Origin: Burkholderia sp. Bp8992
GTDB taxonomy: Bacteria; Pseudomonadota; Gammaproteobacteria; Burkholderiales; Burkholderiaceae
Assembly (NCBI RefSeq): GCF_003853705.1
Contig: NZ_QTQI01000005.1
Location: 124,001 to 188,000 of the forward strand
Direction: 5' to 3'
Length of the DNA stretch: 64,000 nucleotides
A program made the translations under genes and the position numbers. Below, in pieces: positions 1 to 64,000 of the stretch. Every line of letters starts with the position of its first letter. The first letter of the stretch is position 1. Under the pieces are notes generated by a model, which saw only the letters and a program-made list of their open reading frames with translations, did not search any database and had not been told where the DNA came from.

Positions 1-576
1 GTAATTCGTGAAGCCGGCGTGGGTCATTGCGGCGATCAGCACCTGGCGGTTGCGTGCGGCGGCGCGGCTGATGAACGCGTTGCGCGTGTAGCACGCGCCG
101 GAGGATTCCCGGTCGGTGGCGTTCATGATGCAGCCCATGTCGATCTCGATGCCTTCCGCCGAGATCAGCGTCAGGTCGATGGCGGCGCCCGTCGGATGGG
201 CGGCGACTTCCGGCGGTGCGACGTAGTGGCTCGTCAGTGCGATCAACGTGCCTTCGTCCGGCAGCGGATTCAGCGTACGGCGCAGGTGCGCGAGATGCTC
301 GGTGAAGTACTGGCGCTGCAGCGCCAGCGGGCGGTAGCCTTCCTTGATGTACAGGCGCAGGTCGCCGGGCAGCGCGTGCGCGGCGGCGATCAGCCGTTCC
401 GCCACGCTGCGACGCACTTTCAGGAAATGCGGGCTCCTGCTCTCGATATCGCGGCGGTCGAGATCGACGGCGATGCGGTCATGGAAGCCTGAGAGATCGA
501 CGAACCCTTCGTGCGACTCCTGCAGGGCGATCGAGCGGACGGCGGGATCGGAAAGCGGTATCACGGTAGCGAGCAA
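1..576 (-). CDS. VanX-family D-alanyl-D-alanine dipeptidase, 3' end outside window
   Basis: Partial protein of peptidase family M15D, zinc enzymes that split D-Ala-D-Ala. Reading the minus strand gives an open frame with the family's hallmarks in order: the YIKEGYRPLALQRQYF segment, then HPTGAAIDLTL (zinc-binding His and Asp of the SxHxxGxAxD region), an acidic MGCIMN segment, and SSGACYTRN before the window ends; the C-terminal EWWH motif would lie outside. No ATG lies in frame after the upstream stop, so the start is uncertain: a TTG at 576 (giving MLATVIPL) or a GTG at 564, neither with a clear ribosome site. Such enzymes in non-producers of glycopeptides usually recycle peptidoglycan dipeptides. 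The PIN toxin gene lies just upstream on the same strand, apparently unrelated. Confidence 0.75.
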   Translation of the reverse strand, partial: MLATVIPLSDPAVRSIALQESHEGFVDLSGFHDRIAVDLDRRDIESRSPHFLKVRRSVAERLIAAAHALPGDLRLYIKEGYRPLALQRQYFTEHLAHLRRTLNPLPDEGTLIALTSHYVAPPEVAAHPTGAAIDLTLISAEGIEIDMGCIMNATDRESSGACYTRNAFISRAAARNRQVLIAAMTHAGFTNY

Positions 577-708
577 GTGACGCGATGACGGTGGCGGGCC
601 ACAAGCCGAACAGGTGAGGCGGCCGTGGTCGTTTTGGTCAGACGAATCGGCAATATGCCAGAGTTGGGCTGAGCGCGTATGGCGGTTGGATACGCGGGCG
701 GGTGGCGC

Positions 709-1104
709 TCACCAGAGCGTCTTGACGTGCGCGTACGCGTGGATTTTTTCGTCGCGGGTAATCAACTGCGCGCCGAGCCGCCGCGCGGTGGCAACGATCA
801 TGCGGTCTGCCGGATCCTTGTGGAACGTGCCGGGCAGGTCGGTGGACTTCGCGGCGATGTCGGCATCGACCGGCACGAAGCGCATGCCGTCGATCTGCGC
901 GACGGTGGCGAGCCATGCGTCGACATCCATCGTCAGTGCGAGGCGATCGTTGCGCACCAGCATCGCGATCTCCCACGCGGAGATCGCGGATGCGGCGAGC
1001 GCACCCTCGCTGCGTGCGCGATCGATCGCGCTTCGCGCCTTCTTGCTGAGCGAAGGGTCGCCCGCCACCCACCACACCAATGCATGCGTATCCAGCACGA
1101 TCAC
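709..1104 (-). CDS. VapC-like PIN-domain ribonuclease toxin
   Basis: 131-aa PIN-domain protein of the type II toxin family; members cleave RNA with a Mg-dependent acidic centre. Visible are IVLDTHALVWW (first Asp), SAISAWEIAML (the conserved Glu), and DPADRMIVATARRLGAQLITRDEKI (the later Asp pair). The GTG at 1104 is chosen because it forms a GTGA overlap with the antitoxin stop at 1101-1103, the usual coupling in these modules, and yields the family N-terminus (M/V)IVLDTHALVWW; an ATG at 1119 would add five residues. Its partner is the Phd-like protein encoded immediately upstream. Confidence 0.85.
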   Translation of the reverse strand: MIVLDTHALVWWVAGDPSLSKKARSAIDRARSEGALAASAISAWEIAMLVRNDRLALTMDVDAWLATVAQIDGMRFVPVDADIAAKSTDLPGTFHKDPADRMIVATARRLGAQLITRDEKIHAYAHVKTLW

Positions 1105-1340
1105 CGCGACGCCTCCCAATCATCTTCCGCAATCGGATCGAGAGGATTGTCGTAGCGCATGACCGAGCCGCGCAATATGTCCAACGGCTGAGCTTCGCGT
1201 GCGTGATACGGCCGGATCTCGAGCGTCGGCTTGCCGTGGTCGGTGACGATCAGACTTTCGCCCGATGCCTCGACGAGCCGGAAGTATTCGAGGGCGCGGG
1301 CCTTGAATTCGGATTTCGATACGGGAGCGTGCGGCATCAT
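1101..1340 (-). CDS. Phd/YefM-type antitoxin
   Basis: 79-aa protein resembling Phd/YefM antitoxins: an N-terminal DNA-binding half (VSKSEFKARALEYFRLVEASGESLIVTD, then HGKPTLEIRPY, the typical G-x-P-x-x-x-I turn) followed by a charged, proline-containing C-terminus that would wrap the toxin. Two ATGs (1340, 1337) are possible starts. It overlaps the PIN toxin by 4 bp. Phd-like antitoxins usually repress their own operon; a perfect 10-bp direct repeat sits directly upstream. Pairing a Phd-type antitoxin with a PIN toxin is a common mixed combination. Confidence 0.85.
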   Translation of the reverse strand: MMPHAPVSKSEFKARALEYFRLVEASGESLIVTDHGKPTLEIRPYHAREAQPLDILRGSVMRYDNPLDPIAEDDWEASR

Positions 1341-1349
1341 GATATGAGC

Positions 1350-1373
1350 ATGGTCATTTGACGATGGTCATTT
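1350..1373. promoter_or_regulatory. Direct repeat, candidate antitoxin operator
   Basis: ATGGTCATTT occurs twice, at 1350-1359 and 1364-1373, with a 4-bp gap, 10 bp upstream of the Phd-like antitoxin start. The 14-bp periodicity and position suit autoregulation by the antitoxin-toxin complex. Known Phd/YefM sites are usually palindromic, so the assignment is inference. Confidence 0.4.
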
Positions 1374-1405
1374 TAGGCTCGTATTTCGACGCGATGCAAG
1401 CGCCG

Positions 1406-1434
1406 GGTGTCACGCGTGCGCAACGCGTGACACC
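1406..1434 (-). terminator. Hairpin downstream of piuC
   Basis: GGTGTCACGCG and its exact complement CGCGTGACACC flank a 7-nt loop, giving an 11-bp stem 27 bp beyond the piuC stop and before the toxin-antitoxin operon. No T-tract follows in either direction, so it may be a processing or rho-assisted end rather than a classical intrinsic terminator. Confidence 0.5.
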
Positions 1435-1460
1435 GGAAAGGGCGGCGTTACCGATTCACG

Positions 1461-2144
1461 CTACGCATCCGCCCACTTCCTCAACAGGTTGTGATAAACG
1501 CCCGTCAATGAAATGACCATCGCATCCTTCGCCCCTTTCTCCGCGGAAAGCGCCTGAATCTGCGTATCGAGCTGAAACAGCAGCGTGCGGTCGCCGTCAT
1601 CCCGCACCATGCTCTGGATCCAGAAGAACGAAGCGACACGCTCGCCGCGTGTGACCGGCGTCACGTGATGCAGGCTCGATGCCGGATACAGCACGAGATC
1701 GCCAGCCGGTAGCTTCGCGCGATGCACGCCGTACGTATCCTCGACGCACAGCTCACCGCCGTCGTACGCATCGGGTTCTTCGAGAAACAGCGTCGCCGAC
1801 AGGTCGCTGCGCACGCGGAAATCCGTACCGCGCAGCAACCGGATCGCGTTGTCGACGTGCGTGTCGAACGTCTCGCCGCCTGCATAGCGATTGAACAGCG
1901 GCGGAAAGACCTTCAGCGGCAGCGCTGCCGAAAAGAACAGCGGATTGCGTGCGAGCGCATCCTGGATCGCGTCGCCAACGGTGCGCGAGACTGGCGAGCC
2001 TTCCGGCAACTGCCGGTTGCGTTTCGCGAGCGCCGACTGAGCACCGGACGTCGCGTTACCGTCAACCCATTCGGCCCCATCGAGCAGGTCGCGACATTGC
2101 ACGACCTGCGCTTTGGTCAATACGCAGGGGATGTGAAGCATCAT
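1461..2144 (-). CDS. piuC: PKHD-type Fe(II)/2-oxoglutarate hydroxylase PiuC
   Basis: 227 aa, the usual length for PiuC/YbiX proteins, dioxygenases encoded next to catecholate siderophore receptors. The double-stranded beta-helix iron site is visible: the HVD of [12 protein letters not shown] gives the first His and Asp, [18 protein letters not shown] the second His, and [14 protein letters not shown] the 2-oxoglutarate-binding Arg. The first of two tandem ATGs (2144) overlaps the stop of the Sel1 gene, so translation is coupled. The substrate is not established; a role in modifying or releasing imported siderophore is the usual proposal. A much longer reading frame runs through from the receptor region but is a GC artefact. 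Confidence 0.92.
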
Positions 2145-2896
2145 GAGGCGGATTCCATTGCGTGTGGCGCCAGTTGCAGCGCCGCCGAGCGAAAAGCGGC
2201 GACCGGCGACGACGCGAGATACGCGCGCATCTTCGCGATGAAGGCGGGCGTCGCGGTGGCCGGCACGCACGCGAGCCAGTCGAGCGCTTCGTCGATGTGC
2301 CCGCGCTCGGCGAGCAGCCGCGCATAGTTGAACTGGCCGCGGAAGTCGCCCGCCTCGGCCGCGCGGCGATAGTGGTCGAACGCGGCGTCGGTGTCGACCG
2401 CCACGACCCAGCCATCTTCGTAGAAACCGCCGATCAGGTTGATCGATTTCGCATGGCCGAGTGCGGCCGCGCGGCGGAACCAGTCGAGCGCGTCGGTGCG
2501 GTTCTCGTCGACGCCGTTGCCGAGCGCGAGCGCCGTCGCGTAGTTGTACATGCCCCAGTCGAGCCCCGCCTGCGCGGCGAGCCGGTACCAGTACACGGCC
2601 ACCGGCGCGCACGCGGCCGTACCCCAGCCGAACTCGTAGCAGCGGCCGAGCATGTTCATCGCCATCGGATGACCGGCCCGCGCCGCGTGCCGGAACCAGT
2701 TGAACGCGGCCGCCGGATCGCGCGCGACGCCGTGCCCGTCGAGCAGGTACTGGCCGTAGACGGCCTGCGCATCGACGATGCCGTGGTCGGCGGCCGCCGC
2801 GACCCACGCGGCGGCACGCTCGGGCGGCCCGGCCAGGATGTCGGCGAACTCGCGCGGCGATACCGACGCGAGCGCCTTCAGCGACACGGCCTCCAT
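2141..2896 (-). CDS. Sel1-repeat protein of the piu iron operon
   Basis: 251-aa protein built from Sel1-like helical repeats, roughly 36 residues each, recognisable by A-x-x-x-Y/L-G-x-x-Y-x-x-G-x-G-V and A-x-x-W-F/Y-R-x-A-A patterns (for example [35 protein letters not shown]). No signal peptide is evident, so it is probably cytoplasmic and serves in protein-protein contact. It starts 3 bp after the receptor stop and its own stop overlaps the piuC start. The receptor-Sel1-PiuC set also occurs around piuA/piuC in Pseudomonas, which supports a conserved but undefined role in iron-siderophore handling. Confidence 0.88.
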
Positions 2897-2899
2897 CGA

Positions 2900-5143
2900 T
2901 CAGTAGCGCGCGTTCAGCGTGACGAACGCCGAGCGGCCCGGCGCGATCGACGCATAGTGCGCCGGGTACGCCTGATCGAAGTACGTGCGGTTGAACAGGT
3001 TGTTCACGTTCAGCTGCAGGTCGAGCTTCTTGTTGATCCGGTACTGCGCCATCGCGTCGAAGCGCCAGTACGACGGCACGGCGCGCTGGTTCGCCGGATC
3101 GCCGAAGACTTCCGACATGTAGAACGCACCGCCGCCGACCGTGAACTTCGGCGTGACGTCGTAGTTCGACCACATCGTGAGGCTGTGCTTCGGCGTGTTC
3201 GGGAAGCGGTTGCCGTTGTTCGCGGCGTCCTTGCCGTTGTCGCGCAGTTCGCTCTTCATGTACGTGTAGCCGCCGAACACCTGCCACTGTTTCGTGATCT
3301 GGCCTGCGAGGCCGAGTTCGAGACCCTGCACGCGCTTGTTGCCGACCATCGCGTACTGGTTGTTCGGCAGCGTCACACGCGCGTTCGTGGTGTCGATCTG
3401 GAACAGCGCGGCCGTCAGTGACAGCTTGTCGTTCAGCACGTTCCACTTCGTGCCGAGCTCGATGCTGCGGTTCTTCTCGGGCGCCATCTGATCGGCGTTC
3501 GGGCCGACGCCGCCGCGGCCCGGCGTGAGCGACTGCGTCTCGCTGCCTTCGCCGAGCAGCATGCCGGCCGGCGTCGACGACGTCGCATACGACGCGTAGA
3601 TGCTGCCGTTCTGCGCGGGCTTGAACACGAGGCCGGCCTGCCAGTTGAACAGCGTGTCGTCGCGCGTGGTGGTCTTGCCGCCGTTGGCCTTGGTATCGGT
3701 GAAGCGGGTCGAGTAGTCGTCGACGCGCACGCCGGCGTTGACCTGCCAGCGCGGCGTGATCTCGATCGTGTCGAAGCCGTAGATCGACTTCGTCGTGGTG
3801 CGCGCATGCGCGTAGTCGTTGTTGCGCGTGATCGAACCGGCCCACGGGTCGTTCGGGTTCGGCGACCACAGGCTCGTGCAGTTGTAGCCCGACGCGGCGC
3901 CGATGCCTTTCTGGCAGATCTTGCCGGTGTCGGTCGCGACCGTGTACGAATCGCGCTTGCCCCATTCGCGGGACAGCTCGATGCCGGTCGTGAAGCTGTG
4001 CTTGAACGGGCCCGTGCGGAATTCCCCGAACAGCTCGGTCAGGTTCGCGAGGCTGTTGATCGAGCTGTCGCGGTTGTTGTTGCGGCGCCAGACCTTGCCG
4101 TTCACCACGTTGCCCTGGCTGTCGTCCGGCTGCGTCCAGATGTAGTCCTGCGTCGATTCCGTGTAGCGGGTGGTATTGCGGATCGTCAGCGAAGACGTGA
4201 TGTCGTGCTCGATCTTGATCGTGCTGATGTCCGACGTGGTCTTGCGGAAGTCGCGATCGATCAGGCCGTAGAAGTTGTGGCGATCGACGGGCGCCGGATA
4301 GATCGTGTTGACGTTCGCGGGCTTGTTCGACGTCGTGTAGAAGTACGGGATGCCGCCGTCCGGCATGTCGTCCGTCTGCAGGTGGTAGTAGCTCGCGGTC
4401 ACGCGCGTCGGCGTGCCGAGGCCGAACGCGATGGACGGTGCGACGCCCCAGCGCTCGTTGTTGACGGCGTCGCGGCCGGCGACGTCGTTGTTGTGGCTCA
4501 TCAGGTTCAGGCGGAACGCGGCGTGATCGGCGAACTGCCAGTTGCCGTCGGCCGTGAAGCGGCGATAGCGGTCGGTGCCGAGGCCCGCGCTCGCGGCGGC
4601 CGTCGTGCCGAGGTGCGGCGCCTTCGTGATCAGGTTGATGCTGCCGCCGGCGCCGCCGCGGCCGCCGTACGCGCCGTCGGAGCCCTTGGTGATCTCGACG
4701 CGCTCGGTGTTGAAGATCTCGCGCGTGGTCGCGCCCGTGTCGCGCATGCCGTCGACGAACATGCTGCCCTGCGTGTCGTAGCCGCGGATGAACGGACGGT
4801 CGCCGAGCGGGTTGCCGCCTTCGCCGGCGCCGAACGTGATGCCGGGCACGGTGCGCAGCGCTTCGGTCAGCGTCGACGCGCCGCTGCTCTGGATCAGCTC
4901 CTGCGGGATCACGGTGACGGACTTCGGCGTGTCGACGAGCGGCGCGGTGAATTTCGCGGAAGCGGAAAAGTCGGCCTTGTAGCTGTGCTCGGTCTTGCCC
5001 TTGATCTCGATCGGCGCGAGATGGCCTTCGGTGCTGGCGGGGGCCGCGGGCGGCGTGCCGTCGGCGAACGCGGGGCTCGCGGCGAGCACGCTGCACAGGG
5101 TGGTGAATTTACCGAGCTTCAGCTCGTCGGAACGGGACTTCAT
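2900..5143 (-). CDS. fiu: TonB-dependent catecholate siderophore receptor (Fiu/PiuA-like)
   Basis: 747-aa outer-membrane receptor. A signal peptide ends near ASPAFA; a TonB-box-like stretch (APIEIKGK) precedes the plug, with [48 protein letters not shown] and [20 protein letters not shown], all typical of the siderophore class. A 22-strand barrel follows and ends in the aromatic VTLNARY required for outer-membrane insertion. With PiuC alongside, Fiu/PiuA is the best match; these import iron-catecholates and, in known relatives, siderophore-conjugated beta-lactams. The 290-bp upstream region is markedly AT-rich, as expected of an iron-regulated promoter, but I could not find a convincing Fur box. 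Confidence 0.92.
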
Positions 5144-5432
5144 GATGCGTTCGACCTCGCGATGTGGCCCCGGAGACGGTGCGCTGCAGAAATGTGCATG
5201 CCGCCGGGAATTATTACGATTTGTTTTCAGGCGGCATTCTATGTAATTTCTTGTTGAATGAGAAGCGTTCTTGTTTATGTTTGTAAGGTGATTGTTGACG
5301 AATGTTGCGGAGGGGTTTTGAGGGTTGGCGGGGCGGGCGGGATGGCCGAATGGCCGAATGGGACGGGCGTGGCGGACGGCTTACAGTGGTCGAATCTCCA
5401 TTCGGCTCAAATGACAGCAAGGTGTTAGTATG

Positions 5433-5455
5433 ACTGCATTGCAAGCAAATGTAGT
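5433..5455. promoter_or_regulatory. Inverted repeat before FitA-like antitoxin
   Basis: ACTGCATT-N7-AATGTAGT, one mismatch in 8-bp arms, ends 10 bp before the ATG at 5466. Its position suits autorepression by the ribbon-helix-helix antitoxin; FitAB binds an inverted repeat in its own promoter in Neisseria. It also argues for 5466 rather than 5430 as the true start, since 5430 would place the repeat inside the gene. Confidence 0.4.
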
Positions 5456-5465
5456 GAGGCGCATC

Positions 5466-5705
5466 ATGCCCGTGATCACGGTTCGAAATTTGCCCGACGA
5501 AGTGCATCGCGCGCTTCGAATCCGGGCCGCGCAACATGGCCGCAGTACCGAGGCCGAGGTGAGAGACATTCTCGAGCAAGCCGTTCGGCCCGGCGGCCGG
5601 CCCAGGCTCGGGACGCTGCTGGCTGAAATCGGGCGGGAGGCTGGCGGCATCGATTTCGAAGTTCAGCGTGACAAATCGCCAACCGATCCGATGAGCTTCG
5701 AATGA
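5466..5705 (+). CDS. FitA-like ribbon-helix-helix antitoxin
   Basis: 79-aa antitoxin. N-terminal PVITVRNLPDEVHRALRIRA forms the beta-strand and first helix, and AAQHGRSTEAEVRDILEQAV the second helix, close in pattern to FitA, which binds DNA as a ribbon-helix-helix and occupies the PIN toxin with its C-terminus. The ATG at 5466 is preferred over one at 5430 because the conserved fold starts at residue 2 and GTGAGG lies upstream. The 3' end overlaps the toxin start in an ATGA. It faces away from the iron operon and shares that operon's AT-rich intergenic region. Confidence 0.85.
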   Translation: MPVITVRNLPDEVHRALRIRAAQHGRSTEAEVRDILEQAVRPGGRPRLGTLLAEIGREAGGIDFEVQRDKSPTDPMSFE

Positions 5706-6121
5706 TCCTGGTCGATACCAACGTCATTTCCGAGCCGCTGCGGCGCGAGCCGAGCGCAGCCGTGATCGAGTGGCTCGACGCGCAGAACGTCGACACGTTG
5801 TTTCTAGCCGCAATCAGTCTGGCCGAGATTCGATTCGGCGTGGCCGCGTTGCCGGTGGGGCGCAGGCGGGACTGGCTCGAGCAAAGCATCGAGCAGCGGG
5901 TCGTGCCGTTGTTTCGCGGCCGGATCCTGCCGTTCGACGATGCGGCCAGTCAGGCGTATGCGAGCCTTCGTGCGAAGGCGCGTGCGGTTGGCAATGCGAT
6001 GGCGTCGGCCGATGGCTTCATCGCTGCAACCGCCGCCGCGAACGGTTTGATCGTGGCCACGCGCGACGTCGCGCCCTTCGAGGCAGCGGGCCTGCGTGTG
6101 ATCGACCCTTGGGCCAGCTGA
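5702..6121 (+). CDS. FitB/VapC-like PIN-domain toxin
   Basis: 139-aa PIN toxin. MILVDTNVISEPLRREP carries the first catalytic Asp, AAISLAEIRFGVAALP the conserved Glu, and SADGFIAATAAANGLIVATRD the last acidic pair; the order and the RFGVAALPxGRRR segment match FitB-type toxins. The ATG overlaps the antitoxin stop by 4 bp. It differs clearly in sequence from the PIN toxin at 709-1104, so the two modules are not a recent duplication. Confidence 0.87.
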   Translation: MILVDTNVISEPLRREPSAAVIEWLDAQNVDTLFLAAISLAEIRFGVAALPVGRRRDWLEQSIEQRVVPLFRGRILPFDDAASQAYASLRAKARAVGNAMASADGFIAATAAANGLIVATRDVAPFEAAGLRVIDPWAS

Positions 6122-6165
6122 CGCCGGGTCGGCCGCCGCCACGCTACCGGCACCGAAAATGACAA

Positions 6166-6186
6166 CGCGCCGTGCAAGCCGGCGCG
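6166..6186 (-). terminator. Hairpin between fitB-like gene and pyrB
   Basis: CGCGCCG and CGGCGCG flank 7 nt. On the minus strand the stem is followed by TTGTCATTTT, a weak T-rich tail, 76 bp past the pyrB stop. It could serve both convergent genes. Confidence 0.45.
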
Positions 6187-6261
6187 CTGGGTGCGTTACG
6201 TCTGCGTGCGGCCCTTGAACCGAAGCAATCTCGCGTTCAGGCGCGCGACACCGGCCGCAGG

Positions 6262-7557
6262 TCAGTCGATCCCGTGAAACACCGCATCCTCGGGCCCGAG
6301 GTACGCAGGCGGGCGCCACGTCGCATCGCGCATCGAGTGCTGGACGAGATTCTCGACCCCGAGCAGGATCGCGAAGATCGCCATCCGCACCGGAATGCCG
6401 TTGTCGGTCTGGCGGAAGATGGCCAGGCGCGGGTCGCGGTTCAGGTCGACCGACAGGTCGTTCGCGCCCGGCCGGCTGTCGCGCGGCAGCGGGTGCATGA
6501 TCAGCGTGTCGGGCTTGCACACCGAGTCGACGAGTGCCTGGTTGATCTGGAAATCCGGTGTGTAGCCTTCGAACGACTCGTCGGTGAAGCGCTCCTTCTG
6601 GATCCGCGTCGCATAGACGACGTCCGCGCCGCGCAGCCCGGCCGCGAGGTCGTTCGTCTGCTCGACTACATGGCCGTTCGTCGCGATCTGGTCGACGATG
6701 TATGCCGGCATCTCGAGCGTCGGCGGCGACACGAGCGTGAACTTCAGCCCGCGGTACAGCGCGAGCAGCTTGACGAGCGAGTGCACGGTGCGGCCGTATT
6801 TGAGGTCGCCGACCAGCGCGATGTGCGCGCCGTCGACGATCTTGCCGAGCCGCGAAAACTCGCGCTGGATCGTATAGAGATCGAGCAACGCCTGGCTCGG
6901 ATGTTCGCCGGGGCCGTCGCCGCCGTTGATCACGGGCAGGTTGGTTGCACGCGCGAACTCGGCCACCGAGCCTTTCTCCGGATGCCGGATCACGAGCGCG
7001 TCGACGTAACCGGCCATCACGCGGCTCGTGTCGTAGATCGATTCGCCCTTGGCCATCGACGAGAACGTGAAGCCCGTCGTGTCGCACACCGAGCCGCCGA
7101 GCCGGCAGAAGGCCGCGCCGAACGACACGCGGGTGCGCGTGCTGGCTTCGAAGAACAGGTTGCCGAGCACCGCGCCTTCCAGCACGCGCGAGATCTTGTG
7201 GCGTCGCGCGATCGGCTGCATCACGTCGGCCACGCGGAACAGCGCCTCGACCGATTCGCGCGAGAACTGGTCGACCGAGATCAATTGCGGCTTGCCTTCG
7301 AACAGGAACTGCTTCGAGAGCTCCTGTTTGTCTACGCTTTGCGTATAGTCTCCACCATCCGGCGCCGAGCGCTCGACGATTTCCGAAACAAAGCGCTCGA
7401 CGATCTCGGGCATCCCGCGCGATTCCTGCGAATCGTCGGGCAGCAGCCACGTATCCAGTGCGCGCCGGCTGACGCCGATGCGATTGGCGAACGCTTCGCG
7501 GGTCATGTTGAGGCGGCGCATCGCGTCGCGGAGGAAGGCTTGCTGGGGAACGGTCAT
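6262..7557 (-). CDS. pyrB: Aspartate carbamoyltransferase with N-terminal HTH domain
   Basis: 431 aa, about 120 longer than a plain catalytic chain. ATCase joins carbamoyl phosphate to aspartate, the first committed pyrimidine step. From about residue 80 on the enzyme is complete: FFEASTRTRVSF (STRTR at 139-143, carbamoyl-phosphate loop), NGGDGPGEHPSQALLDLYTI, and HPLPRDSRPGANDLSVDL with FRQTDNGIPVRMAIFAILLG. Residues about 7-61 instead read as a DNA-binding helix-turn-helix (MTREAFANRIGVSRRALDTWL), similar to XRE/YiaG-type repressors. The ATG at 7557 follows CAGGAG; longer upstream frames lack a ribosome site. A perfect palindrome covers the promoter, so the protein may regulate its own gene. 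No pyrC or pyrI is adjacent. Confidence 0.9.
   Translation of the reverse strand: MTVPQQAFLRDAMRRLNMTREAFANRIGVSRRALDTWLLPDDSQESRGMPEIVERFVSEIVERSAPDGGDYTQSVDKQELSKQFLFEGKPQLISVDQFSRESVEALFRVADVMQPIARRHKISRVLEGAVLGNLFFEASTRTRVSFGAAFCRLGGSVCDTTGFTFSSMAKGESIYDTSRVMAGYVDALVIRHPEKGSVAEFARATNLPVINGGDGPGEHPSQALLDLYTIQREFSRLGKIVDGAHIALVGDLKYGRTVHSLVKLLALYRGLKFTLVSPPTLEMPAYIVDQIATNGHVVEQTNDLAAGLRGADVVYATRIQKERFTDESFEGYTPDFQINQALVDSVCKPDTLIMHPLPRDSRPGANDLSVDLNRDPRLAIFRQTDNGIPVRMAIFAILLGVENLVQHSMRDATWRPPAYLGPEDAVFHGID
7333..7345. promoter_or_regulatory. Second TACGC-N3-GCGTA element inside pyrB
   Basis: TACGC TTT GCGTA repeats the core of the promoter palindrome (TACGC GGT GCGTA at 7581-7593... core arms 7580-7584 and 7588-7592) inside the coding sequence, about 240 bp downstream, at the codons joining the HTH domain to the catalytic domain. 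It could be an auxiliary operator for looping; chance is possible because only 10 positions are defined. Confidence 0.35.
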
Positions 7558-7575
7558 CGGCGGCTCCTGACGGAA

Positions 7576-7619
7576 AATATACGCGGTGCGTATATTAGTT
7601 CCTGGCGCAATGAAGTCAA
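7576..7619 (-). promoter_or_regulatory. pyrB promoter with overlapping palindromic operator
   Basis: On the minus strand TTGACT (7619-7614), a 16-bp spacer and TAATAT (7597-7592) form a good sigma-70 promoter. The perfect inverted repeat AATATACGC-N3-GCGTATATT (7576-7596) covers the -10 box and expected start point and ends 18 bp before the start codon. This is the layout of a repressor site; the HTH domain of the pyrB product itself is the nearest candidate ligand. Confidence 0.65.
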
Positions 7620-7672
7620 GGAAAATCTGTGCGGACGGCTGTGTGGCGCGTGTAACACGCGGCGGGTTCGTA

Positions 7673-7735
7673 CTGGCGTGCCGCGTCCGTCTCCGTATAA
7701 TCAGGTCAGGCCCCGTGCCCGGCATGGTGCCGGGC
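7673..7735 (+). promoter_or_regulatory. Promoter and leader hairpin of the entericidin-like gene
   Basis: A perfect TATAAT lies at 7696-7701 with only a weak -35 (CTGGCG, 17 bp upstream). The leader then contains GCCCGGC-N5-GCCGGGC (7717-7735), a 7-bp stem that would form near the 5' end of the transcript. GAAGGAGAATGAG provides the ribosome site before the ATG at 7791. Confidence 0.45.
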
Positions 7736-7790
7736 GCCATGCCGCTAACAATTCGCCCGGTCGGGCTTGTTGATTCGAAGGAGAATGAGA

Positions 7791-7925
7791 ATGACGCGTA
7801 CGATTGCTGCAATGCTGCTGGTGGTGACCGCCGCGCTCGCCGGTTGCAACACGGTCGCCGGCATGGGCCAGGACATTTCGAAGGGTGGCCAGGCGATCAG
7901 CGATTCGGCTGAAAAGGCCAAGTAA
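7791..7925 (+). CDS. Entericidin A/B-family small lipoprotein
   Basis: 44-aa lipoprotein. The signal sequence MTRTIAAMLLVVTAALAG ends in the lipobox LAGC, with Cys19 as the lipidated residue, followed by NTVAGMGQDISKGGQAISDSAEKAK, the amphipathic helix typical of entericidins and their many Burkholderia relatives. A ribosome site (AAGGAG) precedes the ATG and a strong terminator follows, so it is a single-gene unit. In E. coli entericidin B is a stationary-phase membrane toxin countered by EcnA; here only one member is present and a structural envelope role is as likely. Confidence 0.9.
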   Translation: MTRTIAAMLLVVTAALAGCNTVAGMGQDISKGGQAISDSAEKAK

Positions 7926-7950
7926 GCCGACCGGTTCCGGAATGCAGAAG

Positions 7951-7995
7951 GCGCCGGGCCGTCCCGCGATTGCGGGGCGGCCCGGCGCTTTTTTT
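7951..7995 (+). terminator. Intrinsic terminator of the entericidin-like gene
   Basis: A 17-bp stem (GCGCCGGGCCGTCCCGC pairing with GCGGGGCGGCCCGGCGC, one G-U) with a 4-nt loop is followed by seven T residues, 25 bp after the stop codon. It is the strongest terminator in the window. Confidence 0.93.
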
Positions 7996-8019
7996 CGGCC
8001 GGTGCCGACGCCGGTGGCG

Positions 8020-8568
8020 TCAGGCGTGTTCGACGAACGCGTAGCGGCCTTCGACCTTGCGCGGCGTGAACCAGCCGTAGTCGGGGAACATCCGGTTGCG
8101 CACGTACCAGACGTAGCCCACCAGCAGGGCCGTGATCGCGAGGCTCGGCAGTGCGGTCGACGGATCGCGTCCGAGCTCGGCGATGGTCTTCGGCAACTGC
8201 AGCAGCGACAACGCGATGAACGCGTGATAGGCGCCGACGCGATGGGTCGCGAAGCCCCAGATGAACAGCAGCGACAGCGGCACGGTCAACACGAGGAACA
8301 CGGCCACGAGGCCGGTTCCGGCGCCGCTCGCGAAGAAGTAATACGCGAGGATGAGGCTGATCGCCAGTTGGGCGATTCCGAGCGCGACCAGGATCCGGAC
8401 GTGCACCTTGTTCCTGCGGCAGCGCTCGGGATCGGGGCGCGACGCGATCAGCTGCGCGAGCACGCGATCCTTGAGCCCTTGTCCCGACAGTTCGGCGAGC
8501 GCGTCGGCCTTCCGCGTGCCTGCGGAGAGCAGCACCGCGATTCTTGTCTTGGCTTCCTTCCTGTTCAT
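8020..8568 (-). CDS. Four-helix inner-membrane protein of unknown function
   Basis: 182 aa. A charged cytoplasmic N-terminus of about 75 residues (MNRKEAKTRIAVLLSAGTRKADALAELSG... ending in RPDPERCRRNK) is followed by four hydrophobic segments: ILVALGIAQLAISLILAYYFF, GLVAVFLVLTVPLSLLFIWGF, a shorter AYHAFIALSLLQL, and LPSLAITALLVGYVWYV, then a soluble tail NRMFPDYGWFTPRKVEGRY. I do not recognise a named family. The ATG at 8568 is chosen because the upstream extension of the frame is arginine-rich, without a ribosome site. It converges with the entericidin-like gene and shares the terminator region. Confidence 0.7.
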   Translation of the reverse strand: MNRKEAKTRIAVLLSAGTRKADALAELSGQGLKDRVLAQLIASRPDPERCRRNKVHVRILVALGIAQLAISLILAYYFFASGAGTGLVAVFLVLTVPLSLLFIWGFATHRVGAYHAFIALSLLQLPKTIAELGRDPSTALPSLAITALLVGYVWYVRNRMFPDYGWFTPRKVEGRYAFVEHA

Positions 8569-8755
8569 TGCGTGGCGGATTGTTGTTCGATGGTTGTCAA
8601 AGGTTCCGGCCACGCGAATATTGCATCTTGCGGAGTCGTGCGCAATCGGTTTGCAGCACCCGGACACATTCCTACAGCCGCCGCGGCGCGCGGGTGACGG
8701 GCCATGTCGCGGGAGAGCGTGGCCGCCGTTGCCGCGATCCCGCGCTGACCGCCGG

Positions 8756-9709
8756 TCAGTCCGCGGCGGTTTGCGCGGTGGCAGGCGCTGGGCTGGCCGG
8801 CCGGGCATCGTTTGCGTCGGCGAGCCGCTCGCGCCGCCGCGTCGCGCCGACGAGCATGCCCGCGACGACGAGCGCGATACCGGCGACTCGCGTGCCGTTC
8901 AGCGTTTCACCGAGCAGCGCGACCGCGAACAGCACGGCCGAGACCGGCGCGACCGCCGTGAACAGCGCGGCCTCGGTGCCGCTCGTGCGCGCCGAACCGG
9001 CGTACCAGCACAGATAGCCGAGCACGGTCGGCACCAGCGCGTAGTAGGCGATCGCCGATACTGCGCCGACGGTCCAGCCGTTTGCGACCGCGCGCCATTC
9101 GAATGCGGCCGGCACGAGCGCGAGCACGAAGCCGAGGCCCGACATCGCGGTGGACAGCGCGAGCGGCGGCAGCGGCGCGGCCAGCCGCCGGTTGAGCAGG
9201 ATGAATACGGCTTCGCACGCGACGGCGGCCAGCACCAGTGCATCGCCGGCAAGCGTCTGGAGCGACGGCATCGCGTGGCCGGGTGCGAACGTGACGAACA
9301 GCACGCCGGCCGTGGCGAGCGCGGCGGCCACCCAATCGCGCGGCGTCTGCCGCTCGCGCAGCACGACGGCCGCGATCAGCGTCGACATGGCCGGCAGCGT
9401 GCCGAGCATCACGCCGGCGTCGAGCGGCGACGACAGCTTCGTGCCGCTGATCAGCAGCACCGTATAGCCGACGCCGCCCGCAGCGGCCTGGATGACGAGC
9501 AAGACGGCGTCGCGCGTGGAAACGCGCGGCCAGCGCATGCGCTGCGCGCGCATCAGCGCGAACAGCAGCGGCGTCGCGATCAGGAAGCGCAACGCGGTGG
9601 CCGCGAACGGCGGCAGGCCGCCGGCCGCGAGACGGCTCGCGATGACGGTGCTGCCGACGCCCGCCATCGCGGCGGCGAGATAGAGATAGCCAATCAGTCG
9701 TGTCTTCAT
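8756..9709 (-). CDS. EamA/DMT-family metabolite exporter
   Basis: 317-aa drug/metabolite transporter with two five-helix EamA repeats (YLYLAAAMAGVGSTVIASRLA opens repeat one; GDALVLAAVACEAVFILLNRRL opens repeat two; ALFTAVAPVSAVLFAVALLGE is the typical penultimate helix). Substrate cannot be told. An ATG at 9718 would add three residues. It lies 176 bp downstream of the AraC gene on the same strand, so co-transcription is possible, placing it within the putative AraC regulon. Confidence 0.87.
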   Translation of the reverse strand: MKTRLIGYLYLAAAMAGVGSTVIASRLAAGGLPPFAATALRFLIATPLLFALMRAQRMRWPRVSTRDAVLLVIQAAAGGVGYTVLLISGTKLSSPLDAGVMLGTLPAMSTLIAAVVLRERQTPRDWVAAALATAGVLFVTFAPGHAMPSLQTLAGDALVLAAVACEAVFILLNRRLAAPLPPLALSTAMSGLGFVLALVPAAFEWRAVANGWTVGAVSAIAYYALVPTVLGYLCWYAGSARTSGTEAALFTAVAPVSAVLFAVALLGETLNGTRVAGIALVVAGMLVGATRRRERLADANDARPASPAPATAQTAAD

Positions 9710-9885
9710 GCGCCGCATCGTCGCGTACCGCGGCAACGTGCGTCTTGAACGAAATTGCAGCGGGGCGGGGGGGCGTTGAAGGCGGTGCGTGCGCTGGCGG
9801 TATGGGGAACGGTTGCGGTCGTAGCGGCACCCTCCGTCGACGGCGATGCGGCGCCCCGGATGCTTGTGCGCCGGCAGCAGGCGCG

Positions 9886-10680
9886 TCAAACCGCCTGCGT
9901 AAATCGCCCCGGCGTGATCCCGAACTGGCGCGCGAACGCGCGCGTCAGGTGGCTCTGGTCGGCAAAACCGGCTTCGGCCGCGGCGTCCGCGATCGGCATT
10001 CCGCTGGCGAGCAGCGCACGCGCCAGCCGGGTGCGCGACTGGATCAGGTACGCATGCGGCGTGATGCCGAGCTCGCGCGCAAAACCGCGCAGCAGCTGGA
10101 AGCGGCTCACGCCGCTCAGGCCGGCCAGCTCGGCGAGCGAAACGGGTGCGGCCGGCGCCGCGTCGAGCCGCTGCCGGGCGACACGGATCGCCGGTGCGAC
10201 ACCGGACGCCGGCAGCGTGCGGTTCGCATGCCGGGCGAGCAACCCGGCGACGAGCATCACGAGCGCCTCGTCGCGGGCGAGCGGCTGGGATTCTCCCGCG
10301 ACGATGCGGGCATGCAGCCGGCCGACGGCGGCGGCAAGCCGTGCGTCGCGCACGGCCGGGTGCGCCAGCTCGACACCGGCAAGGCCTTCTTCCGCCGCGA
10401 CGCCCGCGACCAGCGCGGGCGCGAGGTACAGCATCCGCCAGCGCCGGCCCGTGCCGGCATCGAGCGGCGAACCGTCGTGCATTTCGCCCGGGTTGACCAT
10501 GATCGCGTCGCCGGCCAGCGCGTCGACCTGCCCGCGGCCGCTCCAGGACCGGTGCGCACCGCTGACGATCACGCCGACCCCGAATTCGTCGTGCGCGTGG
10601 CGCGGAAACGCGCGGTCGGATTCGAGGCTGATCGCCTCGATGCCTTCGCCGGTGCGTCGGTAGTGGGTGACACGGTGCAT
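9886..10680 (-). CDS. AraC-family regulator with N-terminal cupin
   Basis: 264 aa. Residues about 10-120 form a cupin-like ligand domain (RHAHDEFGVGVIVSGAHRSW, AGDAIMVNPGEMHDG), and residues 165-262 a double HTH (VSLAELAGLSGVSRFQLLRGFARELG, and PIADAAAEAGFADQSHLTRAFARQFGITPGRF). The class typically activates adjacent catabolic or export genes. It is divergent from the MoaF-SDR operon; the shared 170-bp intergenic region holds a 22-bp site that recurs upstream of the SDR at 28502-29293. A closely similar architecture recurs in the AraC protein at 56982-57809. Confidence 0.9.
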   Translation of the reverse strand: MHRVTHYRRTGEGIEAISLESDRAFPRHAHDEFGVGVIVSGAHRSWSGRGQVDALAGDAIMVNPGEMHDGSPLDAGTGRRWRMLYLAPALVAGVAAEEGLAGVELAHPAVRDARLAAAVGRLHARIVAGESQPLARDEALVMLVAGLLARHANRTLPASGVAPAIRVARQRLDAAPAAPVSLAELAGLSGVSRFQLLRGFARELGITPHAYLIQSRTRLARALLASGMPIADAAAEAGFADQSHLTRAFARQFGITPGRFTQAV

Positions 10681-10747
10681 GTGCGCTCCTCGCGCCGGTT
10701 GCGGCGCGGATCACGTGCACTTTAGCGCGTTCCGTCGCCGCGCGCCC

Positions 10748-10793
10748 TTCATCCTTTTGGCGGATACCGCGCGGCGCGCGCAGCCCGCACCAT
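10748..10793 (+). promoter_or_regulatory. Putative AraC activator site and promoter of moaF-SDR
   Basis: Positions 10748-10769 hold TTCATCCTTTTGGCGGATAC plus CG. Eighteen bases later comes CACCAT, a weak -10 element, so the 3' half of the site sits where a -35 box would. The same site with one mismatch, the same orientation and the same 18-bp gap occurs at 29325-29370. The layout matches an activator that replaces a poor -35. Confidence 0.6.
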
Positions 10794-10850
10794 GTGCACA
10801 TCTGCAGCGTACACGGCCCGCCGGGCCTGAAGCTGCGCGGGAGACGGCAG

Positions 10851-11684
10851 GTGGAACGACAGGATCCGGTATTCATTCAGGTTGGCGCGCTGGCAGACGG
10901 CTTCGCGCCGGAAGCGAACATCCTCGCGTCGGTCGACGCACTGGCCGGGCGCACGCTGGCGCTCGGCGACGCATCGGGCGCATGGCGCGTCTATTCGTTC
11001 GAGGCGGGCGCGCTGCAGTGGCGCGATGCGGCGACCGACACGAGCGGCCGCGAGCCGTGCCGCGTAACGCGGCTGCGCGACGGGCTGTACTTCGTCGACT
11101 ATGTCGACACGGCTGCCCGCGCGACGTCGGTCAGTCTCGTGATCGATCTCGACCATGGCGTGTGGACGTCGGTCGTCGGCGTGCTGCCGACCGAAGCCGA
11201 CACGCGCATCGACGCATTCACACGCGTCGCGCGCGGCTTGCCGCTGACGGCCGTCGATGCGGAATTCCGGCACGGCACGCTCGGCGGCCACTTGCAGCCG
11301 GGGCCGCTGCATGCGCCCACGCGCGAGCTGATCGGCAAGCGGACGCTGTACCGCTACAGCCCGACCGAATGCTACGAGCACATCTACCTGAACGAGAATT
11401 TCTACGCGTGGCAGTGCCTGCAGGGTGTCGAGGGCGGGCTGGCCGATGTCGACCGCTGTCATTACTTCAGGATCGCCGATGAACTGTATCTGTTCGTGTG
11501 GCGCGAAAAGGTGGTGCCGACGCTGGGCGTCGTCCTGATCGACCTTGCGCAGCGCAAGACCGACGGCAAGATCTTCGGCTACCAGGGCGGCGATTTCGGG
11601 GCGCTGTCGAACTTCCAGATCGGCGCCTACGCGCAGGTGTTGAACGAAACCGTGCATCCGCTCGGCGGCGAGGCGCAGCGATGA
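10851..11684 (+). CDS. MoaF-family protein
   Basis: 277-aa protein of the MoaF family (Pfam name refers to molybdenum cofactor, but the founding Klebsiella gene belongs to the monoamine regulon). FIQVGALADGFAPEANIL at the N-terminus and the C-terminal half (YRYSPTECYEHIYLNENFYAWQCLQG, CHYFRIADELYLFVWREKVVPTLG) are characteristic; the latter looks like a lipocalin/calycin-type barrel. The GTG at 10851 is preferred: GGGAGACGGCAG precedes it and homology starts there, while an ATG 57 bp upstream has no ribosome site. The stop overlaps the next start (ATGA). The biochemical role is unknown. Confidence 0.8.
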   Translation: MERQDPVFIQVGALADGFAPEANILASVDALAGRTLALGDASGAWRVYSFEAGALQWRDAATDTSGREPCRVTRLRDGLYFVDYVDTAARATSVSLVIDLDHGVWTSVVGVLPTEADTRIDAFTRVARGLPLTAVDAEFRHGTLGGHLQPGPLHAPTRELIGKRTLYRYSPTECYEHIYLNENFYAWQCLQGVEGGLADVDRCHYFRIADELYLFVWREKVVPTLGVVLIDLAQRKTDGKIFGYQGGDFGALSNFQIGAYAQVLNETVHPLGGEAQR

Positions 11685-12490
11685 ATGCCGTGCCGGGCAG
11701 CGGCCGCCTGCGTGCGGATTTCAGCGGGCGCGTCGTGCTCGTCACGGGTGCCGCGCAGGGGATCGGCGCGGCGATCGCGCGCCGTTTCGCGGAGTCCGAT
11801 GCGTTCGTCGCCGTGGCCGACCTGAACGGCGACGCGGCCGCCGCGCAGGCCGATGCGCTGGCCAGTGCGGGCGGCACTGCGCGCGCGTACCGGGTCGACG
11901 CAGCCAGCCGCGACGAACTGGGCGCGCTCGTCGCGGCCGTCGAGCGTGACGGCGGCCGGCTCGACGTCGTCGTTCATAACGCCGCGTATTTTCCGCTGAC
12001 GCCGTTTGCGCAGATCGACGAGCCGACGCTCGAGCGAACGCTGTCGGTCAACCTGTCGGCGCTGTTCTGGCTCGCGCAGGCCGCGTTGCCGGCATTCGAG
12101 CGCGCGGGGGCCGGGCGGCTGCTCGTCACGTCGTCGGTGACGGGGCCGCGCGTCGCCTATCCGGGGCTCGCGCATTACGCGGCGTCGAAGGCCGGCGTGA
12201 ACGGCTTCATTCGCGCGGCGGCGCTGGAACTCGCGCGCCGCAACGTGACGGTGAACGGCGTCGAGCCGGGGATGATCCGTACGCCGGCGGCCGGCAATCT
12301 CGGCGGCGCGTCGGTCGCGGCGCAGATCGCGCGCGACATTCCGCTCGCGCGGATGGGCGAGCCGGAGGACATCGCAAACGCGATGCTGTTTCTCGCATCG
12401 GCCGACGCGGCGTACATCACGGGGCAGACGATCGTCGTCGACGGCGGCGCGACCTTGCCGGAGAGCGGGGCGGTGCTGGGAGACGCGTAA
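11681..12490 (+). CDS. Short-chain dehydrogenase/reductase (MoaE-like partner of MoaF)
   Basis: 269-aa classical SDR. Cofactor motif TGAAQGIG, NNAG-equivalent HNAAY, catalytic Ser in TSSVTG, YxxxK in YAASKAG, and the C-terminal ITGQTIVVDGG are all present. ADLNG after beta-2 suggests NAD(H). It overlaps the MoaF stop by 4 bp, so the two are translationally coupled; Klebsiella moaE-moaF is also an SDR/MoaF pair. Substrate unknown. Confidence 0.9.
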   Translation: MNAVPGSGRLRADFSGRVVLVTGAAQGIGAAIARRFAESDAFVAVADLNGDAAAAQADALASAGGTARAYRVDAASRDELGALVAAVERDGGRLDVVVHNAAYFPLTPFAQIDEPTLERTLSVNLSALFWLAQAALPAFERAGAGRLLVTSSVTGPRVAYPGLAHYAASKAGVNGFIRAAALELARRNVTVNGVEPGMIRTPAAGNLGGASVAAQIARDIPLARMGEPEDIANAMLFLASADAAYITGQTIVVDGGATLPESGAVLGDA

Positions 12491-12586
12491 CGGTGGACGC
12501 GAACCGGCACGAGCAGCCGCTGCGGCAACGGTGCGGCCGGCATGTCGTGGCGAGCTGTGCCGTCGCCGGCCCGCACGCCGCCTCGA

Positions 12587-13279
12587 TTACAGCCAGCCGT
12601 TGCGGATGAATTCGACGATCGAATAGCGGCGGTTCTCGAGATCGTGCTGCCGGACGGCTTCGACGATGCGCGATACGCCATCCGCATAGGGCGCCGCGCC
12701 GACCACGCGCGATTCGAACTGCAGGCTGCATGCGCCGTCGTCGATGCGGATCCGGTGCACCGCATGGCGGCCGAGCTGATCGTCGGGGATGCCGAATTCG
12801 CTGCGCTGCACGTCCGGGTCGCGCACGGAGCGGATGTCCTCCGGCGGTACGCCGAGCGATAGGCCGATGCCGACGGCCGTGCCGGGGACGGACGTCTTGC
12901 CGGCCTGATGCGATTCCGCGAGGCTGATCTCGCAATCGCGGAACAGGTGGCCGCTCGTTTCCAGCATGCTCATGAACTTGAGCATCAGGATGTTGGTGTT
13001 CGGGCAGAGCACGACCGGGAAGTCATGCGATGCGGTTTCGAGGTCGGAGCCGGTGGACAACTCGACGAGCGGCGACGCGGTGGCCCGGCAGAACGCGATC
13101 GCGGCGGGGAGTTCGCGGCCGGAACCGGCGTGCACGACGATCGATCGGGCGTCGCTACGCGTTGCGTCGTCTTGCATGCTGTCCGACCAGGGCGTCACGC
13201 GACAGGTCGCCGGGTCGAGCTTGTGCGCATTGAGCAGTTCGTTGGCGAGCTTGCCGGTTCCTACGACGATTACTTGCAT
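12587..13279 (-). CDS. Dihydrodipicolinate reductase (DapB)-like NAD(P)-binding protein
   Basis: 230 aa, starting MQVIVVGTGKLANELL, a Rossmann GxGxxA/G motif. The order of later blocks (LVELSTGSD near residue 85, VVLCPNTNILMLKFMSML, CEISLAESHQAGKTSVPGTA with the ESHxxGK motif, and FESRVVGAAPYADGV) follows DapB, where the HH/K region binds tetrahydrodipicolinate; here a single His (ESHQ) remains. True lysine-pathway DapB of this genus is longer and lies elsewhere, so this is probably a paralogue with another substrate. It converges with the SDR at 11681-12490. Confidence 0.72.
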   Translation of the reverse strand: MQVIVVGTGKLANELLNAHKLDPATCRVTPWSDSMQDDATRSDARSIVVHAGSGRELPAAIAFCRATASPLVELSTGSDLETASHDFPVVLCPNTNILMLKFMSMLETSGHLFRDCEISLAESHQAGKTSVPGTAVGIGLSLGVPPEDIRSVRDPDVQRSEFGIPDDQLGRHAVHRIRIDDGACSLQFESRVVGAAPYADGVSRIVEAVRQHDLENRRYSIVEFIRNGWL

Positions 13280-13693
13280 GAAATTGACGGGTCGGGATTC
13301 AGGATTCGAGTCGGAGTTGGCGCGGGCCGTCGGGTAGCCCGGTACGGCGGTCGCGGCGCGCGCCGCGCCGGACGGGCCTCGCGCATTATGCCCGGCCGCC
13401 CGCGTCCGCGCTTGCCGGGCGCTGCATGGCGCGGTCGTCACGCCGATGCGTTCGCGCAACCCGTCGTCGCGCTCCAGCGCCGGGCGAGCTTGGCTCGCGA
13501 CGTCGCGGCAGCCCGTGACGGGTGGGCCGCGATCCGTTTCGTGATGCCGCTGCCGGGCCGGCGGCCGCGCAACCGGGGCGAAACGACGGACGATTTGCGC
13601 CGACGCAGCCTCGCCGCCGTGCGCACGGATGCGTGAACGGCGCTACGCTGTCGCAACTTCGTCAAACCATCCTCGATCCAGGAGAACTCATCG
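13280..13693. other. Intergenic region, no gene recognised
   Basis: 414 bp between the divergent DapB-like gene and the SDR. It is as GC-rich as coding DNA and contains open frames, including one ending at 13636 rich in Arg and Ala, but none has a ribosome site or recognisable motif. The last 20 bp carry CCAGGAGAACTCATCG, the ribosome site of the SDR. No repeat or clear promoter was seen. Confidence 0.5.
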
Positions 13694-14407
13694 ATGGAAC
13701 ACGATCTGAAAGGCAAGGCAGTCGCGATCACCGGCGGATTCGGCCATCTGGGCGTCGCGACGGCCGCATGGCTCGGCGCGCGCGGCGCACGCGTCGCGCT
13801 GATCGGCCGCGGCGCGGCGCCCGATGCACAGGCGCTGCCCGGTGTGCCGGCCGACGTGTTGCGCGTCGGCGGCATCGATCTCGTCGACCCGCAGGCCGCG
13901 GTGCAGGCGCTCGACACGGTCAACCGCGCATTCGGCCGGGTCGACGCACTGCTGAACATCGCCGGCGCATTCGTGTGGCAGACGATCGCCGACGGCGATG
14001 CGGCCACGTGGGACCGCATGTACGACCTGAACGTGAAGACCGCGCTGAACGCGTCGAAAGCCGCGCTGCCCTACCTGCTGGCGAGCCCGGCCGGCCGCGT
14101 CGTCAATATCGGCGCGGGCGCGGCGTTCAAGGCCGGCGCGGGCATGGGCGCGTATGCGGCCGCGAAGGCCGGCGTCGCGCGGCTCACCGAGGCGCTGGCG
14201 GCCGAACTGCTCGACCGCGGCGTGACGGTGAACGCGATCCTGCCGAGCATCATCGACACGCCGCCGAACCGCGCGGACATGCCCGATGCCGATTTCACGC
14301 GCTGGGTGCGGCCGGAACAGATCGCGGCGACGATCGGGTTCCTGCTGTCGGCCGACGCGCAGGCGATCACCGGCGCGTCGATTCCGGTGAACGGCCGCGT
14401 CGTGTAA
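13694..14407 (+). CDS. Short-chain dehydrogenase/reductase
   Basis: 237-aa SDR. Cofactor loop TGGFGHLG, NIAGAFVW, YAAAKAG as the YxxxK, and ITGASIPVNG at the C-terminus are visible. The Ser of the triad would be in VNIGAGAAFK, where the usual Ser is replaced by Gly-Ala; this may reduce or change activity and should be noted. It is monocistronic, ending 76 bp before creB. Substrate unknown. Confidence 0.85.
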   Translation: MEHDLKGKAVAITGGFGHLGVATAAWLGARGARVALIGRGAAPDAQALPGVPADVLRVGGIDLVDPQAAVQALDTVNRAFGRVDALLNIAGAFVWQTIADGDAATWDRMYDLNVKTALNASKAALPYLLASPAGRVVNIGAGAAFKAGAGMGAYAAAKAGVARLTEALAAELLDRGVTVNAILPSIIDTPPNRADMPDADFTRWVRPEQIAATIGFLLSADAQAITGASIPVNGRVV

Positions 14408-14483
14408 CGCGCCGGGAAGGGGCTGGCCGGGTCCGGCCGTGCGTACAATGTCGCACCGGATTGTGCGACCCGAACCCGAGACC

Positions 14484-15200
14484 ATGAATCAGCCCAATAT
14501 CCTGATCGTCGAAGATGAAATGGCGATCGCGGACACGATCGTCTACGCCCTCGGCACCGACGGCATGCAGACCGTCCACTGCACGCTCGGGCAGGCGGCG
14601 CTCGACCACCTGCGCGACACGCGTTTCGATCTCGTGGTGCTCGACGTCGGCCTGCCGGACCTCAGCGGCTTCGAGGTGTGCCGGCGGCTGCGCACGTTCA
14701 CCGACGTTCCGGTGATCTTCCTGACCGCGCGGCACGACGAGATCGACCGGATCGTCGGGCTCGAAATCGGCGCCGACGACTACGTGGTCAAGCCGTTCTC
14801 GCCGCGCGAGCTGGCGGCGCGGGTGCGTGTGATCCTGCGCCGCTTCTACCGCACGGCCGCGCCGGGACCGGCGCCAGTGCCTGCATCGGCAACGCTGCCG
14901 GCCGAAACGATCGCACCGGGTTTCACGCTCGACACCGACGGCGCGCGCGTATCGTGGCACGGCCACGCGCTGGACCTCACGCGCTACGAATTCGGCCTGC
15001 TGGCGCTGCTGGTCCGGCATCCGGGGCGCATCTATTCGCGCGAACAGCTGATGGACCTCGTGTGGCACGAGGCATTCGATTCGGCCGACCGCACGGTCGA
15101 CACGCACGTCAAGACACTGCGCGCCAAGCTGCGCGCGATCGATCCCGAGCGCGACCCGATCCGCACGCATCGCGGAATGGGTTATTCGCTGCAACCGTAA
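14484..15200 (+). CDS. creB: Response regulator CreB
   Basis: 238-aa OmpR/PhoB-type regulator. The receiver has acidic pocket EDE (10-12), phospho-acceptor Asp54 in VVLDVGLP, and the switch Lys in DDYVVKPFSPREL; the winged-helix DNA-binding domain begins near residue 140 (LTRYEFGLLALLVRHPGRIYSREQLMDLVW) and ends HRGMGYSLQP. The ATG at 14484 is used since an upstream ATG at 14439 adds 15 unrelated residues. Gene order creB-creC-creD and the TTCAC array before creD identify it. CreB responds to carbon-source and, in several Gram-negatives, beta-lactam or envelope stress. Confidence 0.93.
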   Translation: MNQPNILIVEDEMAIADTIVYALGTDGMQTVHCTLGQAALDHLRDTRFDLVVLDVGLPDLSGFEVCRRLRTFTDVPVIFLTARHDEIDRIVGLEIGADDYVVKPFSPRELAARVRVILRRFYRTAAPGPAPVPASATLPAETIAPGFTLDTDGARVSWHGHALDLTRYEFGLLALLVRHPGRIYSREQLMDLVWHEAFDSADRTVDTHVKTLRAKLRAIDPERDPIRTHRGMGYSLQP

Positions 15201-15215
15201 CGACCGGCACCGCCC

Positions 15216-16667
15216 ATGCATATCGGCCTGCGCATCTTCTTCGGTTTCTTCCTGATCGTCGGTCTCGCTGCGCTGATCACGCTGCGCGTATTCGTGCAGG
15301 AGGTGAAGCCCGGCGTGCGCGAGGCGATGGAGGACACGCTCGTCGATACCGCGCAGGTGCTCGCGACGCTGGCCGCCGACGACATGGCGCACGGGCATAT
15401 CGCCGACGGCGCGTTCGCACGTCAGCTCGGGAAACTGCGCGAGCGTCCGGTCAGCGCGAACGTGTGGGGCATCCAGAAGAACGCGATCGGCTACCGCCTC
15501 TACATCACCGACGCGCACGGCATCGTGCGCTACGACTCGTCCGGCAGCGCGGTCGGCCAGGACTATTCGCGCTGGAACGACGTGTACCGGACGCTGCGCG
15601 GCGAATACGGCGCGCGCAGCACGCGCAGCGATCCGAACGACGACAGCAGCACCGTGATGCACGTCGCGGCGCCGATCCGGCGCGGCAACGAGATCATCGG
15701 CGTGCTGACGATCGCGAAGCCGAACCAGACGGTCGCGCCGTTCATCGCGCGCAGCCAGCGCAAGATCATGCTGTACGGCGCGTTGCTGATGGGCGGCGCG
15801 ATCCTGATCGGCGTGGCGTGCACATGGTGGCTGGTGCTCGGGCTGCGGCGCCTGCAGCGCTATGCGCGTGCGATCGCGGCCGGCGAGCGCGCGGCGATGC
15901 CGCTGCAGGGCGCGAACGAGCTGGCCGAGCTCGGGCGCGCGGTGGAGAGCATGCATCAGCGGCTGGAGGACCGGCAGTACGTCGAAACCTACATCCACAC
16001 GCTCACGCACGAGATGAAGAGCCCGCTGGCCGCGATCAGCGGCGCGGCCGAACTGCTTCAGGAAGACATGCCGGTCGCGAACCGCCGGCGTTTCACCGAG
16101 AACATCCGCCGCCAGGCCGGCCGCCTCGAACAGATGATCCGCAAGCTGCTCGCGCTGGCCGAGGTCGAGCAGAAGCAGCGCCTGTCGGTGCACGAACAGG
16201 TCGCGTTGCGGCCGGTGCTCGAACAGCTCGTCGACGATCTCGAACCGCGCGCGCGGCAGCGCGGCGTGAGCCTGCGGATCGACGCGAACGATGCGGTCGA
16301 TCCTGCCGTCGTCGAAGGCGATCCGTTCCTGCTGCGCCAGGCGCTCGGCAACCTGCTCGACAACGCGCTGGATTTCGCGCCGCGGGGCAGCACGATCCGG
16401 ATCGCGCTCGAACGGCAGCCGGCGGGCAGGGCGCACGTCGCGATCGTGCGCGTCGACGACGACGGCCCCGGCGTGCCCGACTACGCGCTGTCGCGCGTGT
16501 TCGAGCGCTTCTATTCGCTGCCGCGCCCCGACGGGCAGGATCGCAGCACGGGCCTTGGGCTGTGTTTCGTCCGCGAAGTCGCGATGCTGCACCGCGGCCA
16601 GGTCGCGCTCGCGAACCGCGACGAAGGCGGCGCGTGCGCGACGCTCACGCTGCCGGCGGCCGGCTGA
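15216..16667 (+). CDS. creC: Sensor histidine kinase CreC
   Basis: 483 aa. An N-terminal membrane helix (IFFGFFLIVGLAALITLRVF), a periplasmic sensor domain to about residue 185, a second helix (IMLYGALLMGGAILIGVACTWWLV), a HAMP linker, then the dimerisation box with His265 in THEMKSPLAAI and the ATPase domain (NLLDNALDFA N-box, DDDGPGVP G1, STGLGLCFV G2). It starts 15 bp after creB. It phosphorylates CreB in the known system; the sensed signal is not defined. Confidence 0.93.
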   Translation: MHIGLRIFFGFFLIVGLAALITLRVFVQEVKPGVREAMEDTLVDTAQVLATLAADDMAHGHIADGAFARQLGKLRERPVSANVWGIQKNAIGYRLYITDAHGIVRYDSSGSAVGQDYSRWNDVYRTLRGEYGARSTRSDPNDDSSTVMHVAAPIRRGNEIIGVLTIAKPNQTVAPFIARSQRKIMLYGALLMGGAILIGVACTWWLVLGLRRLQRYARAIAAGERAAMPLQGANELAELGRAVESMHQRLEDRQYVETYIHTLTHEMKSPLAAISGAAELLQEDMPVANRRRFTENIRRQAGRLEQMIRKLLALAEVEQKQRLSVHEQVALRPVLEQLVDDLEPRARQRGVSLRIDANDAVDPAVVEGDPFLLRQALGNLLDNALDFAPRGSTIRIALERQPAGRAHVAIVRVDDDGPGVPDYALSRVFERFYSLPRPDGQDRSTGLGLCFVREVAMLHRGQVALANRDEGGACATLTLPAAG

Positions 16668-16673
16668 GCGCGC

Positions 16674-16722
16674 TTCACGTTCGCCACACATTCGCTTCAC
16701 GCCGGCTTCAATCGCCCTTCAC
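16674..16722 (+). promoter_or_regulatory. Phased TTCAC array (cre-tag) upstream of creD
   Basis: TTCAC stands at 16674, 16696 and 16718, TTCAA at 16707 and CACAC at 16685: five pentamers spaced exactly 11 bp. The published E. coli CreB site is TTCAC-N6-TTCAC, which has this same 11-bp period. The array fills most of the creC-creD gap, ending 48 bp before the creD start, so creD most likely has its own CreB-controlled promoter. Confidence 0.8.
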
Positions 16723-16770
16723 CGGGGCCGCTCATGCTGACCGCACCTTCCACTTCGGTATCCGTCAGCA

Positions 16771-18159
16771 ATGAATCGAGTCCTGTTGTTCAAGTCCGTG
16801 ATCACCGCGTTTCTCGCGCTGGCGATCCTGATCCCGCTGCAGATGGTCCAGAGCATCGTGCGGGAACGCGCCGATTATCGGCAGAGTGCGCTGCAGAGCA
16901 TCTGGGCGAGCTACGCGGGCCCGCAGTCGGTGACGGGGCCGGTGCTCGTCGTGCGTTACACGGAAGTCACGCGCGTGCGCGACGATTCGCCGGCCGGCGG
17001 CAAGGCGAAGACGAGCCTGAGGAGCGAGACGAAACGCCTGCTCGTGTTTCCGAAGACGCTGAGCGTCGACGGCACGCTGTCGGTCAGCGTGCGCTATCGC
17101 GGCATCCACAAGGCGCTGGTGTACGGGCTCGACAGCCGGATGACGGGCACGCTGCCGCTGCCTGACCTGAAGAAGCTGCCGCAGGCCGACGGCCACGTGA
17201 GCTTGAAGATCGACGGCGCGTATGTCGCGCTCGGCATCGGCGATCTTCGCGGGCTGAAGGCGCAACCCGACCTGCGCATCGGCGGCAAGCCGCTCGATGT
17301 GGAGCAGGGTACGCGGCTCGACAGCCTGCGCCAGGGCGTGCACGCGAACGTCGATCTCGCGGCGTTGCTGGACGCAAACGCAGGGGCGGCGGTCGTGCCG
17401 TTCAGCATTGGCCTGCCGCTGGCGGGTGCGGAATCCGTCGCGTTTGCACCGGTGGGTGACCAGAACGACTTTTCGTTGAAGTCGACGTGGCCGCACCCGA
17501 GCTTCGGCGGCGAGTTCCTGCCGGCCGAGCGCACGATCGATGCGCGCGGCTTCACGAGCAACTGGCACGTGACGTCGTTCAACACGAAGGCGCGCGAGCA
17601 GGTGGCGTCCGGCAACGGCGGGGACGAGATCGAGATGGCGTCGGTGTCGTTGGTCGAACCCGTGAACGTCTATCTGCAGGCGGAGCGTGCGACGAAGTAC
17701 GGTGCATTGTTCGTGATGCTCACGTTCGCGAGCTTCTTCATGTACGAGCTCGTGAAGCGGCTGCGCATTCACCCGATCCAGTACACGCTGGTCGGCCTGT
17801 CGCTCGCGCTGTTCTTCCTGCTGCTGCTGAGCCTGTCCGAGCACATCGCGTTCGGCTATGCGTATCTCGCGGCGAGCGCCGCATGCATCGGACTGCTCGG
17901 CTTCTACCTGTCGTTCGTGCTGCACAGCGTGAAGCGCGGCGCGACGTTCACGGCGCTGCTCGGGATGCTCTACGCGGCGCTCTACGGGCTGCTGCTGTCG
18001 GAAGACAATGCGCTGATGCTCGGTTCGTTGCTGCTGTTCGCGATCCTCGCCGGCATCATGACGCTCACGCGCCGCGTCGACTGGTATTCGCTCGGCGCCG
18101 CATGGCAGCCGCTGGCGGACAAGCAGGGTGCCGCGAAACCGGGCGCGCCGGCGAAGTAA
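16771..18159 (+). CDS. creD: Inner-membrane protein CreD
   Basis: 462 aa. One N-terminal helix (VITAFLALAILIPLQM), then a large periplasmic domain beginning with IVRERADYRQSALQSIWASYAGPQ, typical of CreD, to about residue 300, and a C-terminal block of five or six helices starting ALFVMLTFASFFMYELVKRLRIHPIQYTLVG, the conserved family signature. CreD is the most strongly CreBC-induced gene in E. coli and supports envelope integrity; its biochemical role is unknown. A terminator follows. Confidence 0.93.
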   Translation: MNRVLLFKSVITAFLALAILIPLQMVQSIVRERADYRQSALQSIWASYAGPQSVTGPVLVVRYTEVTRVRDDSPAGGKAKTSLRSETKRLLVFPKTLSVDGTLSVSVRYRGIHKALVYGLDSRMTGTLPLPDLKKLPQADGHVSLKIDGAYVALGIGDLRGLKAQPDLRIGGKPLDVEQGTRLDSLRQGVHANVDLAALLDANAGAAVVPFSIGLPLAGAESVAFAPVGDQNDFSLKSTWPHPSFGGEFLPAERTIDARGFTSNWHVTSFNTKAREQVASGNGGDEIEMASVSLVEPVNVYLQAERATKYGALFVMLTFASFFMYELVKRLRIHPIQYTLVGLSLALFFLLLLSLSEHIAFGYAYLAASAACIGLLGFYLSFVLHSVKRGATFTALLGMLYAALYGLLLSEDNALMLGSLLLFAILAGIMTLTRRVDWYSLGAAWQPLADKQGAAKPGAPAK

Positions 18160-18178
18160 TTGCGCGGGTGGCGAGCAC

Positions 18179-18215
18179 GCGCGCCGGCCCGGAATGCCGC
18201 GGCCGGCGCGCTTTT
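18179..18215 (+). terminator. Intrinsic terminator after creD
   Basis: GCGCGCCGGCC pairs perfectly with GGCCGGCGCGC across an 11-nt loop, followed by TTTT. It begins 20 bp after the creD stop and ends 19 bp before the stop of the convergent ridA-like gene. Confidence 0.85.
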
Positions 18216-18233
18216 GTACGGGGCGCTCGAGCC

Positions 18234-18656
18234 TTATGCGTGTGAGGCAGGCCGGCGAAACCGCGCCAGCGGAATCTCGGCGACGGCCGTGATCTCGATC
18301 AGCAGGTCGGGCTGGTAGAGACGCTCGACCTGAACGGTCGTCGTCACGGGATAGGGCTCGGCGAAATACCGCTTGCGGATGTCGCCCGCCTGCATGAACG
18401 CGTCGATGTCGGTTGCGTAGTGGACGAGCGAGATCACGTCCTGCATCTGCCCGCCCATCGCGGCCAGTACGTCGCGGATGTTGTCGAGCGTCTGGCGTAC
18501 CTGGGCGCGCATGTCGCCGTGGCCGACAACCTGCCCGTCGCGGTCGAGCGCGACCTGTCCCTTCAGATGCACGATCCGGCCGTCGCCCTGGATCACGGCC
18601 ATCGAGAACGCGCCGAACGGCGCCCAGACTTCCGGTGGATTCAAGGCTTCGGCCAT
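18234..18656 (-). CDS. RidA-family (YjgF/YER057c/UK114) protein
   Basis: 140 aa. The family core is visible: LKGQVALDRDGQVVGHGDMRAQVRQTLDNI, VISLVHYATDIDAFM, RYFAEPYPVTTTVQVERLYQPDLLIEITAVAEIP. RidA deaminates reactive enamine/imine intermediates; the key Arg of true RidA (before the P-x-R-x-x-x motif) is here replaced within PVTTTVQVERLYQP by Thr/Val, so it belongs to a subgroup with probably different activity. A 19-bp inverted repeat lies just upstream. Confidence 0.85.
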   Translation of the reverse strand: MAEALNPPEVWAPFGAFSMAVIQGDGRIVHLKGQVALDRDGQVVGHGDMRAQVRQTLDNIRDVLAAMGGQMQDVISLVHYATDIDAFMQAGDIRKRYFAEPYPVTTTVQVERLYQPDLLIEITAVAEIPLARFRRPASHA

Positions 18657-18676
18657 CGCGCAGCTCCGGTAGGGCG

Positions 18677-18695
18677 GGCACGGGATACCCGTGCC
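18677..18695. promoter_or_regulatory. Inverted repeat upstream of ridA-like gene
   Basis: GGCACGGG-ATA-CCCGTGCC, a perfect 8-bp repeat, lies 21 bp before the RidA-like start codon. Position suits a repressor site or a leader hairpin. No regulator is encoded next to it. Confidence 0.4.
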
Positions 18696-18800
18696 ATCGC
18701 GGCATTATGGCGGAGTTCCTCGTCGCCCCGTCCGTCCGGCTGACAGCGGCGGTGGCTCCGATCGACCTATACTGATCGTTCCACATTACCGGGCCACGCC

Positions 18801-18998
18801 GTGCCGAACCAAGCTTCAGAAGATCCGTCCGTCGACGATCCCCGTCCGACCCCGCCTGTCCAGCCCGAGCTGGAGGACTGCTGCAACAGCGGCTGCTCGC
18901 CGTGCGTTTTCGATTTATACGACGAAGCGCTCGCGCGCTATCGTATCGAACTGGCCGAATGGGAGGCGCGGCAAGCGCAACGCAAGCATCATCATTGA
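18801..18998 (+). CDS. Small cysteine-rich oxidoreductase-like (OXLD1-type) protein
   Basis: 65 aa, GTG start. The central segment PELEDCCNSGCSPCVFDLYDEALARYR fits the oxidoreductase-like domain (Pfam Oxidored-like; P-x-x-x-x-D-C-C-x-S-G-C-x-x-C-V-x-D-x-Y), also the N-terminal motif of some eukaryotic mitochondrial proteins. Four cysteines in CC-x3-C-x2-C could bind metal or form disulfides. The tail ends in HHH. It stands alone between convergent or divergent neighbours. Function unknown. Confidence 0.75.
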   Translation: MPNQASEDPSVDDPRPTPPVQPELEDCCNSGCSPCVFDLYDEALARYRIELAEWEARQAQRKHHH

Positions 18999-19067
18999 AC
19001 CGGGCGCCGGCGCGTGCCTGCGCCATCGCGCGATCCGGTCCATTAAGCCGCTGCCATCCCTGTCCGG

Positions 19068-20528
19068 CTACGCGCCGGCATGCAGCCGCCGATGCAGCGG
19101 CCCGAGCGCCGTCGACAATGCGATGCACACCAGCAACACGACCGTCAGCGTGAACATCGACGTCCGGAATCCCTGCACGTAGTCGATCGCGGCCGGATGC
19201 ACGCCGAGCCGCGCGAAGAACACGCCGCCGATCGTCGCGGCGCCGACGGCCGCACCGATCTGCAGCATCGCGCTGACCATCCCGGACGCGACGCCCGCGC
19301 GGGCCGCGTCGACTTCCGCGAGCACGATCCTCACGACCGACGGCAGCACGAGGCCTTGCCCGATCCCGATCGCCGCGATGCCCGCATAGAAGCCGGGCCC
19401 CGGCGCATCCGCACGGGCGAGTGCGGCGGCGGTCGTGACGCCGGCCGCGAGCATCACGAAGCCGAGCGTGAGCACGCGATGGCCGCCGAACCGGCCGACG
19501 AGGCGCGGCATCAGCAGCGGGCTTGCGAGGAAGCCGAGCCCGAGCGGCAGGATTGCGAACCCCGACGCGAGCGGCGACCAGTTCAGGCAGCCCTGCAGAT
19601 AGATCCCGTAGCTCAGGAAGAACGCGCTCAGCATGTAGAACAGGAACGCGAGCAGGAGCCCGAGCGCGACGACCGGGTTGCGGAACAGGCGCACGTCCAG
19701 GAGCGGATCACGACCGCCGGCAAGCCGGCGCGATTCGACTGCCAGCAGCGCGCCGAGCATCGGCAGCGCGCCGACGAGGCACGCGATCATCCACAGCGGC
19801 CAGCCGGCTTCGCGGCCGTGTGTGAGCGGATACACGAGCATCAGCAGGAACAGCGACATCAGCACCGTGCCGGGCACGTCGATACGCTGGCCGCGCGGCG
19901 GCCGGTTCTCCGGAATGAAGCGCCAGCTGCCGATCAGCGCGAGGACGCCGATCGGCAGATTGACGAGGAAGATCGCGCGCCAGCCGAGCCCGAATGGATG
20001 CAGGCTGATCAGCGCGCCGCCGCCGAGCTGGCCGATCACGGCCGCGAGGCCGAACGCGAACCCGTAGAAGCCCATGACGCGCACCTGTTCCTGCGGGCTG
20101 AACACGCTGCGGATCGTCGCGAGCACCTGCGGCGCGAGGATCGCGGCGAACAGGCCCTGCAGCACGCGGCCGCCGACCAGCACCGTGCCGCTGCCGGCGA
20201 GCCCGCACAGCGTCGACGCGAGCACGAAGCCGGCCATGCCGAGCATGAACATGCGCTTGCGGCCGTACAGGTCGCCGAGGCGGCCGCCGGTGATCTGGAC
20301 GACCGCGCTTGCGCACGCATACGCCGACACGACGAGCTGCAATTCGGCCGGTCGCGCGTCGATGCCGTCGCGGATGGCCGGTAACGCAAGATTCACGATG
20401 AAGTAGTCGAGCGGCGGCAGAATGGCGCCGACCAGCAGGACCACGAGCGCCCAGCCGTGATGGCTGCGCGGCGTCGCCGCGGCAGCCGCGCCGGCCGGCG
20501 CGCAAGGAGCAAGGGTGGGGTTCGTCAT
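19068..20528 (-). CDS. DHA2-family (14-helix) MFS multidrug exporter
   Basis: 486 aa. Antiporter motifs are visible: LDYFIVNLALPAI (motif D1 region), GGRLGDLYGRKRMFMLGM (motif A) and the GFAFGLAAVIGQLGGG stretch resembling motif C. About 14 hydrophobic segments follow the EmrB/QacA pattern. No EmrA-type adaptor is next to it. A LysR gene is divergent across 145 bp that holds a consensus LysR box, so it is probably the regulator of this exporter. Substrate unknown. Confidence 0.9.
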   Translation of the reverse strand: MTNPTLAPCAPAGAAAAATPRSHHGWALVVLLVGAILPPLDYFIVNLALPAIRDGIDARPAELQLVVSAYACASAVVQITGGRLGDLYGRKRMFMLGMAGFVLASTLCGLAGSGTVLVGGRVLQGLFAAILAPQVLATIRSVFSPQEQVRVMGFYGFAFGLAAVIGQLGGGALISLHPFGLGWRAIFLVNLPIGVLALIGSWRFIPENRPPRGQRIDVPGTVLMSLFLLMLVYPLTHGREAGWPLWMIACLVGALPMLGALLAVESRRLAGGRDPLLDVRLFRNPVVALGLLLAFLFYMLSAFFLSYGIYLQGCLNWSPLASGFAILPLGLGFLASPLLMPRLVGRFGGHRVLTLGFVMLAAGVTTAAALARADAPGPGFYAGIAAIGIGQGLVLPSVVRIVLAEVDAARAGVASGMVSAMLQIGAAVGAATIGGVFFARLGVHPAAIDYVQGFRTSMFTLTVVLLVCIALSTALGPLHRRLHAGA

Positions 20529-20639
20529 GAAAGCGGGTCCAGAAAAATGAGGGCCGTATGTGCAGGCGACGCACGCAGGCCGTTGACCCCGTATTCTGGC
20601 GGTGGCCTATGGTTCGGAAAAGCGGGAAAGAGTGGTAGC

Positions 20640-20662
20640 ATCCATCGGATTATTCGATGGAT
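20640..20662. promoter_or_regulatory. LysR-type recognition box (ATC-N9-GAT palindrome)
   Basis: ATCCATCG-N7-CGATGGAT, perfect 8-bp arms, contains a T-N11-A core (20645/20657) and ATC-N9-GAT. It lies 11 bp before the LysR start and in the shared promoter region with the divergent exporter, as expected for an autoregulatory site. Confidence 0.65.
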
Positions 20663-20673
20663 AGGAGATGGCG

Positions 20674-21546
20674 ATGCGCGGTTTCGACCTGGACCAGTTG
20701 CGCACGTTCGCGGCGGTCGCCGACGCCGGCAGCCTGTCGGCCGCCGCGCCGCTGCTGCACCTGTCGCAGTCGACGGTCAGCGAGCAGGTGCGCAAGCTCG
20801 AGTCACGTGCCGGCGTGCCGCTGTTCGTGCGCAGCAAGCGCGGTGTCGAGCCGACGCCGGCCGGCACGCGGCTGCTGCATCACGCGCGGCGTATCGTGGC
20901 ACTGAACGAGGCCGCGTTCGACGAGCTGCGCGGGCAGGCGATCAAGGGCGAGCTGCGCGTCGCGATCACCGATTACTACCGCACGAATGAAGTGGCGGGG
21001 ATGCTGGCGCGGCTGCGGGAGTGCTACCCGCAGTTGAGCCTGCACGTGAGCGCGATGAAGAGCGTGGACATCGAGGCGGCGCACGCGCGGGGGCAGATCG
21101 ATCTCGGCGTCGTGATGAACATGTCGAGCGGGCCGTTCCGGCCTGTGTCGGCCGATACGCGCTGGGTGTTGCGTCGCGAGCCGCTGTCGTGGGTCGCATC
21201 GCCCGCGCTCGCCGAGCAGTTGCCCGAGCCGCTGCCGCTCGTGCTGCTGCCGGATGACTGCATGATGCATCAGGTCGCCGTGCGCTCGCTCGACGAGCAG
21301 CGCACACAGTACGTGCTCGTGCACAGCGCGTCGGGCGTCGCGGGGCTGCAGTCGATGCTCGCGGCGGGGCTCGGGGTCGGCTGCCTGTGCGCGTCGGCGA
21401 TTGGCGACGGCCTGATGCGGCTCGGCACGAAATACCGGTTGCCGCCGTTGCCCGACGCGGTGTTTTCGCTGACGCCGCCGATGCCGGGCGAGCGCGAGAC
21501 CGTCACCCAGGCGCGCGAGGTGCTGTCGCGCCAGTTGCTGATGTAA
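20674..21546 (+). CDS. LysR-family regulator divergent from DHA2 exporter
   Basis: 290 aa. The N-terminal winged HTH reads FDLDQLRTFAAVADAGSLSAAAPLLHLSQSTVSEQVRKLE; the ligand domain follows from about residue 90. The ATG at 20674 is preferred to one at 20668 because AGGAG at 20663-20667 then has proper spacing. The ligand-domain start (RVAITDYYRTNEVAGMLARLRECYP) is typical. Likely controls the divergent exporter through the palindrome at 20640-20662. Confidence 0.88.
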   Translation: MRGFDLDQLRTFAAVADAGSLSAAAPLLHLSQSTVSEQVRKLESRAGVPLFVRSKRGVEPTPAGTRLLHHARRIVALNEAAFDELRGQAIKGELRVAITDYYRTNEVAGMLARLRECYPQLSLHVSAMKSVDIEAAHARGQIDLGVVMNMSSGPFRPVSADTRWVLRREPLSWVASPALAEQLPEPLPLVLLPDDCMMHQVAVRSLDEQRTQYVLVHSASGVAGLQSMLAAGLGVGCLCASAIGDGLMRLGTKYRLPPLPDAVFSLTPPMPGERETVTQAREVLSRQLLM

Positions 21547-21589
21547 AACCAGGCCGTGCGACACGCGGCGGCGCGTTCGAGAGGCGTGC

Positions 21590-21910
21590 ATGAACGACGA
21601 ACTGAAGAACCAGATGGCGGCGAAGCTGCAGGACGCGCTGGAACGCGTGGTCGACGAGCGTTCGCTGATCTACTTCCTGCGCGTGCTCGGCCATGACTGG
21701 CACAAGGAGCGGCAGCTCGAGGCCGACGTGCCGCCGTCGCCGTACGCGCGCGCCGCGTTCGGCTGGGAAAACCGCTCGATCGGCGAGTATCTGGAGGCGA
21801 TGGTCGACTGGGCCGAGGCGTCGGAGGAGGGGCTGCGTTTCTACGAGGTGCCCGACAATCCGTGGCGGCGCATCGCGGACATCCTGTTCGCCGGGAAAAG
21901 CTACGAGTAG
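21590..21910 (+). CDS. Small conserved acidic protein of unknown function
   Basis: 106 aa, ATG preceded by GAGAGGCG. It contains DALERVVDERSLIYFLRVLGHDW followed by FGWENRSIGEYLEAMVDWAEAS and NPWRRIADILFAGKSYE. The W-E-N-x-x-I-x-x-Y-L-E-A-x-x-x-W pattern resembles small DUF proteins (DUF7660-like), mostly encoded in bacterial accessory regions, but I cannot assign a function. It begins 44 bp after the LysR gene on the same strand. Confidence 0.65.
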   Translation: MNDELKNQMAAKLQDALERVVDERSLIYFLRVLGHDWHKERQLEADVPPSPYARAAFGWENRSIGEYLEAMVDWAEASEEGLRFYEVPDNPWRRIADILFAGKSYE

Positions 21911-21941
21911 CGACGCGCGGGCGCTTTATGAGCGCGGCGGC

Positions 21942-22844
21942 CTACTCGGCAACTTCCCCTTCCGCATATGCACGCAACCCGTTGGCCAGCGCATCGAACA
22001 CGGCGCGGCAGCGCGGGTTCGTCCGCAAATCCTCATGCATCACGACCCAGGTTTCCAGCTTCATCGCGAGTTCGTCCGGCAGCACGCGCACGATTCGCGC
22101 ATCGCGTTTCGCGAGCGCCGACTGGCAGAAGCCGATGCCGTAGCCGGCGCGGATCATCGCGAGTTGCGCGAGGTTGCTGTCGGTGCGCAGCGCAAACGCT
22201 TCGCGCTTCCATAACGGCATCCCGCGCCCCGCCGAGCGGATGAACGGCGTGACCGTATCGAAGCCGATCAGCGCGTGATGCGCGAGTGCGTCGGTCGTCG
22301 CGGGCGCCCCGTGGTGCGCGAGATAGTCGTCGCGGGCATACAGCCCGACCTCGATTTCGCCGACTCGCCGCGCGACGAGCGCGTCCTGCGCGGGCGGCGC
22401 CATCCGGACCGCGATGTCGGCCTCGCGCTTCAGCACATCCTGGATGCGGTCAGTCGGCACCAGCTCGATGACGAGCCCCGGATGGTCGCGCCGCAACTGC
22501 GCGAGCATCGGCGGCAGCACCTCGACGGCGATCACGTCGCTTGCGGAGATCCGCACGATGCCGCGCACGCCCGCGCCGTGGCTCGCGGCCGCACGCTCGA
22601 ACGCGGCGGCCGCGCTGCGCAGCGCTTCCGCGTGGCCGCGCAGCGCAAGCGCCGCCTCGGTCGGCAGCAGGCCCGACGGCGAGCGCGTGAACAGCGTCTG
22701 GCCGAACGCGGCTTCGAGCGCCGCGACGTGGCGGCCGGCGGTGGGCTGCGTAATGCCGAGCGCGCGCGCCGCGCCGGACAGCGAGCCTTCCGTCAGCACG
22801 GCGAGGAAGGTCCGGTAGCGTTCCCAGTTCAGATCGATGGTCAT
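21942..22844 (-). CDS. LysR-family regulator divergent from epimerase
   Basis: 300 aa. HTH: WERYRTFLAVLTEGSLSGAARALGITQPTAGRHVAALE; ligand domain from residue 90 (GIVRISASDVIAVEVLPPMLAQLRRDHPGL). The variant with W-E-R-Y and G-x-x-Q-P-T-x-x-R-H matches LysRs that control single divergent redox genes. The intergenic region contains CCTATAGG (22864-22871) in an AT-rich block, a possible contact site. The epimerase-like gene opposite is the likely target. Confidence 0.88.
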   Translation of the reverse strand: MTIDLNWERYRTFLAVLTEGSLSGAARALGITQPTAGRHVAALEAAFGQTLFTRSPSGLLPTEAALALRGHAEALRSAAAAFERAAASHGAGVRGIVRISASDVIAVEVLPPMLAQLRRDHPGLVIELVPTDRIQDVLKREADIAVRMAPPAQDALVARRVGEIEVGLYARDDYLAHHGAPATTDALAHHALIGFDTVTPFIRSAGRGMPLWKREAFALRTDSNLAQLAMIRAGYGIGFCQSALAKRDARIVRVLPDELAMKLETWVVMHEDLRTNPRCRAVFDALANGLRAYAEGEVAE

Positions 22845-22942
22845 ACATAAATGTATAGCTGATCCTATAGGTTAGGCAATTTATTGTTGGCCGCCGGCGC
22901 GCGAGAATGCGTCTCACGATGAATCATTCAAGGAGAGCAGCG

Positions 22943-23926
22943 ATGACGACGAATGCAGGCGGGACGCAACGGCAGGCACTCGTGCTCGGCGCGAGCGGCG
23001 GGATTGGCGGGGAAGTCGCACGGCAGTTGCGCGATGCGGGCTGGCAGGTGCGCGCGCTCAAGCGCGGGCTCGATGCCGAGGTCGTGGAGCGCGACGGCAT
23101 CGCGTGGATGCGCGGCGACGCGCTGGATCGCGAGGCGGTGATCCGCGCCGCACGCGGCTGCAGCGTGATCGTGCATGCGGTGAATCCGCCCGGATACCGG
23201 AACTGGGCGCAGCAGGTGCTGCCGATGATCGACAACACGATCGCGGCGGCGAAGGCGGAGCGGGCCACCGTCGTGCTGCCGGGCACCGTCTACAACTACG
23301 GCGCCGACGCGTTTCCGGTGCTGGTCGAAGATGCGCCGCAGCATCCGTCGACGCGCAAGGGCGCGATCCGCGTCGAGCTGGAGCGCCGGCTGCAGGACGC
23401 GGCCGGGCAGGGCGTTCGCACGATCATCGTGCGGGCCGGCGATTTCTTCGGGCCGAAGCTCACCGGCAACAGCTGGTTTGCGGCGGGGTTGGTCAAGGCC
23501 GGGCGGCCGGTTGCTGCCATCAGCGTGCCGGGGCGGGACGGCATCGGGCATCAATGGTCGTACGTGCCGGACGCCGCGCGCGCGATGGTCGAGCTGATCG
23601 AGCGGCGCGACACGCTGGAACCGTTCGCGCGCTTTCACCTCGGCGGGCATTGGGACGAGGATGGCTCGCAGATGGCGGAGGCCGTGCGCCGCGTCGCGCA
23701 GCGGCACGGGCTGCGGCCGACGGTGCGCAAGTTCCCCTGGTGGTTCGTGTGGGCCGCGGCGCCGTTCGTCACGACGCTGCGCGAATTGCTCGAGATGCGC
23801 TACCTGTGGCGCGAGCCGATCCGGCTCGACAACACGCGCGTGACCACGGTGCTCGGCCGCGAGCCGGTGACGCCGCTCGACACGGCGGTGGAAGTGACAT
23901 TGGCGGGGCTGGGGTGTCTCAAATGA
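22943..23926 (+). CDS. NAD-dependent epimerase/dehydratase-like protein
   Basis: 327 aa, extended SDR/NAD(P)-binding fold. LVLGASGGIGGEVARQLRDAGW is the Rossmann loop; VHAVNPPGYRNWAQQVLPM and VVLPGTVYNYG follow, where the usual YxxxK is replaced by a Y-N-Y-G...RKG arrangement (TRKGAIRVELE). AAGQGVRTIIVRAGDFFGP is typical of isomerase-like members. The ATG at 22943 follows AAGGAGAGCAGCG. Divergent from the LysR gene. Substrate unknown. Confidence 0.83.
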   Translation: MTTNAGGTQRQALVLGASGGIGGEVARQLRDAGWQVRALKRGLDAEVVERDGIAWMRGDALDREAVIRAARGCSVIVHAVNPPGYRNWAQQVLPMIDNTIAAAKAERATVVLPGTVYNYGADAFPVLVEDAPQHPSTRKGAIRVELERRLQDAAGQGVRTIIVRAGDFFGPKLTGNSWFAAGLVKAGRPVAAISVPGRDGIGHQWSYVPDAARAMVELIERRDTLEPFARFHLGGHWDEDGSQMAEAVRRVAQRHGLRPTVRKFPWWFVWAAAPFVTTLRELLEMRYLWREPIRLDNTRVTTVLGREPVTPLDTAVEVTLAGLGCLK

Positions 23927-24074
23927 GCTGCGGCCGGTAGCACGAGTTGCACCCGGGCACCGAAACGCGTCACGGCGAACCACTGCACTCGCGGAACAAC
24001 AATTCTCCACATACCCGCACGCGTCCGGTGCGCATCATGTCGGTCAATGCCGAGACGGCGAAAACGGGGGCGCG

Positions 24075-24218
24075 ATGGGGTATTTTGGATGGAAAGTGTC
24101 GGTTGCGGGGGCAATCATGTTCACGTTGAGCGGGTGCACCAACCTGGCTGGCGTGCTGTACTGCGGCAACTCGCAATTCAATTTTCCGGATTACCACTGC
24201 TTCGAATCGTACCGGTAG
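24075..24218 (+). CDS. 47-residue lipoprotein, unknown
   Basis: Small lipoprotein. MGYFGWKVSVAGAIMFTLSGC forms the signal with lipobox LSGC; the mature part is only 27 residues (CTNLAGVLYCGNSQFNFPDYHCF region) with two further cysteines and several aromatics. The stop is at 24216-24218. No clear ribosome site (GGGGGCGCG) but the lipobox and residue choice argue that it is real. No family recognised. Confidence 0.55.
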   Translation: MGYFGWKVSVAGAIMFTLSGCTNLAGVLYCGNSQFNFPDYHCFESYR

Positions 24219-24276
24219 AACAGCGCGCCGACCGAACGCCGCCGCGCCCGCGTCCCATGCGGTTTCCCGCTGCCCG

Positions 24277-24978
24277 TTACGCCACGACCGGCAGCACCTC
24301 GACCGCATACCGGTGCCGCAGGCTGCGCCCGAGCACCGGATCGTGCAGTTCCATTTCGAACGCGTCACCGTCGCCCATCGCCGCGATTGCGCCATGCACG
24401 GCGACCGTGCCGCCATACATCGCGCAGCGCGCGGGCATCGTGCGGCGGTCGTCGAAACGCTGCCACAGCACCTCGGGCACAAGCAGGCCGCTGACCGCGC
24501 CGTGCTGATATGCCGTCCGTTCGCCATCGCGCGAAATCAGCCAAGAACGCATCTCGATCGCATCCCAGTGATCCGCTACTTCCGCGTAAAGCCACGCGTC
24601 GCGGCCGAGCGGCTTCGCGCATACCTGCTTCGACACTGCGACGCCATACGCCTCGACTTCACGATCCGTATGATCGGAGCCGACGGTCACGAGCGTGCCG
24701 GCCGGGCTGTCGACCAGCACGCATTCGATCTCGCCGCCCGAGCGCGCACCGAGCACGCCGATCGACGGTGCCTGCGTGAGCAGTGCCGACGACACGCGAT
24801 AGAAGCACGGCGTGGTCGACGGCGGCACGACGCCGAGTGCCGCGAGTTCGTCGATATGCGCCTGGATCGCTGCCGGGTCGCGGCCGGCCCAGCCGGCAAT
24901 CACGACGCGCTGGATGTCGACGTCGACGGCGGTTGGCGCGCCTTGCAGGGAAATCATGTTGAACGACAGGGTTGGCAT
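24277..24978 (-). CDS. DUF2848-family protein
   Basis: 233 aa. The pattern VVIAGWAGRDPAAIQAHIDELAALGVVPPSTTPCFYRV, the SGGEIECVLV and TVGSDHTDREVEAYGVAVSKQVCAKPLG blocks are characteristic of DUF2848, proteins thought to adopt a fumarylacetoacetate-hydrolase-like fold. The conserved SDHTDRE and K could bind metal and a keto acid, so a hydrolase for a small organic acid is plausible but unproven. It is the last gene of a minus-strand cluster with an MHS transporter 49 bp upstream. Confidence 0.8.
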   Translation of the reverse strand: MPTLSFNMISLQGAPTAVDVDIQRVVIAGWAGRDPAAIQAHIDELAALGVVPPSTTPCFYRVSSALLTQAPSIGVLGARSGGEIECVLVDSPAGTLVTVGSDHTDREVEAYGVAVSKQVCAKPLGRDAWLYAEVADHWDAIEMRSWLISRDGERTAYQHGAVSGLLVPEVLWQRFDDRRTMPARCAMYGGTVAVHGAIAAMGDGDAFEMELHDPVLGRSLRHRYAVEVLPVVA

Positions 24979-25027
24979 GCGGAGATCCGTTTGAAGTGCG
25001 AAGAAAAGAATCGGCTGGCGGCGACGC

Positions 25028-26335
25028 TCAATCCTCGAGCGGCCGGTGCGCGGTTTCGCGCGCGACGAGCAGCGCAATCGACGTGACGACGAGCGCGGCG
25101 GTGACGTACAGCGACACGGCCGTCGTCGTGCCCGTCTGCCGGAACAGCGCGGCGATCACGAGCGGCGCGAAGCCGCCGCCGACGATGCCCGCGAGCGTGT
25201 ACGCGAGCGACGAGCCGGCATAGCGCACGCGGGTCGGGAACTGCTCGGTCACGAACGCGCCCTGCGGGCCGTACATCACCGCATGGATCACGAGGCCGAT
25301 CGCAACCGCCGCGACGATCGCACCGGGGCGCGCCGAATCGAGCATCACGAAGAACACGAACGCCCACACGATGCCGGCCATTGCGCCGGCGAGATACACG
25401 GGCCGGCGGCCGAAGCGGTCCGACAGCGCACCGAAGAACGGCACCGCGAGCGCGTTGCAGGCCGTGCCGATCATCACGGCCGTCAGCGCGACGGGGCGCG
25501 ACAGGTGCAGCACGGTCGTCACGTAGGTGAGCGTGAACACGACGATCAGCGCATACAGCACATCCGAGCCGATCCGCGAGCCGCCCGCGATCAGCAGGCG
25601 CTTCCAGTGATGCTTCAGCACGTCGGCGACGGGCACTTCGGCGGTTGCGTGCGACTCGGCGAGTTGCTCGAACTGCGGCGTTTCGTCGACGCCGCGTCGC
25701 AGCCAGAAACCGAACACGACGAGCAGCGCGCTGGCCGCGAACGGCACGCGCCAGCCCCACGACAGGAAGGTGTCGGACGTGGTCGACAGCGTCACGAGCG
25801 CGATGCAGCCGGTGCCGAGCAGCGTGCCGAACGACGGGCCGATCTGCGTCCACGACGCGGACAGGCCGCGCCGGTTCTGGTCGCCATGCTCGACCGACAG
25901 CAGCACCGCGCCGGCCCATTCGCCGCCGAGCGCGACGCCCTGCACGAAGCGCAGCGCGACGAGCAGGATCGGGCTCAGGATGCCGGCTTGCGCATAGGTC
26001 GGCAGCGCGCCCATCAACGCGGTCGTCACACCCATCAGCACGAGCGTGAGCATCAGCACCGCGCGGCGGCCGATGCGGTCGCCGAGGTTGCCGAACACGA
26101 AACCGCCGAGCGGGCGCGATACATAGCCGACCGCATAGGTCGAGAACGCGAGGATCGTGCCGGCCAGCGGATCGACCGACGGGAAGAACAGGTGGTTGAA
26201 AACGAGCGCGGCGAGCGTGTTGTAGATCGTGAAGTCGTACCACTCGAGCGACGTGCCGATCATGCTCGCGGTCGCGAGTCGGCTGGTGCGGACGCGGCGG
26301 GGCGCGCGGGCGGCGGGCTGGGCGAGAGTGCTCAT
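25028..26335 (-). CDS. MHS-family (metabolite:H+ symporter) MFS transporter
   Basis: 435 aa, 12 helices. IGTSLEWYDFTIYNTLAALVF near residue 27 and FSTYAVGYVSRPLGGFVFGNLGDRIGRR are the hallmark of MHS transporters (ShiA, KgtP, ProP relatives), which import organic acids or osmolytes with protons; RFVQGVALGGEWAGAVLL is the conserved helix-4 motif. Its partners (EthD-like, DUF2848) suggest uptake of a carboxylate for catabolism. Confidence 0.9.
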   Translation of the reverse strand: MSTLAQPAARAPRRVRTSRLATASMIGTSLEWYDFTIYNTLAALVFNHLFFPSVDPLAGTILAFSTYAVGYVSRPLGGFVFGNLGDRIGRRAVLMLTLVLMGVTTALMGALPTYAQAGILSPILLVALRFVQGVALGGEWAGAVLLSVEHGDQNRRGLSASWTQIGPSFGTLLGTGCIALVTLSTTSDTFLSWGWRVPFAASALLVVFGFWLRRGVDETPQFEQLAESHATAEVPVADVLKHHWKRLLIAGGSRIGSDVLYALIVVFTLTYVTTVLHLSRPVALTAVMIGTACNALAVPFFGALSDRFGRRPVYLAGAMAGIVWAFVFFVMLDSARPGAIVAAVAIGLVIHAVMYGPQGAFVTEQFPTRVRYAGSSLAYTLAGIVGGGFAPLVIAALFRQTGTTTAVSLYVTAALVVTSIALLVARETAHRPLED

Positions 26336-26438
26336 GGTATCGGGCAGGTCGTGACGGATGACGGGAGTAGGCGCACAGCCGGCGTGCCGGCCGCGTACGG
26401 GTGCGGTACGGCGAGCGCAGGCGGGCGGCGTTCAGTGT

Positions 26439-27128
26439 TCAGGCTGGCAATGCGGCAGCGGCGGCCGGTTCGTCTTCGGCGGCGCGGTGTGCAACCTGCA
26501 GCGGTGCAGCGGCGCGCCACAGCAGGTCGAACGTGCGCACGTCGTCGTGCCCGGCGAGCGCGGCGGCCACGCGACGCGTCACGGCGGCGTCGCTGCCTTC
26601 GATTAGCACGAGCGCATCGGCAGCCGGGCGGGCGGCCGCATCGGCGCCGATCGGCGCGGACAGGTCGGGTGTGGTGCGGAAGAGTCGTGCGGCGTGGATA
26701 TGCGGTTCGTGCAGCGCGTCGTCGAAGCGTTCGCGCAGGTGCGGCGCGTCGATGCGGTCCGGCGGCAGCACGAACAGCGCGAGATGCGCGCCTTCGCCGT
26801 CGCCGGCCTCGATCGTCAGTTCGCCGACGCGCCGCTGCGTGCCCGTCATGCGTTCGAAGTTCGCGAGCGACCACGCGGTCTGCTGCGTGAACGCGCGCCG
26901 GTACGCATCGCCGCGGAACACGTCGAGCGCGTCCGTCACGTACAGCGCGAGGTACTTGCGCGGGCCGCCGTCGGTCGCGCGAAAGCGCCGCGCATGCGTG
27001 AAGCCGGGAATCGCGACACGCTCCTGCATGTGCTCGCGGTCGTACCACGCGTTGAAATCGGCTTCGTGCGCGGGGTCGATATCCGTCCAGACGCAAAGCT
27101 GGCCGTGCGGAAGGGAAAGGCGGGTCAT
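26439..27128 (-). CDS. EthD-like/DUF4286 tandem ferredoxin-fold protein
   Basis: 229 aa with what look like two dimeric alpha-beta barrel halves. DIDPAHEADFNAWYDREHMQERVAIPGFTHARRF is the EthD/DUF4286 signature, an N-W-Y-x-x-E-H motif followed by an aromatic Arg; a second, less conserved half begins near residue 105 (HLALFVLPPDRIDAPHLRERFDDALHEPHIHAARLFR). Such proteins assist ring-cleavage or dehydration steps. It lies between LysR and the MHS transporter. The ATG at 27128 is chosen; an upstream extension lacks homology. Confidence 0.75.
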   Translation of the reverse strand: MTRLSLPHGQLCVWTDIDPAHEADFNAWYDREHMQERVAIPGFTHARRFRATDGGPRKYLALYVTDALDVFRGDAYRRAFTQQTAWSLANFERMTGTQRRVGELTIEAGDGEGAHLALFVLPPDRIDAPHLRERFDDALHEPHIHAARLFRTTPDLSAPIGADAAARPAADALVLIEGSDAAVTRRVAAALAGHDDVRTFDLLWRAAAPLQVAHRAAEDEPAAAAALPA

Positions 27129-27227
27129 CGCGGGGTTCCTCGTGACGGGGGTGTCAGGAACCTCAGTTTCCCGAAGCCGGGCTGCGCCCGTCCAACAAGA
27201 AAACAAATTCGCGGTGAACAGGTTTTC

Positions 27228-28265
27228 TTATGAGCGGCGCGAGCGGCGTTTCGCAGCCGGGGCGGCAGGCGGCTCGGCCTTGGTCGTGCGCGTCGCTTTT
27301 GCCTGCGTTTTCGTCTTGGTCCGCGGCGCCTTGCGTGCGGGCGTTGCATCGATGCGTTCGGGCGCGGCCGGTTTCGCGTGACCGGCAGCGGCCGCCATCG
27401 CGCGTGCGACTTCGCTCGCGAGTTCCGCGATGCGCGCGGCCACCGGCAAACCCTGGCTGCGGTACGTCGCGACGAGCGGCAACGCGGGGAATTCGGGTTC
27501 GACGTCGAGCAGTTCGAGCGTGCCTTCGTGCAGCTCGCGCCCGATGATCGCGGGCGGCAGCGCGGCCACGCCGAAGCCGTCGGCGACGAGGCGGATCATC
27601 GCGGCGACCGACGTGATGCAGTTGATGCTGGCCGGCCGTTCGACGGCAGCGAACAGCCGCTCGATCGTCGCGTGCGGCCCCGAATGGCGCGAGAAGCTGA
27701 TGATCGGAAACCCGGCCAGGCGCGCGACGTCGAGCGGCTGGCCGCCGAGCCCGAGGCGCGGGCTCGCGGCCCAGCGCACCGGGAATTCGCACAGCGGCAG
27801 GTTCGTGAAGTCGGGGCCCGGCACGGGGTCGGTCTGCAGGATCAGGTCGACGCCGTCGGTGCTGAGCAGACGGATCAGGTGCAGCGTCGTGTCGCTCGTG
27901 ATCTCGACGTCGAGGCGCGGATAGCGCTCGCGCAGTTGCGCCATCAGCGCCGGGAACCAGCTGTGCACGATCGATTCGATCACGCCGATCCGGATCAGGC
28001 CCGCGTCGCTCGCCGCATCGATGTCGCGACGCATTTCGCCGTCGAGCCGCACGATCCGCTCTGCGTACGCGAGCATGCGGCGGCCCGCGGGCGTCAGCGT
28101 GGCCGAGCGCGTGTTGCGGTCGAACAGGCGCACGTCGAACGCTTCCTCGAGCGAGGCGATGCGGCTCGATACGGCGGCTTGCGTCGTGTGCAGCTTTTCG
28201 GCCGTGAGCCGGAAGTTTTCCAGCTTCGCGAGCCAGACGAAGGTTTCAAGAAACCGGATGTTCAT
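27228..28265 (-). CDS. LysR-family regulator with long basic C-terminal tail
   Basis: 345 aa, about 45 more than usual. HTH: MNIRFLETFVWLAKLENFRLTAEKLHTTQAAVSSRIASLE; the ligand domain ends near residue 297. The extra tail is low-complexity, rich in Ala, Lys, Arg, Thr and Pro (RKAPRTKTKTQAKATRTTKA...KRRSRRS), like histone H1-type tails of bacterial nucleoid proteins. It probably regulates the EthD-MHS-DUF2848 genes downstream on the same strand. Confidence 0.85.
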   Translation of the reverse strand: MNIRFLETFVWLAKLENFRLTAEKLHTTQAAVSSRIASLEEAFDVRLFDRNTRSATLTPAGRRMLAYAERIVRLDGEMRRDIDAASDAGLIRIGVIESIVHSWFPALMAQLRERYPRLDVEITSDTTLHLIRLLSTDGVDLILQTDPVPGPDFTNLPLCEFPVRWAASPRLGLGGQPLDVARLAGFPIISFSRHSGPHATIERLFAAVERPASINCITSVAAMIRLVADGFGVAALPPAIIGRELHEGTLELLDVEPEFPALPLVATYRSQGLPVAARIAELASEVARAMAAAAGHAKPAAPERIDATPARKAPRTKTKTQAKATRTTKAEPPAAPAAKRRSRRS

Positions 28266-28340
28266 CGATGACCGAACTGTGAGGCGGCGCCGGACGGGGC
28301 GGCAGGATCGGTCGATGGTAGCGGATTTTCGGGGCGGGCA

Positions 28341-28420
28341 ACGGGCAGACAAACGGGCAGACAAACGGCGCGTTTGCCGCCGGGCAGACAAACGGGCAGG
28401 CGGCGCGGCGCGTTTGCCGC
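28341..28420. repeat. Imperfect 40-bp tandem duplication upstream of LysR
   Basis: Two 40-bp blocks (28341-28380 and 28381-28420) share GGGCAGACAAACGGGCAG and the ending CGGCGCGTTTGCCGC. Within block one, CGGGCAGACAAA is itself repeated, and CAAACG-GCG-CGTTTG (28362-28376) is a palindrome. The array lies about 75 bp before the LysR start and 80 bp past the SDR stop. Confidence 0.75.
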
Positions 28421-28501
28421 GGCGGGTACGGATGCTCGCGGCGCCGGTGCCGGCGCACTTGCCCGCTACGACGTGCCGCGCGGGCGGTGCGCCGCTCCGT
28501 G

Positions 28502-29293
28502 TCAAAGCGCGTCGAACGCGAGCGTCGGCACGTCGACGACCATCGCGCCGCCGTCGGCAACGAGCGTCGCTCCGGTGATGAAGGACGCGTCCGGCGACGC
28601 GAGGAACGCGCAGACGGCCGCGATTTCGTCCGGCTCGGCCGCGCGGCGCAGCGGCACGTCGGCGCTCACGCGCGCATACGCGCCGTCGAGCGAGTCGCCG
28701 TGCGCGGCCATCAGCGGTTCCATTTCCGCGTCGGCCATCGGCGTGCGGACCCAGCCGGGGCATACGGCGTTCGCGCGCACACCGTGCGGCCCGTAGTCGC
28801 GTGCCAGCGACCGCGCGAGCCCGAGCAGCGCATGCTTGCCGACCGTGTAGCCGCATACGCCTGGTCCGGCCGCGAGCGCGGCGATCGACGCGACCAGCAC
28901 GATGCTGCCACGCTGCGTGATCAGGTCGGGCAGGCACGCACGCGCGCTGACGAACGCGGTGTCGAGGTTTGCGTGCATCGCGTTGCGCCACTGCGTGTCG
29001 TCCGTTTCGTCCGCTCGGCCGACGCCGTGGCCGCCCGCGCACGCGACGAGCGCGTCGACGCGGCCGAAGCGTTCGGCGATGCGCGGCATGAACGCGGCCC
29101 AGTCGGCGGTGCTCGCGGCGTCGCCGGCGAGGACGAGGCCGCCCGTCTCGGCGGCCAGCGCGTCGAGCGGCGCCTGACGGCGCCCGATCAGCACGACGCG
29201 ATCGCCGCGGCTGGCGAAGCGGCGCGCGCATGCGGCGCCGATGCCGGTGCCCGCGCCGGTGATCGCGATCGTGCGAGATTGCGGGTGCGTCAT
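28502..29293 (-). CDS. Short-chain dehydrogenase/reductase under the shared AraC-type site
   Basis: 263 aa. TGAGTGIG cofactor loop, ACAGGHG, VASIAALAAGPGVCGYTVGKHAL (Ser and YxxxK, here Y-T-V-G-K), and ITGATLVADGG at the C-terminus. After beta-2 it reads LIGRRQ, which favours NADP(H). GGAGAACGAC precedes the ATG. Its promoter region carries the 22-bp element also found before the MoaF-SDR operon, so it is a candidate second target of the AraC protein at 9886-10680. Confidence 0.9.
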   Translation of the reverse strand: MTHPQSRTIAITGAGTGIGAACARRFASRGDRVVLIGRRQAPLDALAAETGGLVLAGDAASTADWAAFMPRIAERFGRVDALVACAGGHGVGRADETDDTQWRNAMHANLDTAFVSARACLPDLITQRGSIVLVASIAALAAGPGVCGYTVGKHALLGLARSLARDYGPHGVRANAVCPGWVRTPMADAEMEPLMAAHGDSLDGAYARVSADVPLRRAAEPDEIAAVCAFLASPDASFITGATLVADGGAMVVDVPTLAFDAL

Positions 29294-29695
29294 GTCGTTC
29301 TCCGGAAAGGTGTCGTTACCGGCCACTTTAGGCGGCGCCGGCGCGCGACGGTATCCGCCGAAAGGATGAACGCGGGTCGTTCGGACGGCCGGCGCGGCCG
29401 TGGCCCATTTTGCAAAGGCTGACGATGTCCGGCGCCGAATCGCTCTATCCTCCACATTTTTGGGATAAGTCACGAAAGCCCGGCAAAATAGCGCAGGCGT
29501 GCGCGCGCCTCGACGCGCGGCGCGTCGGCCGGCCGATTCCGTCGTGCGAGCGGAGCGGCAGGCGGACGAGATCGGCGCGAGCCTGCGCCCGATATGCGGG
29601 CGTCGTGCCCGCCGATGGATCGGGTCGCCGCGGCGTATCGCCCGGTTGCGCGCTGGCGCGGCCGGACCATCGACACGAACAGGGAGGGGCCGGCA
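29294..29695. other. Intergenic region between divergent genes
   Basis: 402 bp. The left end holds the SDR promoter and 22-bp site (29325-29370). The middle is less GC-rich (TCCACATTTTTGGGATAAG near 29450), and AGGGAGGGGCCGGCA near 29681 is the ribosome site of the metallopeptidase. I see no gene in it. Confidence 0.5.
29325..29370 (-). promoter_or_regulatory. Putative AraC activator site and promoter of the SDR
   Basis: On the minus strand 29370-29349 reads TTCATCCTTTCGGCGGATAC plus CG, then 18 bp, then TAAAGT (29330-29325). It differs at one of 22 positions from 10748-10769 and has the identical spacing to its -10 element. Confidence 0.6.
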
Positions 29696-30577
29696 ATGAG
29701 GCTGGACGACGAAAGTGAAAGCATGAACGTCGAGGATCGCCGCGGCGCCGGCGGTTTCGGCGGCGGGCGCGGCGCGACGATCGGCATCGGCACGATCGTG
29801 GTCGCGCTGGCCGCGTCGTATTTCTTCGGGATCGACCCGCGCGTGGTGCTCGAAGGCGCATCGGCGCTGCAGGGGCGCCAGCAGCAGGCGCAGCCCGCGC
29901 CGACGCAGCACCAGGGCGCATCGGCGAACGATCCGGGCGCGGTCTTCACGCGCAAGGTGCTCGGCAATATCGAGCGCACGTGGACGGGCGTGTTCAATAC
30001 CCAGCTGCATGCGCAGTACCAGCCGCCGAAGCTCGTGATGTTCACGAATTCGACGCCGACCGCGTGCGGCACCGGCCAGACCGCGATGGGGCCGTTCTAC
30101 TGCCCGGGCGACCGCAACGTGTATATCGATCTCGGCTTCTACGACGAACTGCGCAAGCGTTTCGGCGCGGGCGGCGATTTCGCGCAGGCCTACGTGATCG
30201 CGCACGAAGTCGGCCATCACGTGCAGAACCTGCTCGGCATTTCCGACAAGGTCGACGCCGCGCGCCGGCGGTCGAGCCAGGCGCGCTCGAACGCGCTGTC
30301 GGTGCGGATGGAGTTGCAGGCCGACTGCTTTGCCGGCGTGTGGGCGAACAACGCGCAGCGCGCGAACCAGCGGCTGATGGAGCCGGGCGATTTCGAGCAG
30401 GGGCTGAAGGCGGCCGCCGCGATCGGCGACGACCGGCTGCAGCAGCAAGGGCAGGGCTATGTCGTCCCGGAAAGCTTCACGCACGGCACCAGCGACCAGC
30501 GCGTGTACTGGCTGCGGCGCGGGATGGAGTCCGGCGAGGTGAGCGCCTGCGACACGTTCGCCGCGAACGCGCGCTGA
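29696..30577 (+). CDS. YpfJ-family neutral zinc metallopeptidase
   Basis: 293 aa. A glycine-rich N-terminus, one membrane helix (IGIGTIVVALAASYFFGIDP), and a Gln/Ala linker precede the catalytic domain: ACGTGQTAMGPFYCPGDRNVYIDLGFYDEL, the zinc motif AHEVGHH and the downstream VRMELQADCFAGVWAN, with the Glu as third ligand. The family (KPN_02809/YpfJ) is membrane-anchored and its substrate is unknown. The ATG at 29696 follows AGGGAGGGG. Confidence 0.92.
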   Translation: MRLDDESESMNVEDRRGAGGFGGGRGATIGIGTIVVALAASYFFGIDPRVVLEGASALQGRQQQAQPAPTQHQGASANDPGAVFTRKVLGNIERTWTGVFNTQLHAQYQPPKLVMFTNSTPTACGTGQTAMGPFYCPGDRNVYIDLGFYDELRKRFGAGGDFAQAYVIAHEVGHHVQNLLGISDKVDAARRRSSQARSNALSVRMELQADCFAGVWANNAQRANQRLMEPGDFEQGLKAAAAIGDDRLQQQGQGYVVPESFTHGTSDQRVYWLRRGMESGEVSACDTFAANAR

Positions 30578-30650
30578 AAACGGGGCGCGCACCGTCGCGC
30601 GCCCGTATCGTCCCGCCCGAACCGGCCACCGCAGCCGGAACGGGACGATT

Positions 30651-30664
30651 TGCCGATTCGTGCT
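30651..30664. promoter_or_regulatory. Shared motif, copy D (upstream of LuxR gene)
   Basis: TGCCGATTCGTGCT, two mismatches to the TGCCGATTTGCGCT seen before the APC permease, 77 bp before the LuxR start, in DNA also followed by CACCCG as in copy A (CACCGG). Confidence 0.4.
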
Positions 30665-30740
30665 CACCCGTGCTTTTCGGCGCCGGTAGGCTGGCCCGGA
30701 CTTCGCAATTCGATCCGTGCGCCCGCGAGCCGACTCCACC

Positions 30741-31469
30741 ATGCCGACCCCCTCCGTTTCCGCCGACCCGGACGCCGCCGACTGGCAGCGCGCGCTGCGC
30801 GCGTGCGTGGACGCGTTCGACGCGTTCGCGAGCCCGTCCGCGATCGTTTTCTACCGGCTCGACCAGAGCGGCGAGCCGGCCGATTTCGAGCTGTTCGGGA
30901 TGCCGGAATCGATGCACCGCACCTATGTCGCGCGCTATCGGATGCTCGATCCGCTGCACCCGTCGCGCTGCGCGGCGGGCGAATGCGCGGTCGTCACGCT
31001 CGCATCGCAATTGCCTGACGAAAGGCGCGATGCGTCGGCGTACTGGACCCGCTTTCTGAGGCGGCACGAAGTGGCCGACGTCATCGAGATCTGGCTGCGC
31101 GATGCGGGCCGGACGGTCGGCGCGTTTTCGCTGCTGCGTTTCGGGAAGGGGGACGCGACCGGCAACAGCACGGCAGGGCGGTTCGCGCCCGGCGAAATCG
31201 ACGCGCTCGCGCGGTTGCAGCCGGTAGCCGAAGCCGCGCTGAGCCCGCTGCTGCGCGCGCGGCGCGGGATCCACCGGATCGGCTGCGAGGAACGGCTCAC
31301 CTACCGCGAGGAGCAGATCGCGCGTCTCGTGCGCGACGGCCGCTCGAACAAGGAGATCGCGCGCGACCTCGCGCTCGGGCAACCGACGGTCAAGACTCAT
31401 CTGATGCGCATGTACCGCAAGCTCGGCGTGTCGAACCGCACCGAACTGGTCGGGGCGCTGTTCCTGTAG
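30741..31469 (+). CDS. LuxR-family regulator
   Basis: 242 aa. The C-terminal 60 residues are a LuxR HTH (LTYREEQIARLVRDGRSNKEIARDLALGQPTVKTHLMRMYRKLGVSNRTELVGALF). The N-terminal 170 residues resemble a GAF/PAS-like sensor rather than an autoinducer domain; the invariant acyl-homoserine-lactone residues are not evident. It opens the amine/aldehyde island on the same strand and is the closest candidate, along with the AraC protein at 37260, to read the shared upstream motif. Confidence 0.88.
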   Translation: MPTPSVSADPDAADWQRALRACVDAFDAFASPSAIVFYRLDQSGEPADFELFGMPESMHRTYVARYRMLDPLHPSRCAAGECAVVTLASQLPDERRDASAYWTRFLRRHEVADVIEIWLRDAGRTVGAFSLLRFGKGDATGNSTAGRFAPGEIDALARLQPVAEAALSPLLRARRGIHRIGCEERLTYREEQIARLVRDGRSNKEIARDLALGQPTVKTHLMRMYRKLGVSNRTELVGALFL

Positions 31470-31548
31470 TCGTTCTGCGAACGGGCCCGCGACGTCGTGC
31501 AGTACCATGCGCGATCGTCGTTTCGATAACAATCAGAGGGCCGGGAAC

Positions 31549-31746
31549 ATGGACGTCACGATCATTGCCGCTTCGCTTGTGGTCATCGCGTTGAGCGTTG
31601 CGTTACCGATTTTCATCATCAGAACCGTGCGAAGCGGGATCTACGACTCGCTGTACTTCCTGATTCCGCTTGCGCTCGGCGTTTACTGGCTGGACTACCA
31701 GGCATACAACTTCCTGGCGTCGATGGCGCACGGTTTCAGAAACTGA
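31549..31746 (+). CDS. Two-helix small membrane protein
   Basis: 65 aa: helix one TIIAASLVVIALSVALPIFII, a short RTVRSGIYD turn, helix two SLYFLIPLALGVYWLDYQAY. The ATG at 31549 is preferred; an upstream ATG at 31507 adds a polar 14-residue leader. No family recognised. It lies between the LuxR gene and the aldehyde dehydrogenase, with an intergenic GC-rich hairpin-free gap on both sides. Confidence 0.55.
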   Translation: MDVTIIAASLVVIALSVALPIFIIRTVRSGIYDSLYFLIPLALGVYWLDYQAYNFLASMAHGFRN

Positions 31747-31859
31747 CGATTCAATGACCGGACCTCCGTCCGGCACCAAAACGACTGCAGCCCGGCCGAT
31801 CACCCGCATCGCTCGCCAGCATCCCCGCGGTTCGACCCCGCCACCTCCCCCCCACGCGC

Positions 31860-31873
31860 TGCCAATTTGCGCT
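31860..31873. promoter_or_regulatory. Shared motif, copy A (upstream of aldehyde dehydrogenase)
   Basis: TGCCAATTTGCGCT, one mismatch to copy B, 90 bp before the aldehyde dehydrogenase start. Confidence 0.5.
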
Positions 31874-31963
31874 CACCGGGCGTGATCCCCCGTCGATACA
31901 GTGGTCCGACGCCCGCGTGCCTCACCCGCACGCGGTCCAGCCACGACAATCCTCGAGACGCCC

Positions 31964-33466
31964 ATGAGCAACACGAACTTCGTCGCCGTCAGCGACACCG
32001 TGCGCACCTTCGTTGCGCGCGATTTCGGCCTCTTCATCGACGGTGACATGCAGCCCGCGCACGCAGCTGCGCGGCTCGACGTGTACGACCCCGCCACGGG
32101 CGAGCGGCTCGCCACGGTCGCGGATGCCGACGCACACGACGTCGACCGCGCGGTCGCCAGCGCGAAGCACGCGTTCGACACGCGAGTATGGAGCGGGCTG
32201 CGCCCGGCCGACCGCGAACGCATCCTGCTGAAGCTCGCCGACCTGATCGAAGCCGACGCCGAAACGCTCGCGCAGCTCGAAACGCTGAACCAGGGCAAGT
32301 CGATCCACGTGTCGCGCGCGATCGAAGTCGGCGCGAGCGTCGAATACGTGCGCTACATGGCCGGCTGGGCGACCAAGATCACCGGCCAGACGCTCGACGT
32401 GTCGATCCCGTTCCCGCCCGGCGCGCGCTATACGGCCTATACGCGCAAGGAGCCCGTCGGCGTGGTCGCGGCGATCGTGCCGTGGAATTTCCCGCTGATG
32501 ATCGCGGTGTGGAAGCTGATTCCCGCGCTCGCGGCCGGCTGCACGATCGTGCTGAAGCCGTCGCCGGAAACGCCGCTCACCGCGCTGCGCCTCGCCGAGC
32601 TCGCACGCGAAGCCGGCGTGCCGCCGGGCGTGTTCAACGTCGTCACGGGCGGCCGCATCTGCGGCTCGGCGCTCGCGAGCCACCCGTCGATCGCGAAGAT
32701 CTCGTTCACGGGCTCGACCGCGACCGGCAAGCTGGTCGGCGCGGCGGCCGTGCAGAACATGACGCGCTTCTCGCTGGAGCTGGGCGGCAAGAACCCGATC
32801 GTGATGCTCGACGACGTCGACGTCGCGCAGGCGCTCGACGGTGTCGCCGCCGGCGCGTTCTTCAACCAGGGGCAGGTGTGCGCGGCGGCGTCGCGCATCT
32901 ATGTGCACCGCAGCAAGTTCGCGCAGCTCGCCGACGGCCTCGCGAGCGTTGCGCAGTCGATGAAGCTCGGCGCGGGCCTCGACACGACCGCGCAGATCAA
33001 CCCGCTCGTGTCCGCGCACCATCGCGACAAGGTCGTCCAGCACATCGAAGGCGCGCGCCGCGCGGGCCTCACGTTCCTCGCGGGCGGCACGCCGGCCGAC
33101 GACCTGCCCGGCTACTACGTGAAGCCGGCCGTGATCGCCGATCCGCATCCGGACAGCGCGATCGTACGCGACGAGGTGTTCGGCCCCGTGATCGTCGTCG
33201 TGCCGTTCGACGACGCGGCCGATGCCGTGCGTCTCGCGAACGCGTCGCCGTACGGCCTCGCCGCGAGCATCTGGAGCAACGACCTGAAACGCGTGATGAA
33301 CCTCGTGCCGCAGATCGAGGCCGGCACCGTGTGGGTGAACTGCCATATCCCGCTCGATCCGTCGATGCCGTTCGGCGGCTACAAGCAATCGGGCATCGGC
33401 CGCGAATTCGGCCAGTACGCGATCGAAGGCTTCACCGAAACCAAATCCGTCTGCATCGCGCACTGA
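31964..33466 (+). CDS. Phenylacetaldehyde dehydrogenase-like aldehyde dehydrogenase (FeaB type)
   Basis: 500 aa. Active-site Cys306 in FFNQGQVCAAASRIY and Glu272 in LELGGKNP are present, as are the NAD-binding GSTATGK and EEVFGP-equivalent RDEVFGPVI. Sequence blocks such as RERILLKLADLIE, LETLNQGKSI, QTLDVSIPFPPGARYTAYTR and the C-terminal ETKSVCIAH closely parallel E. coli FeaB. It would oxidise the aldehyde produced by the next gene's transaminase. An actual aromatic substrate is inference. Confidence 0.88.
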   Translation: MSNTNFVAVSDTVRTFVARDFGLFIDGDMQPAHAAARLDVYDPATGERLATVADADAHDVDRAVASAKHAFDTRVWSGLRPADRERILLKLADLIEADAETLAQLETLNQGKSIHVSRAIEVGASVEYVRYMAGWATKITGQTLDVSIPFPPGARYTAYTRKEPVGVVAAIVPWNFPLMIAVWKLIPALAAGCTIVLKPSPETPLTALRLAELAREAGVPPGVFNVVTGGRICGSALASHPSIAKISFTGSTATGKLVGAAAVQNMTRFSLELGGKNPIVMLDDVDVAQALDGVAAGAFFNQGQVCAAASRIYVHRSKFAQLADGLASVAQSMKLGAGLDTTAQINPLVSAHHRDKVVQHIEGARRAGLTFLAGGTPADDLPGYYVKPAVIADPHPDSAIVRDEVFGPVIVVVPFDDAADAVRLANASPYGLAASIWSNDLKRVMNLVPQIEAGTVWVNCHIPLDPSMPFGGYKQSGIGREFGQYAIEGFTETKSVCIAH

Positions 33467-33529
33467 CGCGCGGCGCGACCTCCGAACCCGAACGACCCCG
33501 GTTCAAACGATCCGACAGTGGAGACTGCA

Positions 33530-34870
33530 ATGAGCTACAACGAAGCGAAATTCTGGCACCCGATGGTGCACCCTAACGAGATGAAGCAGCGCAAGCCGAT
33601 CCGCATCGTGCGCGGCGACGGCTGCTACGTGTTCGACGAAGACGGGCGCAAGCTCGTCGACGGCGTCGCGGGCCTGTGGAACGTGAACGTCGGCCACAAC
33701 CGCCACGAAGTGAAGGACGCGATCGTGCGCCAGCTCGACGAGCTCGAATACTTCCAGCTGTTCGACGGCATTTCGCATCCGCGCGCGGAAGAACTGTCGA
33801 AGAAGGTGATCGACATGCTCGAACCGGAAGGGATGCGCCGCGTGCTGTACAGCTCGGGCGGCTCCGATTCGATCGAGACCGCGCTGAAGATCGCGCGCCA
33901 GTACTGGAAGGTGCGCGGCCAGGCCGACCGCACGAAGTTCATCTCGCTGAAACAGGGCTATCACGGCACGCACTTCGGCGGCGCGTCGGTCAACGGCAAC
34001 ACGGTGTTCCGCCGCAACTACGAACCGAACCTGCCCGGCTGCTTCCACGTCGAGACGCCGTGGCTGTACCGCAACCCGTTCACGCAGGACCCCGAAGAAC
34101 TCGGCCGGATCTGCGCGGAAATGCTGGAGCGCGAGATTCAGTTCCAGAGCCCCGACACCGTCGCCGCGTTCATCGCGGAGCCGATCCAGGGCGCGGGCGG
34201 GGTGATCGTGCCGCCGGCCAACTACTGGCCGCTGGTGCGCGAGGTGTGCGACCGCTACGGCGTGCTGCTGATCGCCGACGAAGTCGTGACGGGCTTCGGC
34301 CGCAGCGGCAGCATGTTCGGCAGCCGCGGCTGGGGCGTGCGCCCGGACATCATGTGTCTCGCGAAGGGGATCTCGTCGGGCTACGTGCCGCTCGGCGCGA
34401 CGGTCGTGAACGCGCGGATCGAGGACGCGTTCGCCGCGAACGCCGATTTTGGCGGTGCGATCATGCACGGCTACACGTACGCCGGCCACCCGGTGGCATG
34501 CGCGGCCGCGATCGCGAGCCTCGACATCGTCGTGAAGGAGGACCTGCCGGCGAATGCGGCGAAGCAGGGCGCGTATCTGCTCGAAGCGCTGAAGCCGTTC
34601 GCGGAACGCTTCGCGGCGGTCGGCGAGGTGCGCGGCAAGGGGCTGATGCTCGCGCTCGACCTCGTCGCGAACAAGGACACGCGCGAGCCGATCGACCCGC
34701 TGTCCGGCTACGCGAACGCGGTGGCGGAGGTCGCACGCGAGAACGGCGTGCTGGTGCGTCCGGTCGGCACGAAGATCATCCTGTCGCCGCCGCTCGTGAT
34801 CCAGCGCGAGCAGCTCGACCGGATCGTCGACGCGCTCGCCGCCGGCTTCGAGGCCGTGCCGTTCGCATGA
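33530..34870 (+). CDS. Class III (omega) aminotransferase
   Basis: 446-aa PLP enzyme. SSGGSDSIETALKIARQYW is the phosphate cup, QGYHGTHFGGASVNG the cofactor-stacking region, LLIADEVVTGFGRSG carries the PLP-binding Asp, and CLAKGISSGYVPLGA the Schiff-base Lys279. It resembles beta-alanine/polyamine:pyruvate transaminases, converting an amine to the aldehyde for the adjacent dehydrogenase. The ATG at 33530 follows GTGGAGACTGCA; a GTG at 33518 is possible but less likely. Confidence 0.9.
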   Translation: MSYNEAKFWHPMVHPNEMKQRKPIRIVRGDGCYVFDEDGRKLVDGVAGLWNVNVGHNRHEVKDAIVRQLDELEYFQLFDGISHPRAEELSKKVIDMLEPEGMRRVLYSSGGSDSIETALKIARQYWKVRGQADRTKFISLKQGYHGTHFGGASVNGNTVFRRNYEPNLPGCFHVETPWLYRNPFTQDPEELGRICAEMLEREIQFQSPDTVAAFIAEPIQGAGGVIVPPANYWPLVREVCDRYGVLLIADEVVTGFGRSGSMFGSRGWGVRPDIMCLAKGISSGYVPLGATVVNARIEDAFAANADFGGAIMHGYTYAGHPVACAAAIASLDIVVKEDLPANAAKQGAYLLEALKPFAERFAAVGEVRGKGLMLALDLVANKDTREPIDPLSGYANAVAEVARENGVLVRPVGTKIILSPPLVIQREQLDRIVDALAAGFEAVPFA

Positions 34871-34927
34871 CGGCGTAGTCGCGTGACGGCCAACCTGCGG
34901 CGGCGGACGTGGATGTCGCCGCGGGTT

Positions 34928-34941
34928 TGCCGATTTGCGCT
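34928..34941. promoter_or_regulatory. Shared motif, copy B (upstream of APC permease)
   Basis: TGCCGATTTGCGCT, 168 bp before the APC permease start. A related TTTTGCCTGCG lies 20 bp downstream. Confidence 0.5.
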
Positions 34942-35108
34942 ATGACCGGATTATTTTGCCTGCGTATTTTTTCGACATCGGATCACGACGTGATCGACAG
35001 GGGACCGGGGTGCCGCAGCGCTGAAGCGCCGCCCCGGGCCGACCGCAAGGCAAGTGGCCCCGCCGCCGACGAAGCGCCGGTGCAGGCCAGTCAAGGAAGG
35101 AGACAACG

Positions 35109-36611
35109 ATGTCGGGATGGTCGGGAGTGACCGGCGCCGCGGGCGATACGTCCGCAGGCTCGCCGGCGGAAGCGGGCGGTGGCACCGCGCTGAAGGCCGG
35201 GGCAGTCGGTTTTCCGACCGCGCTGGCGAGCGCCGTCGGCCTCATCATGGCGAGCCCGGTGATCCTCACCGCGACGTCGGGCTTCGGGATGGGCGGCTGG
35301 GCGTTCGCGGTCGCGATGATCATCGCGTTCGTGATGATGCAGGCGCAGGCCACTACGTTCTCGGAAGCCGCCGCGATGCTGCCGACGGCCGGCTCGGTCT
35401 ACGATTACCTGTCGTGCGGGCTGGGCCGCTTCTGGGCGATCACCGGCACGATCTCCGCGTATTTCCTCGTGCACGTGTTTGCCGGCACCGCGGAAACGAT
35501 CCTGAGCGGCATCATGGCGCTCGTCAACTTCGAATCGCTGAACGCCGCGTTCGAGAAACACAACAGCTCGTGGCTCGTCGGCGTCGGCCTCGTGGTCACG
35601 TTCGCGATCACCAACATCATCGGCATCAAGGTGTTCAGCAAGCTCGAGATCGTGCTGACGGCCGGCATGTGGCTGTCGCTGATGATCTTCGGGGTCCTCG
35701 GGCTCGCGGCCGCGCCGGCCGTGCATCTCGACGGCTGGTTCGGCGGCTCGGAAGTCGGCACGTCGGTGCCGGCCGTGCTGTCGCTCGTCGGGATGGCGAT
35801 GTTCATGTTCGTCGGCTGCGAATTCGTCACGCCGCTCGCGCCGGAAATGAAGGCGCCGGGCAGGACGATCCCGCGCGCGATGGCGCTCGGCCTCGTCGGC
35901 GTCGCGATCTGCATGTTCCTGTACGGCGCGGCGATCCGCCGCCAGGTCGCGAACGTGCCGGTGAGCGCCGACGGTCTCACGCACCTGCTCGACACGCCGG
36001 GCGCGATTCCGGCGTTCGCGCTGCAGGTGCTCGGGCCCTTCGGCCGCATCTGGTTCGGCATCGCGTTCCTGTGCGCGGGCGCCGCGACGATCAACACGCT
36101 GATGGCCGGGCTGCCGCGCATCCTGTACGGGATGGCGATCGACGGCGCGCTGCCGCGCTGCTTCGCGTACCTGCATCCGCGCTTCAAGACGCCGGTGGTC
36201 GGCATCGTGGCGTCGGCGATCGTGCCGATCTTCCATGCGTGGCTGATCAACGGCAATCTCGACAGCATCCTGCACCTCGTGCTTGCCGCGACCTGCGCAT
36301 GGGGCACCGCGTACCTGCTCGTCACCGCGTCGGTCGTGATGCTGCGCATCCGCCGCCCGGACCTGCCGCGCCCGTACCGGTCGCCGCTGTTCCCGCTGCC
36401 GCAGATCGTGTCGAGCGTCGGCATCGTGCTCGCGATCTGGTACATCACGCCGCCCGGCATGAATCCGCGCGACATCTACGTGCCGTTCGGCGCGATGCTC
36501 GGGCTCACCGCGCTGTATGCGCTGTTCTGGACGCTCGTCGTGCAGCGCCGGAATCCGTTCAAGCCGGTGCCGGTCGAGGACGTGCTGCGCAACGAGCACA
36601 TCGCGTCGTGA
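35109..36611 (+). CDS. APC-family amino acid/polyamine permease
   Basis: 500 aa with about 12 helices. The first segment FPTALASAVGLIMASPVIL holds the glycine-rich unwound helix of APC transporters, and TTFSEAAAMLPTAGSVYDYL matches the conserved P-x-x-G-x-x-Y motif of helix 2. GCEFVTPLAPEMKAPGRTIPRAM is the family's helix 6-8 loop. AAGGAGACAACG precedes the ATG. It likely imports the amine for the transaminase-dehydrogenase pair and is coupled to the next ORF by a GTGA overlap. Confidence 0.9.
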   Translation: MSGWSGVTGAAGDTSAGSPAEAGGGTALKAGAVGFPTALASAVGLIMASPVILTATSGFGMGGWAFAVAMIIAFVMMQAQATTFSEAAAMLPTAGSVYDYLSCGLGRFWAITGTISAYFLVHVFAGTAETILSGIMALVNFESLNAAFEKHNSSWLVGVGLVVTFAITNIIGIKVFSKLEIVLTAGMWLSLMIFGVLGLAAAPAVHLDGWFGGSEVGTSVPAVLSLVGMAMFMFVGCEFVTPLAPEMKAPGRTIPRAMALGLVGVAICMFLYGAAIRRQVANVPVSADGLTHLLDTPGAIPAFALQVLGPFGRIWFGIAFLCAGAATINTLMAGLPRILYGMAIDGALPRCFAYLHPRFKTPVVGIVASAIVPIFHAWLINGNLDSILHLVLAATCAWGTAYLLVTASVVMLRIRRPDLPRPYRSPLFPLPQIVSSVGIVLAIWYITPPGMNPRDIYVPFGAMLGLTALYALFWTLVVQRRNPFKPVPVEDVLRNEHIAS

Positions 36612-37195
36612 GGGCCGTACTCGCCCGCTGGCGCACGGCGCCCGACGCACCGCCGCCCGGTCATCGGCCCGGCGCGATCGCCGCGCGCGTGCTGGCCGAT
36701 CTGCAGGCCGTGCGTGATGCCGACGGTGCGTTCGGCGCCACGGCCCGGCTGCCGAACGGCGTGCGCGTAAGCGTCGACGAGCGTGTCGAGCGCCAGTTCC
36801 TGATGCATACGGTCAGCGTGAAGGTGGCGGCGACCGCCGGCGGCCCGGCCGCGCAGGGGAGCGCCCGCGTGCGGCAGACCGGCTGGCTGCGCAGCACGGG
36901 AATCGATGGCGTGCCCGCATCCGGATGCGACCCCGTATTCATTGAAACGCTGGCCGCGCTGATTGCCGGGCCGTCGCTGGCCGGCGCGCTGCGGCCGCTG
37001 CATCTGGCCGACTGCACGATCGACGCGCGCGACGGCCGCTGGACGCTCGCGATCGTGCCGTTCGGCGGCAGCGAAGTCGTGAACCGGATGCCGTCGTTTC
37101 GCCGCTACGTCCGCCTGACCGGCGAGCAGGCCGCGGCGCTGTCGGCGGCGCTGCTTGCGTTCGAAACCGCACTACACGGGATTTTGCGAGGGTAA
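36608..37195 (+). CDS. Conserved hypothetical (DUF3156-like) partner of the permease
   Basis: 195 aa, GTG start overlapping the permease stop (GTGA). A basic N-terminus, GARLPNG-type turn, PSLAGALRPLHLADCTIDARDGRWTLAIVPFGGSEVVNRMPSFRRYVRLT. Position behind an APC permease and length agree with DUF3156 proteins known from amine-catabolic clusters, but I am not certain of the family. No membrane helix or catalytic motif is seen. Confidence 0.65.
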   Translation: MRAVLARWRTAPDAPPPGHRPGAIAARVLADLQAVRDADGAFGATARLPNGVRVSVDERVERQFLMHTVSVKVAATAGGPAAQGSARVRQTGWLRSTGIDGVPASGCDPVFIETLAALIAGPSLAGALRPLHLADCTIDARDGRWTLAIVPFGGSEVVNRMPSFRRYVRLTGEQAAALSAALLAFETALHGILRG

Positions 37196-37259
37196 GCTGT
37201 GGCGTTGCGTGCCGTGCGAACCCGGCGGCCGCATCCAGGACCCAAGGGTTTTACCGGAG

Positions 37260-38204
37260 ATGCCGATGCTGTTCCAGTCACGCTCACACGAAGACGTGCA
37301 CGATCACGGGCTCGCGATCGCGGGCTGGCATCAGGTCTACCGCCAGATGACGCCCGGCCGCTTCAAGGGCACCGTCACGCAGGTGCTGTACGACGATTTC
37401 CATTTCTTCCGCGAGACGACCAACCGGCGTGTCGCGCAAACCGGGCTCGCGCCGGCCGGGCGCACGTCGCTCGCGGTGCCGCTGTCGGTGCCGCTCGCGG
37501 GCACCTTCCAGGGCCAGCCGGTCGACGGCTATGCGCTGCTCGCGCTGCGCGCCGGCGAGGATTTCGAATTCCACACACCGGAAGGGATGGGGCTCGTCGG
37601 GATCAGCGCGGCGTCCGACATGGTCGACGAGCTGTGCGAGGCCGAATTCGGCGCGGCCGGCGCGCGCAAGCTGCGGCATGTGACGCGGCTGTCCGACGAG
37701 CAAGGCGTCGCGCTCGGCGTGCGGCTGTCGTCGCTGATCGACGACGCGCAGCGCAATCCGGGCCACCTCGAATACGCGGCCACCCGCAAGGTGTTCCGCG
37801 ACGCGATGCTCGGCATGTTCCTCGACGCGCTCGAACAGGGCATCGGCGTCGAGCGCCGCGACATCACGCACGCCACCTACAGCGACATCGTGAGCCGCTG
37901 CGAGAAGCATCTGCGCGACCGGCCCGAAGAACCCGTCACCGTGCTCGAACTGTGCCGCGCGCTGCGCTGCAGCCGCCGCACACTGCAAACGAGTTTTCAA
38001 CGCGTGGCCGACGTCACGCCGGTCGGCTACCTGCGCACGATCCGGCTGAACGCGGTGCGCCGCATGCTGCGCACGACGTCGGTGCGGCAGCTCGGCGTCG
38101 GCGAGGCTGCCGCGAGCTGGGGCTTCACGCATCTCGGCTATTTCGCGCGCGAGTATCGCGACCTGTTCGGCGAACTGCCTTCCCAGACGACGCGTCCCGA
38201 ATGA
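37260..38204 (+). CDS. AraC-family regulator (EutR/FeaR-like)
   Basis: 314 aa. The C-terminal 95 residues are an AraC double HTH (VTVLELCRALRCSRRTLQTSFQRVADVTP, and LGVGEAAASWGFTHLGYFAREYRDLFGELP), close in pattern to EutR. The long N-terminal domain (about 200 residues) is the type that binds amines or their adducts. GGAG precedes the ATG at 37260. It stands within the island it presumably controls, just before the porin, whose upstream region has a copy of the shared motif. Confidence 0.87.
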   Translation: MPMLFQSRSHEDVHDHGLAIAGWHQVYRQMTPGRFKGTVTQVLYDDFHFFRETTNRRVAQTGLAPAGRTSLAVPLSVPLAGTFQGQPVDGYALLALRAGEDFEFHTPEGMGLVGISAASDMVDELCEAEFGAAGARKLRHVTRLSDEQGVALGVRLSSLIDDAQRNPGHLEYAATRKVFRDAMLGMFLDALEQGIGVERRDITHATYSDIVSRCEKHLRDRPEEPVTVLELCRALRCSRRTLQTSFQRVADVTPVGYLRTIRLNAVRRMLRTTSVRQLGVGEAAASWGFTHLGYFAREYRDLFGELPSQTTRPE

Positions 38205-38262
38205 CGCACGCACGCCGCGACGGCGCCGCCGGGCAGCGTCGCGGGCAGTGCAACCCACCGTT

Positions 38263-38276
38263 TGCCGATTTGCGAT
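38263..38276. promoter_or_regulatory. Shared motif, copy C (upstream of porin)
   Basis: TGCCGATTTGCGAT, one mismatch to copy B, 95 bp before the porin start; two AGAGGTCCTG/AGAGTCCTG repeats follow 25 bp apart. Confidence 0.5.
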
Positions 38277-38328
38277 AGAGGTCCTGAATTTTCGCTGGAT
38301 AGAGTCCTGTCACCCATATCGACAACGC

Positions 38329-38353
38329 CATCGATTCGCACTGCGAATCGATG
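38329..38353. promoter_or_regulatory. 25-bp perfect palindrome in the porin leader
   Basis: CATCGATTCGCA and TGCGAATCGATG flank a single C. It ends 17 bp before the porin ATG. In DNA it would be a strong dimer site; in RNA a 12-bp hairpin next to the ribosome site (AGGGCGGG), which could control translation. Confidence 0.65.
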
Positions 38354-38370
38354 AACACAGAGGGCGGGAC

Positions 38371-39579
38371 ATGAAGATCGGACGACGACTGGCCGCAGCC
38401 GCGGCGACGCTGGGGTGCATGCACGCCCATGCGCAGACCTCGGGGAGCGTGACGCTGTACGGCACCGTGGACACCGGCATCATCTATTCGACGAACCAGC
38501 AGTTCACGCGCGCCGACGGCAGCACGGGCGGCGGCCATGCGTGGCAGATGGGCGGCGGCAACCTCGTGCCGTCGCGCTTCGGCTTCCAGGGCGCCGAGCC
38601 GCTCGGCGGCGGGCTCGACGCGGTGTTCACGCTCGAGCAGCAATTCCTGTCCGCGAACGGGCAGGCGCTGCAGGGCGGCACGGCGTTCAGCCGGCAGGCG
38701 TGGGTCGGGCTGCGGCGGGACGGCATCGGCACGCTGGGCCTCGGCCGCCAGTACGACTCGTACACGGACATGCTCGGCGCATACGTGTCGAGCAACAACT
38801 GGGCAACGCCGTACGGTTCGCATCTCGGCGACGTCGACAACCTGAATGCCGCGTTCAACTTCAACAACGCGGTGAAGTTCACCAGCGCCGATTTCAACGG
38901 CCTCACGGTCGGCGGCACGTTCAGCTTCGGCGGGCAGGCCGGCGACTTTTCCGCGAAGCGCGGTTATGCGGTGGCCGCGACGTACACGCGCGCGCCGGTG
39001 GCATTCTCGGTCGGCTACCTCGACCTGCACCAGCCGCTCGACGCGGCGCTCGGCGGCGCGAGCGGCTATATCGGCGACTTCGCGTGCAGCAATCCGGGTG
39101 CGATGTACTGCCTGCTGCAGGATGCCGGCTCGATGCGCGCGTTCGGTGCAGGCGGCTCGGTCACGCTCGGCGCGGCGACGGTCGCGCTGACCTACACGCA
39201 TACGCGCCTCGGCGACAGCCGCTATTTCTCGACCGCCGCGCAGCCGCGCACGCAGGCGTTCACGTTCGACATCGGCGAGTTGAACGTCACGTACATGTTC
39301 ACGCCCGCGCTGCAGGGCGGCGTCGCGTATCTCTTCAACGCCGCGCATACGGACGGGCGCGGCACGACGCGGTTCCACCAGGTGAACGTCGGCACGAACT
39401 ACAGCCTGTCGAAGCGCACGGCGCTGTACGCGGTCGCGATCGGTCAGATCGCGAGCGGCACGGGCCTCGGCACCGACGCGAACGGCAATGCGGTGAACTA
39501 CGCGCAGATTCCGGTGCTCGCGAACAGCAACTCGAGCCGGCAGCTCGCGGTGATGGCCGGGATTCGCGTGAACTTCTGA
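38371..39579 (+). CDS. General-porin-family (Gram-negative trimeric) outer-membrane porin
   Basis: 402 aa. A signal peptide ends near CMHAHA; QTSGSVTLYGTVDTGIIY opens the barrel as in Burkholderia OmpC/Opcp-type porins, followed by SRFGFQGAEPLGGGL (PSRFGxxGxEDLGGGLKAxF pattern), GLGRQYDSY and the C-terminal RNF-like GIRVNF, which ends in Phe as needed for assembly. It follows the AraC gene and is the likely outer-membrane entry route for the island's substrate. Confidence 0.92.
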   Translation: MKIGRRLAAAAATLGCMHAHAQTSGSVTLYGTVDTGIIYSTNQQFTRADGSTGGGHAWQMGGGNLVPSRFGFQGAEPLGGGLDAVFTLEQQFLSANGQALQGGTAFSRQAWVGLRRDGIGTLGLGRQYDSYTDMLGAYVSSNNWATPYGSHLGDVDNLNAAFNFNNAVKFTSADFNGLTVGGTFSFGGQAGDFSAKRGYAVAATYTRAPVAFSVGYLDLHQPLDAALGGASGYIGDFACSNPGAMYCLLQDAGSMRAFGAGGSVTLGAATVALTYTHTRLGDSRYFSTAAQPRTQAFTFDIGELNVTYMFTPALQGGVAYLFNAAHTDGRGTTRFHQVNVGTNYSLSKRTALYAVAIGQIASGTGLGTDANGNAVNYAQIPVLANSNSSRQLAVMAGIRVNF

Positions 39580-39741
39580 TCCGGCCGGGAAGGTCCGGAC
39601 CGGGAGGTCCAGCCGGAGGCCGGGGCACCAGGCGGGGCGGGGCAGGCGAGCACGGCGGCTGCCGTTCCCGCCGTGTGCCATAAATTCTTAACGATCGGCG
39701 TGAACAATGGCGTTCGCACCCGGCGGCCAGCCGCGTCACCC

Positions 39742-39763
39742 GCGTTGCACACGTGTGCAACGC
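39742..39763. promoter_or_regulatory. 22-bp perfect palindrome, likely LacI-family operator
   Basis: GCGTTGCACAC followed by its complement GTGTGCAACGC, with central CG as in LacI-family operators. It lies 38 bp before the ABC solute-binding-protein start. The LacI gene at 42846-43868 at the end of the operon is the probable binder. Confidence 0.75.
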
Positions 39764-39801
39764 CTGGCCGTCCCGCCATCACGCCGAACGAGAGAGACCT
39801 C

Positions 39802-41040
39802 ATGACCTTGCTGAGCCGCCTGCGCGCGCTGTCCGCCGCCGTTGCGCTATCCGTTGCCGCCACGCACGCCTTCGCGGCGGATCTCGTCATCGCAGGCCGC
39901 GACGACATCTACGGCAAGGGGCTGGCCGACGCCGTCGCCGGTTTCACCAAGCTGCACCCGGGCACCGAGATCGAGCTGCTCAAGCTGCCGAACGCGAACC
40001 TGTACCAGAAGCTCAAGCTGTCGATGCGCGAAGGCACGGGCGCATACGACCTCGTGATGATGGACGACACGTGGGCGCCCGAATTCATCGGCAACGGCTG
40101 GCTGAAGCCGCTGCCGGCCTCGCTCGCGGACGCCGATCTCGTGCCGTCCGCCGTCGCGCTCGGCCGCAACGCGGCCGGTGCGCTGTACGCGCTGCCGATC
40201 GTCGGCAACGTCGAGATGTTCGCGTACCGCAAGGACCTGCTCGCGAAGTACAAGCTGCAGCCGCCGCGCAACTGGGACGACGTGCTGAAGATCGCGCAGA
40301 CCGTCGGCGGCGCGGACAAGAGCGTGTCGGGCGTCGTGTTTCGCGGCACCAAGGGCAACCCCGTCGTGACGGGTTTCCTGCCGATCCTGTGGGCGTACGG
40401 CGGCGACGTGTTCGACCATGCCGGCAACGTGACGATCGATTCGCGCGAAGCGCAGGCCGCGCTGAAGACGTTCCTCGCGCTGAAGGCGTCGGCGCCGAAG
40501 GACGTCGACGTGTACGGCGCGGCGGAAGTGCGCGACGCGCTGCAGCGCGGCACGGCCGCGCAGTCGATCGAGGTGTGGCCGGCGTGGGTGCCGGCGCTCG
40601 ACGATCCGAAGCAGTCGCGCGTGGTCGGGCAGATCGCGCTGCAGCCGCCGCCCGGGCAGACCGCCGGCCCGGCGCCGATGCTCGGGATCTGGCAGATGGG
40701 CATTCCGAAGGATGCGCCGCACGAGAAGCTCGCGCAGGATTTCCTCGCTTACCTGACCGCGCGCGATACGCAGACGCGCCTCGCCGGCATCGGCATTCCG
40801 CCGACTCGTCGCAGCGTGTTCAACGATCCGGCGCTGGTGCGTCAGTACCGCTGGTATCCCGATCAGCTCAAGGCGCTCGAAGCCGGCCGTGCACGGCCGC
40901 GCGTGAAGGACTGGCAGCAGGTCGAGAGCATTCTCGGCGACCAGCTGCAGCTCGCGCTGACGGGGCAGGCCGCACCCGACGCCGCGCTGCGCCAGGCGCA
41001 GCAGAAGATCGCGCAGGCGACGGCCGCGGCCGGCAAGTGA
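39802..41040 (+). CDS. Sugar-type ABC transporter solute-binding protein
   Basis: 412 aa, family 1 periplasmic binding protein. The signal peptide ends near THAFAA; DLVIAGRDDIYGKGLADAVAGF and YDLVMMDDTWAPEFIGNGWL are typical. It starts a tight operon with two permeases. Its ligand is not clear; carbohydrate or polyol transport is usual. GAGAGAGAC precedes the ATG. Confidence 0.88.
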   Translation: MTLLSRLRALSAAVALSVAATHAFAADLVIAGRDDIYGKGLADAVAGFTKLHPGTEIELLKLPNANLYQKLKLSMREGTGAYDLVMMDDTWAPEFIGNGWLKPLPASLADADLVPSAVALGRNAAGALYALPIVGNVEMFAYRKDLLAKYKLQPPRNWDDVLKIAQTVGGADKSVSGVVFRGTKGNPVVTGFLPILWAYGGDVFDHAGNVTIDSREAQAALKTFLALKASAPKDVDVYGAAEVRDALQRGTAAQSIEVWPAWVPALDDPKQSRVVGQIALQPPPGQTAGPAPMLGIWQMGIPKDAPHEKLAQDFLAYLTARDTQTRLAGIGIPPTRRSVFNDPALVRQYRWYPDQLKALEAGRARPRVKDWQQVESILGDQLQLALTGQAAPDAALRQAQQKIAQATAAAGK

Positions 41041-41074
41041 CGGCGCACGCCAACCCGTCGGCCGGAGATCGCGC

Positions 41075-41944
41075 ATGAAAGGCGTCGGCCGCAGCCTGCC
41101 GTTCGTCGCGCTGCTCGGTCCCGCGCTGCTGGTGCTCGCCGCGCTCGCGCTGTATCCGGTCGCGCAGGTCCTGATCGATTCGTTCTGCCAGGTCGACTAC
41201 GCGGCCGGGCGCCGCGCGTTCGCGGGGCTCGCGAACTACCGCGCGGTGCTAGGCGACGATGCGTTCACGGCCGGCTTCGGCAACACGCTGCGCTTCACGA
41301 TCGTTGCGTCGCTCGCCGAGGTCGCGCTGGGCTTCGGCCTCGCGCTGCTGTTCGTGCGTGCGTTTCCGGGGCGGCGCATCGCACTGCCGCTCGCGATCCT
41401 GCCGATGATGCTGTCGACGCTCGTGTGTTCGGCGATCTGGCGCAACTGGCTGAACTTCGACGGCTTCCTGAATGCGCTGCTCGCGGCGTTCGGCATCGAA
41501 GGCGTGCGCTGGCTGTCCGACCCGCATCTCGCGCTGTGGTCGCTCGCGCTCGTCGACGTCTGGCAGTGGACGCCGATGGCGTTCCTGATCGTGCTGGCCG
41601 GGCTGCAGTCGATTCCGCAGGAACTCTACGAAGCCGCGCGCACCGACGGCGCGAGCGAGTGGCAGTGCCTGCGCGACATCACGCTGCCGCTCGCGGCGCC
41701 GCAGATCGGCCTCGCGCTGCTGCTGCGCTCGATCGACACGTTCAAGCTGTTCGACAAGGTCTATGCGTTGACGGGCGGCGGCCCCGGCAACGCGACGCAG
41801 ACGTTGTCGACCTATATCTACGACACGGGCTTCCGCTTCTTCAACGTCGGGCCGGCGAGCGCCGCGTCGGTGCTGATGCTCGCGGCGTCCGCGGTGCTGG
41901 TTTCGGGGTACGTATGGCAGACGGTTCGCAAGCGGCGCGCATGA
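41075..41944 (+). CDS. ABC sugar permease, inner-membrane subunit 1
   Basis: 289 aa, six helices, MalF/UgpA type. The EAA loop reads EAARTDGASEWQCLRDITLPLAAPQIGLA, the site that docks the ATPase. Starts 34 bp after the binding protein; its stop overlaps the next start (ATGA). Confidence 0.9.
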   Translation: MKGVGRSLPFVALLGPALLVLAALALYPVAQVLIDSFCQVDYAAGRRAFAGLANYRAVLGDDAFTAGFGNTLRFTIVASLAEVALGFGLALLFVRAFPGRRIALPLAILPMMLSTLVCSAIWRNWLNFDGFLNALLAAFGIEGVRWLSDPHLALWSLALVDVWQWTPMAFLIVLAGLQSIPQELYEAARTDGASEWQCLRDITLPLAAPQIGLALLLRSIDTFKLFDKVYALTGGGPGNATQTLSTYIYDTGFRFFNVGPASAASVLMLAASAVLVSGYVWQTVRKRRA

Positions 41945-42801
41945 CGGCGCATCCCGCAGGCATCACGGGCGCGCGAACGGGCGCCGCATTCGGTCGCGCG
42001 ATGCCGTGGGTCTTGCGCATCGCCGCGCTCGCGCTGTTGCTGCTGCCATGCATGTGGATGGCGGGCGCGGCTTTCATGCCGACGCTCGAACGCCTCGATC
42101 ATCCGCTGCGGATCTGGCCGGCCGCGCCTACGCTCGAGCATTTCGCATCGGTATGGTCGAACGGCATCGGCGCGCCGCTGTTGAATTCGCTGCTGGTCGG
42201 TTTCGGCACGACGCTGCTCGCGCTGGCGCTCGCGTTTCCGGCCGCGTACGCGCTCGTGCGTCTGCGTTTTCCGGCGCGGCTCGACCTGCTGTTCCTGATG
42301 CTCGTGCTCGCGTTGAAGCTGATGCCGCCGATCACGATCGCGGTGCCGTTGTTCGCACTCGCCAAGCGGCTGCACCTGCTCGATTCGACGCTCGGCCTGA
42401 TGCTCGCGTACCAGATTTATGCGTTGCCGATGGCGATCTGGATGCTGCTCGCGTTCGTACGGGAAGTACCGATCGAGTATGAAGAGGCGGCCTGCATCGA
42501 CGGTGCGGGGCTTGCGCGCCGGCTCGTGCAGATCGTGCTGCCGTTGTGCGCACCGGGGCTGATCGCGACGGCGATCTTCGTGTTCATCGCTGCATGGAAC
42601 GAATTCCTGATCGCGCTGCTGTTCGTGTCGACCCCGAGCCGTTTCACGCTGCCGCTCGCGATTGCCGGCTACGTGACGGAGAACGGCATCGACTGGGGCG
42701 ACCTGATGAGCGCGGGGCTGATGGCATCGCTGCCCACGCTGGCCGTGGCCGGCTATGTGCAGCGCTACCTGTTGCGCGGGTTCGCGGGCGGGCTGAAGTG
42801 A
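41941..42801 (+). CDS. ABC sugar permease, inner-membrane subunit 2
   Basis: 286 aa, MalG/UgpE type. EAA loop: EEAACIDGAGLARRLVQIVLPLCAPGLIATAIF. It overlaps the first permease by 4 bp. No ATP-binding subunit follows: the next gene is the convergent LacI regulator, so a shared ATPase encoded elsewhere must energise this importer. Confidence 0.9.
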   Translation: MTAHPAGITGARTGAAFGRAMPWVLRIAALALLLLPCMWMAGAAFMPTLERLDHPLRIWPAAPTLEHFASVWSNGIGAPLLNSLLVGFGTTLLALALAFPAAYALVRLRFPARLDLLFLMLVLALKLMPPITIAVPLFALAKRLHLLDSTLGLMLAYQIYALPMAIWMLLAFVREVPIEYEEAACIDGAGLARRLVQIVLPLCAPGLIATAIFVFIAAWNEFLIALLFVSTPSRFTLPLAIAGYVTENGIDWGDLMSAGLMASLPTLAVAGYVQRYLLRGFAGGLK

Positions 42802-42845
42802 CGCGCGGCCGTGCCGCGCCCGATGTCACGCCCGATGTCATGCCG

Positions 42846-43868
42846 TCACGCGCAGCTGTCCCGTACCACCTGCGTGACCGGCACGACGCGCGTGCGCGAC
42901 GGGCCGTCGAACGTCTGCATGCGGTCCGCGAGCAGCTCGATCGCCGCGTGCGCGAGGCCGCGCGTGTCCTGCCGCAGCGTCGTCAGCCGGTACGCGTCGT
43001 ACTCGGCGGCCGGAATGTCGTCGAAGCCGATCACGCACAGGTCGTCCGGCACGCGCAACCCGAATTCGCTGCGCGCGACATCGATCACGCCGAGCGCGAG
43101 CAGGTCGGACGAGCAGAACACGCCATCGGGCCGTTCGCTCGCCGCGAACAGTTGCCGTGCTGCATCGACTCCGCCGGCATGGGTGTCGGACGGTGTGTCG
43201 ATCACGTGCGCGAGCGTCGCGTCGAAGGCGTCGCGTTGCCCGATCGCGTGTTCGAATGCCGCGGCGCGCGACCGCGCGCTGTAGCTGGCACCGCGCGGCC
43301 CGACGAACGCAAGCCGGCGCGCGCCGGCCCGCACGAGCCGCTGCGCCGCATGAACGGCCCCCGCCGCGTTGTCGCTGACGACGACGTCGGCACCCGGCAG
43401 GTTCGCCTCGCGGTTGATCATCACGACCGGGATCCGGTGTTCGAGATACTGTTGCGCGACCGACAGCGGCGGCGACGCGGACGTCATGACGAGCCCCGCG
43501 ATCCGGTAGCTGAGCAGCTGTTCGAGCGATTGCCGGACCTGACGCGGATCTTCCGCATTGGTCACGAGCGGCGTGAGCGCACGCTGCCCGAGCGTGGCCA
43601 TCAGGTCCGACAGCAACCGTGCGCGGAACGGGTTCTCGAACCCGGCCGTCACGACGCCGATCATGCTGCTGCGCTGCGTGATCATGTCGCGCGCGATCAG
43701 GTTGACCTGGTAGCCGAGCGCGCGTGCGGCGACCATCACGCGTTCACGGGTTTGCGGTGCGATGCTCGCCGTCGGCGAGAATGCGCGAGATACCGCGGAG
43801 CGCGAGACCCCGGCCCGCGCCGCGACGTCCGACGCCGTTACCCACGGCTTTCTTTCCTTGTCATTCAT
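42846..43868 (-). CDS. LacI-family transcriptional regulator
   Basis: 340 aa. The HTH WVTASDVAARAGVSRSAVSRAFSPTASI and hinge RERVMVAARALGYQVNLIARDM are LacI-type; the effector domain follows (IGVVTAGFENPFRARLLSDLM, SDLLALGVIDVARSEFGLRVPDDLCVIGFDDIPAAEY). The ATG at 43868 is used. It faces the importer and most likely represses it through the palindrome at 39742-39763; LacI-family operators with a central CG match. Its start lies only 6 bp from that of the divergent PI-PLC gene. Confidence 0.92.
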   Translation of the reverse strand: MNDKERKPWVTASDVAARAGVSRSAVSRAFSPTASIAPQTRERVMVAARALGYQVNLIARDMITQRSSMIGVVTAGFENPFRARLLSDLMATLGQRALTPLVTNAEDPRQVRQSLEQLLSYRIAGLVMTSASPPLSVAQQYLEHRIPVVMINREANLPGADVVVSDNAAGAVHAAQRLVRAGARRLAFVGPRGASYSARSRAAAFEHAIGQRDAFDATLAHVIDTPSDTHAGGVDAARQLFAASERPDGVFCSSDLLALGVIDVARSEFGLRVPDDLCVIGFDDIPAAEYDAYRLTTLRQDTRGLAHAAIELLADRMQTFDGPSRTRVVPVTQVVRDSCA

Positions 43869-43874
43869 CGATTC

Positions 43875-44795
43875 ATGATCCCTTCGAGCCACGAAACGTG
43901 CATGCCGCTCGCCGACTGGATGTCGGCGCTCGACGATGCGCGGTTGCTGCATACGCTGACCCTACCGGGCAGCCATGACACCTGTGCGTATACGGTCGAC
44001 GACGGGCTCGTGCGCACGCAGCGCGCACCGCTCGACGCGCAGCTCGCGCACGGCGTGCGGCTGCTCGACATCCGCTGCCGGCACGTGCGCGATGCGTTCG
44101 ACATCCATCACGGCGGCATCGCGCTCGGGATGACGTTCGACGACGTGCTGGCAACCTGTACGCACTTTCTCGATGCGCATCCGCGCGAATGCATCGTGAT
44201 GTCGGTGAAGGACGAGTGGCCGGCGCACGCATGCACGCGCGGTTTCGACGCGACGTTCGACGCGCATCGCGCGCGGCATCCGCGGCTGCGCTGGCATGCC
44301 GGCGGCACGCTGCCCGCGCTCGGCGACGTGCGCGGCGCGGTCGTGCTGCTGCGGCGCTTTCGCAGCGGCCGGCCGCTCGGTATCGACCTGACCGCTTGGC
44401 CCGACAACGCGACGTTCACGATCGATCATCCCGACGGCGCGTTCGTGATCCAGGACGAATACCGCGTGCCGGTGGCCGCGTCGATCGCGTGGAAGTGGCG
44501 CGCGATCGACGCGTTGCTGACGCACCTGCCGCTGCCGGACAGCGGCCGCTGGGCGATCAGTTTCTGCAGCGGGACGGGGATGGGCGCGAATCCGTCCGTG
44601 GTGGCGCACGGCGACGGCAGGGTCCGGGGCATTCATGCGCGGCTGGCCGAACGATTGCGCGAGCAGCGCGGTTCGTATGGCGCGGTGCTGCTCGATTTCT
44701 GCGACGACGACGACTGGGCGCTGGTGCGTGCGCTGATCGAGTGCAACGACCCTATGCCGGAGCCGCGCACGTGGCGCAGGGCGTTTCGCTGTTGA
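43875..44795 (+). CDS. Phosphatidylinositol-specific phospholipase C X-domain protein
   Basis: 306 aa. The PI-PLC X barrel is recognisable: LPGSHDTCAY (catalytic His and Ca/Arg-site Asp), GVRLLDIRCRHVRDAFDIHHGGIAL (Arg and second His), and later GAVVLLRRF and NPSVVAHGD. No signal peptide is evident, which is unusual for a secreted member. An ATG at 43902 is an alternative start and would relax the 6-bp gap to the divergent LacI gene. Substrate may be another phosphodiester. Confidence 0.82.
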   Translation: MIPSSHETCMPLADWMSALDDARLLHTLTLPGSHDTCAYTVDDGLVRTQRAPLDAQLAHGVRLLDIRCRHVRDAFDIHHGGIALGMTFDDVLATCTHFLDAHPRECIVMSVKDEWPAHACTRGFDATFDAHRARHPRLRWHAGGTLPALGDVRGAVVLLRRFRSGRPLGIDLTAWPDNATFTIDHPDGAFVIQDEYRVPVAASIAWKWRAIDALLTHLPLPDSGRWAISFCSGTGMGANPSVVAHGDGRVRGIHARLAERLREQRGSYGAVLLDFCDDDDWALVRALIECNDPMPEPRTWRRAFRC

Positions 44796-44914
44796 TCAGC
44801 GCAGATTCGCGTTGAAGACTGCGAGTGCCTTGGCGTCGAACGTCTGGTGAAAGGCGACGCGATCGAGCGATGGCACGACAGGCGGCAGGCGCAGGCGTCG
44901 TGTGGCCCGTCGGA

Positions 44915-45526
44915 CTACCGCGTCGCGATCGCCACCGCCGCACCGGCCATCGCGGTCGCGCTCGTGCGGTTCGCGATCCGCTTCGCACGTGCCGACGTCA
45001 GGAACGCACGGGCACGCGACGCGAGCAGCGACCAGAAGCAGTCGGCGAGGACCAACACCGCGAGCATCGTGCCGACCAGCTCGGCCCACGCGACGACGCC
45101 GACGTGCGTGAGGTCGACGATGGTCGGCAGCAGCGCGAGATAGAACACCATGATCTTCGGGTTGCCGAGCGTCACGAGCGTGCCGGCGACGAACATGCGC
45201 CACGGCGACTGGCCGCGCGGCAGGTCGTCCGCACCCGTGTCGGTCGGTGCGGTCCACATCTTCCACGCAAGGAACAGCAGGTACGCGACGCCGAGCAGCT
45301 TCAGCACGATCAGGCCCGTCGCGAACGTGCGCGCGAATGCCGACAGCCCCGCGACCGCGAGCGTGAGCCACAGCGCCTCGCCGAGCCACATGGCCGCGAG
45401 GAACGGCAACACGTCGCGCACGCCGTTCGTCAGCACGCGCGCGACGAGCGCGGCGACGCTCGGGCCGGGCGTGCCGGCGGTGACGAGCAGGGCGAAGGCG
45501 AAGACGGCGAGTGCGGACAACGTCAT
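44915..45526 (-). CDS. LysE/RhtB-family amino-acid exporter
   Basis: 203 aa. Helix one LSALAVFAFALLVTAGTPGPSVAALVARVLTNG carries the TPGP motif of the family; five to six hydrophobic segments follow with the typical LLGVAYLLFLAWKMW and LGNPKIMVFYLALLPTIV blocks. Such proteins export amino acids or lactones with protons. It converges with the PI-PLC gene. Confidence 0.9.
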   Translation of the reverse strand: MTLSALAVFAFALLVTAGTPGPSVAALVARVLTNGVRDVLPFLAAMWLGEALWLTLAVAGLSAFARTFATGLIVLKLLGVAYLLFLAWKMWTAPTDTGADDLPRGQSPWRMFVAGTLVTLGNPKIMVFYLALLPTIVDLTHVGVVAWAELVGTMLAVLVLADCFWSLLASRARAFLTSARAKRIANRTSATAMAGAAVAIATR

Positions 45527-45617
45527 GATGGACCTCGTGGATCGGGTGGTCGAATCGATACGTATGAAGTTTCGATTATAGTGACGTCCGTCCAGACTGC
45601 CTGCCTGAATTGCCGTC

Positions 45618-46145
45618 ATGCCTGCATCGATCCTGATTCGCCCCGCCACGCGGGAAGACGCGGCCGCGATGGCCGCCGTGGAAGTCGCCGCCGCGCAGCG
45701 GTTTCGCGAAATCGGCATGATCGACATCGCCGACGGCGAGCCGACCGACGCGGCTGCCGTGCTCGTGCGGATCGACGACGGCCGCGCGTACGTCGCGGTC
45801 GATCCGCAGGGCGCGTGCGTGGGGTTCGCGTTCTACCGGCTGCTCGATGCGCAACGGTTGTATCTGGAGGAACTTGATGTCGCGCCGTCGCATGCGGGGC
45901 AGCGGATCGGCGCGCGCCTGATCGAGCGGATCATGACGCGCGCCGCACAAGACGGCATCGCCGAGGTCGTGCTGTCGACGTTTCGCGGCGCGCCGTGGAA
46001 CGCGCCTTACTACGCGCGCCTCGGTTTTCACATCATCGACGACGCATTGCTCGACGATATGCTGCGCGCGATTCGCGCGCACCACATCTCGCTGGGTCTC
46101 GACGAAACGCAGCGCGTGTTCATGCGCGCGGACGTGCGCGCGTGA
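45618..46145 (+). CDS. GNAT-family N-acetyltransferase
   Basis: 175 aa. The acetyl-CoA-binding Q/RxxGxG/A loop reads VAPSHAGQRIGARLIERIM; the preceding beta-4 is LYLEELDVAP and the pyrophosphate-binding turn follows NAPYYARLGFHI. RidA- or rimI-like substrate cannot be told. It is divergent from LysE and convergent with the ene-reductase. Confidence 0.85.
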   Translation: MPASILIRPATREDAAAMAAVEVAAAQRFREIGMIDIADGEPTDAAAVLVRIDDGRAYVAVDPQGACVGFAFYRLLDAQRLYLEELDVAPSHAGQRIGARLIERIMTRAAQDGIAEVVLSTFRGAPWNAPYYARLGFHIIDDALLDDMLRAIRAHHISLGLDETQRVFMRADVRA

Positions 46146-46163
46146 ACACTTGCGGCTCGGCCG

Positions 46164-47225
46164 TCAGGCCGCGTCGCTCAGCGCCGGGTAGTCGGTGTAA
46201 CCCGTTTCGCCTTCCGCGTAGAACGTCTCCGGCACCGGCTTGTTGAGCGGTGCGCCGATTTCGAGGCGGCGCGGCAGGTCCGGGTTCGCGATGAACAGCT
46301 TGCCCCACGCGATCGCGTCGGCGCTGCCGTTCTCGAGCGCGGCCTGCGCGGTGTCGAGCGTGAACTGCTCGTTTGCAATCAGCGGGCCGCCGAACGCTTC
46401 CTTCAGGCGCGGGCTCAACTGGTCGCCCGAATACGATTCGCGCGTGAAGATGAACGCGATCTTGCGGCGGCCGAGTTCGCGCGCGACGTAGCCGAAGGTT
46501 GCCGCCGGATCGGAATCGCCCATCGTGTGCGCGTCGCCGCGCGGCGCGAGGTGCACGCCGACACGGCCGGCGCCCCACACGTCGATCGCTGCGTCGACCA
46601 CTTCGAGCAGCAGGCGTGCGCGGTTCTCGATCGGGCCGCCGTACGCATCGGTGCGGTGGTTGGTGCTGTCCTGCAGGAACTGGTCGAGCAGGTAGCCGTT
46701 TGCGCCGTGGATCTCGACGCCGTCGAAGCCGGCCGCCTTCGCGTTCTCGGCGCCCTTGCGGTACGCGGCGACGATGCCCGGGATTTCGTCGAGTTCGAGG
46801 GCGCGCGGCGTCACGAACGGACGCGGCGGACGCACGAGGCTCACGTGGCCGCCCGCGGCGATCGCGCTCGGCGCGACCGGCAGGTCGCCATTCAGGAACA
46901 TCGGATCGGAGATCCGGCCGACGTGCCACAGCTGCAGCACGATGCGCCCGCCGGCCGCGTGCACGGACTGCGTCACCTGCTTCCAGCCTGCGACCTGCTC
47001 GTCGGACCAGATGCCCGGCGTGTCTGCATAGCCGACGCCTTGCGGCGTGACCGACGTCGCTTCGGTAATGATCAGGCCGGCCGATGCGCGCTCGGTGTAA
47101 TAGCGGGCCATCAATGCATTCGGCACGCGCGCTTCGCCCGCACGGGAGCGGGTGAGCGGCGCCATCACGATGCGGTTCGGCAGGGTCAGGTCGCCAAGGG
47201 TAACGGGATCGAACAGCGTAGGCAT
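46164..47225 (-). CDS. Old-yellow-enzyme ene-reductase (NemA-like)
   Basis: 353 aa, FMN-dependent. [25 protein letters not shown] is the OYE start, [10 protein letters not shown] and the substrate-binding [25 protein letters not shown] with the His-Asn-type pair, and GWTYAC-equivalent [40 protein letters not shown] follow. It would reduce activated alkenes, quinones or nitro compounds. It lies 69 bp downstream of an ArsR regulator on the same strand, as in electrophile-responsive nemRA-type units. Confidence 0.93.
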
Positions 47226-47294
47226 ATCGGAAAACCTCTTCACGAAAGGCGGGAGCACCGTCGCGTCATGTGCGGCGGCGCACCGCATGGCCGG

Positions 47295-47615
47295 TTAGGC
47301 CGTTTGCTGGAGTTCGCGGCGCAGGGCGTCGTGAAATGCGTCGATGACGGCCTCGTTGCGCCGGAAAAACGCCCACTGGCCGATCCGCGTCGACGTCACG
47401 AGCCCCGCGCGCTGCAGCGTGGCGAGGTGCGCGGAGACGGTCGACTGCGACAGCCCGCAGCGCGCGTCGATCTGGCCCGCGCAGACGCCGTGTTCGTACG
47501 GCAGCGTCTGTTGCGGGAAATACTCGCCGGGCGTTTTCAGCCAGACGAGGATCTCCCGGCGCACGGGGTTCGAGAGCGCTTTCAGGATGGCGTCGATGTC
47601 GAGTTCGGTCGGCAT
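47295..47615 (-). CDS. ArsR-family repressor
   Basis: 106 aa winged helix. [16 protein letters not shown] is the family start and [34 protein letters not shown] the recognition helix and wing. One central cysteine pair, C-A-G-Q-I-D-A-R-C, could sense electrophiles or metal. It shares its upstream region, with an inverted repeat at 47670-47689, and precedes the ene-reductase. The ATG at 47615 is used; an extended frame upstream has no ribosome site. Confidence 0.88.
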
Positions 47616-47993
47616 GGAAGGGTAGGGCGTTTCGGTCCGGCAAACGGGTATCGTCGATTGGCGAATCTTATATCGTGTTTCGACGATATGTTTGAAAGCA
47701 CTGCTGGCTATGGGGTTGATAGGTATTGACATGCAAAAGGAACGTACTTCGCATTTCACTATGTGGTGAATCGACGTAACCAGTTGATATCAATGTGTTT
47801 TATGCCTCGCTGCGTTGGGTGGGCTTGAGTGTCGGCAGGCGTGAGCACGCGTTACCCATCGAGGAAATTGATAGATATTTCCAAGTCGCACGGGGCCCGT
47901 CTGGGTCTTCTCGGGCTTGATGCGTCCCCATCGGTTTTTTACTATGCGGGAGACGCGCCAGCACGTGCGCCCACACCACATCCGAGAGCCTCC
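47616..47993. other. Intergenic region between arsR and the GGDEF gene
   Basis: 378 bp, AT-rich for this window. It holds the ArsR inverted repeat and TTCAC-N6-GTGAA (47754-47769), a short palindrome in the GGDEF-side half. The GGDEF reading frame extends upstream to 47829 but the added residues have no domain and no ribosome site, so I treat it as non-coding. Confidence 0.5.
47670..47689. promoter_or_regulatory. Inverted repeat upstream of arsR, likely operator
   Basis: ATATCGT-N6-ACGATAT, perfect 7-bp arms, 55 bp before the ArsR start, in an AT-rich region with a further GTATCGTCGAT nearby. ArsR-family repressors bind imperfect repeats of this size. Confidence 0.55.
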
Positions 47994-49472
47994 ATGCGAT
48001 CCAAGTCGACTGCCCCCTACACCGTCGTCGTCACTGGGATCGTTATCGCCTGTGCACTGATGGGACTGTGCGCACTGCTGCTGTTCCAGAGCCGCGACGA
48101 TGCGCTCGACCGCGCCCGCGAAACCTCGCGCAATCTCGGCCTGATGGCCGAGCGCGACATCGAGCGCAACGTCGAACTCTACGATCTCTCGCTACAGGCG
48201 GTGCTCCAGGGCCTGCAGCGGCAGGACGTGATGAATTCTCCCGCGAGCCTGCGCCGCGGCGTGCTGTTCGACCACGCGATGACGGCCCGATTTCTCGGCT
48301 CGATGCTGGTGCTCGACGCGGGCGGCAACATCGTCCTGGACTCCGCCAACGACGTGCCGCGCCAGGGCAATTTTTCGGATCGCAAGTACTTCACCGTCCA
48401 TCGCGACAATCCCGACGTCGGGCTTTACGTCAGTGACCCGTTCGCATCGCGGTTGCGGGGCGGGTCGCCCAGCATGGTGCTGTCGCGGCGGGTCTCGAAC
48501 CCTGACGGCTCGTTTGGCGGCATCGCACTGATCGCGATCAACCTCGAGTATTTCCGTCAGCTGTTTGCCGGCCTGTCGCTTGGGCAGCACGGCTCGATGT
48601 CGCTGATCGGCAGTGACGGCATCATGGTGATGCGTTACCCGTACGACGTGCACACGATCGGACGAAACATCAGCAAGGCTGCGACCTTCCAGCGTTTCCA
48701 GACGGCACCCGAGGGTTCCTTTTCGGAAACGTCGTCGATCGACGGGCTGCGCCGCCTCTACTACTTCAAGCACCTGCCGAAGCTGCCGCTGATCATCATG
48801 GTCGCGGAGGCCGAACAGGACATTTATGCCGCCTGGCGGCACCGCGCCGTGACGATCGGCGCGCTGGTGGCCACGTTCGGCGCCGCGTTCATCGCCGTGT
48901 CGGTCATGCTGGGCATCCAGCTGCGGCGCCGGATGCGTGCCGAGTCCGAGCTCGTGCTGCTGGCCCGCACCGATGGGCTCACCGGCCTGAACAATCGACG
49001 CACGTTCGGGGAAGTGCTGGACCGCGAATGGCGCCGCGCGCGCCGGGCGCATTCCGTTTTCTCGCTGCTGTTTGTCGACGTCGACCGCTTCAAGGCATAC
49101 AACGACACGTACGGCCACCAGGCGGGCGACGACGCGCTGGCGGCGGTCGCGCGCTGCATCGGCGAGAACATCCGTCGCCCGGCCGATACCGCGGCGCGCT
49201 ACGGCGGGGAGGAGTTCGTCGTGTTGCTCCCGGATACGCCGCAAACCGGCGCCGCGCAGATTGCCGAGCGCATCCGTGCGGCCATCGATGAACTCGGCCT
49301 CGAGCATGCCGGAAGCGAATACGGGCGCGTCACGGCCAGCATCGGTCTGGCGAGCTGGGCGCCGGAGCAGGAAGGCGAGCCGGGCTCGTTGATCAAGGCG
49401 GCGGACGAAGCGTTGTATTACGCGAAGGCAACGGGCCGCAACAAAGTCGCCACCCTTCAGTCCGTCGATTGA
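47994..49472 (+). CDS. dCACHE-GGDEF diguanylate cyclase
   Basis: 492 aa. Helix one (VVVTGIVIACALMGLCALLLF), a periplasmic dCACHE-type sensor to about residue 290, a second helix (AVTIGALVATFGAAFIAVSVML), then a GGDEF domain with RTDGLTGLNNRRTF, the Mg-site DVDRFKAYNDTYGHQAGD and the catalytic loop ARYGGEEFVVLL (GGEEF, active). No RxxD inhibitory site is seen before it. It would make cyclic di-GMP in response to an external ligand. The 3' end overlaps a truncated gene on the opposite strand by 16 bp. Confidence 0.93.
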   Translation: MRSKSTAPYTVVVTGIVIACALMGLCALLLFQSRDDALDRARETSRNLGLMAERDIERNVELYDLSLQAVLQGLQRQDVMNSPASLRRGVLFDHAMTARFLGSMLVLDAGGNIVLDSANDVPRQGNFSDRKYFTVHRDNPDVGLYVSDPFASRLRGGSPSMVLSRRVSNPDGSFGGIALIAINLEYFRQLFAGLSLGQHGSMSLIGSDGIMVMRYPYDVHTIGRNISKAATFQRFQTAPEGSFSETSSIDGLRRLYYFKHLPKLPLIIMVAEAEQDIYAAWRHRAVTIGALVATFGAAFIAVSVMLGIQLRRRMRAESELVLLARTDGLTGLNNRRTFGEVLDREWRRARRAHSVFSLLFVDVDRFKAYNDTYGHQAGDDALAAVARCIGENIRRPADTAARYGGEEFVVLLPDTPQTGAAQIAERIRAAIDELGLEHAGSEYGRVTASIGLASWAPEQEGEPGSLIKAADEALYYAKATGRNKVATLQSVD

Positions 49473-49690
49473 TCGGGAATCCGGGTGTCAGGCACCGACA
49501 GCAGCCAGATGTCGGCGGGCTCGATCAGCTGTAGATCATCGACCGGCCGTCCGGTGCCGACGATCTCGACAGCGGCACGCGCGTACGCGTTGTCGCGAGC
49601 GTAGATCTGCCCGACGTCGACAACGGGGTTCGCGACGATCGGATTGCCGAGCGTCTTGCCGCCGCCTCCGGCACCCACGATGGTCAGTCG
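49457..49690 (-). pseudogene. 5' remnant of a Rossmann/DUF2520-like gene
   Basis: The frame reads RLTIVGAGGGGKTLGNPIVANPVVDVGQIYARD...VDDLQLIEPADIWLLSVPDTRI and stops at 49457. The start resembles the N-terminal 70 residues of DUF2520-type Rossmann proteins (GxGxxGKTLG, W-L-L-x-V-P-D), but the rest is missing and the frame runs into the convergent GGDEF gene. No ATG lies before the homology. It is probably a deletion remnant at an island edge. Confidence 0.55.
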
Positions 49691-49744
49691 GGACCCGGCG
49701 ATTCCCTGGCGACGGCCCGAACGGCCGTAGCGTCGTTGCGGCGG

Positions 49745-51193
49745 TCAATCGTGCTTGATCGCGATGGTCTTGAGCGCGGTAAAGCCGAGCAATGCCTCAA
49801 AGCCTTTCTCACGGCCATATCCGCTTGCCTTCACGCCGCCGAACGGCAGTTCCACGCCGCCGCCGGCGCCGTAGTTGTTGATGAAGACCTGTCCGGCCTG
49901 CAGCTTGCGCGCGAGCCGCAGCGCGCGGGCGCCGTCGCGCGTCCAGACGCCCGCGACGAGGCCATACTGCGTGCCGTTCGCGAGCGCGACCGCCGCGTCT
50001 TCGTCGTCGAACGGCATGGCCGCGAGCACGGGGCCGAATACCTCTTCCTGCGCGAGTTCGCTGTCGGGCGGCACGTCGCGGAACAGGACCGCTTCCTGGT
50101 AATAGCCTGCCCCCGATGCGCCGGCCGCGATGGTGCCGCGCGCCGCCACGCGAATGCCGTCGGCCTGCGCACGCTCGACGATGGCGCGGACCCGCGCATG
50201 CTGCTTTGCGTTGACGAGCGGCCCCATCTCCAGGTTCATCGACGGCGGCCCCGAACGCAGCCGCGCAAATTGCTGGGCGAGACGATCGAGCACGCGCTCG
50301 TACACGGTGCGCTGGACGAGCAGGCGGCTGCCGGCCGAGCAGGTTTGCCCTGCGTTCTGCACGATTGCGTTGATGATGACGGGCAGCGCCTGGTCGAAGT
50401 CGGCATCGTCGAACAGCAGTTGCGGCGACTTGCCGCCCAGCTCGAGTACCGCCGGGCAGTGACGCTCGGCGGCCGCGCGGCCGACCAGCGCACCCGTTCC
50501 GGTCGAGCCGGTAAACGAGACGTGACGAATGCCGGGATGGGCCGACAGCGCCGCGCCGGCTTCGCCGCCCAAGCCCGTGACGACGTTGACGGTGCCGGCC
50601 GGAAAGCCGACTTCGGCCGCGATTTCGGCCAGCCGCAGAATGGACAGGCTCGCATCCTCGGCCGGCTTGACCACGCACGCATTGCCGGCGGCGAGCGACG
50701 CGCCGACCGAGCGGCCGTAGATCTGCATCGGGTAATTCCACGGAATGATGTGGCCGGTCACGCCGATCGGTTCACGCACCGTCAATACCGTGAACCCGGC
50801 GGTATAGGGCAGTGTGTCGCCGTGCAGCTTGTCGACGCATCCGGCGTAGTACTGGAGGTAGCGCGCGAGCACCGCTGCGTCGGTACGCGCGGTGTTCAGC
50901 GCCTTGCCCGTGTCGCGTGCCTCGAGCTGCGCGAGTTCGTCCGCATGCTGCGAGACGGCGGCGGCGTACGCGAACAGCAAGTTGCTGCGCTCGACCGGCG
51001 ACAGCCTCGCCCACGGGCCGTCGAGCGTGTCGCCCATCGCGCGCTGTGCCGCGGAAACGGCGTGCTGCACGTCCGTCGCATCGCCGCGCGCGATCGTCGC
51101 GAACGGTTCGCCGGTGCTCGGGTCGACGACGTCGATCCGCGCGCCGGTATTCGGCGCGACGCGGGCGTTGTCGATGTAGTGATCAAATTGCAT
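49745..51193 (-). CDS. NAD(P)-dependent aldehyde dehydrogenase of the tartrate island
   Basis: 482 aa. Catalytic Cys in NAGQTCSAGSRLLV, Glu in LELGGKSP, NAD-binding GSTGTGALV and the QEEVFGPVLA and ELPFGGVKASGYGREKG blocks are complete. It lies 3 bp downstream of tartrate dehydrogenase in one transcript. It may oxidise a semialdehyde (for example a tartronate or succinate-type intermediate), but the assignment is from context. Confidence 0.88.
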   Translation of the reverse strand: MQFDHYIDNARVAPNTGARIDVVDPSTGEPFATIARGDATDVQHAVSAAQRAMGDTLDGPWARLSPVERSNLLFAYAAAVSQHADELAQLEARDTGKALNTARTDAAVLARYLQYYAGCVDKLHGDTLPYTAGFTVLTVREPIGVTGHIIPWNYPMQIYGRSVGASLAAGNACVVKPAEDASLSILRLAEIAAEVGFPAGTVNVVTGLGGEAGAALSAHPGIRHVSFTGSTGTGALVGRAAAERHCPAVLELGGKSPQLLFDDADFDQALPVIINAIVQNAGQTCSAGSRLLVQRTVYERVLDRLAQQFARLRSGPPSMNLEMGPLVNAKQHARVRAIVERAQADGIRVAARGTIAAGASGAGYYQEAVLFRDVPPDSELAQEEVFGPVLAAMPFDDEDAAVALANGTQYGLVAGVWTRDGARALRLARKLQAGQVFINNYGAGGGVELPFGGVKASGYGREKGFEALLGFTALKTIAIKHD

Positions 51194-51196
51194 GGG

Positions 51197-52300
51197 TCAT
51201 TCCTCGATCGATGCGGGATTCGCGATGGCGTGCGCAATCGCGGCGCCCAGTTCTTCGGTGGTGGCCGTGCCGCCCATGTCGCGGGTGCGCGGGCCGGCGA
51301 CGAGCACGGATTCGATCGCGGCGACGATTTCGGCGGCCGCGGCTTCGTAGCGCGATTCGCCGCGACCGAGGTGTTGAAGCAGCAACGCGGCCGACCAGAT
51401 CTGGCCGATCGGATTCGCGATGCCGCGGCCCGCGATGTCGGGTGCCGAGCCGTGCACCGGCTCGAACAGCGAAGGGAAGCGGCGCTCCGGGTTCAGGTTC
51501 GCCGACGGCGCGATGCCGATCGTGCCGGTGCAGGCCGGGCCGAGGTCGGACAGGATGTCGCCGAACAGGTTCGAGGCGACGACGACATCGAAGCGATCCG
51601 GATTCTGGACGAAGTGCGCACACAGTATGTCGATGTGATATTTGCGCGTTTCGATGTCCGGGAACGAGCGGGCGATCTCCGCGACGCGCTCGTCCCAGAA
51701 CGGCATGGTGATCGAGATGCCGTTGGATTTCGTCGCCGCCGTCAGCTGCTTGCGCGGGCGCGAGCGGGCGAGTTCGAATGCGAACCTGAGTACGCGGTCG
51801 ACGCCGATGCGCGAGAAAACCGACTGCTGCACGGCGATCTCTCGATCGGTCCCGGTGAACATCCGGCCGCCTACCGGCGAATACTCGCCTTCCGTGTTCT
51901 CGCGCACGACGATGAAGTCGATGTCGCCCGGCCGACGTCCGGCGAGCGGCGCGGGCACGCCCGGCATCAGGCGCACGGGGCGCAGGTTCACGTACTGATC
52001 GAACTCGCGCCGGATCTTGATCAGCGACTCCCACACGGCGACGTGGTCCGGCACGACATCGGGCGTGCCGACGGCGCCGAAGAAAATGGCGTCGTGCGCG
52101 CCGATCTGCCGTGCCCAGTCGGCCGGCATCATCGTGCCGTGGCGAACGTAGTGATCGGTACACCAGTCGCCGAACTCGTCGAACGCCAGCGGAATGTCGA
52201 AGCGGTCCGCGGTAGCGCGAAGCACGCGCAGGCCTTCGGGCATCACTTCCTTGCCGATGCCGTCGCCGGCGATGACCGCGATGCGGTGCGGGTTCTTCAT
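51197..52300 (-). CDS. ttuC: Tartrate dehydrogenase/decarboxylase (TtuC-like)
   Basis: 367 aa, isopropylmalate/isocitrate dehydrogenase superfamily. The start HRIAVIAGDGIGKEVMPEG, the substrate site with VRENTEGEYSPVGGR, NAD site and the C-terminal FEPVHGSAPDIAGRGIANPIGQIWSAALLLQHLG match TtuC-type D-malate/tartrate dehydrogenases. The ATG at 52300 follows GGAGG with normal spacing; an ATG at 52318 is an alternative. Alternative substrates are D-malate or 3-isopropylmalate. The divergent LysR gene upstream in the sense of the cluster and the ACS transporter complete the unit. Confidence 0.85.
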   Translation of the reverse strand: MKNPHRIAVIAGDGIGKEVMPEGLRVLRATADRFDIPLAFDEFGDWCTDHYVRHGTMMPADWARQIGAHDAIFFGAVGTPDVVPDHVAVWESLIKIRREFDQYVNLRPVRLMPGVPAPLAGRRPGDIDFIVVRENTEGEYSPVGGRMFTGTDREIAVQQSVFSRIGVDRVLRFAFELARSRPRKQLTAATKSNGISITMPFWDERVAEIARSFPDIETRKYHIDILCAHFVQNPDRFDVVVASNLFGDILSDLGPACTGTIGIAPSANLNPERRFPSLFEPVHGSAPDIAGRGIANPIGQIWSAALLLQHLGRGESRYEAAAAEIVAAIESVLVAGPRTRDMGGTATTEELGAAIAHAIANPASIEE

Positions 52301-52622
52301 TTTGCGGGAAGCCTCCATGACGAAGCTGGCGTCCCGCACGGGAGAGGCAGACACGCGGAGGGTGTGCGAGCCGGACAGCATCGAACTGCTGCGCGGTGGC
52401 CGTTGATACGCGACGCTGCCTCCGATCACGTCGGATCACGTCGGATCACGTCGGATCACGTCGGCGTGTCTCCTGTGTCTCTTCCGTTGCGGTAACCGGC
52501 GGACTGTTGAATCTGTCCGTCGAATCTACTGCGTCGCAGGCGCCGCAAGGAAGTGCGGATCCGTGAACGGGACCTTCGAAAATCTGCAACACGCCGGCGC
52601 GCGCGGCCGCGTGGCGGCACAG
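52301..52622. other. Region between ttuC and the LysR gene
   Basis: 322 bp with no gene seen, holding the 10-bp tandem repeat. The DNA between the repeat and the LysR stop (52465-52622) is unremarkable. Confidence 0.5.
52424..52464. repeat. Four-copy 10-bp tandem repeat upstream of ttuC
   Basis: GATCACGTCG occurs four times without gaps (52424-52463), plus one base. The 10-bp unit is close to one helical turn, and the array lies 123 bp before the ttuC start and 160 bp after the LysR stop. It could be a simple-sequence expansion or phased protein-binding sites. Confidence 0.85.
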
Positions 52623-53543
52623 TCAGTCGGTCGATTGCCCGGCGTCACCGGAGACGAGCGAGGGCGGCGCGAACGATGCGAGGAACTCGAACAGCTTGCG
52701 CGTCGGCAGCGGCACGGCGCCGGCGCGAATGCCGACCGACATGACGCGGTTCGCCCACGGATCGTTGAGGCGGATGAAGCGCAGGTGCATCGGTTCGCGA
52801 AACAGCGCGACCGCGCGCTCGGGCAGGATGCCGATGCCTTGCCCTGCGGCGATCAGCCGGCACATCGCTTCGAAGCTCTGCACCTGCACGCGGAAGCGGA
52901 CCGACTTGCCGAGCAGTGCCGCTTCCCGGACGAGCGAACGCGTGAGTTCCGAGCGGTCGTCGAGCGCGACCAGATCGTGGTCGAGCAGCGCGCTGAAGTC
53001 GATCGCGTCGCCGGTGAGCGGGTAGTCGTCGGGCACGACCACGCTGGCCCGGTCCATGCAGTAAGGGGCGAGGTGAATCCCTTCGGGCGCGGTGCGCGAC
53101 GTGACGATGCCGACGTCCGCGCGGCCTTCGCGCAGCGCCTGCAGGATGTCGGAGCTTCTCAGCTCGCTGATCTGCAGCTTGATGTCGCGATAGCGTTGCG
53201 AAAAGGTGCGCAACTGATCGGGAAGATCCTGGCTGATCGCCGAGATGTTCGCGAACACGCGGACGCGGCCGACCGCGCCTTTCGTATAGTCGGACAGCTC
53301 GCTGTAGATCGCATCGGTGCGCAGCAGCAGCTCGGTCGCGTGGCGCAACAGTGCTTCGCCGGCAGGCGTGAGTTCGACGCCGGCCACCGTGCGGTTCAGC
53401 AGCACCACGCGAAAGTGATGCTCGAGCAGCGCGATCCGGCGGCTTGCGGTGGAAAGCGACATGTGGGACTGCTGCGCGGCGCGCGACAGGCTGCCCAGCT
53501 CGGCTGCACGGACGAACAGGGCGAGGGACGTGAGATCGAACAA
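52623..53543 (-). CDS. LysR-family regulator of the tartrate island
   Basis: 306 aa. HTH: FDLTSLALFVRAAELGSLSRAAQQSHMSLSTASRRIALLE, ligand domain from residue 90. It lies between ttuC and the ACS transporter, as ttuA, a LysR gene, does in Agrobacterium tartrate operons; this suggests it controls both. No frameshift or truncation is seen. Confidence 0.88.
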   Translation of the reverse strand: MFDLTSLALFVRAAELGSLSRAAQQSHMSLSTASRRIALLEHHFRVVLLNRTVAGVELTPAGEALLRHATELLLRTDAIYSELSDYTKGAVGRVRVFANISAISQDLPDQLRTFSQRYRDIKLQISELRSSDILQALREGRADVGIVTSRTAPEGIHLAPYCMDRASVVVPDDYPLTGDAIDFSALLDHDLVALDDRSELTRSLVREAALLGKSVRFRVQVQSFEAMCRLIAAGQGIGILPERAVALFREPMHLRFIRLNDPWANRVMSVGIRAGAVPLPTRKLFEFLASFAPPSLVSGDAGQSTD

Positions 53544-53930
53544 GCGCGGACTCCGGTTGAAACTGCGGCAAGTATGTCATTCATCGATGCGCTCCACGGT
53601 GTCGAGCGAAGTGGTGCTAACCCTGACTGGCCGCGAATGGTGCGCCGCACACCGCGACGCCGCCGTCACGCTGCACCGGCCCGTGTCGTGCGAGCGATCG
53701 GCGGCTGGAATCCGTTTTATCGGCGGCTTGTGCATCGCACCGTACGATGCCGGCCGGCCCGTGCGTTCGAGATATTCGAAGTGCCGCTTGAAGGATTTCG
53801 CATATCGAGTGCGCGGGGCAGCCGGTAGATTCGAACCGTCCCCTGTCGCACACTCCTATCTCGACAGCGACTGCACGCGCGGCGATGCAAGCATGCACGC
53901 GGGGCCATCCAAGAACTTTCGGAGACAAAC
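53544..53930. other. Intergenic region upstream of the ACS transporter
   Basis: 387 bp. TTCGA-N5-TCGAA (53766-53780) is a small inverted repeat that could be read by the LysR protein. GGAGACAAAC before the GTG start of the transporter is the ribosome site. No gene recognised. Confidence 0.5.
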
Positions 53931-55259
53931 GTGGAAATCGACGCGACCTGCAACCCGGGCGACCTCGCAGCCCCGGCATCGGCGCACGACCTCGCAACGG
54001 AGGACCGGATCTTTCGTCGGCTCGCCGTGCAAATCCTGCCCATCCTGATGTTCGCGTACGTCACGTCGTACATCGATCGCGTGAACGTCAGCTTCGCCAA
54101 ACTGCAGATGAGCCAGCACCTGGGCTTCTCCGATGCGGTGTTCGGCTTCGGTGCAGGGATATTCTTTCTCGGTTACGTGATCTTCGAGGTGCCGAGCAAC
54201 ATGCTGCTGGTGCGCGTCGGGCCGCGCCGCTGGATCACCCGGATCGTCGTGTCGTGGGGCGTCGTGTCGGGATTGACGGCGTTCGTGTCCACGCCGATGC
54301 AGTTCTACGTGATGCGCTTTCTGCTCGGTGTCGCCGAGGCCGGCTTCATCCCGGCCATCGTGCTCTACATGGCCCGCTCGTTTCCGGGGCGGCGGCGCGC
54401 GCGAATCCTGTCGATGTTCTATGCGGCGCTCGCGCTGGCCGGGTTGATCGGATCGCCGTTGACCGGCTTCATCCTTCAGTATTTCGACGGGGCGCTGCAG
54501 ATCCCGGGCTGGAAATGGATCTTCGCCCTCGAGGCGCTGCCGGCGTTCCTGGCCGCCTTCTACGTATGGAAGGGGCTCGACGACGACGTCACGCGCAGCG
54601 AGCGCTTCTCGCCGGCGGACCGCGCCATCCTGGCGCGCGTGCTGGCGGAAGATCGTGCGACGACCGAGTCGATCGATCACCGCGGTCTGTTATCGAACTG
54701 GCTCGTGTGGGCATTCTGCGTGATCTACTTTCTCGACGTGTTCGCGATTTACGGCTATACATTCTGGGCGCCGACGATGATCAAGCAGATGGGCATCGGC
54801 AGCGATTTCGTCATCGGCTTGCTCGCCGCGCTGCCGAATGCGGTGGCCGTGGTCGTGATGGTCCTGTTCGGACGCAGCGCGGACCGCCGCGGCCGGCAGC
54901 GGCTGCACGTCGCCGCGCTTTTGCTGATGGGCGCGACCGGGCTCGGGCTGTCGGTCGTCTGGCACGATCAGCTGTGGCTCGGCATGTTCGCGCTCTGCAT
55001 CGCGAACGCGGGGCTCATCTCGTTTCCGCCGCTGTTCTGGAGCATGCCGACCGCGGCGCTCGGCACCGCGTCGGTATCGATGGGCATCGCGGTGATCAGC
55101 TCGTTCGGGAATCTCGGCGGCTTCTTCGGGCCCTACGCGGTCGGCTACCTGAAGCAGATGTCGGGCAGTCTCGCCGCGCCGCTGTTCCTGATGGTCGGGT
55201 GCCTGCTGTCGGGCATCGTCCTCACGATGCTGCTGCCGTCGCGGCTGGTCGACCGGTAG
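53931..55259 (+). CDS. ACS-family (anion:cation symporter) MFS transporter
   Basis: 442 aa, GTG start. VTSYIDRVNVSFAKLQMSQHLGFSDAVFGFGAGIFFLGYVIFEVPSNMLLVRVGPRRWI is the ACS-family hallmark (Y-D-R, then GxGIFFxGYxxFEVPSN). Twelve helices are visible. ACS transporters take up organic anions such as tartrate, phthalate or glucarate; the neighbouring tartrate dehydrogenase favours tartrate. Confidence 0.92.
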   Translation: MEIDATCNPGDLAAPASAHDLATEDRIFRRLAVQILPILMFAYVTSYIDRVNVSFAKLQMSQHLGFSDAVFGFGAGIFFLGYVIFEVPSNMLLVRVGPRRWITRIVVSWGVVSGLTAFVSTPMQFYVMRFLLGVAEAGFIPAIVLYMARSFPGRRRARILSMFYAALALAGLIGSPLTGFILQYFDGALQIPGWKWIFALEALPAFLAAFYVWKGLDDDVTRSERFSPADRAILARVLAEDRATTESIDHRGLLSNWLVWAFCVIYFLDVFAIYGYTFWAPTMIKQMGIGSDFVIGLLAALPNAVAVVVMVLFGRSADRRGRQRLHVAALLLMGATGLGLSVVWHDQLWLGMFALCIANAGLISFPPLFWSMPTAALGTASVSMGIAVISSFGNLGGFFGPYAVGYLKQMSGSLAAPLFLMVGCLLSGIVLTMLLPSRLVDR

Positions 55260-55317
55260 CGGCAATCCATTTCGCCGCGGACACTGCGCCGCGGCGCCAT
55301 CTTTTGACGGGAACGAC

Positions 55318-56220
55318 ATGAAACAGCAGATTGGCCTGATCGGCGTGGGTTTGATGGGGCATGGCATTGCGCGCAACGTGCTGAAGCACGGCTTTCCGCT
55401 CACGGTCGTCGAGCATCCGGGCAACCAGCCGCTCGACGAATTGCTGCGCGGCGGCGTACGGACCGTGCGGACCGCGCGCGAACTGGCCGCGCAAGCGGAC
55501 GTCATCATCCTCTGCGTGACGGGCTCCCCCGAAGTGGAAGCGGTGCTCACCGGTGACGACGGCGTGTTGGCCGGCCTGAAGGACAACGCGATCGTCGTCG
55601 ATTGTTCGACCGCCGTTCCCGAGTCGACCGTCAGGATGGCGCGGCGGGTCGAAGCGGCGGGCGGCCGTTTCGTCGACGCGCCGATGACGCGCGGCGCCAG
55701 GGAGGCGCACGAGGGCCGGCTGAACCTGCTGGTCGGTGCGTCGCCCGCGGTGTTCGCGGAGATCAGGCCGGTGCTCGCGTGCTTCGCGGAAAACATCACG
55801 CGCGTCGGCGATGTCGGGGCCGGCCACAGCATGAAGCTGCTGCACAACTTTGTTTCGCTCGGGACCATCGCGCTGCTGTCGGAAGCCGTTGCGTGCGCGA
55901 AGCGCTCGGGCGTGGACGTCGCTGTGCTGACCGACGTGCTCGCCAACGGCGGTGGCGGCGGCGCCGCACTGAGCCGGCTGCGTCCGTTCCTGGAGACGGG
56001 CGACACGTCCGCGCTGCCGTTCCATATGGCGAATGCGCTCAAGGATCTGTCCTACTACTCGGCGATGGCCGAAGGCGTCGAGGCCGCCCATGCGATCGCG
56101 GCGGCAGTCACGGATACGTACCGCGATGCCGTTGCCGGCGCCGGTGCGCATTGTCCCGTGCTGAAGTTGTCGGATGTCCTGATGATGGGGCCCGCGCACG
56201 ACGAGGGCGCGTCGCGTTGA
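55318..56220 (+). CDS. Beta-hydroxyacid dehydrogenase (3-hydroxyisobutyrate/tartronate-semialdehyde reductase type)
   Basis: 300 aa. GLIGVGLMGHGIARNVL is the Rossmann loop; VDAPMTRGAREAHEGRLNLLVG matches the substrate-binding D-A-P-V/M-x-R-G/S-x-x-x-A-x-x-G-x-L, and GAGHSMKLLHNFVSLGTIALLSEA contains the catalytic Lys in G-x-x-x-K-L-x-x-N. It starts 58 bp after the transporter. GarR-like tartronate-semialdehyde reductase would fit a tartrate route but others are possible. Confidence 0.85.
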   Translation: MKQQIGLIGVGLMGHGIARNVLKHGFPLTVVEHPGNQPLDELLRGGVRTVRTARELAAQADVIILCVTGSPEVEAVLTGDDGVLAGLKDNAIVVDCSTAVPESTVRMARRVEAAGGRFVDAPMTRGAREAHEGRLNLLVGASPAVFAEIRPVLACFAENITRVGDVGAGHSMKLLHNFVSLGTIALLSEAVACAKRSGVDVAVLTDVLANGGGGGAALSRLRPFLETGDTSALPFHMANALKDLSYYSAMAEGVEAAHAIAAAVTDTYRDAVAGAGAHCPVLKLSDVLMMGPAHDEGASR

Positions 56221-56478
56221 TGGGGCGTGCGGCGGCGCGCTCGGCGAATGACGAGCGCGCCGCTCGCCGAAATTGACTGCCACGTCACATAGCGGGACGC
56301 CGAACTGCACAGCCACGGTTGGAAGTTGTCGGTCGAGCGGCGCAGGGCGGTGGCTGACGGCCTCGGGTCAGAAGGAGCCGTCGAACTGATGCGTCCAGAT
56401 CGACGACGATCGCGTTTCCGCGGACTTGCTCGAGCTCGTCCGCCCTGACTATCTCGGCTGGCATACGCAGGGGCTGCA
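56221..56478. other. Intergenic region, no gene recognised
   Basis: 258 bp between the dehydrogenase and the convergent cupin. A 67-codon open frame on the minus strand (from 56488) has no motif or ribosome site. GC is lower than the flanking genes. Confidence 0.4.
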
Positions 56479-56904
56479 TTAAATCCACTGGTCGTTCTCG
56501 ACAGTACGCTCGCTCGCCGCGCCGTCGCCCGTGTTCACCACACCTCGCGGCTCGATCAGCAGCATCTTTACTTCGGCATTTGCACAGGGCTTGTGTTCGA
56601 CGCCCTTCGGCACCACCGCCATCTGACCGGCACGCAGCACAATGGAACCGTCACCCGAGGGACCCGCGCGAAGATCGATACGCAACTCGCCTTCAAGCAC
56701 GATGAACGTTTCGTCGGTATCGGCATGGCGGTGCCACTGAAATTCGCCTTCGACTTTCACAACCTTGAACTGATAGTCGTTCATTTCCGCGATGACACGA
56801 GGTTCCCAGTGACCGTCGATTAGCGCGATCTTTCCGGTCAAGTCGATGGTCTGGCACTGGCCGCGTTCGGCCGGCACGTTGCTGTGTTTCGAGGATTGGG
56901 ACAC
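56479..56904 (-). CDS. Cupin-domain protein
   Basis: 141 aa. The cupin barrel shows EFQWHRHADTDETFIVLEGELRI (the H-x-H...E metal site) and AGQMAVVPKGVEHKPCANAEVKMLLIEP (the second His). A single cupin of this size could be a phosphosugar isomerase, oxygenase or ligand-binder; function unknown. GAAAGGAGAGAACGG precedes the ATG at 56904. Downstream of the AraC gene on the same strand. Confidence 0.85.
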   Translation of the reverse strand: MSQSSKHSNVPAERGQCQTIDLTGKIALIDGHWEPRVIAEMNDYQFKVVKVEGEFQWHRHADTDETFIVLEGELRIDLRAGPSGDGSIVLRAGQMAVVPKGVEHKPCANAEVKMLLIEPRGVVNTGDGAASERTVENDQWI

Positions 56905-56981
56905 CGTTCTCTCCTTTCAAGGGGCAATGCTTCGAGAATACGCATGCTCCTTGCGGCCGTATTGAACGATCGTGTGTGTTT

Positions 56982-57809
56982 TCAGCCGCGTTGGATGCTG
57001 CCCGTGACCTGGAGCCAGTGCCCCGGCGTCATGCCGAATGTTTTCGAGAAGTGACGCGTCATGTGGCTCTGGTCAGCAAAACCCGCGGCCGCAGCGGCGT
57101 GAACGAGTGAGGTGCCAGCGAGCAGCATGCGGCGCACCGCATCGAGGCGCCGCATCGTCAGATAATGGTACGGGCTCGTGCCGTAGAAGGTGCGAAAGTC
57201 GTGCGACAGACTCCAGCGATCGCGGCCCGTCGCTGCTTCAAGTTCGGCGAGCGTGACGACGCGCGCGCAGTTCACGTGCAAATAGTCGCGCGCGCGCCGC
57301 GCCGCGAGGAAGTCGCCTTTCGGACGGCGTGTGGGCGTGCCGGCAACAGCGGCAAGCGCATGCGTCAGTTCGGCGAGGGCATCGCTTTGTTCAAGCGGTT
57401 CAAGCCTATGGCCGACGTGCTGCAGCAATGTTGTGGTTGCCGCCGCAAGGCGCGCATCGGTCGTCACGCCGCCTTCGAGGAACGGCAACGCCCGCCCGCC
57501 GAGCACGTCCTGAAAAAGCGCGGGTTCCACGTAGATCATCCGGTACTGAAACCCTTCGTCGGTACCCGCCTGACCATCGTGAGCCTCGTCGGGATGCAGC
57601 ACCATCGTGTTGCCCGCCAGGCTGTTTCGCATGCTGCGCCGATAGTTGAAACTCTGGACGCCAGCGATCGTGCGACCAATCGCATAGGTATCGTGGCGGT
57701 GCATGGCGTACGCCTTGCCGTGAAACCACGCTTCGATGCGTTCGACACCTTCTATCGGCTCGGCGCGCCTTACCCAGTCGGGGCATGAGAGTGTGGTTTG
57801 TCGGTTCAA
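56982..57809 (-). CDS. AraC-family regulator with N-terminal cupin
   Basis: 275 aa. Ligand domain: HRHDTYAIGRTIAGVQSFNYRRSM, and GNTMVLHPDEAHDG; double HTH: VVTLAELEAATGRDRWSLSHDFRTFYGTSPYHYLTMRRL, SLVHAAAAAGFADQSHMTRHFSKTFGMTPGHW. It resembles the AraC protein at 9886-10680 in layout and in the FADQSHxTRxFxxxFGxTPGxx motif. It faces the 700-bp spacer, so its target could be the cupin or the unknown DNA upstream. Confidence 0.88.
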   Translation of the reverse strand: MNRQTTLSCPDWVRRAEPIEGVERIEAWFHGKAYAMHRHDTYAIGRTIAGVQSFNYRRSMRNSLAGNTMVLHPDEAHDGQAGTDEGFQYRMIYVEPALFQDVLGGRALPFLEGGVTTDARLAAATTTLLQHVGHRLEPLEQSDALAELTHALAAVAGTPTRRPKGDFLAARRARDYLHVNCARVVTLAELEAATGRDRWSLSHDFRTFYGTSPYHYLTMRRLDAVRRMLLAGTSLVHAAAAAGFADQSHMTRHFSKTFGMTPGHWLQVTGSIQRG

Positions 57810-58509
57810 GATGTATGACCTTGGATGGCCTGAGGCATCACGCCGCGGGACGGGCGCTCAGGCGCTGTACGATGCAAAGCGCTATCCGGATTGTCGCACG
57901 GGATAGTCCGCTAGCGATGACATGCCACGGTCGCCGCGCCGGGTTGAAACGCGGCCGTCAGCCTGGTGGGTATTTGCCGAGGAGGTTAGCGTGGTCCTGA
58001 GTGGCGGCTATCAGGAAAGCTGAGTGTCCGTTGTGGGGTCGCAAAGAGCCGCTCGAGCGACGCCAGTGCGGCCTTTGGTGTTGCGCGCGACCGTTGGCAG
58101 ACATCGCCGGACGGCACGCAAACGCGCTAGAACCTTACCCCTGCGATCGGGTTGTCCGATCAACCCCGGTTTCTCACAACGTGGGACTTTCACTGCCGGC
58201 GCTGCACAAAAATCCATGATTGCGCGACAGTTTTTCCGATCCCGCGTCGGTGTCGACCGGCGAAGTGACATTTCTACTTCGCAAACGGTGACAACTTTGC
58301 CTTGTTCTTCGGCGGTGCCCAGCCGCGTCGCGCATTCCTCAGTCCGTGCATCACCGATGTGACAATTGCGTGTCATTAGCGAATATGTTTTTTTTCGCTT
58401 GATTACATCCCCGTCGTGCTGGATAGAATGCTACGCGTTCCTGACGAATACGGAACGGTTCGTACATTTGTGCCGCTTCGACCATAGCTAAAAAACTGGG
58501 GATCCAGAC
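57810..58509. other. 700-bp gene-free, relatively AT-rich spacer
   Basis: The longest gene-free stretch. It contains several short inverted repeats: GGGTTG-N6-CAACCC near 58150, GCGAAGT-N9-ACTTCGC (58260-58282) and TGACA-N6-TGTCA (58360-58375), and a run of eight T. I see no protein-coding frame, transposase remnant or RNA gene that I can support. GC falls clearly toward 58500, suggesting foreign or regulatory DNA. Confidence 0.55.
58399..58429 (+). promoter_or_regulatory. Candidate sigma-70 promoter of the polysaccharidase pair
   Basis: TTGATT (58399-58404), 19-bp spacer, TAGAAT (58424-58429). The -10 matches five of six consensus bases. A transcript would start about 75 bp before the first ATG at 58510. 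Confidence 0.35.
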
Positions 58510-60806
58510 ATGCGAGACAACGGAGCATCGACGATGCTGTCCGAGGAAGTCGTCCCACTCGGCGACATCGAGAATATTGCACGACGCCATTTCGTGATGG
58601 GGCTCGGTGCAACGCTTCTGGCCGGATGCGGCGGTGACGGAAGCAACGCGGTTACAGGCGGTGAGCGTACCTCGGCAAACGGCACCGGCCAGCCGTCCGG
58701 AGTGGCTCCGGCTTCGGACGGTATCGACGCAGGGGCGACGTCTGCAGGCACTGCCCAAACCCGCGCCTTCACGCATCCCGGCTTGCTGCATACCGAGGCG
58801 GATTTCGAACGCATGCGTGCCAAAGTCGGCGCCCACGCTTCCCCGTGGATCGACAGCTGGAACGTGCTCGTCGCCAACGGTCACACGCGGCTGACGAACA
58901 AGCCGAACCCGCAGGTCGGCATCTATCGCGGCAATGATCCCACGCATGGTCAGAACTACGGCGCGCTCTACAACGACATCGCCGCCGCCTATGGCGACGC
59001 GCTGCGCTGGAAGGTGTCGGAGACAAACGCTATGCCGACAAAGCTGTGGAGTATCTGGACCAATGGGCGTCGACGCTGACGACGCTTGGCGGCAGCGACG
59101 TGGCGCTCGCCGCCGGCATCTACGGCTACGAGTTCGCGAACGCAGCCGAAATCATGCGCGGCTACAGCGGCTGGAGTCCGGGCGGACTCGCGGCGTTTCA
59201 GGCAATGATGCGCAATGTCTTCTACCCGGTCAGCCATGCCTTCCTGACCCGCATCGACACCGCGATGGACACGCACTACTGGGCCAACTGGGGCCTGGCC
59301 AACATCGCGTGCGTCCTGGCCATCGGCGTGCTGTGCGACGATGCCGACCTCGTCAACGAGGCCATCACCCATTTCAAGACCGGTGGCAGCAACGGCTGTA
59401 TCCGGCAAGCCGTGTACTACGTGCACCCCGGCAACCTCGGGCAATGGCAGGAAGCCGGCCGTGACCAGGGCCACAGCACGCTCGGCATTGCATTGACGGG
59501 CGCCATTTGCGAGATGGCGTGGAACCAGGGCATCGACCTGTACGGCTACGACAACAATCGCTTTCTGGCGGGCGCGGAATACGTGGCCAAGGCCAACCTG
59601 AAGCAGGCAGGCGGCGCGTTCTACACGGTGCCTTTCGTCACGTACCAGAACAGCGCCGGCGTCATCCAGACGCAGTTCGCCGCCGGCGGGCAAGGCAATG
59701 CCCTGGGGCGGCCCTGCTGGGCGCTGGTGGCCAACCATTACATCAACCGCAAAGGCCTGGCGGCGCCTTACACCAAGCGCGCTGCCGAGCTTGTGGCGCC
59801 GGAAGGCGGCGGCGGCAACTACGGCCCCAACAGTGGCGGCTTCGACCAGCTTGGCTACGGCACGCTCACCTGCACGCTCGACCCCGGCACTCCAGCCGCA
59901 ACGCCGACCGGCCTGACCGGCTACGCCAGCGCTGGCAAGGTGGTGCTGTCGTGGTGGGGCAGCAGCAACGCCGTCAGCTACAACGTCAAGCGCGCCACCA
60001 TTGCCGACGGTCCGTACAGCACCATCCAGAGCGGTATCACCGATCTGCTGACCTATGCCGATATGCCAGCCGGTGCCGGAACGTATTTTTATGTCGTGAC
60101 AGCGCAAACGATTGCGGGCGAATCGGCGCTCTCCAACGAAGTGAAAGTGATCACGGCGCAGCAGCTGCTCGCGCATCTGACGTTTGATGAAGGCAGCGGC
60201 ATCACGGCCGCCGATAGCTCGGGCAACGGGCGCAATGGCACGCTCAACGGCGCAACGTGGGCGGCGGGGCACAGCGGCAACGCGGTCTCGCTCAACGGCT
60301 CGGGCGCGTATGTGGCCTTGCCCAACGATCTGCTGGTCGATGTGTCGGACTTCACCATCGCCAGCTGGGTGTTCTGGAACGGCGCGCAAACGTGGGCACG
60401 CCTGTTCGACTTCGGCACGGGCTTCCACCGCTACATGATGTTCACGCCGCGCGCGCAGTTGCGCAGCGGCTGGACCGGCATGCGCTTCGCCATGACGGCC
60501 AACGGCCCCGGTGACGGCCCGCCGGAACAGATCATCGACGCCCCCACCGAGCTGCCGAGCAAGAGATGGGTGCATGTGGCCGTCACGCTGTCGGGTTCGA
60601 CCGGCACGATATACGTGGACGGCACGCCCGTCAGTACCAACACGGCGATGTTCCAGGCGCCGTTCCGCCTGGGCAGTACCACGCAGAACTGGCTGGGCAA
60701 ATCGCAATACAGTGCCGACGCCACGTTCCACGGTCTGATCGACGATTTCCGCATCTATCGCGGTGCGCTCGGCGCTGCGCAGATTGCATCGCTCATGGCG
60801 CATTGA
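58510..60806 (+). pseudogene. Alginate-lyase-like lipoprotein with Fn3 and LamG domains, broken by a single-base frameshift
   Basis: Two frames cover one protein: 58510-59079 and a second from 59046 to 60806. Around 59019 the upstream frame reads AAG GTG TCG GAG ACA while the other frame, read back, gives GGA GAC AAA CGC TAT GCC GAC AAA GCT GTG GAG TAT; adding one G to the GG at 59019-59020 joins them as KVSGDKRYADKAVEYL. The restored protein has a signal with RRHF and lipobox LLAGC, an alginate-lyase-superfamily alpha-barrel (HPGLLHTEADFERMRAKV..., THYWANWGLANIACVLAIG, NLGQWQEAGRDQGHSTLG), a fibronectin III domain and a LamG/concanavalin-like domain. It would cleave or bind an acidic polysaccharide at the cell surface. 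A sequencing error is possible. Confidence 0.85.
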
Positions 60807-60864
60807 TTGCGCGGGGCCCGGTGGCGGGCCCTGCGATGGACCTCTCCCTTCAAGGACCTTTCGG

Positions 60865-63201
60865 ATGACTATGTTTTCTCGACGATGGATTGCCGCGGCG
60901 GCGATGGCGTGTACGTTATGGGGCTGTGGTGACGGATCCGATAGCGCGACAGGCGTGACCAAGGTGGGGGCCAACGTAGCCGCCAATCGTAGTCAGATCG
61001 GCGGAAATGGCAGCGGCAGCAACCTGCCGGCGGCCAGCTGGACCAGCGTCAAGTGGGGCGGGGGCGGCTATGTCACCGGCCTGATCTACCATCCAGCCAA
61101 CGCGAGCCTGCTGTACGCACGCACCGACGTTGGCGGCGCGTACCGCTGGAACGCGACCAACTCGACGTGGACGCCGATTACCGACGGCATCGGTTTCGGC
61201 TCAGGCGAGGGCGATTTCCACGGCGTCGAAAGCCTCGCGCTCGACCCGAACAACGATCAGCTCGTCTACATGATGACCGGCATTACCGTGACGCAGGGTC
61301 ACAACGGCCGCATCTACATCTCGAGCAACCGTGGCAACACCTGGACGCACTACGACCTGCCGTTCCCGGTGGGCGGCAACGACAACGGCCGCGCCACGGG
61401 CGAGCGTCTGCAGGTCGACCCCAACAATCCGTCGACGCTGTTCTACGGATCGCGCACGGCCGGCCTGTGGAAGAGTGCCGATTCGGGCCGCACCTGGACG
61501 CAGGTCACGGGTCTGTCCTCCACCACGATCAGCGGCGGCGGCTCTCCGCTGGGCGTCGAGCAGGTCATCTTCGACACGTCGGGCACGGGCGGCGGCCAGC
61601 CGACCTGGATCATGTGGGCCACCGTCGCCCCGGACTACGCCAACGCGGCGGGCCTGACGTCGACGCTGTACAAGTCCACCAACGGCGGCTTCTCGTGGAC
61701 GCCGGTGCCCGTCCCGCCGACGGTGTCCGGCTACTACATCCCGCACGTCGTGCGCACGTCCGACGGCAACTTCTACGTGGTGTTCAACGCAGGCGTCGGC
61801 CAGGGCATCGGCGGACCGAGCTATCTCTACAAGTTCGGCGGAAGCAACAACAGCAACTGGACGCTGCTCAAGAGCTCCAGCAGCAACGGTTTTGGCGGCC
61901 TGTCCGTCTCTGGTCTGGGCGCGTCCGCCCGCATCGCACTGGGCATGACGGGCTGGAGCGACACCAGCAAGACCATCCAGCTGTCCGACGACGGCGGCAG
62001 TACGTGGCGTGAAATCGAGGCCGGCATGCCGCACACCGGCCTTGCCGCGGGTGGCTGCGCCGGCTGGGTCGAGGGCGTCACCATCGACCCGGCCAATCGC
62101 GATCACGTCATGCACGTCCACGGCGGCGGTATCTGCGAAACCATGAACGCGTCGTCGCCGACGCCCACCTGGAGCGCCAAGGTCGACAACCTCGAGGAAA
62201 CCGTGACGCTGGCGCTCGTCACGGCGCCGCCCGGTGCGTCGTACAAGTTCATCAACAGCGCCGGCGACATCGGCACGTGGGTCAATACGGATCTCTCGAC
62301 GAGGCCGACGAAAGGCCCTTTGAACACATGGAGCAGCGGCAATTCGGCCGACATGTCGTGGTCCGATCCGACGTACATCGCCGCCGCGGGCGTCGACAAC
62401 GCCAACGGCCATGCCACCAAGGGCTTCTGGTCGGGCGACAGCGGCAACAGCTGGGCGACGTTCGCGTCGCTGCCCAACGGCGCCGCGGCCAGCCAGAGCA
62501 ACGTGGGCAACCTGGTCGTCCCGTCCCGCAACAACGTGACCTGGGCACCGCCGGACTCGGTGCCGTCGTACACGACAAACAATGGCGCCAGCTGGACCGC
62601 GACCAACCTGCCGGCGTTCAGTGCGACCTGGAACGGCTTCCAGCGTGCCTATCGCCTGGCCGCGGACCGCAAGAACCCGAAGAAGGTCTATGCGTACGAC
62701 TCCGGCGGCGCATCGTGGAGCTGGCAGCGCGGCAAGATCTACGTGTCGAACGACGGCGGCCACACGTTCACGCTGAGCCAGGGCTCGGTGAACGCGAACC
62801 TGGCCTGGAATTCGTGGCGCGATACGTCGATGGCGGTCAATCCGAACGCCGAGGGCGACCTCTGGCTGGCCGACGGCACGGCCGTGTACCACTCGGTGGA
62901 CTCGGGCGCGACCTGGACGAAACTCGGCGCCTTTGCGTCGACCAGCAACACACCGGGCGCCACCGTGATCGCGCTGGGCAGGGCGCCGACCGGTTCGCCA
63001 TACTCGGCCGCGGTCTACGTGGAAGGCACGATGAACGGCGTCTGGGGCATCTACCATTCCGACGACGGCGGTGCAACGTGGTCGCGCTTCAACGATGACG
63101 CGCACCAATTCGGCGACTCCGGCGTGATGGCCGGCGACTGGAACACCTATGGCCGGATTTACGTCAATGGCGCCGCTCGCGGTCTGATCTTCAGCAATTG
63201 A
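60865..63201 (+). CDS. GH74-family beta-glucanase (xyloglucanase-like) lipoprotein
   Basis: 778 aa. Signal with lipobox LWGC, then two seven-bladed beta-propellers with BNR/Asp-box repeats (for example SDDGGSTW, STNGGFSW, SNDGGHTF). GGGGYVTGLIYHPAN...LLYARTDVGGAYRWN is the GH74 signature; Asp88 in TDVGG and Asp496 in NSADMSWSDP are the likely catalytic pair by alignment with the family. GH74 enzymes act on xyloglucan or related beta-1,4-glucans. It follows the broken lyase gene by 58 bp and shares its CGDGS-type lipoprotein linker. No carbohydrate-binding module is attached. Confidence 0.88.
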   Translation: MTMFSRRWIAAAAMACTLWGCGDGSDSATGVTKVGANVAANRSQIGGNGSGSNLPAASWTSVKWGGGGYVTGLIYHPANASLLYARTDVGGAYRWNATNSTWTPITDGIGFGSGEGDFHGVESLALDPNNDQLVYMMTGITVTQGHNGRIYISSNRGNTWTHYDLPFPVGGNDNGRATGERLQVDPNNPSTLFYGSRTAGLWKSADSGRTWTQVTGLSSTTISGGGSPLGVEQVIFDTSGTGGGQPTWIMWATVAPDYANAAGLTSTLYKSTNGGFSWTPVPVPPTVSGYYIPHVVRTSDGNFYVVFNAGVGQGIGGPSYLYKFGGSNNSNWTLLKSSSSNGFGGLSVSGLGASARIALGMTGWSDTSKTIQLSDDGGSTWREIEAGMPHTGLAAGGCAGWVEGVTIDPANRDHVMHVHGGGICETMNASSPTPTWSAKVDNLEETVTLALVTAPPGASYKFINSAGDIGTWVNTDLSTRPTKGPLNTWSSGNSADMSWSDPTYIAAAGVDNANGHATKGFWSGDSGNSWATFASLPNGAAASQSNVGNLVVPSRNNVTWAPPDSVPSYTTNNGASWTATNLPAFSATWNGFQRAYRLAADRKNPKKVYAYDSGGASWSWQRGKIYVSNDGGHTFTLSQGSVNANLAWNSWRDTSMAVNPNAEGDLWLADGTAVYHSVDSGATWTKLGAFASTSNTPGATVIALGRAPTGSPYSAAVYVEGTMNGVWGIYHSDDGGATWSRFNDDAHQFGDSGVMAGDWNTYGRIYVNGAARGLIFSN

Positions 63202-63219
63202 GGTTGATCGACCTGTCGA

Positions 63220-63248
63220 CCGTCCGGTTGCGGTTTGCAACCGGACGG
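63220..63248 (+). terminator. Hairpin after the GH74 gene
   Basis: A perfect 12-bp stem, CCGTCCGGTTGC and GCAACCGGACGG, with loop GGTTT, starts 18 bp after the stop. No T-tract follows (AGAGGAATCC), so termination would be partial or rho-assisted. Confidence 0.6.
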
Positions 63249-63325
63249 AGAGGAATCCAAGCCGGAAATCTCCACTTCCGACCGGGACCCGTTCCGGTTC
63301 AGCGTCAGTGGCAGCGTAGACACCG

Positions 63326-63344
63326 TGCTTTAAAAAGTAAAGCA
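63326..63344. promoter_or_regulatory. HxlR operator, upstream copy
   Basis: TGCTTTAAAAAGTAAAGCA: 7-bp inverted repeats TGCTTTA/TAAAGCA around AAAAG. Identical to the copy at 63386-63404, exactly 60 bp upstream. Confidence 0.75.
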
Positions 63345-63367
63345 GAAGAGAGGCTCGGTTCAGGCGA

Positions 63368-63404
63368 TTGACTCTGCCTGCCGATTGCTTTAAAAAGTAA
63401 AGCA
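63368..63404 (+). promoter_or_regulatory. HxlR promoter with overlapping operator, possibly leaderless
   Basis: TTGACT (63368-63373), 17 bp, TAAAAA (63391-63396): a strong promoter whose -10 lies inside the second operator TGCTTTAAAAAGTAAAGCA (63386-63404). The expected start point, 7-8 bp later, coincides with the A of the ATG at 63404, so the message would be leaderless. No ribosome site is present. Confidence 0.7.
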
Positions 63405-63772
63405 TGACGACACCAAGAATCGGACAACGCGTTCGCGGATCGACGACGGGGCGGCCCATCATGGTCGTGCTGGATCTGCTCGGGCGCCGCACCGCGCTGC
63501 GCATCCTGTGGGAGCTGCGAGGCGCGCCGCTCACGTTCCGCGCATTGCAGGAAGCCTGCGAAACGAACGCGCGCCTGCTCAACACGCGGCTGGCCGAGCT
63601 CAAGGCGTCGGGCCTCGTCGAGCACGGGGAGGGCGGTTATTGCATGACCGCCGAAGGCCGGCGGCTCGAAGCGGCGCTGCAGCCGTTGCTGGGATGGGCA
63701 AGACAGTGGGCGAAGCGCGACCCGGAGGGGCTGGACGCGGCCGATCGCGAGCAATCGGGCCAGGCGCGTTGA
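63404..63772 (+). CDS. HxlR-family transcriptional regulator
   Basis: 122-aa winged helix of the HxlR type. MVVLDLLGRRTALRILWELRGAPLTFRALQEACETNARLLNTRLAELKASGLVEHGEGGYCMTAEGRRLEAAL is the complete domain. The ATG at 63404 is used because it lies at the expected transcription start; an internal ATG (63461) begins at the domain edge. Two identical operators and promoter overlap imply autorepression. The regulator has one Cys in EACE (near residue 51) that could be a redox sensor, as in other members; the neighbouring HAD gene starts 82 bp after its stop. Confidence 0.87.
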   Translation: MTTPRIGQRVRGSTTGRPIMVVLDLLGRRTALRILWELRGAPLTFRALQEACETNARLLNTRLAELKASGLVEHGEGGYCMTAEGRRLEAALQPLLGWARQWAKRDPEGLDAADREQSGQAR

Positions 63773-63807
63773 TCGTCCGCGCCCGGTGCGCCTCGCGACA
63801 TCGTTCC

Positions 63808-63840
63808 GGGTCACGCGTCGAGCGTGATCCATTTTTTGTT
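63808..63840 (+). terminator. Intrinsic terminator after the HxlR gene
   Basis: GGGTCACGC-N5-GCGTGATCC (one G-U), followed by A and six T residues. It lies 36 bp after the HxlR stop and 15 bp before the HAD start, so the HAD gene must have its own promoter or be transcribed by read-through. Confidence 0.8.
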
Positions 63841-63854
63841 TGCGGAGTCCTTGC

Positions 63855-64000
63855 ATGTCTGTCCGGGCCGTCATCTTCGACTTCGACCTGACGCTAGCGG
63901 ATTCGTCCGCGGCGATCATCGAGTGCACGGAATACGCGTTGCGTCAGCTCGGCGCGGCACGCGCGACGCCGGCGCAGATCGCCGCCGTGATCGGGCTGCC
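63855..64000 (+). CDS. HAD-superfamily phosphatase, 5' part only
   Basis: 48 codons before the window ends: SVRAVIFDFDLTLADSSAAI contains the HAD catalytic motif DxDLT, with a phosphoglycolate-phosphatase-like continuation (EYALRQLGAARATPAQIAAVIGLP). The cap and later motifs lie outside. GCGGAGTCCTTGC precedes the ATG. Confidence 0.85.
   Translation, partial: MSVRAVIFDFDLTLADSSAAIIECTEYALRQLGAARATPAQIAAVIGL

Follow-up and report, generated by a model that had tools for sequence, protein, structure and literature searches.

The closest described counterpart of the genes studied here is the moa regulon of Klebsiella aerogenes, in which moaEF forms one operon that, going by the title of a 1995 paper, is reportedly under positive control of MoaR. 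In the passages of PMC6099782 that concern it, the monoamine regulator of this bacterium is treated as a LuxR-type protein. A second comparable system is the Pseudomonas hin (histamine) genes, for which the relevant parts of PMC8231116 describe an aldehyde dehydrogenase, an aminotransferase and an APC transporter under a single regulator, the LysR-type HinK.

We analyzed a 64,000-nucleotide stretch of DNA from Burkholderia sp. Bp8992 (the window), which carries counterparts of these genes in a different arrangement. The moaF orthologue lies in an open frame at 10794..11684 (+), with a likely GTG start near 10851, and its product is 55% identical to K. aerogenes MoaF and a very close match to PDB chain 4q51 (E = 6e-177). 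Its stop is overlapped by sdr1 (11681..12490, +), a short-chain dehydrogenase (SDR) gene whose product shares only 30% identity with K. aerogenes MoaE and 59% with SDRs encoded close to moaF in K. variicola and on a Pseudomonas aeruginosa plasmid. The MoaE orthologue is sdr3 (28502..29293, −; 60% identity). Beyond it stands a gene for a LuxR-type regulator related to MoaR (30741..31469, +), followed by genes for an aldehyde dehydrogenase (31964..33466, +; best NCBIfam match StyD, phenylacetaldehyde dehydrogenase, below the cut-off), a class III aminotransferase (33530..34870, +) and an APC-type permease (35109..36611, +; 66% identical to the permease encoded in the moa region of K. aerogenes). 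The regulator aligned over residues 24-238 with the K. aerogenes "monoamine regulon transcriptional regulator" (29.8%, E = 2e-17), so that its identity to MoaR is only 30%. Unlike the one-operon moaEF of K. aerogenes, moaF and the moaE orthologue in the window each have a promoter of their own, the two lying 18.6 kb from each other; moaF is followed by an extra SDR gene, and luxR precedes the dehydrogenase, aminotransferase and permease genes. The last three resemble the hin genes in kind; HinK was nevertheless rejected as the closest relative of the regulator, since LysR-type proteins are a different regulator family (PMC8231116, in the parts cited above).

The original prediction had pointed to a 22-bp site, TTCATCCTTTYGGCGGATACCG, at 10748-10769 (+) and 29370-29349 (−), and both the coordinates and the agreement at 21 of 22 positions were reproduced. 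The predicted 18-bp gap between site and −10-like hexamer was likewise exact at both loci: putative operator site 1, TTCATCCTTTTGGCGGATACCG (10748..10769, +), is followed by CACCAT (10788..10793, +) at the moaF promoter, and putative site 2, TTCATCCTTTCGGCGGATACCG (29349..29370, −), by TAAAGT (29325..29330, −) at the sdr3 promoter. The core of the site is the dyad TCNNCC-N4-GGNNGA, at 10749-10764 and 29369-29354, with a complementarity of 0.50 for a center at 9.5; a center at position 11 was dropped, as its complementarity was 0.39. The window holds five exact copies of the eight-position dyad core, and a −10-like hexamer stands 23 bp from the dyad edge only at these two sites. Among 101 distinct sites from the genomes compared, 95 had TANANT or CACCAT exactly 18 bp downstream, and at this distance the moaF-side sites carried CACCAT (36/54) or TANANT (17/54). 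The string ATCCTTTTGGCGGATA was not found in the text of open papers in PubMed Central.

Within the window alone, the significance of the site pair was weak to modest: three separate 22-mer pairs with at most one mismatch were counted, whereas 20 dinucleotide shuffles averaged 0.65, a single shuffle giving three as well, and the 16-mer with up to three mismatches matched three times versus 1.81 expected. It is the comparison outside the window that carries the pair, and this evidence was strong. At up to three mismatches, at least one copy of the site was present in 33 of 37 genomes of the same genus, and in 23 of the 37 a single contig bore two convergent copies at a distance of 7.8 to 29.4 kb; outside the genus, 5 of 24 genomes yielded one three-mismatch match each, and the reversed-pattern control gave a single match across all 61 genomes. 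A genome scan with the site core plus the −10 hexamer returned 19 matches at moaF or sdr3 promoters and two others in 11 LuxR-bearing genomes, one of these two preceding a MoaF paralogue, and one match in three LuxR-less genomes.

The distribution of the site also matches that of the LuxR-type gene. In a family sample of 150 genomes, a degenerate pattern, designed after the sites of several of the same genomes had been seen, so that its fixed letters are invariant in part by design, occurred without mismatch upstream of moaF in 16 genomes, and an orthologue of the LuxR-type protein (at least 49% identity) was found in the same 16 and in no others. The pattern separated LuxR-bearing from LuxR-less genomes only at zero mismatches; with one mismatch allowed it was found in 52 of 150, including 36 of the 134 LuxR-less genomes. 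Three genomes with a moaF product of 50 to 52% identity and no LuxR lacked the site near moaF, and two others (G022 and G031) kept degraded copies of both sites but lacked the LuxR-type gene.

Neighbors were examined at 33 listed LuxR loci out of 58 found. Paraburkholderia and some Burkholderia carry a compact cluster, in which a site precedes moaF-sdr1, a second site precedes the opposing sdr3, and luxR adjoins; moaF and the moaE orthologue are thus convergent in these relatives, versus the one moaEF operon of K. aerogenes. Among the loci listed, moaF, sdr1, sdr3 and luxR occurred together in 13 of the 19 numbered L181 to L199, four (L188, L189, L190 and L197) had moaF and luxR with neither SDR gene, and of the 17 with moaF all but L199, 16 in number, had the site ahead of this gene. 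The open papers searched in PubMed Central included none that pairs MoaF with a short-chain dehydrogenase.

Taken together, the sites, their fixed geometry, the co-occurrence with LuxR, the compact cluster and the moa-gene homology suggest, with a probability that we put at roughly 0.84, that a single LuxR-type activator related to MoaR (30741-31469) has its operators at both sites and acts on moaF-sdr1 and sdr3, genes that would derive from a split compact cluster. A dimer of this protein would occupy the dyad, centered about 43 bp upstream of the predicted transcription start and overlapping a poor −35 element, and would recruit RNA polymerase to the moaF-sdr1 and sdr3 (moaE) promoters by class II activation, probably when an amine or the amine's aldehyde is present. 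Such a dyad position would resemble that of LuxR-family quorum-sensing regulators and LuxR solos, the LuxR site being placed at −42.5. The moaF and moaE orthologues, both of which bear a site, are accordingly the presumed targets; no operator core with up to one mismatch adjoins the starts of luxR or the dehydrogenase, aminotransferase and permease genes in the window. The ancestor may have been the compact cluster, later divided by other genes amounting to about 16 kb. That the genes once lay together, as had been supposed, agrees with the compact arrangement in other species and with the match of the two site-bearing genes to the neighboring moaF and moaE of Klebsiella. The proposed single catabolic unit, now separated, is retained in part, with probably one regulator for both promoters, but with no support for the AraC gene as that regulator or for the LysR cassette as a required part; as to its substrates, homology favors amines over the aromatic acids also suggested.

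Copies of the core were found beyond Burkholderia. In K. aerogenes, 1.9 kb of promoter stretches contained six cores with at most one mismatch, against about 0.5 expected per kb: an exact core precedes the permease gene, one-mismatch cores lie in the atsB-moaR and puuB-feaB gaps as well as ahead of moaE, and four of the six are alike, the other two ending in GC and apparently unrelated. An exact core precedes luxR in Salmonella and Pantoea. On the P. aeruginosa plasmid an exact core stands before moaF, which could be a chance occurrence because the stretch holds seven exact cores, several of them inside genes. In K. variicola the only core had one mismatch and lay in the permease/luxR gap, with nothing similar upstream of moaF, and no core was found in the stretches examined from Aquitalea (L200; 40% identical LuxR, dehydrogenase-aminotransferase-permease).

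A broader proposal is offered tentatively, at somewhat less than even odds: a single operator code, TCNNCC-N4-GGNNGA, may be common to the MoaR-type regulators of beta- and gammaproteobacteria, standing 23 bp ahead of the −10 hexamer in the Burkholderia relatives, and the Burkholderia cluster may have been broken with both promoters keeping the code and a divergent araC-eamA pair being captured. If this code holds, amine regulons would be predictable from sequence. The LuxR-type reading by itself would already provide a little-studied family of catabolic regulators with a testable operator and promoters of fixed geometry. It would also link uncharacterized MoaF and SDR proteins of Burkholderia, including a MoaF with a very close relative of solved structure (4q51), to the monoamine regulon, and the locus would exemplify operators that hold a regulon together while its gene cluster scatters.

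The capture of araC-eamA would add a target to the LuxR-type activator through the same operator, rather than compete with it, and taken by itself we regard it as possible but doubtful. The divergent araC promoter has its own −10-like hexamer, TAAAGT (10719..10724, −), 24 bp from the dyad edge, and a TANAGT at this distance recurs in 33 of 35 site-1 sequences, versus 23 bp on the moaF side; the remaining two, from G007 and G030, have no araC there. However, the araC regions are closely related, so that this conservation could have other reasons, and the hexamer is 5 bp nearer at locus L180, which is on the same contig as G015.

The original prediction had named the AraC-family protein (9886..10680, −) as the activator of both moaF-sdr1 and sdr3, which now appears improbable. 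AraC-family activators often bind overlapping the −35 element, and among the 16 genomes of the family sample that bear the site, 11 have the gene next to site 1; in the other five, however, no AraC gene adjoins the site before moaF. Site and geometry are kept with no adjoining AraC gene in four Burkholderia genomes (G007, G030, G033 and G034), whose best-scoring AraC homologue is only 34 to 37% identical, and in G085, G134 and G154; Paraburkholderia and Trinickia stretches also have the site before moaF with AraC not adjoining. G085, G134 and G154 encode a 49 to 54% identical AraC homologue elsewhere, beside an EamA gene in two and about 3.4 kb from one in the third, and no site with up to three mismatches was found in the 9-kb stretches around these homologues. 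An inverted repeat, moreover, is the better description of the site core. The more lasting partner of araC is the EamA/DMT transporter gene next to it (8756..9697, −), and the LuxR-type reading would correct the assumption that the nearest regulatory gene is the regulator.

Binding of both sites by the product of the lysR gene behind sdr3 (27228-28265) was considered first, from the resemblance of ATC-N9-GAT in the 22-mer to a LysR box. The 22-mer also contains T-N11-A, and many of the split genomes have lysR as the neighbor of sdr3. This reading is extremely improbable and was rejected, because lysR is missing from the interval, to which the search was confined, in five genomes (G008, G010, G016, G019 and G025) that keep sdr3 and a site, and is absent from the compact clusters. 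The whole DUF2848-MHS transporter-EthD-like-LysR cassette (24277..28265, −) is absent from that interval in these five genomes, where the site is exact in G016 and divergent in the other four; the cassette is thus separable instead of being a necessary part as assumed, and is only a candidate member of the regulon. Pfam bore out the earlier gene labels AraC, MoaF, SDR, MFS, LysR and DUF2848 but not EthD, for which the only match was DUF4286 (E = 0.0039, below the cut-off).

The proposed LuxR-type activator shares a C-terminal GerE DNA-binding domain with LuxR-family quorum-sensing regulators and, in contrast to them, has no Autoind_bind among its Pfam matches at E values up to 5; its homologue on the P. 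aeruginosa plasmid matched Autoind_bind weakly (E = 0.0017, below the cut-off). One homologue matched GAF above the cut-off, and the N-terminal domain may thus be GAF-like. Two genomes encode a second LuxR-type protein (about 30% identity) in a locus with palindromes of the form TCAACC-N4-GGTTGA and with the site before that locus's own moaF.

The two 22-mers at 10748-10769 (plus strand, site 1) and 29370-29349 (minus strand, site 2) differed at one base, and each was followed after exactly 18 bp by a -10-like hexamer (CACCAT and TAAAGT, respectively); the original observation of two matching sites with the same promoter geometry is thus real. As a within-window event the pair is not remarkable, since three separate 22-mer pairs with at most one mismatch were present in the window, while 20 dinucleotide shuffles gave a mean of 0.65 and one shuffle reached three. 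The other such pairs lie at 2017/22102 and 12590/40083. A search of 61 genomes (37 same-genus, 24 others) that tolerated up to three mismatches revealed at least one copy in 33 of the 37 same-genus genomes, and 23 of these 37 had a convergent pair sharing a contig, with a spacing of 7.8 to 29.4 kb; five of the 24 other genomes had a single three-mismatch match each, and the reversed pattern matched once in all 61. When window proteins were mapped on the fetched stretches, one copy preceded moaF and the other sdr3. These convergent copies and their consistent placement indicated that the site pair is a conserved feature rather than a coincidence.

The 101 distinct sites collected, many from close relatives and some found by patterns already fixing several letters, represented 37 distinct 22-mers, among which nine positions were invariant (T2, C3, A4, C6, C7, G12, G16, A17, and T18) and the best symmetry was TCNNCC-N4-GGNNGA. 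The hexamer exactly 18 bp past the 22-mer, which played no part in selecting the sites, was TANANT in 59 of the 101 and CACCAT in 36; four sites had other hexamers and two were shifted by one base. If the hexamer represents -12 to -7, the dyad centre would lie near -43.5, close to the -42.5 position of LuxR-type class II activators.

Of 150 genomes sampled from the family, 16 had an orthologue of the window's luxR gene (30741-31469, plus strand) with at least 49% identity (a 17th match was 29%), and the same 16 genomes carried a site before moaF with no mismatch to a degenerate pattern, drawn up after sites from several of these genomes were known. Among the 134 LuxR-less genomes, this pattern matched perfectly in two (G181 and G196), neither of which had a moaF match; at one mismatch it matched somewhere in 36, including G022, which holds remnants of both sites. 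Three genomes (G073, G110, and G137) had a moaF of 50 to 52% identity, with neither LuxR nor a site near moaF. A regulon scan for the core at its fixed distance from a -10 hexamer covered 14 genomes; in the 11 with LuxR it yielded 19 matches at moaF/sdr3 promoters, one before a MoaF paralogue (G023), and a single unrelated one (G020), in the three without LuxR one match (G080), and with the reversed control none. We consider that both sites are predicted operators of one MoaR-related LuxR-type activator (30741-31469), originating from a compact cluster that was split, with a probability of roughly 0.84. In the window, no operator core with up to one mismatch was found by the starts of luxR or of the aldehyde dehydrogenase, aminotransferase, and permease genes. 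Judging from one homologue above the cut-off, the LuxR-type protein may have a GAF-like N-terminal domain. In G034 (L117, 6342-8524) the luxR orthologue was found as two segments separated by about 1.5 kb. Two related genomes without luxR (G031 and G022; L062 and L063) had neither sdr1 nor sdr3 in the stretch, kept moaF remnants, and still had both sites at two to three mismatches, which suggests a regulon in decay.

The original prediction had assigned both sites to the AraC gene (9886-10680, minus strand), and a close AraC (at least 84% identity) indeed adjoins site 1 in same-genus split genomes, the match being broken into two segments in G008 and G031. Nevertheless, four genomes (G007, G030, G033, and G034) lacked AraC at the site, their best-scoring homologue being 34 to 37% identical, and yet moaF was preceded there by the site or by a variant departing from the degenerate pattern at no more than one position. 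In three others (G085, G134, and G154), an AraC homologue of 49 to 54% was located elsewhere. An EamA transporter gene adjoined this homologue in two of them and lay about 3.4 kb away in the third, and the 9-kb stretches around these homologues contained no site even when three mismatches were allowed. AraC is likewise followed by an EamA gene in the window. This distribution argues against AraC, which is very probably wrong as the regulator of both sites. LysR was rejected because its gene is missing from the interval in five genomes keeping sdr3 and the site (divergent in four).

The proposal of one dispersed pathway held for moaF-sdr1 (10794-12490, plus strand) and sdr3 (28502-29293, minus strand) and was not supported for the LysR-EthD-MHS-DUF2848 block (24277-28265, minus strand), which, judged in the epimerase-sdr3 interval, was absent from five sdr3-keeping genomes; their site is exact in G016 and differs from the degenerate pattern at three positions in G008, G010, G019, and G025.

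In G030, G033, and G154, site-preceded moaF-sdr1 is followed by an oppositely oriented sdr3 with its own site and then luxR. A LuxR profile search gave 58 loci, 33 of which were compared for neighbour genes. Among L181-L199 (Paraburkholderia, Trinickia, and two named Burkholderia), moaF, sdr1, sdr3, and luxR were all together in 13 of 19 loci, and the site preceded moaF in 16 of 17 moaF-bearing loci; L199 had none there at up to two mismatches. Only site-preceded moaF and luxR were seen in P. kururiensis, P. phenoliruptrix, a Paraburkholderia MAG, and Trinickia soli. L180 (on the same contig as G015) united luxR, sdr1, moaF, a one-mismatch site, and AraC. Because of this spread, the compact cluster is presumably the ancestral form. 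An aldehyde dehydrogenase gene followed luxR in 26 of 34 mapped stretches (some from the same genomes), often accompanied by a class III aminotransferase and a permease, and the window has all three (31964-36611). Aquitalea (L200-L202) had luxR with these three genes and B. guangdongensis (L187) luxR with the first two, in both cases without moaF within the stretch. As side observations, creBCD (14439-18159) separates the two promoters in some genomes, whereas in L062-L069 the interval lacks it; an AraC-type regulator resembling EutR (below the cut-off) follows the permease at 37155-38204; and the protein of 12587-13279, weakly similar to dihydrodipicolinate reductase (DapB) and with no Pfam family above the cut-off, comes after sdr1 in most mapped genomes.

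A protein search of plasmid records matched the luxR product (29.8%) to a K. aerogenes protein that bears the annotation "monoamine regulon transcriptional regulator" and whose neighbourhood comprises moaF, moaE, atsA, atsB, feaB, a PuuB-like oxidoreductase gene, and a permease gene. Pairwise, this MoaF was 55% identical to the window MoaF, the permease 66%, and FeaB 45% to the aldehyde dehydrogenase, while MoaE was 60% identical to SDR3 versus 30% to SDR1. The title of Azakami and colleagues (1995), as it stands in the reference list of PMC2716810, states that MoaR positively controls moaEF; the window's two site-bearing genes are thus the orthologues of that operon's two genes. An exact operator core preceded the K. 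aerogenes permease gene. Cores with one mismatch occupied the atsB-moaR and puuB-feaB gaps as well as the region upstream of moaE, where TAAGGT follows at 23 bp toward that gene; about 0.5 cores per kb would be expected, and in the 1.9 kb examined two further cores end in GC and look unrelated. In Salmonella and Pantoea an exact core also preceded luxR, and on a P. aeruginosa plasmid one preceded moaF, in a stretch with seven exact cores in 40.6 kb, several of them intragenic; a K. variicola stretch contained no exact core. The window system is most likely a Burkholderia version of the monoamine regulon. The window MoaF matched the chain of PDB 4q51 over almost its whole length, and its C-terminal part showed distant similarity to phenolic acid decarboxylases (E 5e-5); one may guess from this that MoaF is an enzyme whose substrate is an aromatic product of amine breakdown.

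Paralogous loci in G018 (L228) and G023 (L229) each combined a second LuxR (about 30%), a permease, an aldehyde dehydrogenase, and MoaF2; other frames there were judged by eye to be porin-like and FAD-oxidoreductase-like. TCAACC-N4-GGTTGA palindromes lay in both loci in the gap separating luxR2 from the next frame, and in G018 also beside the permease gene, whereas moaF2 was preceded by a near-palindromic site that has TAGAAT at 23 bp. These sites lend further support to the suggestion that the operator goes with this LuxR regulator clade.

On the luxR side of site 2, and upstream of it, a second conserved element was seen at 29400-29420 in the window and upstream of sdr3 in L178 and L181-L199; it reads TTTGCAAAATGG in most split genomes and is AATYGGCAAA-like in compact clusters.
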